Shown here: positions 1-47,992 of the stretch, piece by piece
Position numbering within the stretch: position 1 is the stretch's first letter
Layout: the number at the start of each line of letters is the position of its first letter
Assembly (NCBI RefSeq): GCF_000286355.1
Contig: NZ_AJXN01000035.1
Coordinates: 1-47,992, forward strand
Reading direction: 5' to 3'
DNA from: Kocuria atrinae C3-8
GTDB taxonomy: Bacteria > Actinomycetota > Actinomycetes > Actinomycetales > Micrococcaceae
DNA: 47,992 nucleotides
Program-made: the position numbers and the translations under genes
Notes under the pieces: model-generated
Databases searched by the model: none
The model's input: only the letters and a program-made list of their open reading frames with translations
What the model was told of the DNA's origin: nothing

Positions 1-42
1 GAACTGCATCCGGCCTTCTGAGCTTCTTGAAGGCCAGATGAA

Positions 43-567
43 CTATGGGGCGGAGGTTTCTTCGAAGTCGCCGGAGCGAGCGCGGAATCGGCTCAGAATA
101 CCGATCAGGGATTCGACCTCGTCCGGTTCGAAACCCGTCTGCAGGAACAACTCCTGGTTCAGGGCCTCGGTGGCCTCCTTGGCGGTCTTCTTGCCTTTGG
201 CGGTCAGCACAATGGTCATGGCGCGACGGTCCGTCTTGAGCGGTTCACGTTTGACCAGGCCGGCGTCCTCCAGACGATCCACCGCATTGGTCACCGATGT
301 CGGGTGGACCTGGAGAAGGGCGCTGGCCCGCTTCATGAGCATTTGCTGCTCCCTGGTGAAGCTCAGCAGAGCGATGAGCTCGTAGCGGGCGAAGGTCAGC
401 TTGAAGGGTTTGAGCACCTGCTCGGCCTCGGCCAGCAGGATCTGCTGGACACGCATGATGGCCGTGACGGCAGCCATGGGACCCGAGGCTTCTTCCCAGC
501 CGTTGCGCACCCAGTTGCGCTGGGCCTCCGCAATCGGATCTTTCGTGAGCGTACGACTATTGGACAT
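43..567 (-). CDS. MarR-family transcriptional regulator
   Basis: A 174-residue protein with the MarR layout: an N-terminal dimerisation helix, a winged helix-turn-helix over about residues 62-128, and a C-terminal helical pair. The recognition region contains ASALLQVHPTSVTNAVDRLE followed by the wing segment KTDRRAMTIVLTAKG, where the D-R-R wing motif typical of MarR proteins is visible. MarR proteins are dimeric DNA-binding regulators that usually release DNA on binding small aromatic or acyl ligands. It lies downstream of, and in the same direction as, an acyl-CoA synthetase, about 90 bp after that gene's stop. It therefore plausibly controls the synthetase/acyl-CoA dehydrogenase pair, but that is inference. 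The reading frame is intact. The ATG start is the only good one and lies beside a GTCCAATGTCCAATAG stretch that could be its own operator. Confidence 0.9.
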   Translation of the reverse strand: MSNSRTLTKDPIAEAQRNWVRNGWEEASGPMAAVTAIMRVQQILLAEAEQVLKPFKLTFARYELIALLSFTREQQMLMKRASALLQVHPTSVTNAVDRLEDAGLVKREPLKTDRRAMTIVLTAKGKKTAKEATEALNQELFLQTGFEPDEVESLIGILSRFRARSGDFEETSAP

Positions 568-601
568 TGGACCATTCTATTCCGGGGGTTGGGGGACTCT
601 G

Positions 602-649
602 ACCGGGGGAGGAGAAACGGCCGCGGCGCTGGTGCGCCGCCGGCCGCTG
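602..649 (-). terminator. Probable terminator of the acyl-CoA synthetase gene
   Basis: A GC-rich hairpin lies just after the synthetase stop. On the minus strand the arms GGCCGGCGGCGC and GCGCCGCGGCC flank an ACCA loop, with one bulged base, and are followed by GTTTCT. The T-run is short, so this is a moderate call. Confidence 0.5.
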
Positions 650-657
650 TACGCGTT

Positions 658-2405
658 CTAGCGCTTGAGTGAGAGGTCCTCCTCGCGGAATTCGGTGCCG
701 TAGCCCTCGGGAGCCTCACCCGATTCGGACCGCTGCTCCTCTGCTTTGCGCAGCTCCACGCGACGAATCTTGCCGGATATCGTCTTGGGCAGTTCCAAGA
801 ACTCGATGCGGCGGATGCGCTTGTACGGGGGAAGCTTGCTCAGGCAGAACTGCAGGATCTCCGTGGCCGTCTCCGTGGTGGGTTCGTACCCGGAGCTCAG
901 GGTTACGAAGGCCTTGGGGATCGCCAGTCGCAGCTCGTCCGGAGTGGGCACGATGGCCGCTTCCATGACGGCCGGGTGCTCCACCAGAACCGATTCCAGC
1001 TCGAACGGTGACACCTTGTAGTCGCTGGACTTGAACACGTCGTCCGCGCGGCCCACGTAGGTGAAGATGCCGTTCTCGTCCCGGGAGACCACGTCACCGG
1101 TGTGGTAGAGACCGTTGCGGAACACGTCGTCGGTCTTGGCCTTGTCGCCGTAGTACCCGCGCATCAGACCCACCGGGCGGGGATCCAAGCGCAGGCACAG
1201 CTCGCCCTCCTCCGCTTCCTCGTCGGTCATGGGGTCGATGAGCACCACGTCGAAGCCGGGAAGCGGTACGCCCATGGAGCCGATCACGATGCGGCGTCCG
1301 GGGGTATTGGCCACCTGCAGGGAGGATTCCGTCTGGCCGAAGCCATCGCGAATCGTGCAACCCCAGGCGCGATTGACCTGCTCGATGACCTCAGCGTTGA
1401 GGGGCTCACCGGCCGAAACGGTCTTCTTGGGTGGGGTCTGCAGCAGGCTGAGGTCCGCCTTGATGAGCATGCGCCACACAGTGGCGGTGCGCACAGACTG
1501 GTCACGCCGATCTTGTCCATCACGCCCATGAGCGCGGCGGCGTCGAACTTGCGGAAGTTGTACACGAAGATCGTGGCCTCCGCGATCCAGGGGGCAAAGA
1601 AATTCGACCACGCGTGCTTGGCCCAGCCGGGCGAGGCCACGTTCAAGTGGATGTCGCCGGGCTCCAGTCCGATCCAGTACATGGTGGACAGGTGACCCAC
1701 GGGGTAGGAGGTATGCGTGTGCTCCACGAGCTTGGGCTTGGACGTGGTGCCCGAGGTGAAGTAGAGCAGCAGGGTCTCTTCCGCGCCGGTGGGGGAGTCC
1801 TGGGTCAGTTCGGGTGAGGCATCGTAGGCCTCGTTGTAGTTGATGACCTTGCGGCCACCGGCATCCGGGTCCTTGATCTGATCGGCCGGGGTATAGACGC
1901 CAGGAACGTAGATCACGGTGTAGTCGCCGTCCACCGGTGCGAATTTGGGAGCGTCCTGCATACCCACGATCGCCCACTTGGCTTCGGCGCGGGTCACACG
2001 GTCTTCCAAGTCCGTGGGTCCCATTTGCGTGGTGGTGGGAACCATGACGGCCTCGAGCTTGATGCAGGCCAGCATCGACTCCCACAGCTCCACCTGATTG
2101 TTGAGCATGAGAATCACGCGGTCACCGCGCTGCACACCCTGCTCCCGCAGCCAGTTGGCCACCTTGTTGGAGTCTCGGCTGAGCTCGCCGAAGGTCCGGC
2201 GCAACTCTGAGCCGTCCTCCTCGAGAATGATTAGCGCATCCTGGTCCTTGCGCCCGGGCGATGCCGCCACCTGATCGAACCAGTCGAAGCCGAAGTTGAA
2301 GTGCTCGAAGCGAGGCCACACAAACTCCTCGCGGGCACGCTCCCAGTCCTGCTGGAGCGACACCAGGTGGTCACGGGCGGTGCGAAATTCGTTCGTCACG
2401 GTCAT
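658..2405 (-). CDS. AMP-dependent acyl-CoA synthetase (one frame break)
   Basis: An ANL-superfamily enzyme that activates a carboxylic acid with ATP to an acyl-adenylate and transfers it to CoA. The repaired length is 582 aa. The P-loop YFTSGTTSKPK lies near residues 215-225. The aromatic DGFGQTESS motif, the hinge-region GRADDVFKSSDYKVSP and the C-terminal PKTISGKIRR lysine motif are all present, so every catalytic element is intact. The general form resembles medium-chain or acetoacetate/acetate-type synthetases rather than long-chain FadD, but the substrate cannot be read. The frame breaks once near position 1484 (…SLCAPP | TVWRML…), consistent with one missing base. The ATG at 2405 opens onto a 182-bp region shared with a divergent acyl-CoA dehydrogenase, suggesting coordinated control of one catabolic route. 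Confidence 0.88.
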
Positions 2406-2521
2406 GGCTTTCGGGGCCTCCTAGATATGCGGTCGTGGTCCTGATGTGCCGTGCTCACCGGGTGGCAACAACGGCGCTGACGTGTCCGTTCCAAAAAAGT
2501 GTGACTCACGACACCACAAAT

Positions 2522-2548
2522 ATACTTGGAAGGCCTATAGTTGGAAAG
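2522..2548. promoter_or_regulatory. Phased direct repeats in the divergent promoter region
   Basis: Two near-identical 12-mers, ATACTTGGAAGG (2522-2533) and ATAGTTGGAAAG (2537-2548), sit 15 bp apart between the divergent synthetase and dehydrogenase genes. They overlap an AGGCCT palindrome. Position and repetition suggest a regulator site controlling one or both genes. The cognate regulator is not identified; the nearby MarR protein is one candidate. Confidence 0.4.
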
Positions 2549-2587
2549 ACCACAATCGGAATACCGAGAAATTTGAGGACCACGATC

Positions 2588-3785
2588 ATGACCAGCGCGA
2601 CCCTCTCCCACTCCGGTGATGCACCCCAAAGCCTTCTGCCGGACGTAGACCTCCTGCATGTGGAGTCACTGCTCGATCCCGCCGAACGCGAGCGCTTGGC
2701 CGTGATCAAGGAGCACCTGCAGGCCCACGTGCGTAAGCAGTCCATCGACCGTGGAACCGTGAGCACCTGCCGACCGAGCTGCTGCCCGCGCTCGCGGAAC
2801 TGGGACTCGGCAAACTGTTCCTGGACGGTTCGTCGCGGTTGTTCCAGGGCATCGTGCACTCTCAGATCGCCCGTGCGGACGTCTCACTGTCCGCCCTGAT
2901 TGGCATCCACAACGAGCTGATCGTCGGCACGATTGCGGAATTGGGCTCGGAGGAACAGAAGGCGCAGTGGTTGCCCGGACTGTCCGAACTCACGCAGTTG
3001 GGTGCTTTCTGCCTGACCGAACCCACCCACGGTTCGGACATCGCTGGTGGCCTGGCCACCACCGCCACATTGGACGGTGACGAATGGGTCATCCAGGGAG
3101 AGAAGCGCTGGATCGGGGCCGGTACCGTGGCCGCGGTCGCCCTCGTGTGGGCTCGTGACACCGCGGACGGTCTGATCAAGTGCTTTGCCGTGGACACCAC
3201 CCATCCCGGTTACACGGCCACGAAGATTGCCAACAAGATGGGTCTGCGCATCATGCAGAATGCGGACATCGTGCTCAACGAGATCCGCGTGCCCCGCACC
3301 GCGCTGCTGCCCGGCGCCATCAGTTTCGACGCCGCCAACGAACTGCTCAAGGACTCCCGCGCGTGGGTCGGCTGGCAGGCCGTGGGCGCTCAGCAGGCCA
3401 TTCTCGACATCCTGCGCGACTACTCGCTGGAGCGCGTGCAGTTCGGCAAGCCGCTGGCGCGTTTCCAGGTGATTCAGCAGACCATGGCGGAGATTGCCGG
3501 CAACCTGGCCGCAAGCTCCGCGATGATGGTCCAGATGGCACGTCTGCAGGAGACCGGCGAGCTCGAAATGATGCACGCGGCCATCGCCAAGTCCACGGCC
3601 ACGCGCCTGGGTCGCCAATCGGCGTCCTTGGCGCGCGATGCGCTGGGTGGCAACGGCCTGCTGAGCGACTACGAGATTTCCAAGGTGCTGGCGACCTCGA
3701 GGCCATTTACACCTACGAGGGCAGCTATCACATCAACGCGCTCATCGTGTCCCGCGCGTTGACCGGCGTCTCCGCGTTCGTCTAA
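2588..3785 (+). CDS. Acyl-CoA dehydrogenase, glutaryl-CoA dehydrogenase-like (two frame breaks)
   Basis: An FAD flavoenzyme that introduces an alpha-beta double bond into an acyl-CoA. The repaired length is 399 aa. The middle domain carries FCLTEPTHGSDIAGG, the usual flavin/substrate segment. The C-terminal domain has QFGKPLARFQVIQ, ARDALGGNGLLSDYEISK and the catalytic-glutamate motif IYTYEGSYHIN. The last motif and the general spacing are closest to glutaryl-CoA dehydrogenase-type members, some of which also decarboxylate; the substrate remains inferred. ATG 2588 is chosen because GAGGA lies 8 bp upstream. The frame breaks near 2753 and near 3695, each a net loss of one base. The gene is divergent from an acyl-CoA synthetase and probably works in the same pathway. 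Confidence 0.86.
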
Positions 3786-3820
3786 ACGCCACAAGGGTAA
3801 CCGCAACGAAGACTCGTCTG

Positions 3821-3853
3821 ACTCGCCCCGAACCGGCGAGTTAGGCGAGTTTT
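3821..3853 (+). terminator. Rho-independent terminator after acyl-CoA dehydrogenase
   Basis: ACTCGCC (3821-3827) can pair with GGCGAGT at 3835-3841 or with a second copy at 3844-3850, which is followed by TTT. It lies 36 bp after the stop codon. The remaining 175 bp before glyS hold no recognisable feature other than one copy of GCGGCGTCGTC (3932-3942). Confidence 0.65.
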
Positions 3854-4028
3854 CTGCGTAATGGCTACCCTGGAACCGAGACGTCATCTCGGGCGTCTCG
3901 TTCGTGGTGCCGAGCGCACGAAAGCCGCCCCGCGGCGTCGTCGTCAATAGCGCCCTCAAGAACCACCCAACTGATTCCACGCGCGCGGCCGCAGCCAGCG
4001 GTCGGGCGAGAAACGGATGTGAGCACGC

Positions 4029-5410
4029 ATGGCTGCCAAAACCACCCTGGACAATGTCATCTCCCTGGCCAAGCGCCGAGGTTTTGTCTTTCAGGCGGGT
4101 GAAATTTACGGCGGTTCGCGCTCCGCGTGGGACTACGGACCCTTGGGCGCGGAACTGAAGGAAAACATCAAGCGTGAGTGGTGGCAGACCTTCGTGCGCG
4201 GCCGCGCGGACATGGTGGGCTTGGACTCGTCCATCATCCTGCCCTCGGCCGTGTGGGAAGCCTCCGGTCACGTGGAGACCTTCACCGACCCGCTGGTCGA
4301 ATCGCTGCACACCCACAAGCGCTACCGTGCCGATCACCTGCTCGAGGCCTACGAGGCCAAGCACGGTCACCCGCCCGTCAACGGCTTGGCGGACGTGAAG
4401 GATCCGGAGACCGGCCAGGACGGCAAGTGGACCGAGCCGCAGCAATTCTCCGGCCTCATGAAGACCTTCCTGGGCCCCGTGGACAACGAAGAGGGCAAGC
4501 ACTACCTGCGCCCCGAGACCGCCCAGGGCATCTTCGTGAACTTCCTCAACGTGCTCAACGCATCGCGCAAGAAGCCGCCGTTCGGCATCGGCCAGATCGG
4601 CAAGGCGTTCCGCAACGAGATCACCCCGGGTAACTTCATCTTCCGCACGCGCGAGTTCGAGCAGATGGAGATCGAGTACTTCATCCACCCGGACGACGCC
4701 AGAAGTACTTCGACGAGTGGGTCGAAGCGTGCTGGGACTGGTTCGTGGACCTGGGCGTGAACCCGGACAACATGCGCCGCTTCGACGTGCCCGCCGATGA
4801 GCGCGCGCACTACTCTGACGGCACCATCGACATCGAGTACCGCTTCGGTTTCCAGGGCTCCGAGTGGGGCGAGCTCATGGGCGTTGCCAACCGCACGGAC
4901 TTCGACCTGTCCAACCACACCGAGCACTCCGGCGACAAGATGCAGTACTTCGATCAGGCCTCCGGCGATCGCTACACCCCGTACGTGATCGAGCCGTCCT
5001 TCGGCCTGACCCGTTCCATGATGGCCTTCCTGGTGGACGCCTACGTCGAGGACGAGGCGCCCAACACCAAGGGCGGCGTGGACAAGCGCACCGTGCTCAA
5101 GCTCGATCCGCGCCTGGCCCCGGTCAAGGCCGCCGTGCTGCCGCTGTCCAAGAAGGACGACCTCAAGCCGGTCGCCCAGAACCTGGATGCCGAGCTGCGC
5201 CGCCGCTGGAACATCGACTACGACGACGCCGGCGCCATCGGCCGTCGTTACCGCCGCCAGGACGAGATCGGCACGCCGTTCTGCGTCACCGTGGACTTCG
5301 ACACCCTCGAGGACCAGGCCGTGACCATCCGTTCTCGCGACGAAATGACGCAGGAGCGCGTTGGCCTGGACCGCGTGAGCCAGTACCTCGCCGAGCGTCT
5401 CGAGAAGTAA
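4029..5410 (+). CDS. glyS: Glycyl-tRNA synthetase, alpha2 type (one frame break)
   Basis: Class II aminoacyl-tRNA synthetase charging tRNA-Gly in the cytoplasm. This is the single-chain homodimeric type found in actinobacteria, with a repaired length of about 460 aa, normal for the family. Visible signatures include the N-terminal [29 protein letters not shown], motif 2 [25 protein letters not shown], the glycine-site segment [16 protein letters not shown], and motif 3 [14 protein letters not shown]. The anticodon-binding domain follows. The frame breaks near 4701 (…HPDDA | KYFDEWVE…), best explained by a lost G in GCCGAGAAG. Because the enzyme is essential, this is almost certainly a sequence error. 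A GNAT gene starts 7 bp after the stop, probably in the same transcript. Confidence 0.95.
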
Positions 5411-5417
5411 GGACCGC

Positions 5418-6376
5418 ATGAGCATCGAGTACCGTCCGTGGCGCGAAGACGACGACCTCCGCTTGCTGGAGGTCTGGCCGGACGCGCCGTCGGCTCCCGC
5501 CCAAGCCTTCCGAGCCCGTTTGGGTGCCGACGACGACGCCGCTTTCTCCCGCACGCTCGTGGCCACCGATGACGGTGTGCCCGTGGCGGCGGGAGTGGTG
5601 TACGAATCCCCGTGGCACCCGCAGCGACTGTGGGCCTACGTGGAGGTTGCCCGGATCGTCAACGCGAAGGAATCGGCCGAGAGCTCGTGACCCGGTTGCG
5701 CGCCGAAGCCGAGCAGGCGCCGTCGGGCGTCAGCGCGCTGCGCACCCGCGTGACTCCGGAGTCGGTCGGGCAGCAGTTTGCTCAGGCCGAGGGGCTACGT
5801 CCAGCTATGCGTTCGCGCGTCGTCCGTGTGAACGCTGGAGCGCTGCCGATGCCAACGCTGGGGCAGAACGCGGACGGTACTCCCGCTCAGACCGTTGAGG
5901 ATCTCGCGACCGGTTCCGTGGAACTTACGCGCGCCGTGTGGGAGTTCTACCGTGCGGTGCACGAGTGGGATCCCGTGGGCGAGATCGGGATCGGGGCGGT
6001 CAATCAGCAGTTGTTGTCGGACAAGGCCGGTGCCTTCGGTGCCGTGGTGCTGCGCGACGGGACTGCCGCTTCCGGTGGCAAGGCTCCCATTTCGGCCTTT
6101 GCCGTGAGCTACCGCCCGTTCGATCCGCACAACCCGAATCAGGAACCCGCCGAATTCGAGGCCGCTGACGTGCTTCTGGGCTACGTACCCGGTGCAGAAG
6201 GCAGCGAAGCGGAAACCGGTGAGGCCGTAGAGAAGCTGCTGGCCCTGCTCGTCAACGACTATCCGGTAGAGCTCGAAGTGGACGACTCCATGACCCCGCT
6301 GGTGGCGGTGGTGGACAACCTGCTCGAGGCCGGCGTGGCGCACGTGGTCACGGAGACGGTGACGCTGGTCGACTAA
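5418..6376 (+). CDS. GNAT-family N-acetyltransferase (one frame break)
   Basis: A predicted acetyl-CoA-dependent acyltransferase; the acceptor is unknown. The repaired protein is 319 aa, long enough for two GNAT-like halves. The first half holds the acetyl-CoA pyrophosphate-binding signature RQREGIGRELV near residue 82; the second half lacks an obvious copy of that motif and may be a degenerate or structural domain. The frame breaks near 5650 (…AYVEVA | PDRQREGIG…), consistent with CCCC read as CCC. The ATG lies 7 bp after the glyS stop with AAGGA overlapping that stop, so translation is probably coupled to glyS. Confidence 0.72.
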
Positions 6377-6395
6377 ACCCGGCTACAGCGATTTG

Positions 6396-6456
6396 AAAGC
6401 AGCTGGCTAGGACCAATCCTTGGAACTGAACAAGGTGTCCGCGGCCAGCTGCTTTT
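6396..6456 (+). terminator. Long-loop hairpin terminator after the glyS-GNAT unit
   Basis: AAAGCAGCTGGC (6396-6407) is a perfect complement of GCCAGCTGCTTT (6444-6455), and the 3' arm runs into TTTTCTTT. The loop is 36 nt, longer than usual, but position and T-run fit a transcript end. Confidence 0.6.
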
Positions 6457-6572
6457 CTTTCAGGGAAGTTGTCCGCGCCGCTCATATTTAGGAGTGCAGT
6501 GCCGTTCTGCCGGCCGAGTTTAGCCACCGGGTGACCGTCAGTGGTATGACGTTCTATGGAGAAAGGACGGCC

Positions 6573-7970
6573 ATGTCATTACAAACGGCGCACGCGGAGA
6601 GCAAACCGCCCATGAACAGGCGGCTCAAGCTGATTGCCACGGTGGCCACGTTCGGTGGTTTGCTGTTCGGCTACGACACCGGAGTGATCAACGGTGCACT
6701 GCCGTCCATGGTGGACGACCTTCAGCTCACACCGTTCCTGGAGGGTCTGGTCGCGTCGATCCTGCCGTTCGGTGCGGCGTGGGGCGCGGCCTTCGGTGGC
6801 AAGCTGGCCGATCATTTCGGGCGTCGCCGGGTCCTGCTGATTCTGGCCGTCGTCTTCGTCATTGCGACCATCGGCTGTGGAACGGCCCCGACCGTCACGA
6901 TCCTCGTGGCGTTCCGCTGCATCCTCGGCCTGGCTGTGGGCGCGGCCTCCGTAATCGTCCCGGTGTTCCTCGCAGAACTGGCGCCAGCGCACCTGCGGGG
7001 CAGAGTGGTGGCACAAAACGAGCTGATGATCGTGGGCGGTCAGGCGCTCGCATTCGTCTTCAACGCCGGACTCGCTACCGCGTTCGGCCACATCCCGCAC
7101 GTGTGGCGCTACATGTTGGTCCTCGCCACCATCCCCGCGCTGATCCTGTGGGTCGGCATGATTGTGGTCCCCGAGTCACCGCGCTGGCTGGCCCGCAACG
7201 GATCCGTGGACCGCATGTTCGAGGTGCTCCGCCGCATCCGAGAAGACGCCTATGACCCGGGGGAGGGTGAGACCGTCCTCCAGCTGGCCGACGAGGACAA
7301 GAACCGCCCCACCGCCCGAGTCATGGACTTGGTGCGGGTCCCATGGATCCGCAGGATCTTCATCCTGGGCGCCTCGATGGCCATCATCAACCAGATCTCC
7401 GGCATCAACGCCATCCAGTACTACGGCGTGACCGTGCTCCAGGACGTCGGTTTCGGCGGCAACGGCGCCTTCTACGCGAACATCATCCCGGGCGTGGTGG
7501 GTGTCCTGGCCGTGGGACTGGCCATGTACCTGCTCAAGTACGTGGGCCGGCGCAAACTGTTGTTGATCGGCCTGGTGGGCACGGCGACGTCGTTGACCGC
7601 CTTTGCGCTGTCCTACCTGCTGATCCCGGAAACCAACGAGGCGCGGGCGTGGGTGATCCTCGCGTGCATCGTGGTGTTCGTGGGCTTCATGCAGTGCTGC
7701 ATCGGCACGGTGACGTGGCTGTACATGTCCGAGATCTTCCCGCTGAACGTGCGCGGGGTTGGCATGGGCGTGTGCGCGTGGATCCTGTGGATGATGACGT
7801 TCGTGGTGGGCCTGACGTTCCCGATTCTCACCGATTCGCTGGGCGTTGGGTACACGATTCTGATCTTCGTGGTGCTGCAGGTCATCGCGTTGGTGTGGGT
7901 GTACCGGGTGGCCCCGGAGACCAAAGACAAGTCGCTGGAGGAGCTGGAGCACTACTTCCGCGCCGGGTAG
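6573..7970 (+). CDS. MFS sugar porter
   Basis: An intact 465-aa major facilitator of the sugar porter family, with 12 predicted membrane segments. Family signatures are clear: LLFGYDTGVINGALP in the first helix, KLADHFGRRR after helix 2, PVFLAELAPAHLRGR, VVPESPRWL at the end of the N-half, QISGINAIQYY in helix 7, and a terminal PETKDKSLEELE. It is probably a proton symporter for a hexose or inositol; the ligand is not determinable. ATG 6573 is chosen over upstream GTG codons because GGAGAAAGGA stands 3-12 bp before it. A galactokinase gene begins 65 bp downstream, so galactose or an arabinose-like sugar is a reasonable guess for the substrate. Confidence 0.93.
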   Translation: MSLQTAHAESKPPMNRRLKLIATVATFGGLLFGYDTGVINGALPSMVDDLQLTPFLEGLVASILPFGAAWGAAFGGKLADHFGRRRVLLILAVVFVIATIGCGTAPTVTILVAFRCILGLAVGAASVIVPVFLAELAPAHLRGRVVAQNELMIVGGQALAFVFNAGLATAFGHIPHVWRYMLVLATIPALILWVGMIVVPESPRWLARNGSVDRMFEVLRRIREDAYDPGEGETVLQLADEDKNRPTARVMDLVRVPWIRRIFILGASMAIINQISGINAIQYYGVTVLQDVGFGGNGAFYANIIPGVVGVLAVGLAMYLLKYVGRRKLLLIGLVGTATSLTAFALSYLLIPETNEARAWVILACIVVFVGFMQCCIGTVTWLYMSEIFPLNVRGVGMGVCAWILWMMTFVVGLTFPILTDSLGVGYTILIFVVLQVIALVWVYRVAPETKDKSLEELEHYFRAG

Positions 7971-8035
7971 GGGACAATGGTTTGTCAGCCCCGTCCGCCG
8001 CACCCCGGTGTCAACGCCATGTGAGGAATCCGCCC

Positions 8036-9432
8036 GTGTCCTGTGAGCTCAGCGAAACCGCCACACCGGAAGATTTCGCGCGTCCGCGGTGGGTCGGTCA
8101 GCCGGATGTCCTCGAGCGGGCACAGCGGTTGAGCCAGAAGTTCGAAGAGGTCTACGGCCGCGCACCGGTGGGTGTGTGGGCCGCGCCCGGTCGCGCCAAT
8201 CTCATGGGCGAGTACGTGGATTTCTCCGGAGGCATGTGCCTTCCGTTCGCGCACCAGTACGTCACGTTGACGGCGGCCGCGCCTCGTGAGGACGGCGTGC
8301 TCAACGCCCAGTCGATGCAGGACGCGGACGAGTCCGTGGCCGATGACCGCCCCCGGTCCACCCGCATCAACGACATTGAACCCGGAGCCATCTCCGCTGG
8401 TTCGGGTACGTGGCCGGCGTGGCCTGGGGCATGAATCGCGTGGCGTGCGGCGATTCCGCGCATCCGGTAGCGGTGCCTGAGCTCGGTCTTCCTTCGTCCT
8501 TCGGTGCGGACCTCATGGTGGATTCCACGGTGCCGATCGGGGCCGGGCTTGCCTCATCCGCCGCCCTCGAATGCTCCGTCGCGCTCTCGCTGTTCTCCTT
8601 GAACACCGGCAACGATCATCCGGATGACGCCCTGCGCCGTGCCCTCGCACGCGCCTGCATGGACGCGGAGAACTACATCGTGGGGGCCAACACGGGCGGC
8701 CTGGACCAGACGGCATCCCTGCGCTCGCACGCGGGGGAGATCCTGGCCCTGGACTGCCGCGATTTCGACGTCGTCCGATTGCCCGCCGATCCCGCGCTCG
8801 CCGGTCTCACGTGGCTGGCCGTCGATACGCGCGCCCCGCACAAGCTGGCAGACGGTCAGTACAGTTCCCGCCGAACCGAATGTGAAGCCGCCGCGGCAGT
8901 TCTGGGCGTGCCTACGTTGCGCGATGCGCTTCCAGAACAGCCCACCCCCGACGACGCCGCTGCCGTCCTCGAGCGCTTTGACCACCTTCTCGATGCGGGT
9001 GCGGAGCTCACCGAGGACCGTGAGAAGACCCGGTTGAGGCTGCGACATTCGATGACCGAGATGGTGCGCTCGGTGCAGATTGCCGATGAGCTGCACTCGG
9101 ATTCACCGGACTGGACTCTCGTGGGTCGTTTGCTCGTGGAGGGACACGAATCCATGCGCGACGACTGCCAGGTCACCGTTCCAGAACTCGATGCCGCCGT
9201 GGACGGGTGCCTGTCCGCGGGAGCGTTGGGCGCCAAGGTGGTCGGCGGGGGATTCGGCGGATCGGTGATCGCCCTGGTGCCGCTCGAGTCCGTGGACCGG
9301 CTGGCCGCCACCGTGCAGTTGTGCTTTGCCCAGAACGGGTTCCGCGAGCCGCTCTTTTTGACTTTGCGACCGTCCGAAGCGGGCCGCAGGATCCTAGGGA
9401 CTCCGCTTCTCCCGGCACGACCTGAATGCTGA
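8036..9432 (+). CDS. galK: Galactokinase, GHMP family (one frame break)
   Basis: ATP-dependent sugar-1-kinase of the Leloir pathway (galactose to galactose-1-phosphate). The repaired length is 465 aa, slightly long for the family. The N-terminal galactokinase signature is present as GRANLMGEYVDFSGG. The usual His of the GEHxDY core is Tyr here, while the Glu and Asp that contact the sugar are kept. The GHMP ATP loop PIGAGLASSAALE and the C-terminal GGGFGGSVIAL motif are present. GTG 8036 is chosen because GAGGAA lies 7 bp upstream. The frame breaks near 8397. The gene directly follows a sugar porter, which fits uptake followed by phosphorylation. Substrate preference for galactose is family-based inference. 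Confidence 0.85.
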
Positions 9433-9517
9433 ACATTCCGGGCAGAGGTTCGTCAGAATGAGGCTTGAAACAGTGCGACCCTCTGCCACAAATGTCACTC
9501 ACCCCTAGGAGCCACCC

Positions 9518-10351
9518 TTGTTCGCAGCGGCCAGCGCCAAACGACGACTCAAGCGTGGACTCGCGGCCCTCAAAACCGGGGATACCGCAGCGGCCCGAGA
9601 ATCCCTCGAGGCATCCTTGCGTACCGCGCGACTTGGTGAGGTGTGGCTGGTAGCCGGCGATGCGGCGTCGTCGTTGGGGGATCTGGCGCGGGATTCGGAT
9701 GACTTGCCAGGCGCGGAACACTACTACCGGCTGGCAGCGACCCAGTACAGGCGTGCCACGCGGTCCGCGCGTTCCGTGGGCGGACGGGTGCGTTGCCTGG
9801 AGAACCTGGGCGACGTCCTGCTGCTGGAGGGGCGCCCGTGGGATGCATATCGCGAGTTCCAGGAGGGAGCCAAGGCCGCCGGGGTGGATCCGTCGCGGCC
9901 CACGGGTACGGCGGACGGTGTGGAGTTCGTCTCACGCGAGGACCTGCGCTGGACCTCGCACCTGGCCACTGCCGCCCAGGCGGCAGGGCGCCGCAAACTG
10001 GCGAACGACCACTACGAAAAGGTTCTCTCGGGCTGCGAACTACGCGGGGACATTGCCGGACAGATCATGTGTTGGAAGGGACTCGCAGCGCTCGCCGAGG
10101 ACATGATGGCCTGGAAAGACGCCGCTCACGCCCTCTACAACGCCAGCAACCTCTATCCCGCGCTGCCGGATCCGGAGGCCCACACGCGGGAGTGGGTGCA
10201 ATGTCTGCGGGATCTAGGAGCCGTGTACAAAACTCTGGGCCGACGCGACGAACAAGTGCGGGCGTTCAAGCTCGCCGTGCGTCTGGAGCAGGTAGACAGC
10301 TCGGCACCGAGCGCGACTATTTCTGGTAGTGGTACCGACACTGCAAGATGA
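9518..10351 (+). CDS. TPR-like helical repeat protein
   Basis: An intact 277-aa soluble protein made of helix-turn-helix repeats of tetratricopeptide type. Examples are GDTAAARESLEASLRTARLGEVWLVAGDAASSLGDLARDSDDLPGAEHYYRLAATQYRR split over residues 21-80, then repeats near 95-120, 150-175 and 205-255. No catalytic motif, signal peptide or membrane segment is visible; the likely role is protein-protein scaffolding. The TTG start at 9518 follows CTAGGAG by 7 bp. The last 35 bp overlap, on the opposite strand, the 3' end of a YoeB toxin gene. The final residues may therefore have been reshaped when the toxin-antitoxin module arrived. Confidence 0.7.
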   Translation: MFAAASAKRRLKRGLAALKTGDTAAARESLEASLRTARLGEVWLVAGDAASSLGDLARDSDDLPGAEHYYRLAATQYRRATRSARSVGGRVRCLENLGDVLLLEGRPWDAYREFQEGAKAAGVDPSRPTGTADGVEFVSREDLRWTSHLATAAQAAGRRKLANDHYEKVLSGCELRGDIAGQIMCWKGLAALAEDMMAWKDAAHALYNASNLYPALPDPEAHTREWVQCLRDLGAVYKTLGRRDEQVRAFKLAVRLEQVDSSAPSATISGSGTDTAR

Positions 10352-10577
10352 CAAGGTCATCATCAACGACTAGGTAAACCAGTCGGTGCTCATCAGTGAT
10401 TCGTCGAGAATACGCATCCGGGATGCCGTACTTGAGACGTTCTGGTTTCCCTATGCCTTCAAACGGATCGCGGAGACAGTCATCGATCACCCGGTTGAGA
10501 CGTTTGAGAACAGCCCGATCGAGACGCTGCCAGACCTTGTAGTCCTCCCAGCCGTTCGACGAGAAAACCAATCTCAT
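10317..10577 (-). CDS. yoeB: YoeB/Txe-type mRNA interferase toxin
   Basis: An intact 86-residue toxin of the RelE/YoeB fold, which cleaves ribosome-bound mRNA when freed from its antitoxin. Alignment from memory with E. coli YoeB (84 aa) is nearly end to end. It conserves GKPERLK (the glutamate corresponding to catalytic Glu46), DEHRLVYLV (Arg65) and the terminal RYHY (His83, Tyr84), so the protein should be active. Its start overlaps the stop of the yefM-like gene by four bases, so the two are co-translated with antitoxin first. Its 3' end overlaps a convergent TPR gene by 35 bp. Confidence 0.95.
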   Translation of the reverse strand: MRLVFSSNGWEDYKVWQRLDRAVLKRLNRVIDDCLRDPFEGIGKPERLKYGIPDAYSRRITDEHRLVYLVVDDDLVILQCRYHYQK

Positions 10578-10822
10578 GAGCGATCAAGGTCATGCTCAGT
10601 GCTAGCCCCGCGAAGCACTTCCTCATACGAGTCCAACAACCGTCGGGCGTTCTCGGGGGATCGGAAGAGGTACGCGGTTTCCTGCCAGGCAGCGTAATCT
10701 TCAGCCGCCATCAGAACGGCGTTCCCGTTCTTTGATGTGATTTCCACAGGTGCGCGGTCATCATGAACTTGTGAGATCAGGGGAAACAAAAGGCGACGAG
10801 CTTCGCTGGCGGTGATGCTCAT
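10574..10822 (-). CDS. yefM: YefM/Phd-type antitoxin
   Basis: An intact 82-residue antitoxin beginning MSITASEARRLLFPLISQV, the characteristic Phd/YefM N-terminal DNA-binding and dimerisation segment. The C-terminal half is acidic and helical and would wrap the toxin. It neutralises YoeB and, alone or as a complex, represses its own promoter. The ATG at 10822 is preceded by AAAGGA, about 7 bp upstream. A perfect palindrome 20 bp upstream is the obvious operator. The pair sits between two unrelated chromosomal genes, as is usual for horizontally acquired toxin-antitoxin modules. Confidence 0.94.
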   Translation of the reverse strand: MSITASEARRLLFPLISQVHDDRAPVEITSKNGNAVLMAAEDYAAWQETAYLFRSPENARRLLDSYEEVLRGASTEHDLDRS

Positions 10823-10841
10823 GGCAGGTCCTTTCATAAGG

Positions 10842-10863
10842 GTGGTACAAAATATTGTACCAC
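10842..10863 (-). promoter_or_regulatory. Palindromic operator of yefM-yoeB, overlapping its -10 box
   Basis: GTGGTACAA (10842-10850) and TTGTACCAC (10855-10863) form a perfect 9-bp inverted repeat around AATA. On the minus strand the site contains TACAAT, a good -10 hexamer, so bound antitoxin would block RNA polymerase. The GTAC core recalls the TGTACA palindromes bound by E. coli YefM. Confidence 0.8.
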
Positions 10864-10935
10864 TTGAGGGTTCCCCCCGCAGGGCCACCCCGACCGCTGC
10901 GCAGGCATATCCCAATAGTGAGACAATGGCCCACG

Positions 10936-12123
10936 ATGAGCACCATAGATCTTGAGACCGCGGACCGGGAACCGGCCGTGTTGAACCTGAAACCGTTGCA
11001 GTTGGGACCGTTGACCATTGACGTGCCCGTGGTTCTGGCACCCATGGCGGGGGTGACCAACAAGTCCTTCCGCAAGTTGTGCCGCGAGTACGGCGGGGGA
11101 CTGTACGTCACGGAAATGGTCACCGCGCGCGCCCTGGTCGAACGCCGTCCGGAGTCGCTGCGGATCATTCACCACGACCCGGACGAGACGCCGCGTTCCA
11201 TCCAGATTTACGGTGTGGACGCGGTCAACGTGGGGAAGGCCGTGCGCATGGTGGCGCAGGAGGACCGCGCGGACCACATCGATCTGAACTTCGGTTGCCC
11301 GGTCCCCAAGGTCACCAAGCGCGGCGGCGGTTCTGCCTTGCCGTGGAAGACCGACCTGTTCCGGGCGATCATTCGCACCGCGGTTCAGGAGGCCTCCGAG
11401 GCGAACATCCCGGTGACCATCAAGATGCGCATCGGCATCGACGATGAGCACCAAACATATTTGGACGCCGGCCGCATGGCACGCGATGAAGGCGTCGCCG
11501 CGGTGGCTCTTCATGGACGCACACTGCAGCAGCACTACTCAGGCACGGCCGACTGGGATTCGATCGCACGGCTGCGCGAAGCGCTCCCGGACATTCCCGT
11601 GCTGGGTAATGGTGACATTTTCTCGGCCGAGGACGCCGTGCACATGGTCGAACAGACCGGCGTGGACGGTGTGGTGGTGGGTCGCGGTTGCCAGGGCCGT
11701 CCGTGGTTATTCGGCGACCTGCAGGCGGCCTTCGAGGGCAGCCCCAAGCGCTACAAGCCCGGAGTCCGCAAGGTCGCGGAAACCATTTACCGGCACGCCG
11801 AGCTGCTCGCCGAGGAATTCGGAGACGAGGCCAAGGCTGCCGCGAAATCCGTAAGCACGTGCCTGGTACTTCAAGGGCTACCCGGTGGGCGGCGAACTTC
11901 GTGCGCAGATGGCGCAGGTGCCCAGCCTGGCGCGACTGCGCGAACTGCTCGACCAGCTCGACCTGGACCTGCCCTACCCCGGCAAGGATGTGGAGGGCCC
12001 TCGCGGTCGCGCGGGCAACCCTCGCAAGCCGCACCTCCCGGACGGCTGGCTGAACTCCCGCATCCTGGCGACGCAGAACGTCTGGGCCTGGTGCACGCCG
12101 AACTCGATGTCTCCGGAGGCTAA
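10936..12123 (+). CDS. dusB: tRNA-dihydrouridine synthase (three frame breaks)
   Basis: FMN- and NADPH-dependent enzyme that reduces uridines in the tRNA D-loop to dihydrouridine. The repaired length is 396 aa. Family marks are the N-terminal [20 protein letters not shown], the active-site segment [23 protein letters not shown] with the catalytic Cys, the FMN/phosphate segments VALHGRT and VLGNGDI, and [13 protein letters not shown]. The C-terminal helical tRNA-binding domain is spread over three frames: breaks lie near 11838 and 11862 (…REIRKHV | AWYFKGYP…) and near 12068. Each is one missing base, the first two from GCCCGC and GTGGCC. No purine-rich ribosome site precedes ATG 10936, but GACAAT stands 8 bp upstream, so the message may be leaderless. 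The dgt start follows 5 bp after the stop. Confidence 0.9.
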
Positions 12124-12127
12124 CCGA

Positions 12128-13444
12128 TTGCACACCCCTGATCGCCTGGGAATCCTGCCCGCCGGATACGCCTATGAGGACGCCGAACGGTACGTGGCCG
12201 AGAACCACCACAACCGGCACCGCTCCCACTTCGAGCGAGACCGCGCCCGCGTGCTGCACAGCTCCGCTCTGCGGCGGTTGGCCGCCAAGACCCAGGTGGT
12301 CGCACCGAGCACGGATGACTTTGTCCGTAACCGCCTGACCCACTCCCTGGAAGTGGCGCAGATCGGCCGTGAACTGGGCAAGGCTCTCGGCTGCGATCCG
12401 GACGTCGTGGATGCCGCGTGTCTCTCCCACGATCTGGGGCACCCGCTTCGGGCACAACGGGGAGACGGCGCTCGCGGCCATGACCCGGGAGATCGGCGGC
12501 TTTGAGGGCAATGCCCAGACTCTGCGTCTCCTCGTGCGCTCGAGCCCAAGATCATTACCGAGGACGGCCACCCCGCCGGTCTCAACCTCACTCGCGCCGC
12601 GTTGGATGCCACGTGCAAGTACCCGTGGAGCGCAGAGGATGCACCGCAACGCCCGGACGGTAAACCCAACCTCAAGTTCGGCGTCTACCAGGACGATCTG
12701 TCGGTCTTCCGCTGGATGCGCGAAGGCGCCATCGAAGGCCGCAAGTGCTTGGAAGCCCAGGTCATGGACCTGGCCGACGACATCTCCTACAGCGTGCACG
12801 ACGTGGAAGACGCCATCGCCTCCAACACCTTGCAACTGGGGCAACTGGCTGATCCCATTGCACGTGCCCGCGTGATCGAGTGGACCCAGCGCTGGTATCT
12901 TCCGCAGGCCACCGAGGAGGAACTGGACGCGGCCCTGCGCCGTCTGGAGGCCTCCCCGGTATGGATCCCGCTCATGGACGGCTCCCGCAAGGACCTGGCA
13001 CGGCTCAAGAACATGACCAGCCAGCTGATCGGCCGGTTTGCGATGTCTGCTGTGGAGGCCACGCGTGACGTGGCCGGTGACGGGCAGCTGACCCGCTATT
13101 CCGCGCAACTCGTGGTGCCGCACGAAACCGAATTGGAAATCGCAGTGCTCAAGGGCATTGCCACGGCGTTCGTGATGACCGTGCGCGACGCCCAGCCGCT
13201 CTACGACAACCAGAACGAAATCCTCACGATCCTGGTCAACGCCCTGATGGAAACGGACGGCCGGTTCCTCTCGCCCGAGTTCGCGGGGGACTGGCGCGAG
13301 ATCGGTGACGGACCCGGTGCCGAGGCGGCCCGCCTGCGGCTGGTCGTGGACCAGGTCGCATGCCTCACGGATATCTCCGCCGTGGCCCTGCACGACAAGA
13401 TCCGTGGCACCAATTGGCGAACGGGCGACAAGCCGCTCTGGTGA
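12128..13444 (+). CDS. dgt: dGTPase-like HD phosphohydrolase (two frame breaks)
   Basis: Deoxyguanosinetriphosphate triphosphohydrolase-like protein of the HD superfamily, which splits dNTPs to deoxynucleoside and tripolyphosphate. The repaired length is about 439 aa. The HD metal site is seen as [12 protein letters not shown] with HDLGH about 60 residues later, then FGHNGE and the later metal ligand in [16 protein letters not shown]. The N-terminal [31 protein letters not shown] is typical. TTG 12128 is chosen because GGAGG lies 8 bp upstream, inside the dus tail. The first break near 12444 is a net loss of two bases (or a gain of one); the second near 12538 is one missing C in CGCCTC. Adjacency to dus and dnaG is typical of actinobacteria. 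Confidence 0.9.
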
Positions 13445-13536
13445 GCTTGCTCTCATTCAATGGGATTGTGGCCAGGCTAACAGGGTGGTGCGACTAGGAT
13501 CACTGTGATCTGTTGCCCTATCGGAAGAGATTCCCC

Positions 13537-14924
13537 GTGAGCTCCACCGCTTCCTCGCCCACCGCGGGCCCCGCGCCCACCAAGGGCCTCATCCTGAAAT
13601 CACCCTTGTGGGTCGCCCCGCTGTGCTGGATCGCCGTGCTGCTGGACGGTTTCGACGCCGTGGTCCTCGGCGCTGTGATGCCCGCACTGCTCGATGACGC
13701 TGCTTTCGACATGTCCACCGGCGAAGGCACCGCAGTAGCCACTGCCGGCCTGTTCGGCATGATGGTCGGCGCGCTCGGCATGGGTTGGCTCACCGACCGC
13801 CTGGGTCGCCGCAAGATGCTGATCGGCGCCGTGATCGTTTTCTCCGTGCTGACCTTCGCCGCAGCCTTCGCGCCAGCGTGCTGTGGTTCGGCGTGCTGCG
13901 TTTCCTGGCTGGACTGGGCCTGGGCGGTTGCTTGCCCACGGGCATCTCCATGGTCACCGAGTTCGCCCGCAAGGGCCGCGGCTCCAACGCCACGACCGTC
14001 ATGATGACCGGCTACCACGTGGGCGCCGTGCTCACCGCAGCACTGGCCATCTGGGTCCTGGCACAGTTCTCGTGGCACACCATGTTCATCGCCGGCGCCC
14101 TGCCCGCACTGATCCTGGTGCCGCTCATGTACATCTTCCTTCCCGAGTCGCCGTCCTACCTGGCGGCCAAGGGCGATTACGACGCCGCTCGCGCCGTCGC
14201 CGCGCATTACAACGTTGAGCTCGAACTTCCGGATGCGGCGGGGGCCGGCCGCGCGGCGTCGTCGACCCCGAACGGCGAGAAGGCCAAGCCCGCGAAGCAA
14301 GGTGCGGCGCTGCTGCTGAGCGGAACGTACGCGCGCAACTCGGTGTTCATCTGGACCGCGTCCTTCATGGGCTTGCTGCTGGTTTACGGCCTGAACACGT
14401 GGCTGCCGCAGATCATGCGCGCCGCCGACTACGATCTGGGCAACTCGCTGGGCTTCCTGCTGATCCTCAACGTGGGTGCCGTGGTGGGCCTGTGGATCGG
14501 TGGCCGCGTGGCCGACCGGATCACGCCGCGCGTCGCCGGCATCCTGTGGTTCGCGGGCTCCGCGGTGCTGCTGGCCGCCCTGGCCATCAAGCTGCCGGTG
14601 TTGGGCATCTACTTCATGGTGTTCCTGACCGGTTGCTTCGTGTTCTCGTCGCAGGTGCTCGTGTACGCGTTCACCGCGGCCAACCACCCGCCGCAGGTCC
14701 GTGCGACCGCGTTGGGCATGTCCGCGGGCGTGGGTCGCCTGGGCGCGATCAGTGGCCCCATCGTGGGCGGCACGCTGCTGACAGCCGGTCTGGCCTACCC
14801 GTGGGGCTTCTTCGCCTTCGCGCTCGTGGGTGCCTTGGGTGGCGCGTCCATGCTGGGCACCAAGACGGTGGATCCGGTGGATAAACGCGTGGTCATCGAC
14901 CCCGAGGACTCTCCCGCGCGGTAG
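13537..14924 (+). CDS. MFS transporter of the aromatic acid:H+ symporter type (one frame break)
   Basis: A 462-aa (repaired) 12-helix carrier. DGFDAVVLGAVMPALL in helix 1 matches the D-G-x-D signature of the AAHS family (PcaK/BenK-like). GMGWLTDRLGRRKMLIG is the general MFS loop 2-3 motif, and LPESPSYLAAKG ends the N-half. A charged central loop (about residues 225-265) separates the halves. The likely substrate is an aromatic or small organic acid, by family only. GTG 13537 is preceded by GGAAGAG at 7 bp. The frame breaks near 13873 (…AAAFAP | SVLWFG…), consistent with GCGCCCAGC losing a C. It interrupts the usual dgt-dnaG adjacency. Confidence 0.85.
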
Positions 14925-14948
14925 GTTCCGCGCGTCGAGTCTGTCGAG

Positions 14949-14983
14949 AGCGGCGTCGTCCCGAGCGGGCGACGCCGCTTTTG
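14949..14983 (+). terminator. Rho-independent terminator after the MFS gene
   Basis: AGCGGCGTCG (14949-14958) pairs perfectly with CGACGCCGCT (14970-14979), followed by TTTTGCG. The 5' arm contains the recurring GAGCGGCGTCGTC word. It isolates dnaG from upstream transcription. Confidence 0.85.
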
Positions 14984-15037
14984 CGTTCCCGGACTGCACA
15001 GGCCGACGTCGCGGCCCCGCGAGTTTGACGCGTTGCC

Positions 15038-15053
15038 TAGGATGAGAGGCGTG
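15038..15053 (+). promoter_or_regulatory. Extended -10 box for a leaderless dnaG transcript
   Basis: TAGGAT (15038-15043) lies exactly 7 bp before the GTG at 15051, the standard geometry of leaderless actinobacterial transcripts. No usable ribosome-binding site precedes that GTG. The ATG at 15042 overlaps the hexamer and is the alternative start. Confidence 0.5.
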
Positions 15054-17024
15054 GCAGGACTGATCAGGCGCGAAGACATAGACGAGGTGCGATCACGCAC
15101 CGATCTCAAGGAAATTGTCGACCAGTACGTGACCTTGAAGCCCGCCGGAATCGGTTCCTACAAGGGGCTGTGTCCGTTCCACGATGAGCGCACGCCCTCG
15201 TTCCACGTGCGCCCGCAAATGGGCACGTACCACTGCTTCGGCTGTGATGAATCCGGGGACGTGATCGCGTTCCTCATGGAGATGGACCACACCCCGTTCA
15301 CCGAGACGGTCGAGCGGCTGGCCGCGCGCATTGGGTACGAACTGCGCTACGAGCAGGGCTCGGGCCCCAAACGCGAGGAAGTCGGCCGCCGCCAACGTCT
15401 GCTGGACGCGCACAAGATTGCCGCAGAATTCTTCCAACGCAACCTCTACACGCGTCAGGCCACGGCCGCGCAGCAGTTCTTGGGGGAGCGCGGGTTCGAT
15501 GACGCCGCCGCGCGCACCTACGGCATCGGCTACGCGCCCAAGGGGTGGTCCAACCTGCTCAAGCACCTGCGGGATCAGGGGTTCACCGACCAGGAACTCA
15601 AGCTCACCGGTATGGTCTCCGAGGGCAACCGCGGCCTCTATGACCGATTTCGTGGGCGGCTGATCTGGCCCATCCACGCGGTAGCGGGTGAGGTTATCGG
15701 CTTCGGTGCGCGCAAGCTCTACGAGGACGATCAGGGTCCCAAGTACCTGAACACCCCTGAGACCCAGCTCTACAAGAAGTCCCAGGTGCTCTACGGCATC
15801 AACCTGGCCAAACGGGCGATCGCCAAGGGCAAGCAGGTCGTAGTGGTCGAGGGCTACACGGACGTGATGGCGTGTCACCTGGCCGGTGTCGAGACCGCGG
15901 TGGCCACGTGCGGTACCGCGTTCGGTGCGGACCACATCAAGATCGTGCGCCGCTTCCTCTCCGACGACTCCGCCGGGGGAGAGGTCATCTTCACTTTCGA
16001 CGGCGACGCCGCCGGGCAGAAGGCCGCGCTGCGCGCGTTCCAGGAGGACCAGCGGTTCGTGGCCCAGACCTACGTGGCAGTGGGGCCGAACGGTATGGAC
16101 CCGTGCGATTTACGCCTGACCCGGGGTGACGCCGCCGTGCGTGACCTGGTCAGCACTCGCACGCCGTTGTTCGAATTCGCGTTGAAGGCGACCATTCGCG
16201 ACTACGACGTGAACAGCCTGGAAGGGCGACTGCGGGCCATGCGCGCGTGTGCCCCGATCGTGGCGCAGATCCGTGACTCATCCTTGCGGCCGGCGTATGC
16301 GCGAGAGCTGTCCGGGTGGCTGGGCATCGAGACCGATGAGGTCATGCGGGCGGTCGCGGCGGCCTCCAAACGCGGTCCTTCAGCGCAGCAGCGTGGGCAG
16401 CAACAGCGGGCGCCGCAGCATCATGAGTCGCAGCAGTTCTCGTCGGGCCGTGATGGGTCCGGACGCGGCTCTAGTGCTCCCGGTCGCCCGGGGGATCGCT
16501 CCGGTGACTCTCAGGAGCAGGAACGCCCTGCAGAGGTGCAGCTGCCCAATCCTCGCGAGCCGGTGGCCCGAATGGAACGCGAGGCGTTGGAGGTTGTTTT
16601 GCAGGTCCCTGACTTGGTGCCCGACGCGTACTGGGGTCATTTTGAGTCCGCCGAAATGCGGTACCCGGTGCACCAGGCACTGCACGATGCGATCGTGGCC
16701 GCGCGGCCCGAATACGACGTGAATGACCCTCGCGGTGGCCGCGGCTGGCTCGAGCACGTGCGCGGGCAACTGCCCGAACCGTTGCACGGATACCTTGCGC
16801 AGTTGTCGGTGACCCCGCTACCCGCTTCTTCTGAGCAGCAGGTCCGCAACTACGCGGTGGGTGTGCTGACGAGCCTGGTGGAGATGCACATCAATCGGGC
16901 CAAATCGGACAAGCTGGCACACTTGAACCGCACGGATCCGCAGCAAGAATCGGCTCTGTACCAGCAGCTTCAGCGCGAGCTCCTGGACCTGGAGATGCAG
17001 CGGCGGAGCCTCCTCGGTAACTGA
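15051..17024 (+). CDS. dnaG: DNA primase
   Basis: Synthesises RNA primers at the replication fork. Intact, 657 aa from the GTG at 15051; MAGLIRREDIDEVRSRTDLKEIV is the standard N-terminus, while ATG 15042 would add three residues. The CHC2 zinc ribbon has Cys41, His44, Cys62 and Cys65 (CPFHDERTPSF … CFGCDESGD). The RNA-polymerase domain follows, with the TOPRIM fold showing VVVVEGYTDVMA and the acidic FTFDGDAAGQ. After about residue 440 comes a low-complexity Gln/Gly/Ser/Pro linker of roughly 60 residues, then the helicase-interaction domain. The linker is longer than in E. coli but such linkers are common in actinobacteria. This is one of the few long genes here with no frame break. Confidence 0.97.
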   Translation: MAGLIRREDIDEVRSRTDLKEIVDQYVTLKPAGIGSYKGLCPFHDERTPSFHVRPQMGTYHCFGCDESGDVIAFLMEMDHTPFTETVERLAARIGYELRYEQGSGPKREEVGRRQRLLDAHKIAAEFFQRNLYTRQATAAQQFLGERGFDDAAARTYGIGYAPKGWSNLLKHLRDQGFTDQELKLTGMVSEGNRGLYDRFRGRLIWPIHAVAGEVIGFGARKLYEDDQGPKYLNTPETQLYKKSQVLYGINLAKRAIAKGKQVVVVEGYTDVMACHLAGVETAVATCGTAFGADHIKIVRRFLSDDSAGGEVIFTFDGDAAGQKAALRAFQEDQRFVAQTYVAVGPNGMDPCDLRLTRGDAAVRDLVSTRTPLFEFALKATIRDYDVNSLEGRLRAMRACAPIVAQIRDSSLRPAYARELSGWLGIETDEVMRAVAAASKRGPSAQQRGQQQRAPQHHESQQFSSGRDGSGRGSSAPGRPGDRSGDSQEQERPAEVQLPNPREPVARMEREALEVVLQVPDLVPDAYWGHFESAEMRYPVHQALHDAIVAARPEYDVNDPRGGRGWLEHVRGQLPEPLHGYLAQLSVTPLPASSEQQVRNYAVGVLTSLVEMHINRAKSDKLAHLNRTDPQQESALYQQLQRELLDLEMQRRSLLGN

Positions 17025-17048
17025 CGTTCACGTTGTGGCGAGCTGGAT

Positions 17049-17077
17049 TTGAGGAACCGGCCAAGGGTCTGTAAAGT
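17049..17077 (+). promoter_or_regulatory. Promoter of tRNA-Asn
   Basis: TTGAGG (17049-17054) and TAAAGT (17072-17077) are separated by 17 bp, a good sigma-70-type promoter. The expected start lies near 17084, about 20 bp before the mature tRNA. Confidence 0.6.
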
Positions 17078-17104
17078 ATCTTCTCGTTGCACAGATGTGC
17101 ACGG

Positions 17105-17177
17105 TCCCCCGTAGCTCAATTGGCAGAGCATTCGACTGTTAATCGAAGGGTTACTGGTTCGAGTCCAGTCGGGGGAG
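17105..17177 (+). tRNA. tRNA-Asn (GTT)
   Basis: A 73-nt tRNA. The acceptor stem TCCCCCG pairs with CGGGGGA, the D-arm GCTC pairs with GAGC, and the anticodon arm TTCGA-CTGTTAA-TCGAA gives anticodon GTT. The T-arm is ACTGG-TTCGAGT-CCAGT, and G is the discriminator base. The CCA end is not encoded. A terminator follows 17 bp later, so it is a single-gene transcript. tRNA-Asn genes are common integration sites, and the unfamiliar genes downstream fit that, but I found no repeated 3' end. Confidence 0.97.
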
Positions 17178-17193
17178 CTGCAGACGATAGAAG

Positions 17194-17214
17194 CCCCGGT
17201 TCGCCGGGGTTTTT
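17194..17214 (+). terminator. Terminator after tRNA-Asn
   Basis: CCCCGG, a TTCG tetraloop and CCGGGG, followed by five T. The next 239 bp up to 17453 hold no convincing gene; an ATTTAAAT palindrome lies at 17402-17409. Confidence 0.92.
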
Positions 17215-17453
17215 GTCGTATCTGGATCTTTTTTGCCCGGCTCCATCTGAAGGGCCAACATCTCAGGTGCCGGTAGAGCCCTTTGTGACCTTTCAGGGGT
17301 TGCTATGGCCCCTTCGAGACTCCGATGGGGTTCCAACGGACCACCATCTGTTTCGCATGGTTAGGTCGGGCCCTTACCGGGAAGATCTGCCTCTGCATGT
17401 CATTTAAATGCCCGGACCTCTCACTGCTATTTCCGCGTTGGTAGCTTTTTGTC

Positions 17454-18064
17454 ATGGACGCGGAACAGATCTCGAACCTCCTGAGCCCATATCCGTCCGA
17501 TGACGCCGTCGTCGCGTTGCACCGGAAGTGGCAGTCGGTGATCGATGCTGCTGGGACGCGAGATGCGGGCGAGCAGATCACTCCTGCCGAGTGGACTGCC
17601 GGCTGTGCAGTGATCGTCAGGTGCCCGCTGACCCACCCCGTTGAATCCGACGCATCATGCCCGCCATGGTGGACGGCGAGCCGTGGACACGAGACAAGAA
17701 ACGGTGCGCCGAACTCGTGAACGCCATCGAACACAGCGCGTCCAGAGAGGCCGATCAGGCACTCGGGACCATTGCTGCACGTGACAAGGAAAACTCGCGG
17801 GAGGCACAGCATGCGCAGGGGCGGCGTCGAAAGGCGATGCAGAACGTTGTGGTGCCCCAAGAGGAAGCAGCTCAGGGGGAGCTGAAGAAACTGCTCAGAG
17901 AGTGTTGCGAGCTCTTGATTTCCGCCCGAGTGTCGGACGAGTCCACGCTCCGTCAAGCGGCGCAAGACCTCGGTGCTCAACTCCAGGATCAGTCATCCCA
18001 TGACCGTCAGGAGATCTTGAACCAACTACTCATGATGTGCCGAGCGGTTGCCTCGTGCCTATAA
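17454..18064 (+). CDS. Unrecognised protein downstream of tRNA-Asn (one frame break)
   Basis: I do not recognise this protein. After repair of one break near 17652 (…PVESDA | IMPAMVDGEPW…) it is about 203 aa. There is no signal peptide or membrane segment. The second half is strongly charged and helical, rich in Glu, Gln, Arg and Lys (READQALGTIAARDKENSRE and EEAAQGELKKLLREC), and may form a coiled coil. The first half has a WTAGCAVIVRCPL segment. The ATG at 17454 has no strong ribosome site. Its tail overlaps the next gene by 17 bp in a different frame. Base composition appears more even than in the flanking genes. Location behind tRNA-Asn suggests acquired DNA. The overlap with the next gene could instead be a further sequence error that splits one longer gene. 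Confidence 0.5.
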
Positions 18065-18536
18065 GGGCGACGGGGATCCGTACGGCGAAGGGCTGGCGGC
18101 GATCAGCAGAATCGTGGGTGGAGCCTGGCACGTCACAAGTCTTGATCTTCAACCCGAGACGGGGGAGGCCGGCCAGGTTGACCTCGTGTGGTCCATCAAC
18201 GGTCAAGAACGTACCGACCGTTTGAGCCTGGACGGGCGGTGGATGGACCCGGACGAATTCCGTGATCTAGTACCGACCCATCCGGACCCCAACGATGAAC
18301 GCCAACTGATCGAACTCGACATGTCGCTCGAGGACGGACTGTCCTACGTTTATGCACGGCCTCAAGAATGGGCGAAAGTCGAAACTCGGGCGAGAACATC
18401 CGATAGCGATTCTGGTGGCTCGAGGAATTCTGATGCTGCGTTCTGGCGAGAACTCCAACGTCAATTGGAGACTGGCTGGAAGCCGAATACCAAGCAGCGC
18501 CCCGGCCGCCGAGGTCTGTTCGGTTTCCTGAAATAA
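18048..18536 (+). CDS. Unrecognised small protein, second gene of the tRNA-Asn module
   Basis: A 162-residue acidic protein with no family that I recognise. The central part alternates short beta-like stretches (HVTSLDLQP, VDLVWSINGQ) with WMDPDEFRDLVPTHPDPNDE. The C-terminus is basic (KPNTKQRPGRRGLFGFLK) after a short helical DAAFWRELQRQLETGW. Neither a signal sequence nor a membrane helix is present. The start is the first in-frame codon, TTG 18048, lying inside the upstream gene, so it is either translationally coupled or fused to that gene if a sequence error hides the join. Small acidic partner proteins of this kind often act as immunity or accessory proteins, but nothing here proves that. 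Confidence 0.45.
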   Translation: MPRAYKGDGDPYGEGLAAISRIVGGAWHVTSLDLQPETGEAGQVDLVWSINGQERTDRLSLDGRWMDPDEFRDLVPTHPDPNDERQLIELDMSLEDGLSYVYARPQEWAKVETRARTSDSDSGGSRNSDAAFWRELQRQLETGWKPNTKQRPGRRGLFGFLK

Positions 18537-18620
18537 CGGAACAAGACCAGTACGCCTGGGACTCATTGCCGACCAGGGGTTCGAGGTCTAAAACAGCACA
18601 GACCACGGCGCCCGAGGCGC

Positions 18621-20230
18621 TCACTGGCCGGAGCGGCGTCGTCGGCGCCTTTCGAACCAACCGCGAGGCCCGCCCTCGATGAGAACGTGCTTGGTGTGCG
18701 GGTCGAGCAGCATGAGGTACGCGGTGAATGCCAGGGCGATGAAGTAGGCGATCGTGGAGACATCCCACTGGACCTCGATGAACGGCCACACGGAGAGCTG
18801 ATCCTGCGCACCGAAGATCACGAAGAACCCGGTGATCACATAGAGCACCCGCACCTGCCAGTTGTCCTTGATGCCGGTAACCGCCAGGAAGGCAGGAACC
18901 ACAGGATGTACCAGGGCTGGATGATGGGGGAGAGCATCACGACCGCGGCGAAGGCCAGACCCATGCGGCGGACCACGCGGTGGCTGCGCTGGCCCTCGCC
19001 CCAGAACATCAGCAGCACCACGATGCCGATGCCCAGATATTTCAGGGCGGTGCGCAAGGCTTTGGCGATGTCACCACCGGGTAGACCCAGGCGTCGCCGA
19101 TCCGGTTGACCTGCATGCCAAGGAACCCGGACGGCGAATAGCCGGTGAAGCCCGGAGTGGGGTCCAAGATCGCCAGGATCCATCCCGTGCCCAGGTTGTA
19201 GGGGATGCCGCTGAGGTAGAGCACACCGAAACTTAGGATCGCCGTGCCCGCCCAGGTGGCGAATTTACGCGGCCAGGAAGCGTTACGGCCGGCCCACAGC
19301 AGGCCGATGAACGGCAGCAGAAGAATGGTGATCGGTTTTATGCCGATCGAAGCCGTGACCAACAGGATGCCGCGGATAGCCTGCCGGTCGCCGCGAAGTA
19401 GGTACCGGCCACGGCCAGGCCCACCATCAGGCCGTCGTTGTGGGCGCTGGCCACAAAGCTGATGAGGAACAGCGGGTTGGCGACCGAGAGCCAGAGGCGC
19501 GAGCGCCGTCGAACCCGTGCATTTCGGCGAGCTTGGGCACATAGATCACGCACAACGCTACGCCGATGCACGCGAGGGCGCGGAACAAGAGGCCCGAGAG
19601 GTCTGGCTGCGCGTCGGTGATCTTGACGACCAGGTGCGCGAGCCACAGGAAGTACGGGCCATAGGGCGTGCGGGATTCGGCCCACGCCGGATCGGCGCCC
19701 AACATGAACCAGTTGTCGAGGGTTGAGATGCCGGTTGTGTACGGATTCTCCCCGGCATCCATGAGACGCCCCTGGCCGATATAGGCGTAGACGTCGCGCG
19801 AAAAAATGGGAACGGCCAGGAACAGAGGCGAGGACCAAGCGACGATAGCGATGACGACGGCGCGCAGCGAACCTTCCGGCCAACCGGCCAGTCGCTGCCC
19901 CAGCCGGATCCACGAACGCATGAGCAGCATCGCGCCGAAGGTCAACAGGAACGTGGAGGTGTAGATGCCCCAGCCCTCGGTGCGCATGGCAATCACCAAC
20001 GGATTGCGGACCATGGGGGAGCCCAACGCCATCCACCCGATACCGATGGAACCCACGAACATCATGAGTGAGCCAACTAGGCCCTGAATGATGGCGATGT
20101 AGGGGCGGGGAATCAGAGGAGTGCCGGGTACGGAGCGTGCTTCGGCGAGAGAAGGGCCATCGGCGGCTTGTCGTTGTGCCGGAATGCTGCCGCTGGCAGT
20201 GACCTCCGGACGCGAACCACTTTCCGCCAT
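18621..20230 (-). CDS. mptB: MptB-like alpha-1,6-mannosyltransferase (four frame breaks)
   Basis: A polytopic GT-C-fold glycosyltransferase that uses polyprenyl-phosphomannose to extend the mannan core of lipomannan outside the membrane. The repaired protein is 537 aa with about 12 membrane segments. Diagnostic segments are the first-loop acidic motif IFSRDVYAYIGQGRLMDAG and ENPYTTG, then ESRTPYGPYFLWLAHLVV and SVANPLFLISFVASAHNDG, matching the polyprenol-phosphomannose mannosyltransferase MptB family. Breaks lie near 19500, 19393, 19078 and 18890, each a single missing base; the third is consistent with CCCGGGT read as CCCGGT. It is divergent from two tandem GT87-like genes, and together they probably form a lipomannan biosynthesis locus. 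The N-terminal 40 residues are a hydrophilic cytoplasmic tail. Confidence 0.85.
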
Positions 20231-20538
20231 GACCTGTGTCGTTCCCCTACTTGTGACCGTCTTCGGGTGCCCGGGTCCAAGGCCCGCGGGACGTTTCTCA
20301 GGAGGCTGATCCTAGCAGTCAGGGCCGCCTCAGCCGGGGGTATCCGGGCCTGTTCCGGCAGGGGATTAGCGGGGAGTGGGCTCTTATGTGCCTGACCCCA
20401 TGCGCCAAGAGTCCATGGAGAGGCGCTCGTGGCACGTAGCATGAGTAAACACCCGTGCCCATTTCCACTGGGGCACAGGACTGGATTCCTGAGGCCGCCC
20501 GCGGTCTCGTACCGCCGCGCACCCGACGAGGATTGATC

Positions 20539-21845
20539 ATGTCCACGCACAAGCCGTTGACCCAACAGGACCGATTGAACGTTCTGGATCGTCCCCGGAA
20601 CCTACCGGGGTGGTTGACCTCCCCGCGTGCGCTCCTGGCAGGGTTCGTGGTTCTGCACCTCGTGTTCCTGATCTTCGCTCTGATCGTCTCTCTTAACGGC
20701 AATGCCTTCAGTGACACCAATATTTATCGGGACTGGACACGCATCGGCTTTGACCAAGATGCTCTGGACGGGGGACCCAGCCCGTGGGTCTACCCCGTGC
20801 TGGCACTGTTGCCCATGGCGCTCGCGGGCATCGCTGGCCCGGCACCCTTCTTCTTCCTCTGGGTTCTGATAACCACCCTGCTCAACGCCTGGGCCGTCCT
20901 TAAACTCACCGACCGCGGCCGCAACACGCAGGCCATCCCCGCGGCCTGGTGGTGGCTGGGCTTCACGTTCCTCATGGGGTGGTTGGGTTTCGCCCGGGTC
21001 GACGGCGTGACGGCCCCCATTGTGCTCGTGGCCCTGGCCTACGGGGTGGCTCACCCGTTCATTGCCTCCACTCTGCTGAGCATCGCCACGTGGATGAAGG
21101 TCTGGCCCGCAGCCATCGTGCTCGCGCTGTTCACCGTGGTGCGTCAGCGCGTGCAGGTGGTCGTGGCGGGCCTGATCGTGAGCGCGGTGGCCGCGGGCAT
21201 TGCCGCAGCCATGGGTGCTCTGCCTTGCTCTTCAACTTCCTCACGCAGCAGGGCGACCGTGGCATGCAGCTGGAAGCCACGTTCACCACTCCGTGGCTGT
21301 GGTCCTCCGTGCTGGGCGTGGGCGGCTCGCAGATGTACATGAACACCGACATCAACTCCATGCAGGTGGACGGCCCGGGCACCGAGGTCATGTCCTCGCT
21401 CATGCAGCCCCTGCTGATTCTGGCCGCGCTGGCGGCCACCGCATTGCTGGTCCGGGCCCTGCGCCATGGTCAACGCACGGGTGGCGCGGAGCGAACCGAG
21501 CTGCTGCTCGCCGGAACCCTGACGCTGGTGTCCGTGTTCATCGTGTTCAACAAGGTGGGCTCGCCCCAGTTCATGGTGTGGCTCGGCCCGGCCGTGGCTC
21601 TGGGACTCGTGCACCACTGGCGATCGTGGCGTACCCCGGCCATCATGCTGATCGCGATAGCGGTGCTGACGTTCTTCATTTACCCGCTGTTCTACACAGA
21701 ACTGAGCCATGACAACCCGGCCATGGCCCTGGTGCTGACCGTGCGCAACGCGCTGCTTGTTGTGCTGATGCTGTGGTCTGCCCGCCGTCTGTACTGGCTG
21801 GGTTCAAAGCGCCCCACCGATGAGCTCGTGACCAAGGAGTCCTGA
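20539..21845 (+). CDS. GT87-family polytopic glycosyltransferase, copy 1 (one frame break)
   Basis: A 435-aa (repaired) membrane enzyme with about ten helices, of the GT87/DUF2029 mannosyltransferase type that uses polyprenyl-phosphate sugars. The first extracytoplasmic loop holds NAFSDTNIYRDW, the acidic site usual for GT-C enzymes. SPWVYPVLALLPM, ARVDGVTAPIVL and ATWMKVWPAAIVLA are strongly shared with the next gene, as is the late VFNKVGSPQFMVWLGP. ATG 20539 is chosen with ACGAGGA upstream. The frame breaks near 21228 (…MGALP | LLFNFL…), consistent with CCC read as CC. It is divergent from an mptB-like gene, so a role in mannan or lipomannan elongation or branching is likely but not proven. 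Confidence 0.8.
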
Positions 21846-21905
21846 CATTTCCGCCGCATTCTTCGAACGGCTGAGCGGCGTACGCGACGCCTGCTGCCGG
21901 ACCGT

Positions 21906-23269
21906 GTGATCGCCTGGTTCTCCCGCCCTTCCAGCGTGTGGTGGGGTTTCGCGGTGGTCCATCTGTACTACATGGGTTGGATGGCGTCCTTCTTCCTGAA
22001 CGGGTGGGCCTTCAGCGACACCGAGCAGTACCGCGAGTGGGCCATGGCCGGGTTCACACCGGAGGTCACCGATCAGTCGATCAGCCCGTGGGTCTATCCG
22101 GTCCTGGCGCAGCTTCCCATCCACGCGGCCGGTATCGCCGGGCACGATCGGTACCTACTCGCGTGGACCCTCATCATCACGGCTCTCAATGCGGTTGCGA
22201 TCTGGTTCCTCACCCGCCGCTCCATGCAGGGTCGCGGCGTGGCGCCCGCCTGGTGGCTGCTGATCTTCCTGGTGTTCATGGGCTACCTGAGCTTCGCCCG
22301 GGTCGAGGGCATCGCGGCACCCATCGTGCTGATCGGCATGCTCTACGCCGCCCGTCAGCCAGTGGTCGCATCCGTGTTGTTGAGCATTGCCACGTGGATC
22401 AAGGTGTGGCCCGCGGCGGTCATCCTCTCCCTGCTCATCGCGGCCAAGAAGCGGGCGCAGGTGTTCCTGGCCGGCGTAGTGGTCACCGCGGTGGTCGTAC
22501 TCGGAACGTGGCTGTCCGGCGGATTGGCTCGCATCGCTGACTTCATGGTCAATCAGGGTTCGCGCGGCATGCAGCTCGAGGCCACGTTCTCCACCCCGTG
22601 GGTGTGGCTGAGCGTCCTGGACATCGCGGATTCCAAAATTGCGGACAACACGGCAATCAACTCATCCGAGGTCTACGGGCCCGGCACCGAGGTCGCCGCA
22701 TATCTGATGCAGCCGCTGCTCATCGTGGCAGTGGTCATCGGTACCGCTCTGCTGATCCGTTCGCTGCGCAGGGGAGCGGACCGCGGCGAACTCTTCTACG
22801 AGGGCGCCTGATGATGACCACCGTGCTCATCGTGTTCAACAAGGTGGGCTCACCCCAGTTCATGATCTGGCTCGCGCCCGTGATCGTGGCCGGCCTGGTC
22901 TACGACTGGAAGCGCTGGCGTACCCCGGCAGCCCTGCTCATGGGTATCGCCGTGGTCACGTTCGTCATCTACCCGCTCTTCTACACCCCGCTGATCCACG
23001 CCAACCCGATCATGGCCGGCGTGCTGACCATCCGAAACGTCCTCCTGGTACTGCTGCTCGCCTGGTCGGTCAAGCGCACCTGGGATCTCGGAACCAAGTC
23101 GCAGCCCGCAGGCGAGGTGGCTCAGGCTGAGGCGCCGCGCTCGCCGGTTGCCCTGGTCAGGAACGCGACCAGAACGACGTCGTACGGAGACTTTGGCGCA
23201 CCACGAACCAAAGGCGCCCCGGACAGTAACTGTCCGGGCGCCTTCGGCTTCTTCAGGAACGTGAAGTGA
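21906..23269 (+). CDS. GT87-family polytopic glycosyltransferase, copy 2 (one frame break)
   Basis: A tandem paralogue of the preceding gene, about 454 aa after repair. It repeats WAFSDTEQYREW, SPWVYPVLAQLPI, ARVEGIAAPIVL, ATWIKVWPAAVIL, QGSRGMQLEATFSTPW and VFNKVGSPQFMIWL in the same order. It is therefore a duplication with conserved active-site residues. GTG 21906 is the likely start; no better one is visible. The frame breaks near 22808 (…FYEGA | LMMTTVL…), consistent with GCCCTG losing a C. The final 40 codons run into the terminator hairpin, so the real C-terminus is uncertain. One more missing base near 23155 would give a stop at 23227-23229 inside the hairpin. Confidence 0.75.
23211..23244 (+). 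terminator. Strong hairpin between the convergent GT87 and MFS genes
   Basis: AAGGCGCCCCGGACAG (23211-23226) pairs with CTGTCCGGGCGCCTT (23230-23244) with one bulged C around a TAA loop. The A- and T-ended arms allow it to work for both converging transcripts. Confidence 0.8.
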
Positions 23270-23280
23270 AGGTCGGAACC

Positions 23281-24605
23281 TTACTTCTCGTCGGTGGTGC
23301 CGGTTGCTGCCTCGACACCGGCCTCCGGGTTACCGGGAGGAGTGGTGGGTTCGTTGATCGGGCGAGCGGGTTCCTTGAGCAGGAAAGGAGCCAGACCGCC
23401 GGCGACCAGCATGACCGCCAGGACGATGAAGGCCACCACGTAACCTGCAGCGTCAACCACTGCACCGACCAGGGCGCCTGAGCCATACCGCCGACGAACG
23501 CGCCAATATTGATGACGGCGAACGCGGAACCGATGATCTTCAGCGGGATCAAGCGGTAGGGGAGCATCAGGATGGCGGAGAAGGACCACATGATGAACAG
23601 GTTGGCCAGCCACATCATGACCGCGGTACCCCACAGGTTGGGGATGATCACGGCGATGACCATGAGCACTGCGCCGATGCTGGACATCAGCAGCATGAAG
23701 ACCTTCTCGTTGTTCTCGAACCAGCGCTTGACCACGGTGGCACCCGTGCTGGTAGCAATCCACAGCGAGAGACCGTAACCGACCATCACGACCATGTACT
23801 CCCAACCGGTGGGGGTGATGCCGAACTGTTCGGAGTACATCGTGGCGAGCCAGGTCAGCAGACCCACGCCCACGGCGTTGTTGAGCAAGAGGCACAGACC
23901 CAGGACCAGGGAGTTGCGGTTTTTCCAGGCGTCCAGGATGGAGACGTCGTTCTTAGCCTTGGCGGCGGCCTTGTCAGCAGCGGCAGCCTTATCGGCCGGG
24001 GACTCGCTCGGGACCAGCTTGACGAACATCAGGGTCGCAACGACCAGCAGGACAGCCAGCAGGAAGTACATCCAACGGAAGTCACGGGCGACCACGAGCG
24101 GTGCGAAGACCAGGTAAACGAGGATCGTACCGATACCGGCGGTGGAGACCACCTTGGACTGCACGGCGCCGCGCTCTTCAGCAGCGAACATCTTGGCGAT
24201 GACCGGCGGGGTGCCGTTGGTGTAACCGGCCTGACCAAAACCGATGATCAGACGTGCCAGCGGGATCAGGATGAAGATCATGGACGTGGAGCTGAAGCCG
24301 GCGAAGCCGAAGAATGCAGCGCCAGCGGCCAGGATCAGCAGCGCCACCGGGATGAAGATGCGGTAGCCGTAGCGGTCCACGAACCAACCGGCCACGAACG
24401 TCATCACGATGAAGGACAGGTAGAACAGGGTGGTGATCAGACCGAACTGGGTCTTGGTGAAGGTCTCCAGCCCCAGGTTGGACATGTACGCGGGATCGGT
24501 CAGGAACGGACCGATAGCGCCCGCCAGACCCTTCTCGATGTTCGCCAGCAAACCCACGGAGAAGAGTGTGGCGAACACGCCCTTCTGGGTTTTGGTGAGG
24601 TTCAT
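23281..24605 (-). CDS. MFS transporter, anion:cation symporter-like (one frame break)
   Basis: A 441-aa (repaired) 12-helix carrier. FVAGWFVDRYGYRIFIPVAL matches the MFS loop 2-3 motif, and IIGFGQAGYTNGTPPVIAKMF recalls the helix-4 region of ACS-family organic-anion symporters. A Lys/Ala-rich cytoplasmic loop (DKAAAADKAAAKAKNDVS) links the halves. The frame breaks near 23479, affecting only the last two helices and the tail. ATG 24605 is preceded by GAGGAAAT. It lies 39 bp after an M20 amidohydrolase gene in the same direction, so it probably imports the substrate of that hydrolase, for example an N-acyl amino acid or aminobenzoyl conjugate. Confidence 0.82.
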
Positions 24606-24644
24606 TTCCTCAGCCTTTCGTACTCAAGTGGTGCGGATGGGGGA

Positions 24645-25802
24645 TCAGGAAGCCAGGAAGTCCAGGGCGATCTGCACTTCCGTGCGGGCGCCGGCTTCGA
24701 GAGCCTCTTCCTTGATGTCGAACTTGGGGTGGTGGTTCATGTAGGGCAGGCCGTCCTCGGCGGTGCCGCCGCCCAGGAAGATGAAGCAACCGGGGATCTC
24801 ACGGGCGAAGTAGGAGAAGTCCTCGGACGCGGAGGTGGGCGGACCCCAGAACGCGTTCTCGTCTCCCACGGCCTTCTTGGCTGCTTCCAGAGCCAGTTCC
24901 GCAAGCTCATCGTTGTTGATGACCACGGGATAGCCCTCGGCCCACTGGAATTCGGGCTTGGCGCCGTACGCGGCACACACGTTCTCGACGATCGAGGTGG
25001 CGCGCTCCTTGAGGATGTTCCAGTCGTCGTCGTCCACGGTGCGCATGGAGACACCCAACTTGGCCGAATCCGGGATCACGTTGGGAGCCTGACCGGACTG
25101 GATCATGCCTACGTTGACCACGTTCATGTGATCGGGTGCAACGTTGCGGGACACGATGGTGTTCAGTGCCACGGTCACCTGAGCGGCCACTAGCACCGGG
25201 TCGATCCCGTCCTGCGGCATGGAGCCGTGGGAACCCTGACCGTTGATCGTCAGGAAGAAGCCGCCGGCCACGGTGGAGGCGGGGCCCTTGTGCACGCTGA
25301 CGGTGCCGGTCTTCTGGTTCATGATGTGCATGCCGTAGATGGCGTCCACGTCTTCCAGGACACCGGCGGCCACCATTTCCTTGGCACCTCCGGGAGGGGT
25401 CTCCTCAGCGTGCTGGAAGATGAGCTTCACGCGGCCGTTGAAGGTGTCCTTGAGCTCGGTCAAGGCCTTAGCGGCGCCGAGCAACATGGCGGTGTGGGTG
25501 TCGTGACCACACGCGTGCATCACGCCGTCCACGGTGGAACGGAATTCGTTGTCGGTTTCCTCGTTGAGAGGGAGCGCGTCCATATCGGCGCGCAGTGCCA
25601 CGGTCTTACCGGGACCCTTGCCCTCGATCACGGCCACCACGGAGGTCTCGGTGGGGTGAGTGGGGGTCAATCCGAAGCTTTCCAGGGTTTCGGCCACGAA
25701 CTTGGCCGTGTTGTGCTCCTTGAAGGACAGCTCGGGGTTAGCGTGAAAGTGCCGGCGCCACTTGATGATGTCGGCGGCGGGAACGTTGATCTCGATAGAC
25801 AT
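24645..25802 (-). CDS. M20-family amidohydrolase (aminoacylase/hippurate hydrolase type)
   Basis: An intact 385-residue binuclear metal-dependent amidohydrolase of the M20D group. It carries RADMDALPLNEET, ACGHDTHTAMLLGAAKAL (His and Asp ligands), QHAEETPPGGAKEMVAAG (bridging/catalytic Glu pair) and the late TSASEDFSYFAREIPG. The protein hydrolyses N-acyl amino acids or related amides in the cytoplasm; no signal peptide is present. ATG 25802 is chosen because AGGAG sits 6 bp upstream. Longer upstream extensions run into the regulatory region. It is the first gene of an operon with an MFS transporter. Several GAGCC half-sites upstream, one only 22 bp before the start, suggest substrate-responsive repression. 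Confidence 0.92.
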   Translation of the reverse strand: MSIEINVPAADIIKWRRHFHANPELSFKEHNTAKFVAETLESFGLTPTHPTETSVVAVIEGKGPGKTVALRADMDALPLNEETDNEFRSTVDGVMHACGHDTHTAMLLGAAKALTELKDTFNGRVKLIFQHAEETPPGGAKEMVAAGVLEDVDAIYGMHIMNQKTGTVSVHKGPASTVAGGFFLTINGQGSHGSMPQDGIDPVLVAAQVTVALNTIVSRNVAPDHMNVVNVGMIQSGQAPNVIPDSAKLGVSMRTVDDDDWNILKERATSIVENVCAAYGAKPEFQWAEGYPVVINNDELAELALEAAKKAVGDENAFWGPPTSASEDFSYFAREIPGCFIFLGGGTAEDGLPYMNHHPKFDIKEEALEAGARTEVQIALDFLAS

Positions 25803-25823
25803 GGTCGCTCCTGAAGGATTTAT

Positions 25824-25890
25824 GAGCCAATTGGCTCGATTTTGACGATTTCGAGCCGTTCCAACGCAGCAAGTGTAACTTTTTCGGCTC
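25824..25890 (-). promoter_or_regulatory. GAGCC operator cluster upstream of the amidohydrolase operon
   Basis: GAGCCAATTGGCTC (25824-25837) is a perfect 14-bp palindrome in the leader. A second pair, GATTTCGAGCC (25848-25857 region) and GGCTCAAATC (25886-25895), forms a wide inverted repeat sharing the same GAGCC core. Together they give four half-sites within about 70 bp, resembling a LacI/TetR-type operator array. The regulator is not in the window. Confidence 0.6.
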
Positions 25891-26062
25891 AAATCGTGTC
25901 CAGTTGAACAATTCCAGTTTCGCACCCCCGGGTGAAACGCAACTGTTTCCTAACTCTGTGGCAGCGGGATCCGAGCGGGCTAGCCTCCTGGCAGCATGCT
26001 GAGTGGTAGTTTTGACCTTGAAAAATAACCAGTAGTGAAGTTCAAGCAACATCGGAGGCGGC

Positions 26063-26941
26063 ATGAGTCATGCAGTGGGCCCGGAAAGCGGCCACACCCC
26101 CGGCGCGCGTACTCGGGCAACCAAGAAACCTGGAGCGGCATCCATCCTTGATGTCGCCAAGGTCTTCGCCCGTTTGCTGCCCAAGCAGCTCAAGGACGAG
26201 GCGCAGTTAGCGGTACTCGAGCTCAAGGACAAGGGGATCAAGCTCGGCGTGGGTGCGGCCCTCGCCATTGTGGGCCTGGTGTTCCTGGGTATGGCTGTCA
26301 TCGCACTGATCGGTGCGGCCATTGCGGGCTTGTCGAACGTGATGCCGGCGTGGTTGGCCGCGTTGCTGCTGGCCCTGCTCTTCATCATCATTCTTGCGGT
26401 CCTCGCACTGATTGCGTTGTCCAAGATCAAGAGCGCTCTGCCGCTCAAGCCGGAGAAGACTATTTTCGGTCTCCGTTACGATCTGGGTGTCGTGAAGGAA
26501 GGCTCTGCCTACACCGAAGGTCGCGTGCAGCGTGAGATGAACGAGGCCGAGCAGCAGAAGGCACGCGAGCAGGAAGCTGCCGCCAACGACCCCAACCAGG
26601 TCAAGCCGGTCAAGCCGACCGAGGAGCAGTTGCGCCACCGTCTGAAGTTGCGCCGCGAGCACCTGAAGAGCCTGCGCGACGACGCTCAGAATCGTGCGGA
26701 CTCCGTTCAAGCAGCCACTCAGGGATTCGTTGGTCGCACCGCGAATACCTTCAAGTCCACCGAGAACTCGATCAAGCAGACCTTCGCGACCAGTGGCGGT
26801 TCGCAGGGTGTGCGTACCGGGGGTTCCACCTCGGCCACTGCCGGCGAGAACCCGCTGGCGGATCGCTGGCAGCCGCTCGCGGTTGCCGCAACCGCGGGAT
26901 CTGCGTTCTTGGTGTTCTTGCGCAAGCTCCTCAAGAAGTAA
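26063..26941 (+). CDS. Holin-X (phage-holin superfamily III) membrane protein
   Basis: An intact 292-aa protein. Residues 50-120 hold an amphipathic helix followed by two long hydrophobic helices (LGVGAALAIVGLVFLGMAVI and the segment LAALLLALLFIIILAVLALI), the pattern of the actinobacterial holin-X/DUF1469 family. The rest is a charged, coiled-coil-like tail (EMNEAEQQKAREQE … RLKLRREHLKSLRDDAQNR) and a Ser/Thr/Gly linker, ending in a third short hydrophobic stretch and KLLKK. Despite the family name, chromosomal members are not lysis proteins as far as is known; a membrane-organising or envelope role is likely. GGAGG lies 6 bp before the ATG. It is divergent from the amidohydrolase operon. 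Confidence 0.75.
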   Translation: MSHAVGPESGHTPGARTRATKKPGAASILDVAKVFARLLPKQLKDEAQLAVLELKDKGIKLGVGAALAIVGLVFLGMAVIALIGAAIAGLSNVMPAWLAALLLALLFIIILAVLALIALSKIKSALPLKPEKTIFGLRYDLGVVKEGSAYTEGRVQREMNEAEQQKAREQEAAANDPNQVKPVKPTEEQLRHRLKLRREHLKSLRDDAQNRADSVQAATQGFVGRTANTFKSTENSIKQTFATSGGSQGVRTGGSTSATAGENPLADRWQPLAVAATAGSAFLVFLRKLLKK

Positions 26942-26959
26942 TCGCTCGACACGATTCGA

Positions 26960-27013
26960 CGACGCCGCGGCGTCGCCTCCGGAAGGCCGGGTCACCACGG
27001 TGACCGGCCTTCC
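26960..27013 (+). terminator. Double hairpin after the holin-like gene
   Basis: The first element is a perfect 16-bp palindrome CGACGCCGCGGCGTCG (26960-26975). The second pairs GGAAGGCCGG plus TCACC (26981-26996) with GGTGA plus CCGGCCTTCC (26999-27013), a 15-bp stem with one bulged G. The T-run is short (TTCC, then TCC), so termination is inferred from stem strength and position. Confidence 0.6.
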
Positions 27014-27139
27014 TCCTGCCCAACTCCTACCGGAGTATGGCGTTGGTCCTCCCACGGGCTGATTTCCATGATTTGGTGAGGAAAATGCCACGGGCGCGCC
27101 CTACGATGAAGCTGTGGTGGAAGATGTGATGAACCGGTG

Positions 27140-28092
27140 ATGCAGTGGTTGGCAGTTTCCTTGGCTCTCATAGCCGCCCTCTGCCTGGCGCTCGGTACTC
27201 AGACCCAGTCTGCGGCCGTCACGGCGCACACCCAGGAGGCTTTGAAGCCCTCGAACCTTGGTTCGCTGGTGCGCAATCCCAAGTGGGTGGCCGGGTTGGT
27301 TCTGCTGGGCCTGGGCACGGCACTCAACGTTGCCGCGTTGACCTTGGCGACCGTGACGGTAGTGCAACCCATCGGCGTGATCGCACTGGTGATCACCACC
27401 TTGTTGCACGCCAAGCACAAGCACCTGGACATCAATGTCCGGACGTGGGGTGCGATCTCTCTCTGCACCGCGGGCGGTGCGGTGTTCGTTGTGGCCGCTG
27501 TTGCGGGCACCGACCCACCTACTTGGCTGATCCCAAAGCGGAGACCATTTTGGTGTCCATCCTGATCGGGCTGGTCCTCTTCTTCGGCGTCGCGGAACTA
27601 TTTCTCCGGCACCGTCGCATCAGCATGTTCTACGTTCTGGCCGCGGGCATCCTCTACGGTTTCGTGGCGGTGTTGGTCCGGCTCACCATGACCCACACGA
27701 TCGCCCACGGAATCGGACAGATCCACTGGCTCACGGTCATCATGATCGTCGTGGCCTCCGTGGTGGGCGGCTGGATGGTCCAGTGCGCTTACTCGTGCGG
27801 ACCTCCCGATCTGGTCATCGCGGGTCTCACCGTGGTGGACCCGATTGTGGGCGTGGTCCTCGGCCTGTCGGTACTGGGGGAGGCCGGCCCCGACTTCACC
27901 CCTGGCATCGGCATGGTCATGTGTCTGGCAGGGACCGTTGCTATAGTCGGCGTGGTGTTGCTGTCTCGGCATCACCCTGAAGTCATTGAACGCAGGGAGC
28001 AAGCGAAGCGACTGCGCCGTGAACTCTCAAGTGAAACTCCACCTGCCGATTCCGCCACTTTGAAGACTTTGAACAGCACCCGTGAGCACTGA
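27140..28092 (+). CDS. DMT-superfamily (EamA/NIPA-like) transporter (one frame break)
   Basis: A 317-aa (repaired) protein of nine to ten hydrophobic helices arranged as two related halves, typical of drug/metabolite carriers. LGTALNVAALTLATVTVVQPIGVIALVITT and the matching second-half CGPPDLVIAGLTVVDPIVGVVLG carry the conserved Pro-containing helix. The substrate is unknown. The frame breaks near 27512 (…AGTDP | TYLADPKAE…), consistent with CCCC read as CCC. ATG 27140 is preferred; an overlapping GTG three bases upstream is possible. The tail is hydrophilic. The next gene starts 11 bp before the stop, so the two are translationally coupled. Confidence 0.75.
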
Positions 28093-29268
28093 GCATCCCG
28101 AGGAACCGCGCCCTTTGAAGATTCTGATCATCGCCGAGACCTATCCGCCGGACATCAACGGTTCAGCTCAGTTCGCTCGCCGTCTCGCGCAGGGCATGCT
28201 CGGCCGTGGCCACGAGGTTCACGTTATGGCACCCATGACTTCCAAGGGCAAGTCCCACACGGTCGAGAAGGACGGCGTGACCGAGCATCGAATTCGCTCG
28301 CATCGGGCTTTCACGCACCCGTATTTCCGACTGTGCTTCCCGTGGGAGGTCTACAGCGAGATTAAGCGGGTCATTGATGAAGTCCACCCGGATGTAGTTC
28401 ACAGTCAGTGCCACTACATCCTGGGGCGTCTCGGTATCCAGGAAGCTCAGCGCCGAGGGATCCGGTTGGTAGGCACCAACCACTTCATCCCGGAGAACAT
28501 CGAGCCGTTCCTGCCGTTCCCGGAATGGTTCATTCGTGGGTATCGGAAGGTGTCGTGGTGGGACCTGGCCCGCCAGTTCCGCCGCTGCGATGTGGTGACG
28601 GCACCGACCCAGTTGGCCGTGGACACCATGGTGACCAATGGCGTGGATGACAACGCGATTCCCGTGTCCAACGGCATTCAGGTGGGTGACTACGAACTTC
28701 ACCCGGGTGAGAACCTGAAGAAGCCCAACCGTGAGACCGTTCTGTTCTGCGGTCGCCTGGCCGTGGAGAAGAACGTCAACGAGCTGATCGAAGCATATCC
28801 CTCATCCCGGCCGAGAAGAATGTGCACGCGGAAATTGTGGGGGAGGGTGAGCAGCTCGACACATTGGTTTCGCTCGCGCACTCGCTGGGTGTGGCCGAAC
28901 GAATCCATTTCCGTGGGTTCCTGACCGACGAACAGCTGCGTGTTTCGTACCTGAACGCCGATGTGTTCTGTCAGCCGGGCACCGCCGAGCTGCAGTCGCT
29001 GGTCACGCTGGAAGCAATGTCCGCGTCCACCCCTGTGGTTCTCGCCAACGCGCGGGCCTTGCCGCACTTGGCGGACGAAGGAGTCAACGGCTACCTCTTC
29101 GAACCTGGAAATCCCCAGGACCTGGCGGAGAAGCTGCAGTTGGTTCTGGACGCCAGTCCCGAGAGACAGCGCGCCATGGGGGAGGCCAGTCACCGGATGA
29201 TGGCGCAGCACTCGTTCGCCAAGACGCTGGACACCTTCGAACGGATTTATCGCGGCGAACCTGTCTGA
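28082..29268 (+). CDS. GT4-family glycosyltransferase (one frame break)
   Basis: A GT-B-fold retaining glycosyltransferase of about 395 aa after repair. The N-terminal Rossmann half has ILIIAETYPPDINGSAQFA with the glycine-rich acceptor loop and LVGTNHFIPENIEPF. The C-terminal nucleotide-sugar half has LFCGRLAVEKNVNELIEA and PGTAELQSLVTLEAMSASTP, including the E-x7-E motif for the donor phosphate. This layout matches the GT4 mannosyltransferases that act on phosphatidylinositol mannosides or diacylglycerol glycolipids, which would suit a lipomannan-making organism, but the acceptor is not certain. The frame breaks near 28794 (ELIEA | ISLIPAEKNVHAEIVG), consistent with GCCATA losing a C. GTG 28082 overlaps the upstream DMT gene. 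Confidence 0.88.
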
Positions 29269-29338
29269 TGAGCGGCTCCACCGCGTGGATGCGGTAGCGT
29301 AGAGCGGCGACCACGGCACTGTTTCGTGGTGGCAACAG

Positions 29339-29412
29339 GGGGCGGTAGCTCAGCTGGTCAGAGCAGAGGACTCATAATCCTTTGGTCGTGGGTTCAAGCC
29401 CCACCCGCCCTA
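29339..29412 (+). tRNA. tRNA with CAU anticodon (elongator Met, or Ile2)
   Basis: A 74-nt cloverleaf: acceptor GGGGCGG with CCGCCCT (one G-T pair at the end), D-arm GCTC/GAGC, anticodon arm GAGGA-CTCATAA-TCCTT, variable loop TGGTC, T-arm GTGGG-TTCAAGC-CCCAC, and discriminator A. The anticodon CAT fits elongator tRNA-Met, or tRNA-Ile2 if C34 is converted to lysidine; the sequence alone does not separate them. The initiator is unlikely because the three G-C pairs at the base of its anticodon stem are absent. CCA is not encoded. Confidence 0.93.
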
Positions 29413-29419
29413 CAGAAAT

Positions 29420-29460
29420 GGCCCTTTCGCCGATGGAAACATTGGCGAGAGGGCCTTTTT
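29420..29460 (+). terminator. Terminator after the CAU tRNA
   Basis: GGCCCT(T)TCGCC pairs with GGCGAGAGGGCC across a loop containing ATGGAAACAT, followed by five T. Confidence 0.9.
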
Positions 29461-29605
29461 CATCTGGTTGTGACGGTTCAAGCCGTCAGCTACTCACCTC
29501 ATGGTTCGGTAGAACCACCCGCTGCACCTCCTGCGCCGTTGGAGCCCTTGGCACAGTGGATAAGGGTTGCAAAGAAACCTCAGGTGCACGGTGGGGTCCT
29601 GACGG

Positions 29606-29680
29606 CACCCAGGATGCAGGCGGACCCCAGATACCGGGACGCAGCCGACCCCCAGACGTCGGGTCGCAGCGGACCCCCAG
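29606..29680. repeat. Three-copy 25-bp degenerate tandem repeat
   Basis: Three contiguous 25-bp units at 29606-29630, 29631-29655 and 29656-29680. Each contains a CGGG/CAGG-type start, a (C/T)GCAG core and ends in GACCCCCAG or GACCCCAG; the second and third copies agree most closely. It lies within the 300-bp non-coding stretch (29461-29760) between the tRNA terminator and the stop of the M23 peptidase gene. An open frame crosses it, but its composition and lack of a start site argue against translation. I see no other feature in that stretch. Confidence 0.7.
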
Positions 29681-29760
29681 GTGTAAACCCGTCGGGAGTC
29701 GGGGAGCCAGCAGATCCGGCAGTCCCGCAGGCACACGAGAGCCAAGAGCCGCAGCCGCCA

Positions 29761-30333
29761 TCACTCGGGCACTGGTAGCAACACAGACGGGCGCATGTCC
29801 TGCACGAACTGCAAGGGGTTCACGTACTCGCCGTCCCGACGGACGCCCCAGTGCACGCAGTTCGCAGGCGGACAGTGTCCCGCGGATGCAATCGTGCCGA
29901 TCACTTGACCACGCGCCACGGACTGGCCGCGCTTCACGGAGGCATCAATGGGCTCAAAGGAAGACTTCAGTCCGTTGCCGTGATCCACGGTGATCACCGG
30001 CCGGTCAACCACCACACCGGTGAACGTGACTGTGCCGGCAGCGGGGGAGCGGACTTCCGTTCCCGGCGCGGCCCCCAGATCCACGCCGCGGTGCCCCGAG
30101 AGCCACTTCTGCGCCGGTGGTTGGAACGTACGAGTGACCGCGGGTTTGGGTTTGACCGGCCAGGTCCAGCCACCGGCAGCGGCCGCAGGTTGCGATCCGA
30201 GCACGCCACCGCCCAAGGCAGAACCTAGAAAGAGGCAGAGGGCCACAAGAACGGTGAACGCTCGTGACCGGTGACCAAGCGAAGAACGCGATGGACCAAG
30301 AGAAGGGGCAAGAGCGGCGTCGTCGGGAACCAT
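29761..30333 (-). CDS. Secreted M23-family metallopeptidase
   Basis: An intact protein of about 190 aa from the ATG at 30333; an in-frame upstream extension to 30444 lacks a ribosome site too. A hydrophobic segment FTVLVALCLFLGSALGGG followed by PAAAAGGW near residue 50 looks like a signal peptide with cleavage after AAA. The mature part is almost entirely an M23/LytM domain: TWPVKPKPAVTRTFQPP, then HRGVDLGA (metal-binding His and Asp), PVITVDHGNGLKSSFEPI, and HCPPANCVHWGVRRDG with the second metal His. The usual first His of the HxH motif is Cys, a variant seen in actinobacterial members. The predicted role is peptidoglycan endopeptidase or cell-wall remodelling. It is divergent from rpsB. 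Confidence 0.85.
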   Translation of the reverse strand: MVPDDAALAPSLGPSRSSLGHRSRAFTVLVALCLFLGSALGGGVLGSQPAAAAGGWTWPVKPKPAVTRTFQPPAQKWLSGHRGVDLGAAPGTEVRSPAAGTVTFTGVVVDRPVITVDHGNGLKSSFEPIDASVKRGQSVARGQVIGTIASAGHCPPANCVHWGVRRDGEYVNPLQFVQDMRPSVLLPVPE

Positions 30334-30677
30334 GAGGTAAGCCTGAACCCGCGAGAGGGCCCACGCCAGAGGAATCCACCCGATGTGGAGCGAGATGCAC
30401 CGTGCATGATGTATTCTGAACGTTGCAGTGTCGACTGCCCTCATTCATCATGCCCGTGACCCGGGTAAGACCGTGAGGCTGACACTGACTTCGCGCGCGA
30501 AGGAACACATTGACGTGTGTGCGCACTCCTCGGTCCGGAACTTGTTGCGGATGGAGTGCGTTGGTCAGGACCGCAAGGACCGGATCACGAATCGCGCCAG
30601 GGATCGTCCCGATCGATCAATAACCGTAAACCCATGGTGGTCGCTATTAAGGCCGCCAGCAATTAACAGGAGACGAC
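30334..30677. other. Intergenic region between divergent M23 peptidase and rpsB
   Basis: 344 bp without a gene. It holds the odd palindrome ATGCAC-C-GTGCAT (30395-30407), which lies on the peptidase side, a TTGACG (30511-30516) with no convincing -10 at normal spacing, and AGGAG before the rpsB ATG. I see no riboswitch fold that I can name, although peptidase genes of this type are often riboswitch-controlled in actinobacteria. Confidence 0.5.
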
Positions 30678-31559
30678 ATGCCCGTCGTAACCATGCGCCA
30701 GATGCTCGACAACGGCGTTCACTTCGGCCACCAGACCCGCCGTTGGAACCCCAAGATGAAGCGTTTCATTTTCACCGAGCGCAATGGCATCTACATCATT
30801 GACTTGCAGCAGTCGCTGGGCTTCATTGACCGCGCTTACGAAGCTGTCAAGAACACCGTGGCTCACGGTGGCACCATTCTGTTCGTGGGTACCAAGAAGC
30901 AGGCTCAGGAAGCAATCGCCGAGCAGGCCACCCGCGTGAACATGCCCTACGTGAACCACCGCTGGTTGGGCGGCATGCTCACCAACTTCGCCACCGTTTC
31001 CAAGCGCATCGATCGCATGAAGGAACTGGAAGAGGTCGACTTCGACGACGTCGCCGGTTCGCAGTACACCAAGAAGGAACTGCTGCTGCTGCGCCGCGAG
31101 AAGGAAAAGCTGGAGCGCACCCTGGGCGGTATCCGCAACCTGACCAAGGCTCCCTCGCTGGTGTGGATCGTTGACACCAAGAAGGAACACCTGGCTGTTG
31201 ACGAAGCTCAGAAGCTCGGTATCCCGATCGTTGCGATCCTGGACACCAACTGCGACCCGGACGAGGTTTCCTTCCCGATCCCGGGTAACGACGACGCCAT
31301 TCGTTCCGTCTCGCTGCTGACCCGCGTGATCGCGGACGCCGTGGCCGAGGGCCTCATCGAGCGCAACAACGGCAAGTCCGGCGGCAACGCCACGGACGAG
31401 CCGATGGCCGAGTGGGAGCGCGAGCTCCTCGAGCAGCACGAGGCCGGCAAGGCCGAGGGTGCTGAGAAGGCCGAGTCCACCGAGGAGACCAAGCCGGCCG
31501 CTGAGGCCGAGGCTGCTTCCGAGGAAGCTCCGAAGGAAGAGACTCCCGCAGCCGAGTAA
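30678..31559 (+). CDS. rpsB: 30S ribosomal protein S2
   Basis: An intact 293-residue small-subunit protein that binds the 30S head-platform junction and is needed for S1 function and mRNA docking. It begins [32 protein letters not shown], with the S2 signatures [26 protein letters not shown] and [25 protein letters not shown]. The C-terminus carries an acidic Ala/Glu-rich extension of about 45 residues, normal in actinobacteria. AGGAG lies 7 bp before the ATG. It is the first gene of the rpsB-tsf-pyrH-frr-cdsA cluster. Confidence 0.98.
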
Positions 31560-31615
31560 GGCCGCGAGTTTCGTTTACCTTCCATTCTTTCGGGTGGCCC
31601 ATCATGGTCACCGAC

Positions 31616-31648
31616 GTTGGCCGGGCGTGTATCTCGCGCCCGGCCAAC
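31616..31648 (+). promoter_or_regulatory. Hairpin in the rpsB-tsf spacer
   Basis: GTTGGCCGGGCG (31616-31627) pairs perfectly with CGCCCGGCCAAC (31637-31648), a 12-bp stem with a 9-nt loop. There is no T-run, so it is unlikely to be a full terminator. It more likely tunes read-through, processing or stability between rpsB and tsf. Confidence 0.7.
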
Positions 31649-31673
31649 CCCAAACGACAACAGAGGAGTTCAC

Positions 31674-32510
31674 ATGGCGAACTACACCGCTGCTGACATC
31701 AAGGCACTGCGCGAGCGCACCGGTGCCGGCATGCTCGACGTCAAGAAGGCCCTGGACGAAGCTAATGGCGACGCTCAGAAGGCCCAGGAAATCATCCGCG
31801 TGAAGGGCCTCAAGGGCGTCACCAAGCGTGAAGGCCGTTCCACCGCGGAGGGCATCATCGTCGCTCGCGTCGAGGGCAACGTCGGCCACATGGTCGAGCT
31901 CAACTCCGAAACCGACTTCGTGGCCAAGTCCGGCCCGTTCGTCGAGTTCGGTGCCAAGGTTCTGGACGCAGCCGTTGCCGCTGACGCCAAGGACCTGGAC
32001 GAGCTGCTCGCCGCTGATTCCGAGGGCAAGCCCGTGTCCGAGCTCGTGACCGAGACCGGCGCACTGCTGGGCGAGAAGGTCGTCGTGCGTCGCGTGGCTC
32101 GCGTCGAAGGCGATCACGTGGCCGTGTACCTGCACAAGACCTCCAAGGACCTCCCGGCTCAGGTCGGCGTTCTGCTGGCTGTCTCCGGTGAGGGTGCAGA
32201 CATCGATCAGGCCGCTCACGACGTGGCCGTGCACACCGCAGCCATGTCCCCGAGCTTCCTCAGCGAGTCCGACGTTCCGGAAGAGACCGTCGAGAACGAG
32301 AAGCGCGTGGCCGAAGAGACCGCTCGCAACGAGGGCAAGCCGGACAAGATCATCCCCAACATCGTTCAGGGTCGTCTCAAGGGCTACTACAAGGACGTCG
32401 TTCTGGTCGACCAGGACTTCGCCAAGGATTCCAAGAAGACCGTGGGTCAGGTGCTGTCCGAGGCCGGCGCAACCGCCACCGCCTTCGCACGTTTCCGCGT
32501 GGGTGCCTGA
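31674..32510 (+). CDS. tsf: Elongation factor Ts
   Basis: An intact 278-aa guanine-nucleotide exchange factor for EF-Tu. The N-terminal UBA-like domain begins MANYTAADIKALRERTGAGMLDVKKALDE. The catalytic TDFV motif (ETDFVAKSGPFVEF) that inserts into EF-Tu is present, followed by both core subdomains and the C-terminal module (KIIPNIVQGRLKGYYKDVVL). The ATG at 31674 has AGAGGAG about 5 bp upstream; longer in-frame extensions run into the spacer hairpin. It ends before a terminator. Confidence 0.98.
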   Translation: MANYTAADIKALRERTGAGMLDVKKALDEANGDAQKAQEIIRVKGLKGVTKREGRSTAEGIIVARVEGNVGHMVELNSETDFVAKSGPFVEFGAKVLDAAVAADAKDLDELLAADSEGKPVSELVTETGALLGEKVVVRRVARVEGDHVAVYLHKTSKDLPAQVGVLLAVSGEGADIDQAAHDVAVHTAAMSPSFLSESDVPEETVENEKRVAEETARNEGKPDKIIPNIVQGRLKGYYKDVVLVDQDFAKDSKKTVGQVLSEAGATATAFARFRVGA

Positions 32511-32534
32511 GCTAGCTAGTTAGGCAACCTCCGC

Positions 32535-32558
32535 CGACGTCGCTCGCGAGCGGCGTCG
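32535..32558. repeat. Imperfect 24-bp palindrome after tsf
   Basis: CGACGT CGCTCGCGAGCG GCGTCG reads almost the same on both strands, with one mismatched pair. It includes a GAGCGGCGTCGT word of the family described among the findings. It lies just before the tsf terminator. Confidence 0.6.
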
Positions 32559-32571
32559 TGCGAGGTCACCT

Positions 32572-32612
32572 CGGCGGGGTGTCACCGAGCAATCGGTGGC
32601 ACCCCGCCGTTT
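32572..32612 (+). terminator. Terminator after tsf
   Basis: CGGCGGGGTG and CACCGA pair with TCGGTG and CACCCCGCCG around a GCAA loop, followed by TTTCT. It separates rpsB-tsf from pyrH. Confidence 0.88.
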
Positions 32613-32680
32613 CTGTATGCTGTAAAGCGGTCTGCGACATTCGGGCCCGCACCTCGACCACGTAATTTTCGGGAGGATCT

Positions 32681-33453
32681 ATGCCCACCACCAACGAATC
32701 CGAACTGCATGACGAAGCCGTGCGGTTGAGCCGGGACCCCCGGGTAGAGCCCAAGCGCCGCAGGTGCTGTTGAAGCTCTCGGGCGAGGTCTTCGGTGGCG
32801 GGCAGGTGGGTCTGGACACCACCGTGGTCCGTCGGATTGCTGAGCAGGTTGCGGCCACCGTGGGCCAGGTGGAAACCTCCATCGTGGTGGGCGGCGGCAA
32901 CTTCTTCCGCGGCGCTGAGCTCTCCCAGGCCGGGATGGATCGCTCGCGCGCGGACTACATGGGCATGCTGGGCACCGTGATGAACTGCCTGGCACTGCAG
33001 GACTTCCTGGAACAGTGCGGTGTGGACACCCGTGTGCAGTCGGCCATCAAGATGGAACAGGTGGCAGAGACCTACATTCCCCGCCGTGCCATCCGTCACA
33101 TGGAGAAGGACCGCGTGGTCATCTTCGGCGCCGGCGCCGGTCTGCCCTACTTCTCGACCGACACCGTGGCCGCCCAGCGCGCACTGGAAGTGCACGCGAC
33201 CGAGGTTCTGATGGCCAAGAACGGTGTGGACGGCGTCTACACGGCCGACCCCCGTAAGGACCCCACCGCAGAGCGCCTGACGGCTCTGACCTACGACGAA
33301 GCCCTGGCCCGCGATATCCGTGTGATGGACCAGACCGCGTTCAGCCTGTGCCGCGACAACAACGTGACCATGCGCGTGTTCGGCATGGAGGGTGAAGGTA
33401 ACGTCACCCGCGCGGTGCTGGGCGAGCAGATCGGCACGCTGGTCACCCCGTGA
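32681..33453 (+). CDS. pyrH: UMP kinase (one frame break)
   Basis: Hexameric bacterial uridylate kinase converting UMP to UDP, an essential step of pyrimidine supply. The repaired length is 257 aa. Signatures are [12 protein letters not shown] (P-loop equivalent), [36 protein letters not shown] split over the UMP site, [33 protein letters not shown], and [21 protein letters not shown] 32681 is supported by GGGAGG 4-5 bp upstream and gives a 25-residue hydrophilic leader. The frame breaks near 32759 (…EPKRR | QVLLKLSG…), consistent with CGCCAGG losing a C. Confidence 0.95.
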
Positions 33454-33544
33454 ATCGTTAGTACTTGCATCCACCGATAGAGTGGACGCTAGTACCGCAG
33501 TCCGCCAGCGCCCCTGGCTTTTCCACGTATAAGGAGCAAAACAC

Positions 33545-34102
33545 GTGATTTCCGAGATCCTTTCCGACGCCACCTCCCGGATGGCCAAAGCGGTGGATGC
33601 GGCCAAGACCGACTTCTCCACGGTGCGCACCGGTCGTGCGAACCCTGCCCTGTTCTCGAGCCTCACGGTCGAGTACTACGGCACTCCCACCCCGTTGCAG
33701 CAGCTGGCCTCGTTCCAGACTCCCGAGGCTCGCACCCTACTCATCACCCCGTACGATCGCTCCGCCCTCAACGACATTGAGAAGGCGCTGCGCGATTCCG
33801 ACATCGGCGCGAACCCCGCCAACGACGGCAACGTGATCCGCGTGGTCATGCCGGAGCTCACCGAGGAGCGCCGCAAAGAATACGTCAAGGTCGTTTCCAC
33901 CAAGGCCGAGGAAGGCCGCGTGTCCGTGCGCAACATCCGTCGTAGCGCCAAGGAGGCCATGGAAAAGGCCATCAAGGACGGCGACGTGGGCGAGGACGAA
34001 GGCAAGCGCGGCGAGAAGGACCTCGACGCCGCCACCAAGAAGCACATTGACCAGATCGATGAGCTGCTCAAGAACAAGGAAACCGAACTGCTCGGTGCCT
34101 GA
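33545..34102 (+). CDS. frr: Ribosome recycling factor
   Basis: An intact 185-residue protein that, with EF-G, splits the post-termination ribosome. The three-helix bundle is evident: [24 protein letters not shown] at the start, [22 protein letters not shown] in the middle beta domain, and [22 protein letters not shown] with [14 protein letters not shown] at the end. Length is exactly typical. GTG 33545 follows AAGGAG by 8 bp. Its TGA overlaps the cdsA ATG by one base. Confidence 0.98.
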
Positions 34103-35088
34103 TGGCGGCAGCTCATACCCCTCACGGATCTGACAACCGTTCATCCGCCTCTCCCCAGGGACAGGCGGATGAACGGCATGACCCGGCAGGTAAACCCTCC
34201 CGGATCGACCTGCTCAACACGGGCACACTGAGAGAAGTCATCAAGCGGCCTTGGACACGCAGCGACGAACACCGCGCGCCGTCCAAGGCCGGACGCAATT
34301 TACCGGCGGCCACCGCGGTGGCTCTGGTTTTGATCGCCACGCTGCTCATCGGGCTCTTCTTGTTCCCGCTCGTGCTCGCCTGTTGGCCGGCACCGCCGCG
34401 GGCATCGGCGTGTGGGAGATCGCGCGGTCGCTGAGCTACCGGGGGATCCAGATCCCCAGAGTTCCCGCGGTGATCGCTGCGCTGCTGATGCCGTTAGCGG
34501 CGTACCAGGGTGGAGCGCAATACCTCTCGTTCGCCATGGTGCTGTCCGTGACGCTCGTGGTGGTGTGGCGGGCCTTCGGGCCCAAGGAGGGCATGCTGCT
34601 CTCCATCATGGGTCGGTATTCGCTCTGGTCTGGGCCTCGTTCCTGCTCAGCGCGGCACTGCTGCTGTACCACTCCGAGGACGGGCCGTTCAAAATTCTCA
34701 CGGTCATCCTGCTGGCGGTCAGCTCCGACACGTTTGGGTACGCGGTGGGAGTGGTGTGGGGCAAACATCCCATGGCACCCAAGATCTCGCCCAAGAAGTC
34801 CTGGGAGGGTTTTGCCGGCTCTGCGGGTGGCGCCATCATCGTGGGCGTCCTCTGCTCGGTCTTCCTGCTCGGGGACACCTGGTGCAAGGAGTCATCCTGG
34901 CGCTGGCGATCGTGGCCATTGCGACCATTGGTGATTTTTCCGAGTCCATGATCAAGCGCGAGCTCGGTATCAAGGACATGGGAACTTTGCTCCCGGGGCA
35001 CGGGGGAGTGATGGACCGCATCGACTCCATCCTGTTCGCGGTGATGACCGGTTACGTGATCTTCGAATTGTTCGCACTTCTGGCATAG
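34102..35088 (+). CDS. cdsA: Phosphatidate cytidylyltransferase (three frame breaks)
   Basis: Integral membrane enzyme making CDP-diacylglycerol from phosphatidate and CTP, the precursor of phosphatidylglycerol, cardiolipin and phosphatidylinositol. The repaired length is 329 aa with about eight helices after a hydrophilic N-terminus. The family signature appears across the last frames: [34 protein letters not shown], and [36 protein letters not shown], with the metal-binding Asp residues. Breaks lie near 34375 (LVLA | LLAGTAAG), 34612 (MG | SVFALVWAS) and 34880 (GDTW | QGVILAL), each one missing C or G. The start overlaps the frr stop, so translation is coupled. Confidence 0.94.
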
Positions 35089-35155
35089 GCATTGGCCCCG
35101 GTTGGTCGGGGTGCGGAGCGGAATCGCTCCGGCAGTTGGAAAGGTACCTACCGAA

Positions 35156-35860
35156 ATGACCGAGAACTCCTCGGGTTCCTCCTCAGCTGATCAGCCCACC
35201 CGGGCGATCGACGAAGTGGACACCCGTACCCAGGCTCAGCAGGTCCAGGGCGAGGATGCCCCCGCACCTCAGGCACAGTCCGGCGAGTCTGTGGGCCGTA
35301 GGTTCATGCGCGTCGAGGACGAACGCTGGGGTTACGACCCCGCCGAGGTCGACGATTTCCTCGAAAGGGTCGACGCCGTTCTGGCCACCACCGCACGCGA
35401 CCCGCAGTCCGCCCCTGGTGTCGGCAGTCGACAGGTGCGCGAACGCGTCTTCGACCGGGTCCAGGGCGGCTACGATCCTGCTCCGGTGGATGCGCGTCTC
35501 GACGAGCTCGAGGACGAACTCGCGGATCGCGAGCGTGAAGCCTTCATCTCCGAGCACGGCCCCGAGCGCTGGGAAGAGCACTTGGAGCTTTTGGGCCAGA
35601 CCTTGCTGGGCAGGTTGAATCGACCCCACGGGGAGCGGTTCCGCCGGCCGTCGCAGCGCAAGCAGCTGGGCTACTCGGTCTCCGACGTGGATGTGCTGTG
35701 TGATCGGATCACCGAGCACTTCCGCTCCGATGAAGCCCTGGATCCGACCCTGGTTCGCAAGGCGGTCTTCCGTCAGGCTCAGGGGCACCGGTGCTACGAG
35801 GAACAGCAGGTCGATGCTTTCTTGGACCGAGTAGTGGAGCTGATCCTGGCTTTGCGCTGA
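35156..35860 (+). CDS. DivIVA-domain protein
   Basis: An intact 234-aa cytoplasmic protein. After a 50-residue disordered Ser/Gln/Ala N-terminus it has at least three copies of the short DivIVA-type helical motif: RWGYDPAEVDDFLERVDAVL, GGYDPAPVDARLDELEDEL and YSVSDVDVLCDRITEHF, and a final CYEEQQVDAFLDRVVELI. Such repeats in actinobacterial proteins are associated with polar growth and division scaffolds. Its gene regularly follows cdsA in Micrococcaceae, as far as I know. ATG 35156 is chosen; an in-frame GTG at 35102 is possible but has no better ribosome site. Confidence 0.8.
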   Translation: MTENSSGSSSADQPTRAIDEVDTRTQAQQVQGEDAPAPQAQSGESVGRRFMRVEDERWGYDPAEVDDFLERVDAVLATTARDPQSAPGVGSRQVRERVFDRVQGGYDPAPVDARLDELEDELADREREAFISEHGPERWEEHLELLGQTLLGRLNRPHGERFRRPSQRKQLGYSVSDVDVLCDRITEHFRSDEALDPTLVRKAVFRQAQGHRCYEEQQVDAFLDRVVELILALR

Positions 35861-35890
35861 CTCCCAGACTTCAGCACGTTTGTATACAAA

Positions 35891-35935
35891 GCGGGCCTAA
35901 CTACCGAAATGTTCGGGTAGTTGGGCCCGTTTTTT
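35891..35935 (+). terminator. Terminator ending the rpsB-to-DivIVA cluster
   Basis: GCGGGCC-AACTACC pairs with GGGTAGTT-GGCCCG around a 9-nt loop and is followed by six T. The remaining 75 bp hold the promoter and operator of the next operon. Confidence 0.93.
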
Positions 35936-35982
35936 CAACTTTTTTCGCGTTGCTGTTGTGTTTGTGGATACAAAGAGCCTAC

Positions 35983-35998
35983 TGTGGTGCTCATCACA
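35983..35998 (+). promoter_or_regulatory. CRP/GlxR-like operator upstream of the acetate-uptake operon
   Basis: TGTGGTGCTCATCACA matches the TGTGA-N6-TCACA consensus of CRP-family regulators with a single mismatch. It lies 13 bp before the ATG of the DUF485 gene, directly abutting the ribosome site AGGAGG. A site so far downstream suggests repression. GlxR control of the equivalent operon is known in corynebacteria. Confidence 0.65.
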
Positions 35999-36011
35999 CA
36001 AGGAGGCTCTC

Positions 36012-36374
36012 ATGGCGTCTACGCCCCCTGTCGACTCGGCCCACTCCGCGGCCTACGACTTCACAGACGCGCAGCGTTCGGACCAGTTCCAACAACTGCG
36101 CAAAACTCACCGTTCTTTCGTCTTCCCCATGGCTGTTGCGTTCCTGGTCTGGTATCTGCTCTACGTGGTGCTGGCCATTTACGCTCCCGAGTTCATGTCC
36201 CAGCGCATTTTCGGGAACGTGAACCTCGGACTCCTTCTGGGGCTCCTACAGTTCGTAACCACCTTTGGCATCACCGCTGCGTATGTGTCCTTTGCCAACC
36301 GGAAACTTGACCCCCAGGCCACCGCGTTGCGTGAGCACCTCGAGGCCGCAGGTGCGGGACGAGGAGAAGGCTAA
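36012..36374 (+). CDS. DUF485 membrane protein, partner of ActP
   Basis: An intact 120-residue protein with two hydrophobic helices (AVAFLVWYLLYVVLAIYAP and LLLGLLQFVTTFGITAAYVS) in the DUF485/YjcH arrangement. The conserved R-S-F-V-F-P segment lies before the first helix. DUF485 proteins accompany acetate/monocarboxylate sodium symporters and are thought to help them; the exact role is not settled. AGGAGG lies 5 bp before the ATG, and the actP start follows 3 bp after its stop. Confidence 0.88.
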   Translation: MASTPPVDSAHSAAYDFTDAQRSDQFQQLRKTHRSFVFPMAVAFLVWYLLYVVLAIYAPEFMSQRIFGNVNLGLLLGLLQFVTTFGITAAYVSFANRKLDPQATALREHLEAAGAGRGEG

Positions 36375-36377
36375 ATC

Positions 36378-38020
36378 ATGATCAATATCACTTCCGCGGC
36401 ATTTCCCGCGATCCATGCCGCCACCGAGGCAGACACTGAAACCGTTGGTACTCCTTGGATCAACATCAGCGTGTTCCTCGCCTTCGTCGTTGTCACTCTG
36501 GTCGTGGTGATCCGCGCGTCCAAGTCCACCTCAACCGCTGCTGATTACTACGCGGGCGGACGGTCGTTCTCCGGTACCCAGAATGGCCTGGCTATCGCGG
36601 GTGACTACCTTTCTGCGGCGTCCTTCCTCGGCATTGTCGGAGCCATCGCACTTCAGGGTTACGACGGCTTCCTCTACTCCATCGGCTTCTTCGTCGCGTG
36701 GCTCGTTGCCTTGCTGCTCATCGCCGAGCCGCTGCGTAACACCGGCAAGTTCACGATGGCCGATGTGTTGTCCTTCCGACTCCGTCAGCGCCCGTGCGCG
36801 TTGCGGCATCCATTTCGACTTTGGCCGTGACCTTCTTCTACCTCTTGGCACAGATGGCCGGCGCGGGTGCGCTGGTCTCCCTGCTGCTGGGCATCAGTTC
36901 CAAGACCGGCCAGTCCCTGGTCATCGTGATCGTGGGCATCATCATGATCGTCTACGTACTCGTGGGCGGCATGAAGGGCACCACCTGGGTGCAGATCATC
37001 AAGGCCTGCCTGCTGGTCACCGGTGTGGCGGTCATGACCGTGTGGATCCTGGCCCTGTTCGGATTCAACTTCTCAGCCATCCTCGGCGCGGCTGTGGAAA
37101 CCAACAACAACCCCGCGATGCTCGACCCGGGGTTGAAGTACGGGCTGAGCGAGATCACCAAGATCGACTTCATCTCGCTGGGTCTGGCGCTGGTGCTCGG
37201 TGCTGCAGGTCTGCCGCACGTGCTCATGCGCTTCTACACGGTTCCTACTGCCAAGGAAGCACGCAAGTCCGTGGTGTGGGCCATTACTTTGATCGGCCTG
37301 TTCTACCTGTTCACCCTGGTGCTGGGCTTCGGCGCCGCTGCACTGATCGGATCTGATCGGATCATGAACGCCCCCGGCGGCGTGAACTCGGCAGCACCGC
37401 TGCTCGCTTACGAGCTCGGTGGCTCCATCCTGATGGGTCTGATTGCAGCAGTGGCGTTCGCCACCATTCTCGCGGTGGTCGCGGGTCTCGCCATCACGGC
37501 GTCTGCTTCTTTCGCTCACGACATCTACACGTCCGTGATTAAGAACGGCAACTCCGACCCCAAGCAGGAGCTTCGCGTGGCCAAGACCACCGTGGTCGTC
37601 ATCGGCCTGGTGTCGATCGCCGGCGGTATCGGTGCCCAGGGGCAGAACATCGCGTTCTTGGTGGCGCTGGCATTCGCGGTTGCTGCATCCGCGAACCTGC
37701 CCACCATCCTGTACTCCCTGTACTGGAAGCGCTTCACCACTCGTGGTGCCGTGCTGTCCATGTATGGCGGTCTGATCAGCTCCGTGGTTCTGATCATCTT
37801 CTCCCCGGTGATGTCCGGTGCGGAGACGTCCATGATCCCCGGCGCGGACTTCGCGATCTACCCGCTGTCCAACCCGGGCATCATCTCCATCCCGCTGTCC
37901 TTCCTGCTCGGCTTCGTCGGATCTATTACCGAGCGTCGACTGGAAGATCCTAAGAAGCAGGCCGAGATGGAAGTTCGCTCGCTCACGGGCGTCGGCGCGG
38001 AGAAGGCGGTCAATCACTGA
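36378..38020 (+). CDS. actP: Acetate/monocarboxylate sodium symporter (one frame break)
   Basis: A 547-aa (repaired) solute:sodium symporter with about 13 helices. ADYYAGGRSFSGTQNGLAIAGDYLSAASFLGIVG is the SSS-family entry with the sodium-site helix 1, and GLPHVLMRFYTVPTAKEARKS and FATILAVVAGLAITASASFAHDIYT are typical of ActP/MctC. The protein takes up acetate, propionate or pyruvate. The frame breaks near 36793 (…FRLRQRP | VRVAASIS…), consistent with CCCGGTG losing a G. It forms an operon with DUF485 under a CRP/GlxR-like site. Uptake of acetate matches the acyl-CoA metabolism genes at the left end, but no direct link is shown. Confidence 0.93.
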
Positions 38021-38137
38021 TTCAGTGTTCTGACAGTTTCTGCTGTAACCTGGTAGTAAGCTGGCAGTCAGTACGCTGACCAAGGCATACGAACGCGACC
38101 GCGTCGTGTAACAGCAAGCAGTACAACTGGAGGAATC

Positions 38138-38407
38138 ATGGGCATCATTAGCTGGATCGTCCTGGGCCTGATCGCTGGCGCACTCGCCAAGCTCATCATG
38201 CCCGGCCGTCAGGGTGGCGGCATCATCGTCACCATCATCCTGGGCATCATCGGTGCAATCTTGGGCGGCTTCTTGGGCAGCCTGATCGGTATCGGATCCC
38301 TGGATTCCGTGTTCGACATCGGAACCATCATCACCGCTGTTGTGGGCGCACTCATCGTGCTCTTCATCTACGGTGCAGTGACCGGCCGCAAGGGCGCTCG
38401 TCGCTGA
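38138..38407 (+). CDS. GlsB/YeaQ/YmgE-family small membrane protein
   Basis: An intact 89-residue transglycosylase-associated-type protein with three glycine-rich helices: MGIISWIVLGLIAGALAKLI, GGGIIVTIILGIIGAILGGF and IITAVVGALIVLFIYG. The PGRQGGG motif after helix 1 is diagnostic. The family is linked to stress response and envelope but has no firm biochemical function. GGAGG lies 7 bp before the ATG and a terminator follows, so it is probably monocistronic. Confidence 0.92.
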   Translation: MGIISWIVLGLIAGALAKLIMPGRQGGGIIVTIILGIIGAILGGFLGSLIGIGSLDSVFDIGTIITAVVGALIVLFIYGAVTGRKGARR

Positions 38408-38424
38408 TCCACGGCTTCACTGAG

Positions 38425-38458
38425 CAAGGGCGTCACCTCCGGGTGGCGCCCTTGTTTT
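38425..38458 (+). terminator. Terminator after the GlsB-like gene
   Basis: CAAGGGCGTCACC pairs with GGTGGCGCCCTTG (one G-T pair) and is followed by TTTTG. Confidence 0.9.
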
Positions 38459-38497
38459 GTGTCCCGACCACTTTCGATCCACGAGATACTGGTGACC

Positions 38498-39801
38498 ATG
38501 TCTGACGCACCCTTGTCCATGACCCCCGAATTCGACCGCGCCACTCGCGAGCATCCCCGGCGCGTGGTCATTCTCGGGTCCACGGGTTCCATCGGTACGC
38601 AAGCACTGGACGTGGTCGCGTCCGCGCGGCAGTTGAAGCGACCGGGGGAGGACGACGCCGCCGCAGCGCACCCGCCGCTGTCCGTCACGGCCGTGGCCGC
38701 GGGAACATCTAATCTGCCCTGTTGGCCGAGCAGGCCGTGCGCGAGCGTGTGGCCGCGGTCGGTACCAGCGGCACGGCCGAGCACGCGAGGCAGCTGAGAG
38801 AGCTCATCTCGCAGCGGGCTGCGGGGGAGGGGCTCACGGGGTTCAACCCGGACATCTTCCACGGTTCGGAGGCTTCAACACGCGTGGCCGAATGGTCCGA
38901 TTGCGATGTTGTTCTCAATGGCATCACCGGGTCGATCGGACTGGCTCCTACGCTCGCCGCACTGAACGCCGGCAAGCCTGTGGCGCTGGCCAATAAGGAA
39001 TCCCTGATCGCCGGCGGACCGCTGGTCAAGCAGGCCGCTGCGGCAACCGGACTGGAAACTCCGTTGATCCCGGTGGACTCTGAGCACTCGGCCCTGGCCC
39101 AGGCACTGCGGGGAGGACGTTCGAGTGAGGTGGACCGTCTGATCCTCACAGCATCCGGCGGTCCGTTCCGCGGGATGAAGCGTGCGGATCTGACGGCTGT
39201 GACCCCTCAGCAGGCACTCAAACACCCCACGTGGGACATGGGTGTCATGGTCACGACCAACTCCGCGACCATGGTCAACAAGGCCCTCGAGGTGCTGGAA
39301 GCATCCCTGCTCTTCGATATCGACCTTGATCGGATCGACGTGACCGTTCACCCGCAGTCCGTGGTGCATTCCATGGTGCAGTTCGTGGACGGTTCCACGC
39401 TGGCCCAAGCTTCACCGCCCGACATGCGCTTGCCCATCGCCCTGGGGATGGGGTGGCCGCACAGAATTACCGGCGCGGCGGCGTCGTGCGATTGGTCACA
39501 GGCGGCCCAGTGGACCTTCGAGCCGCTCGACTCCGAGGCGTTCCCCGCGATCGAACTCATCAAGCACGCCGGAAACCTAGGCGGGACGTGGCCCGCGGTG
39601 TTCAATGCGGCCAACGAACAGGCCGTGTACGCCTTCCACGGCTGTGAGGTGAAGTTCACGGACATCGTGGACATCGTGGCAGCCGTGGTGGACGAACACG
39701 AGGGCGAGAAGACCCCGCGGCTCGAGGATGTTCTCGGGGCCGAAGAATGGGCCAGGGACCGCGCGGATCGGTTGATTGCTCAGCGTTTCAGCGCACGCTG
39801 A
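38498..39801 (+). CDS. dxr: 1-deoxy-D-xylulose-5-phosphate reductoisomerase (one frame break)
   Basis: NADPH- and metal-dependent enzyme of the MEP isoprenoid pathway. The repaired length is 434 aa. Signatures are [19 protein letters not shown] (NADPH loop), [25 protein letters not shown] (metal site), [11 protein letters not shown] (flexible loop), [22 protein letters not shown] and [15 protein letters not shown] 38498 is the likely start; a 20-residue hydrophilic N-terminus precedes the loop. The frame breaks near 38717, between the first and second parts of the NADPH domain. In many actinobacteria dxr is followed by a site-2 protease gene and ispG; here the methionine operon stands in that place. 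Confidence 0.94.
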
Positions 39802-39830
39802 GCACGGCTGACCCCGTGTTAGGATTGGCG

Positions 39831-39914
39831 CCGGATGACGAGATCCGGCGCGAAGCTCTGGCTGGCCGGACGGCAACCCTCTCCCGTAGCGGGGTGCCCC
39901 AGATGACCATCCGG
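39831..39914 (+). promoter_or_regulatory. SAM-IV riboswitch controlling metQNI
   Basis: P1 is a perfect 7-bp pairing of CCGGATG (39831-39837) with CATCCGG (39908-39914). The core contains GACGGCAACCCTCTCCC and CGGGGTGCCCCAGATGACC, matching the conserved GGCAACCC and GGGGTGCCCC blocks of the SAM-IV class, which is found in actinobacteria. The extra SAM-IV helix and pseudoknot would lie in the following 40 nt. It lies about 135 nt upstream of the metQ start, so it should switch off methionine uptake when S-adenosylmethionine is plentiful. The whole 248-bp gap between dxr and metQ is mostly this leader. Confidence 0.88.
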
Positions 39915-40049
39915 CCGCGGTTAACGTAGCTCCCGGCAAGTGCGGTTTCCCGAATCAACTAGCACGAGCCCTACGACTGTGGTGTGTCCTCGACGCACCG
40001 CTTTCCGCGTTAATCGCCCAGAACATTCCACACCTCGGAAAGGCACATC

Positions 40050-40937
40050 GTGCGATCTCACCGTTTGATCCCCCTTGCGCTGGCCACCACCATCGGCCTC
40101 ACCCTGACCGCGTGCGGCGGCGGAGACTCTGAATCCTCCGATCCCGCTGCGGACGGCACCATCACGATTGGCATTGTTGGCTCGGAGCCGGCCCATGACG
40201 CGCTCAAGGAAGTCGCTGCCGAGAACGACATCACTGTGGAGTACGTTGATTTCAGCGACTACAACCAGCCGAATCCCGCCACCAAGAGCGGCGATGTGGA
40301 CATGAACTGGTTCCAGCACACCGCTTACCTTGCGGACTACAACAACAACTCCGGTGACACCATCACCCCGGTCGGTTCCACCTCGATCTACCCGCTCGGC
40401 ATGTACTCCAACAAGTACGATTCCGTGGGCCAGATCAAGGACGGCGACGAGATCGCCATTCCCAATGACTCCATTAATCTGGGCCGCGCCCTGAACCTGC
40501 TCAAGCAGGAGGGCCTGGTGGAATTCACCAAGGACACCATCGCCCCGACCGAGAGCGACGTGGACACCGAAAAGTCCAAGGTCAAGATCCGCCCGGTCTC
40601 AGCCGAGCAGACCGTCCTGTCGATGGATTCCGTGGCCGCCTCCGTGATCAACAACGACTTCCTGGGTCGCGCGAACATCGATCCGAAGTCGGCTCTCGCG
40701 TCCGATGATCCCAACGAGGACAGCGCTAAGGTCTTCGATAACCTCTTCGCCGCCACCGAGGCCAACGCGGACAACGAGACCCTCAAGAAGGTCGCCAGCT
40801 TCTACTACGATCCCAAGGTCTTGGCAGCCGAGGACGAAGAATCCAAGGGGACTGCTGTTCCGACCGAGATCGACCAGCAGGAACTCAAGGACCTGCTGAA
40901 GCGGTACCAGGAAGACTTGAAGGAACAGACCCAGTGA
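40050..40937 (+). CDS. metQ: Methionine ABC transporter substrate-binding lipoprotein
   Basis: An intact 295-aa NlpA-family protein that captures methionine outside the membrane. The signal peptide RLIPLALATTIGLTLTACG has a lipobox with the modified Cys near residue 24. The mature protein shows TITIGIVGSEPAHDALKEVA, VEYVDFSDYNQPNPATKSGDVDMNWFQHTAYL and IYPLGMYSNKY, typical of MetQ. GTG 40050 follows GGAAAGG by about 7 bp. Its stop overlaps the metN start by four bases. Expression is expected to be riboswitch-controlled. Confidence 0.95.
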   Translation: MRSHRLIPLALATTIGLTLTACGGGDSESSDPAADGTITIGIVGSEPAHDALKEVAAENDITVEYVDFSDYNQPNPATKSGDVDMNWFQHTAYLADYNNNSGDTITPVGSTSIYPLGMYSNKYDSVGQIKDGDEIAIPNDSINLGRALNLLKQEGLVEFTKDTIAPTESDVDTEKSKVKIRPVSAEQTVLSMDSVAASVINNDFLGRANIDPKSALASDDPNEDSAKVFDNLFAATEANADNETLKKVASFYYDPKVLAAEDEESKGTAVPTEIDQQELKDLLKRYQEDLKEQTQ

Positions 40938-41986
40938 CCGAAGTATCCAGTGAGCGCACCCTGGTGCGCTTCCGGGATGTCAGCAAGGTCTACACCGGCG
41001 GATCCAAGCGGGCACCCCGCGTGGTCAACGCCGTGGACAATGTCACCCTGGACATCACCAAGGGTGAGATCTTTGCCGTGATCGGGTACTCCGGTGCCGG
41101 CAAGTCCACGCTCGTGCGTCTGATCAACGGATTGGAGCCCATCAGCTCCGGTTCGTTGGAAGTTGCGGGCAACCGGGTGGACGGCAAGTCCGAAACCCAG
41201 TTGGCTCCGATCCGTCGCAAGATCGGCATGATCTTCCAACAGTTCAACCTGTTCAACTCACGCACTGTGGCGGGCAACATTGAATACCCGCTCAAGCGCG
41301 CAGGGTGGAGCCCCGAGGAACGCAAACGTCGGGTGACCGAGCTGCTGGACTTCGTGGGACTGACCGAACGTGCCAAGAACTATCCCGAGCAGCTGTCCGG
41401 TGGCCAGAAGCAGCGCGTGGGTATCGCTCGCGCCCTGGCCTCCAACCCGGAACTGTTGCTCGCGGACGAATCGACCTCGGCGCTAGACCCGGAAACCACC
41501 CAGGAAGTGCTCGGACTGCTCAAGCGAGTCAACCGAGAGCTGGGGATCACCATTGTGCTGATCACCCACGAGATGGACGTGGTGCGTTCCATCGCAGACC
41601 GTGTGGCCGTCATGGACACCGGTCGTGTGGTCGAGGTGGGCACCACCTCCGATGTGTTCGCCTACCCGCAGGCCGAAACCACCCGGAGGTTCGTCTCCTC
41701 CGTGATGCGTACCGTGCCTCGCGAGGAAGAAATCGCCAAGGTGCGTGAGGAGCACCCGGGTCGTCTGATCCTGGTGGATGTCACGGATCAGAACCGCATC
41801 GGTTCGGTGCTCTCGGAGTGCGCTCGTGACGGAGTGACCTTCGAGATCGCGTTCGGTGGCATTTCCATGCTGCAGTCGCGGTCGTTCGGCACGTTGACCC
41901 TGTCGTTGAACGGTCCGGACACCGCGGTGGAGAACACCATTGTCAGACTGCGTGAAATCACCAAAGTAGAGGAGGTGGCCCGCTAA
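40934..41986 (+). CDS. metN: Methionine ABC transporter ATPase
   Basis: An intact 350-aa ATP-binding subunit. Walker A GYSGAGKSTLVRL, Q-loop QQFNLFNSRTV, ABC signature LSGGQKQRVGIARAL, Walker B LLLADESTSALDP and the switch His in VLITHEMDV are all present. The C-terminal 90 residues form the NIL domain that senses cytoplasmic methionine and inhibits transport (transinhibition). GTG 40934 overlaps metQ; the stop overlaps the metI ATG by one base, so the three proteins are tightly co-translated. Confidence 0.97.
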   Translation: MTEVSSERTLVRFRDVSKVYTGGSKRAPRVVNAVDNVTLDITKGEIFAVIGYSGAGKSTLVRLINGLEPISSGSLEVAGNRVDGKSETQLAPIRRKIGMIFQQFNLFNSRTVAGNIEYPLKRAGWSPEERKRRVTELLDFVGLTERAKNYPEQLSGGQKQRVGIARALASNPELLLADESTSALDPETTQEVLGLLKRVNRELGITIVLITHEMDVVRSIADRVAVMDTGRVVEVGTTSDVFAYPQAETTRRFVSSVMRTVPREEEIAKVREEHPGRLILVDVTDQNRIGSVLSECARDGVTFEIAFGGISMLQSRSFGTLTLSLNGPDTAVENTIVRLREITKVEEVAR

Positions 41987-42642
41987 TGGATTGGTCAGTA
42001 CTAGGACCCCAGCTGCTCTCCGCCACCGGCGAGACCCTCTACATGGTGGCCGTCACGCTGCTCCTGGCCGGCTTCATCGGCCTGGTGGTCGGCGTGGGAC
42101 TCTATGTCACGCGGCGGGGCAACATCCTGGAGAACACCGCGGTCTTCACCGCGCTGAACCTCCTGGTGAACTTCATCCGCCCCATTCCGTTCATCATCCT
42201 GCTGGCCGCACTGGGCCAAGCCACGGAGGCCGTTGTGGGAACCCGACTGGGTCCCAACGCCGCGATCTTCGCCATGACCATTGGTGCAACGTTCGCGGTG
42301 GCGCGCATCGTGGAGCAGAACTTGATGAGCGTGGATCCCGGCGTGGTTGAAGCTGCACGCTCCATGGGTGTCTCCCGGTTCAAGATCATCACCACGGTGA
42401 TCCTGCCCGAGGCTCTCGGCCCGCTGGTGCTCGGCTACACCTTCTTGGTCATCGGCATCACGGACATGTCCGCCATGGCCGGTGCCATTGGCGCCGGTGG
42501 TTTGGGCGACTTCGCGTTGCGGCTGGGTTACCAGCGCTTCAATGACGAGGTCACCTGGGCCGCTGTGATTGTGATCATCATCTTGGTGCAGCTGGTCCAG
42601 TTCTTCGGAAACTGGTTGGCGCGCAAGATCATGCGCCGCTAG
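41986..42642 (+). CDS. metI: Methionine ABC transporter permease
   Basis: An intact 218-residue five-helix permease. The EAA loop is seen as [27 protein letters not shown], which docks on Met[20 protein letters not shown] and [29 protein letters not shown] are typical of MetI. It is the last gene of the riboswitch-controlled operon and is followed by a hairpin. Confidence 0.97.
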
Positions 42643-42663
42643 CGGAGACAACCGCTACGAATC

Positions 42664-42696
42664 CCGCCCCGGCTTCCCACGGAAGGCCCGGGGCGG
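42664..42696 (+). terminator. Hairpin after metI
   Basis: CCGCCCCGG and CTTCC pair with GGAAG and CCGGGGCGG (two extra bases on the 3' side) around CAC. The T-run is weak (CGTCGTT), so termination may be partial. Confidence 0.6.
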
Positions 42697-42821
42697 CGTC
42701 GTTGGGGCGTTTGTTTGCTCACGTCCGGCTGCAGGCCCTCAGCGAGGTGGCACAATGGAAGGTGAATAAATCGGGGAGTGCGCTTGAGTGCCCCCGGCCA
42801 ACAAGCTTCTGGAGGCAATTC

Positions 42822-43987
42822 GTGAGTTCGGTCAGTCTCGGTATGCCCGCTGCACCCCAGCCGGTCCTTTCACCTCGACGGAAGACCCGTCAGATCCAGG
42901 TGGGGTCCGTGGGTGTCGGATCGGATTTCCCGGTCAGCGTGCAGTCGATGACCACCACGCCCACCACGAACATCAACGCCACGCTGCAGCAGATCGCAGA
43001 GCTCAACGCAGCCGGCTGTGACATCGTGCGCGTGGCCTGCCCGTCCCAGGACGACGCTGATGCGCTGCCCATCATCGCCAAGAAGTCACCCATCCCGGTG
43101 ATTGCGGACATCCACTTCCAGCCCAAGTACGTGTACGCGGCCATTGATGCCGGTTGCGCTGCCGTTCGTGTGAACCCCGGCAATATCCGTAAGTTCGACG
43201 ATCAGATCGAGGGCATTTCCCGCGCGGCGGAGGCCGCCGGTGTCTCTATCCGCATCGGTGTGAACGCAGGCTCCCTGGACAAGCGACTGCTCGAGAAGTA
43301 TGGCAAGGCAACTCCCGAGGCACTCATGGAGTCCGCGGTATGGGAGGCCTCTCTGTTCGAGGAACACAACTTCCACGACTTCAAGATCTCCGTCAAGCAC
43401 AACGACCCCGTGACCATGGTGCGCGCCTACCAGTTGCTCGCCGAACGCGGTGACTGGCCGTTGCACCTGGGCGTGACCGAAGCCGGGCCCGCGCTGCAGG
43501 GCACCGTGAAGTCCGCGACCGCCTTCGGAATTCTGCTGGGACAGGGCATCGGGGACACCATTCGCGTCTCGCTGTCCGCGCCCCCGGTCGAAGAGGTCAA
43601 GGTGGGTAACCAGATCCTGCAGTCGCTGGGCCTGCGCCCGCGCAAGCTGGAGATCGTCTCCTGCCCGTCCTGTGGCCGCGCCAGGTGGACGTCTACAAGC
43701 TCGCCGACGATGTCACCAAGGGTCTCGAGCACCTGACCGTGCCGTTGCGCGTGGCCGTGATGGGCTGTGTCGTCAACGGGCCTGGCGAGGCTCGCGAAGC
43801 CGATCTGGGTGTTGCTTCCGGTAATGGGAAGGGACAGATTTTCGTCAAGGGTGAGGTCATCAAGACCGTCCCCGAGGACCAGATCGTGGAGACTCTGCTC
43901 GAGCAGGCGAATCTGATGGCCGAGGACATGGAGCTCGACGAGAACGGGCAGCCCGTTGAGGGCGCCCCGGTCGTGACGGCCGGATGA
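42822..43987 (+). CDS. ispG: (E)-4-hydroxy-3-methylbut-2-enyl-diphosphate synthase (one frame break)
   Basis: Iron-sulfur enzyme of the MEP pathway converting MEcPP to HMBPP. The repaired length is 388 aa. The TIM-barrel part has [22 protein letters not shown] and [21 protein letters not shown]. The [4Fe-4S] domain has [15 protein letters not shown] (two Cys) and [18 protein letters not shown] (third Cys and catalytic Glu). The frame breaks near 43682, inside the first cluster motif, consistent with GCCCAGG losing a C. GTG 42822 is chosen because GGAGG lies 6 bp upstream. Its stop overlaps the start of the next gene by four bases. Confidence 0.95.
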
Positions 43988-44846
43988 TCCGTTACCGGGT
44001 GACGCGTCTGCTGGTTCCCGGGGCAGTGCCCCAGTTCGAACTGGACCAGCTGCTGGCGCGTCACGCGGTGTCCTCGGTATTCGTGAGCGCGCACGTGGAC
44101 ACGGTGCGCGCCGCCCGACGCCGCCGCCCTCCGCCCGTGGTGGGCATCATGAACCCCGCCCAGGAACTCGTGGGCGCGTGCTGGGTGGGCACCAATGTGG
44201 TTCCCATCGAGCTGGACGAGGTTGGGCAAGACCTGGTCGCGGATTATCTGGCTCGGGGTGGCGCGCATTACGCGTCCATCTTCGGTCCCGCGGAGCCCGT
44301 CATGGGGCTCTGGAGCCGTCTCAAGGGTTCATGGCCGGTTCCGTTTGACGTGCGCCTGATCAGCCGCTGTTGGTCATGGACAAGGACCCGGACCCCGAGC
44401 AATTCACGGCGCCGTCTCACTACGTGCGATGGGCCGAGATCTCCGAATTTTCTCGTGTGCTTCCGGCCGCCGCGGCCATGTTCGAAGAGGAAGTCGGCTA
44501 CTCACCGTTCGTGGACGGCGCGCAGAGCTACCGCAAACGTGTGGAGCAGTTGGTCCGCGAGAAAAGAACCGCTGTGCTGACCGACGACACGACCGGCCAA
44601 GTCCTCTTTAAGGCGGACATCGGTTCCATCAGCTCGGGGGTGTGCCAGATCCAGGGCGTGTGGGTGGACCCCGCCCATCGGGGGCGCGGTCTCGCGGCGC
44701 CGTGCATGGCCGCTGTGGTCGCCATGGCTAGGGAATACGTTCCCGTGGTCAGTCTCTACGTGAATTCATACAACGCGCCGGCCCTGGCCACGTATCGACG
44801 GGTTGGCTTCCAACAATCGGGAACATTTGCCACCGTATTGCTGTAG
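43984..44846 (+). CDS. DUF4081-GNAT acetyltransferase (one frame break)
   Basis: A 287-aa (repaired) two-domain protein. The first 110 residues resemble the DUF4081 domain that precedes a GNAT domain in actinobacterial proteins encoded beside ispG. The second half has the acetyl-CoA signature [21 protein letters not shown] and the late [20 protein letters not shown], both standard GNAT elements. The acceptor is unknown. The frame breaks near 44361 (…DVRLI | QPLLVMDKD…), consistent with ATCCAG losing a C. Its ATG overlaps the ispG stop, so it is co-translated with that gene, as in related genomes. Confidence 0.87.
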
Positions 44847-44937
44847 TCATCGCGCGAATTATTCTCTTCGTCAGTCTTGAAGGGAGCAACTGGTCAGTAC
44901 CATTAAGGTCGATTGCCTGGGGAGGGGATTGACAGTC

Positions 44938-45765
44938 ATGAAGAACACCGGCGGCGTAACGAAGCGCACATCGGTCACGGGCGCATTATTGTGCGCCGGC
45001 CTGGGGCTGTACGCCCTGACCGGGTGCGCATCCCCGGAGGGGCTACAGTCCGACGAGGCAGATGTCGTGGTAGAACCCGAGGACGCCCGTCAGTCGATGG
45101 ACGGCGTGCTGGTTTCAGAGGACAATCCATTATCGCTGTATACACCGCCGCCGGGAACGGGGCCTTCGGCGAGTGCCCGGCCCTCACCGGTCGAAACGGG
45201 CGGCTCCGGGGGAGATTCCGCGGGCACCCTTCGAGACCGGGCGGTCAGCGAATTGGGTTTGGGCGCCCAAGTCGACCCCAAGATCTGTGAACCCCTGCGT
45301 GATGCCGCGGTGTCCTACCTGGCCGTGCCCGCATCGTCTGCGGAGTCGTACAAGGCCGTGAGCCGGGACAACCTCACCGCGGTGACCGTGGAACTCGCGG
45401 ACTCGGCCGAAAAGGCGCGTGAGCGCGTGACGGAAAACATCGACCTTCACGGACGCTGCCAAGATATGACCATGTCGGTTTCGGGCGTCAGCGTCCAAAC
45501 TCGCGTCACGCCCCTGGACGCGGACATCGATGCCATCCAGAGTTCCGCGTCCACCGTGAGCGGTTCGGTTCTGGGCGCACCGCTCAAGACTGTGTTGGTG
45601 CAAGCCAGCTTGGGAAACGCGGTGGTCACGGTCTCCCACTACGATTCCGACTTCCTGGTGACCGGCAATATCGACAGCAAGCGCATGCCCGCGGATGACC
45701 TGGAACGTGAGGCCACGAACGTGGCCAACGAGGTACTTCACAATCTCCGCGACAACGCAGCCTGA
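44938..45765 (+). CDS. Predicted lipoprotein, first of a related pair
   Basis: An intact protein of about 275 aa. The signal peptide TGALLCAGLGLYALTGCAS carries a lipobox (LTGC). A Pro/Ser/Gly-rich linker occupies residues 60-100. The globular part, about 170 residues, has two Cys (KICEPLRDAAVSYL and GRCQDMTMSVSG) and a SAEKARERVTE helix between them. The general pattern of one Cys, an Ala-rich helix and C-x-D/G-M-T recalls the extracellular PknH_C-like sensor domain, but I cannot confirm it. ATG 44938 is preferred over TTG 44929, which lies too close to the GGAGG. It resembles the next gene in layout. Confidence 0.68.
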   Translation: MKNTGGVTKRTSVTGALLCAGLGLYALTGCASPEGLQSDEADVVVEPEDARQSMDGVLVSEDNPLSLYTPPPGTGPSASARPSPVETGGSGGDSAGTLRDRAVSELGLGAQVDPKICEPLRDAAVSYLAVPASSAESYKAVSRDNLTAVTVELADSAEKARERVTENIDLHGRCQDMTMSVSGVSVQTRVTPLDADIDAIQSSASTVSGSVLGAPLKTVLVQASLGNAVVTVSHYDSDFLVTGNIDSKRMPADDLEREATNVANEVLHNLRDNAA

Positions 45766-45850
45766 AGAGTGAGTTAGGTTACATTTGGGGCGTGGCTGGA
45801 CCAGCCACTGCAGACGATTGATTAAGAACCGGCGAAAAAGGTGATCTCCG

Positions 45851-46603
45851 ATGGGCTCCAAGACCACTACCCCCGCATCGTTCTCTAGCGTTCACACTCC
45901 GCGACGCCGTGGCGTGCGTTCGGCCGCCGCGGTTGCCATCGCGGCGCTCGCATTAACGGCATGTTCCTCGGGCGGAGGTGGCGGAGACGAACCGGAGCCC
46001 GAGGCCAGCTACTCGCAGGACCAGTTGGTCAACGCGCTCAACAGCGTGGAAGTGGATAGCCAGACCTTGTCCGCCGAGGCGATGAACCAGGAGAGCGCCG
46101 GCACTCAGATGGACGACATCGAGCAGGCTCTGGAAGAGGCCACCATCGAGCCGGCGCAGTGCAAGGATCTGGTCAAGGCCGCTGGATTCATCCTCCGGAC
46201 ACGTGGAGAACATCGTGGTGGCCACCCCGTCCGACGGGAAATTCGCAGTGAGTGCCATGCCCCTGGCTCTGCGGACGAGGCCAAGGAACACGCGCAGAAC
46301 GCCAATCAGCAGAACGAAGACTGCCAGGACTTCTCCATGGAGCTCATGGGAAGCAAGATCGAGGCCACCATTGAGCCCCGTGACATCGAGATCGAGAACG
46401 GCTCCGAGGCCGCCATCATGGACATGACCATGGACATGGGCGGGCAGTCCAACGAGATGACCCAGGCTTCCGCGGTGGTGGCCAACACCTTTGTCGTGGT
46501 GAGCGGTCAGGGCACGTCCGGCGAGTCGGAAAGCGCTTCTGCAGAGTCCCCGGACATCGAGGCGATCCTGCAGGAATCCGTCAACAAGATTTCTGAACAG
46601 TAA
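45851..46603 (+). CDS. Predicted lipoprotein, second of a related pair (frame breaks)
   Basis: About 251 aa after repair. The signal segment SAAAVAIAALALTACSSGGGG has a lipobox. The mature part keeps a Cys pair like its neighbour's: EPAQCKDLVKAA and NEDCQDFSMELMGS, with a SADEAKEHAQNANQQ helix between. The middle looks wrong as read. A net loss of two bases (or gain of one) near 46183 followed by one lost base near 46265 restores GHVENIVVATPSDGKFAVSA between the Cys residues, which is clearly coding-like. The C-terminus is a Ser/Glu-rich stretch plus a short helix. Its function is unknown; it is probably an envelope protein duplicated with its neighbour. Confidence 0.65.
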   Translation: MGSKTTTPASFSSVHTPRRRGVRSAAAVAIAALALTACSSGGGGGDEPEPEASYSQDQLVNALNSVEVDSQTLSAEAMNQESAGTQMDDIEQALEEATIEPAQCKDLVKAAGFILRTRGEHRGGHPVRREIRSECHAPGSADEAKEHAQNANQQNEDCQDFSMELMGSKIEATIEPRDIEIENGSEAAIMDMTMDMGGQSNEMTQASAVVANTFVVVSGQGTSGESESASAESPDIEAILQESVNKISEQ

Positions 46604-46623
46604 GCATCCATATTGGTCTGAAA

Positions 46624-46670
46624 GGCTGGTATCTGGGGGATAGAATCCCACCAGATACCAGCCATTCTTT
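46624..46670 (+). terminator. Terminator after the lipoprotein pair
   Basis: GGCTGGTATCTGG (46624-46636) pairs perfectly with CCAGATACCAGCC (46651-46663); an inner GGGAT/ATCCC extends the stem. ATTCTTTATA follows. It isolates proS transcriptionally. Confidence 0.9.
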
Positions 46671-46702
46671 ATAGGCCCGTTTACGGGCGGTTAGGACTCT
46701 TC

Positions 46703-47992
46703 GTGCCGCTTCGCCTGAGTTCCCTGTTCCTCCGCACTTTGCGCGAGGACCCCGTTGATGCAGACGTGGCCAGCCACCGTCTGCTCGTGCGCGCCGGTTA
46801 TATTCGTCGCGCCGCGCCGGGTATTTACACGTGGTTGCCGCTCGGGCTGAATGTGCTGCGCAAGGTCGAGTCCGTGTCCGCGAGGAGATGGACGCGATCG
46901 GTGCGCAGGAGGTTCACTTTCCGGCACTGCTGCCGCGTGAGCCCTACGAAACCACCAATCGCTGGACGGAGTACGGCGAGAACCTGTTCCGGCTTCAGGA
47001 TCGTAAGGGCGCAGATTACCTGCTGGCCCCCACACACGAGGAAATGTTCACCCTGGTGGTGAAGGACATGTATTCGTCCTACAAGGATCTGCCGGCCATG
47101 TTGTACCAGATCCAGACCAAATACCGGGATGAAGCTCGTCCCCGCGCAGGCCTACTGCGCGGTCGCGAGTTCATCATGAAAGACTCCTACTCCTTCGACG
47201 TGGACGACGCCGGGCTGGACGAGTCCTATGACAAGCATCGCGCCGCGTACGTGCGGATCTTCGAACGCCTGGGTCTTCCCGTGGTGGCCGTCTCCGCGCA
47301 GTCGGGTGCCATGGGCGGGTCGCAGTCCGAAGAGTTCATGCACCCCACGCCCATCGGCGAGGACACCTTTGTCCGTTCGGCTGGCGGCTACGCCGCCAAC
47401 GTCGAGGCCGTCACCACCGTGCCGCCGGAAGCTATCGCGTACGACGACGCCCCGGCCGCCCAGGTGAACAGGACCCCTGACAGCCCCACCATCGAGACGC
47501 TCGTGGACCGTTCCAACGAACTCCACCCGCGGGAGTCGGGGGAGTGGACCGCAGCAGACACGCTCAAGAACGTGGTGCTGTCCGTGACCCTGCCCGATGG
47601 CGAGAAGCAACTGGTGGCCGTGGGAATCCCCGGTGACCGTGAGATCGACATCAAGCGCGTGGAAGCCGGTATCGGCCAGGCCCTGGGCGTGGGCGGCGAG
47701 CTGGACGTGGAACCGGCCAGCGACGAGCAGCTGCGGGCGCGTCCGGAAATCGTGAAGGGTTACCTGGGCCCCGGCATGACCCGGGAAGATGCCCTGCTGG
47801 GCGCGAAATCCCAGTCCGAGATCCCATACTTCGTGGATCCTCGGGTGGTTCCCGGAACCAGCTGGATCACCGGTGCAACGTGAGCGAGATGCACGTGTAC
47901 GGTCTGGTGGCCGAGCGGGACTTCACCTGGGACGGCACCCTGGAGGCATGCCGGGTGCGCGCCGGCGACCAGGCGCCGGACGGTTCCGGCGA
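46703..47992 (+). CDS. proS: Prolyl-tRNA synthetase, N-terminal part (two frame breaks, runs off the window)
   Basis: Class II synthetase charging tRNA-Pro; about 430 of the expected 580-600 residues are present. The start [44 protein letters not shown] split into [20 protein letters not shown] is diagnostic. Motif 2 [25 protein letters not shown] and the segment [13 protein letters not shown] follow. The insertion (editing) domain, typical of the bacterial form, begins near residue 230. Breaks lie near 46876 (KVESV | VREEMDAIG, one G lost) and near 47877 (WITGA | [15 protein letters not shown] losing a C). After the second break the frame stays open to the window edge. GTG 46703 follows AGGA by 7 bp. 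Confidence 0.94.

Follow-up and report, generated by a model that had tools for sequence, protein, structure and literature searches.

Why are so many genes interrupted by frameshifts in the window, the whole 47,992-nucleotide stretch of DNA analysed here, which is contig C35 of the draft Kocuria genome G000? A first-pass annotation of this stretch had counted about 36 missing bases in 23 genes and suspected a sequencing or consensus artefact at short, possibly modified, runs of C or G. The frameshifts are real features of the assembly, and the consensus of this draft genome almost certainly omits one base systematically at short runs of G or C. The genome comprises 3,197,170 bases in 221 contigs, with an estimated contamination of 4.52 and an estimated completeness of 79.03, against 100 for the nearest relative in our comparison set, G018, which shares 93% identity with it over a 3-kb test stretch. 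MetN of the window is 96% identical to its counterpart in a Kocuria metagenome-assembled genome and 83% identical to that of Kocuria marina, and on this basis the genome was assigned to Kocuria.

We called 46 reference genes in 56 kb of G018, of which 38 matched the window, and compared reading frames over 40,077 aligned nucleotides, taking the best alignment per gene and dropping frame segments shorter than 30 columns. In this comparison, 22 of the 38 genes carried persistent frame changes, 31 in total: 28 of −1, three of −2 and none of positive sign, amounting to 34 missing bases. One of the −2 events consists of two separate one-base gaps, 27 nucleotides apart. Two additional one-base gaps near gene ends (at about 23126 and 34379) lie outside the 30-column filter and bring the total to about 36, in agreement with the original count. 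The share of broken genes is higher in the window than the quarter first proposed, and automatic annotation would label these 22 of 38 genes as broken. Genes of the same reference set in four other relatives served as controls, with 41 matching in G011, 35 in G005, 29 in G022 and 27 in G023. They showed one frame change in 40,905 nucleotides, one in 31,271, one in 27,662 and none in 24,566, respectively, that is 3 changes in 124,404 nucleotides for the pooled controls vs. 31 in 40,077 for the window. G018 has G or C in place of the lost base throughout the 31 events, apart from five sites at which it carries T and at least two other relatives carry G or C. By these alignments, adding the missing bases back would return the genes to exact multiples of three, as had been claimed.

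The breaks are found in genes of various functions (forward strand unless stated otherwise). The first is in an AMP-binding acyl-CoA synthetase gene on the reverse strand (658..2405, one break near 1484), whose family match was obtained with the intact G018 gene. An acyl-CoA dehydrogenase gene (2588..3785) is broken twice, near 2750 and 3689, and glyS, encoding the glycine-tRNA ligase (4029..5410), once, near 4700. Single breaks are also seen in genes for a GNAT acetyltransferase (5418..6375, near 5650) and a galactokinase-like protein (8036..9395, near 8397). The tRNA dihydrouridine synthase gene dusB (10936..12123) has three losses, near 11834-11862 and 12066, and the dGTP triphosphohydrolase gene (12070..13444) has a −2 and a −1 event, near 12446 and 12538. 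Downstream, one break near 13874 affects an MFS transporter resembling aromatic acid symporters (13537..14924). An MptB-like mannosyltransferase gene on the reverse strand (18623..20230) is broken four times, near 18890, 19091, 19380 and 19497. It is followed by a GT87-like membrane glycosyltransferase gene (20647..21845, one break near 21224) and by a paralogue of the latter (21906..23130), which had no NCBIfam hit and carries a break near 22807 in addition to the end gap at about 23126. Then come another MFS transporter gene, on the reverse strand (23281..24605, near 23478), a DMT family transporter gene (27137..28092, near 27513), a GT4-like glycosyltransferase gene (28082..29268, near 28793) and the UMP kinase gene pyrH (32681..33453, near 32764), each with one break. 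The cdsA-like phosphatidate cytidylyltransferase gene (34351..35088) has breaks at about 34612 and 34883 as well as the gap near its start, at about 34379. One break each is present in an actP-like monocarboxylate/acetate symporter gene (36378..38020, near 36793), dxr (38492..39801, near 38719), ispG (42900..43987, near 43680) and the gene of a DUF4081/GNAT protein (43984..44846, near 44354). A protein without a family match (46025..46603) is affected by a −2 and a −1 event, near 46182 and 46267, and proS, encoding the proline-tRNA ligase (46703..47992) and truncated by the contig end, by two breaks, near 46876 and 47875. The genes named dnaG (15051..17024) and metQNI (40065..42642) in the first-pass annotation were described there as clean, and indeed neither shows a frame change relative to G018.

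The losses extend beyond the genes of the window. We compared stretches of contigs C1-C30 with part of G018 and obtained usable alignments for 10 of these contigs, which together with the window gave 11 contigs and 296,421 nucleotides. One-base events were considered clean if no more than three of the 24 flanking bases disagreed. There were 202 clean losses vs. 18 clean gains, so that insertions at a similar frequency, which would have spoken against an artefact, were not seen. Without the filter the counts were 320 losses vs. 99 gains, and among two-base events 44 losses vs. 32 gains. Clean losses were present on 10 of the 11 contigs, the exception being C13, with 2,244 nucleotides aligned. 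G or C was lost in 163 of the 202 clean losses (p = 3e-7 against a GC content of 64%). The first-pass annotation had described losses of C or G; over these contigs, G018 has A or T at the other 39 of the 202. Within the window, clean one- or two-base losses numbered 27 in 39,937 columns of coding sequence (0.68 per kb) and 9 in 5,817 columns outside it (1.55 per kb), while clean gains numbered zero and two, respectively. The lower rate in coding sequences (Fisher p = 0.04) would not be predicted by pure error, and true intergenic indels may explain the difference.

The 23S rRNA provides a test that does not depend on reading frames. In the draft genome we found a single 23S rRNA gene, which lacks four bases that are common to G018, G011 and all three copies of G005 and has one three-base extra. 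This supports the artefact without proving it, because relatives also have unique indel columns in this gene (five in G011, four in G005 and none in G018). The losses are thus spread over coding, non-coding and rRNA sequences and are not confined to one functional class. Scans for tRNAs had no bearing on the frameshift question.

Essential genes are hit, as the first-pass annotation had stressed. Only one locus for glycyl-tRNA synthetase was found in the whole genome, with no second copy, and this is the broken glyS. The rpoB gene is split into open frames of 1,058 and 258 codons, whereas four relatives have 1,204 codons and G022 has 1,444. The same holds for three class I tRNA-ligase genes, divided into frames of 342 and 722 codons on contig C130, 329 and 563 on C33, and 366 and 546 on C218, and the matching frames in relatives span 843 to 1,187 codons. 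Counting against the artefact, a number of long genes are whole, including gyrB (718 amino acids) and a fourth class I ligase frame on contig C1 (554 amino acids). We read the losses as consensus errors, because a living cell could hardly carry them.

Real genome decay, in which many genes lost their function through one-base deletions, for example in a mutator, would account for losses that are truly in the assembly, and their context bias could in principle reflect an error-prone polymerase. Decay should leave relaxed selection and nonsense changes, and we found neither. When codons were compared in the phase of G018, dN/dS between the window and G018 was 0.062 for in-phase parts of the window and 0.050 for out-of-phase parts, and substitution had created no stop in 13,253 codons. 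The numbers of changes on the two branches are close: with G011 as outgroup, 36,417 columns gave 1,379 changes for the branch of the window and 1,199 for that of G018, and 162 of the 180 changes by which the window exceeds G018 fall in genes 31 and 33. There is no sign of decay, and the sequence around the breaks is under ordinary purifying selection. Together with the damage to essential single genes and to the 23S rRNA, these results make decay very improbable. The conservation of codons downstream of the breaks would also fit a cell that reads through them by programmed frameshifting or RNA editing. Against this, the same losses occur in non-coding DNA and rRNA, the copies of the same genes in relatives are unbroken, and the breaks have only a graded sequence context in common, which leaves read-through with a negligible probability, even below that of decay.

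To characterize the sites of loss, we counted clean losses per 1,000 runs, with background run counts that were scaled from 40 stretches of G018 and not counted in the aligned columns. For G/C runs of one to five bases the rates were 0.20, 1.95, 8.27, 7.11 and 9.74, with a preference for runs of at least three. The rates for A/T runs of one to three bases were 0.36, 0.76 and 0.55, with one event each at lengths four and five. Altogether, 145 of the 163 G/C losses were in runs of two or more. The bases around the run also matter. Of about 1,300 AGGGC or AGGGT (AGGGY) copies, 38 had lost a base, vs. 26 of about 6,440 copies of the remaining GGG runs, and on contigs other than the window the respective counts were 29 of about 1,094 and 19 of about 5,424 (p = 1e-11, which is no clean hold-out test, as AGGGY was picked after seeing all data). 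Runs followed by A were rarely affected (3 of 64 losses at GGG and 4 of 64 at GG). The loss context [A or T]GGGC, suggested by the window, was borne out only partly: TGGGC, lost in 5 of about 200 copies in the window, was low on the other contigs (2 of about 1,067), where AGGGC was still high (22 of about 721). A search for the AGGGY signature in the text of a single publication gave six occurrences of GGGC and none of CAGGG, and we do not claim that the signature is unpublished.

The enrichment of AGGGY raises the possibility that a base modification in or near this sequence makes the caller drop a letter, in which case the losses would map the methylation pattern of the strain. There is a precedent in Dcm methylation, which, when not learned by the nanopore callers then tested, was responsible for about 70% of consensus errors, as given in PMC6591954. 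Our losses resemble the errors described there in being systematic and context-dependent, and they differ in that the context is graded and not the strict motif of that account. A strict motif should be affected in a high fraction of its copies, and among the ungapped contexts that we tabulated, with up to three bases before and two after the run, the worst lost about 10% (CAGGGCT in 5 of about 50 copies, TCAGGGC in 6 of about 62). In addition, AGGGY covers only 38 of the 163 G/C losses, while 64 affect two-base runs and 18 affect isolated single bases. The context effect is graded, which is what one would expect of a base caller or a consensus step, and does not amount to an all-or-none motif. 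This speaks against a strict, fully methylated motif being chiefly responsible, although partial modification may contribute. Modification as the source of the losses is therefore unlikely, and its specific form, in which an uncharted and partly penetrant modification around a CAGGGY core would cause long-read callers to miss a base, somewhat more doubtful still. Thus, of the originally proposed short and possibly modified C/G runs, the short G/C runs were borne out and their modification was not.

The one-sidedness of the losses, their presence in coding, non-coding and 23S rRNA sequences and in essential genes, and the purifying selection upstream and downstream of the breaks all strongly support the artefact that the first-pass annotation had put forward. 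According to this explanation, the omitted bases would be present in the living organism and would have been lost in base calling or consensus building. The breaks would then scramble the reading frame in the database copy alone, and they have probably lowered the apparent completeness of the genome. As for the candidate platform, under-polished long reads fit best, and the most likely source would be long single-molecule reads of modest depth, assembled without short-read polishing. We propose a long-read origin because published descriptions of long-read assemblies agree with what we observe here: deletions that are one-sided and biased by homopolymer and context, at about 0.7 per kb, in a genome of low completeness. 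One-base deletions concentrated at homopolymers are what a long-read consensus should contain, and both aspects were found in the counts of losses vs. gains and of G/C losses in runs given above. The homopolymer error of flow chemistry (454, Ion Torrent type) becomes more frequent in longer runs, whichever of the four bases they consist of. We rejected it as a candidate, since A/T runs are hardly affected. Searching for one ONT (nanopore) and one SMRTbell adapter sequence gave no matches.

Published cases offer several parallels. Many reported pseudogenes were found to be assembly errors (PMC11017572), and as in that study, we see frameshifts in many genes whose counterparts in relatives are intact. 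Unlike that general and largely short-read study, losses dominate here, with a bias to G/C runs and AGGGY. In nanopore-only metagenome assemblies, indels similarly led to surplus pseudogenes and lowered the completeness of medium-quality genomes, and frameshift correction brought two genomes, at about 85% completeness before, to 93.86% and 95.49% (PMC8103633). Such frameshift-aware correction was applied there, whereas we analysed the window uncorrected, with long reads as its candidate platform. In a long-read-only assembly, indels amounted to 127.49 per 100 kbp and mismatches to 13.53 (PMC12051259). In a high-GC bacterium, PacBio-derived assemblies had G/C homopolymers one base short and an R9.4.1 rapid library gave 1,410 to 7,639 differences per genome of roughly 2.57 Mb (PMC11649196). 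One-base losses at G/C runs are shared with our genome, but the G/C runs listed there are of 4-10 bases, while ours mostly occur in two- or three-base runs.

There is nothing new here as biology; the result is useful as a warning about this assembly, on which studies of gene content, pseudogenes or essentiality would be misled. A one-sided count of losses relative to a near relative, combined with the frame-free check of the 23S rRNA, provides a simple flag for such genomes. Screening gyrB in 149 genomes of the order for similarly faulty assemblies yielded no clear candidate, as 144 were over the cut-off; the five that fell below it were G033, G038, G064, G077 and G080.

Identity between the window and G018, the nearest relative compared, varies patchily along the gene set, as seen in gene-by-gene alignments of 26075-26941 and 36378-39801. 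The single gene at 26075-26941 is ~100% identical to its G018 counterpart, and the genes from the actP-like symporter gene through dxr (36378-39801) are 84-94% identical. Over this same actP-like to dxr stretch, G018 and a further relative, G023, share 94-100% identity. Homologous recombination on the G018 side likely underlies the patchy divergence.

Two GT87-like membrane glycosyltransferase paralogues lie in tandem at 20647-23130, with ~65% DNA identity when each was aligned to the G018 counterpart of the other. A segment of ~1.4 kb (17180-18620) adjoins tRNA-Asn and is without counterpart in the G018 or G011 alignments. None of five ORFs tested in it matched Pfam, a search of the plasmid collection gave no matches, and other copies were not found in the draft genome. 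Close to the corresponding site, G018 carries a Mutator-type transposase-like ORF.

Elsewhere in the draft genome, the 23S rRNA gene on contig C46 has one additional three-base stretch compared with G018, G011 and three G005 copies, which probably represents natural variation.
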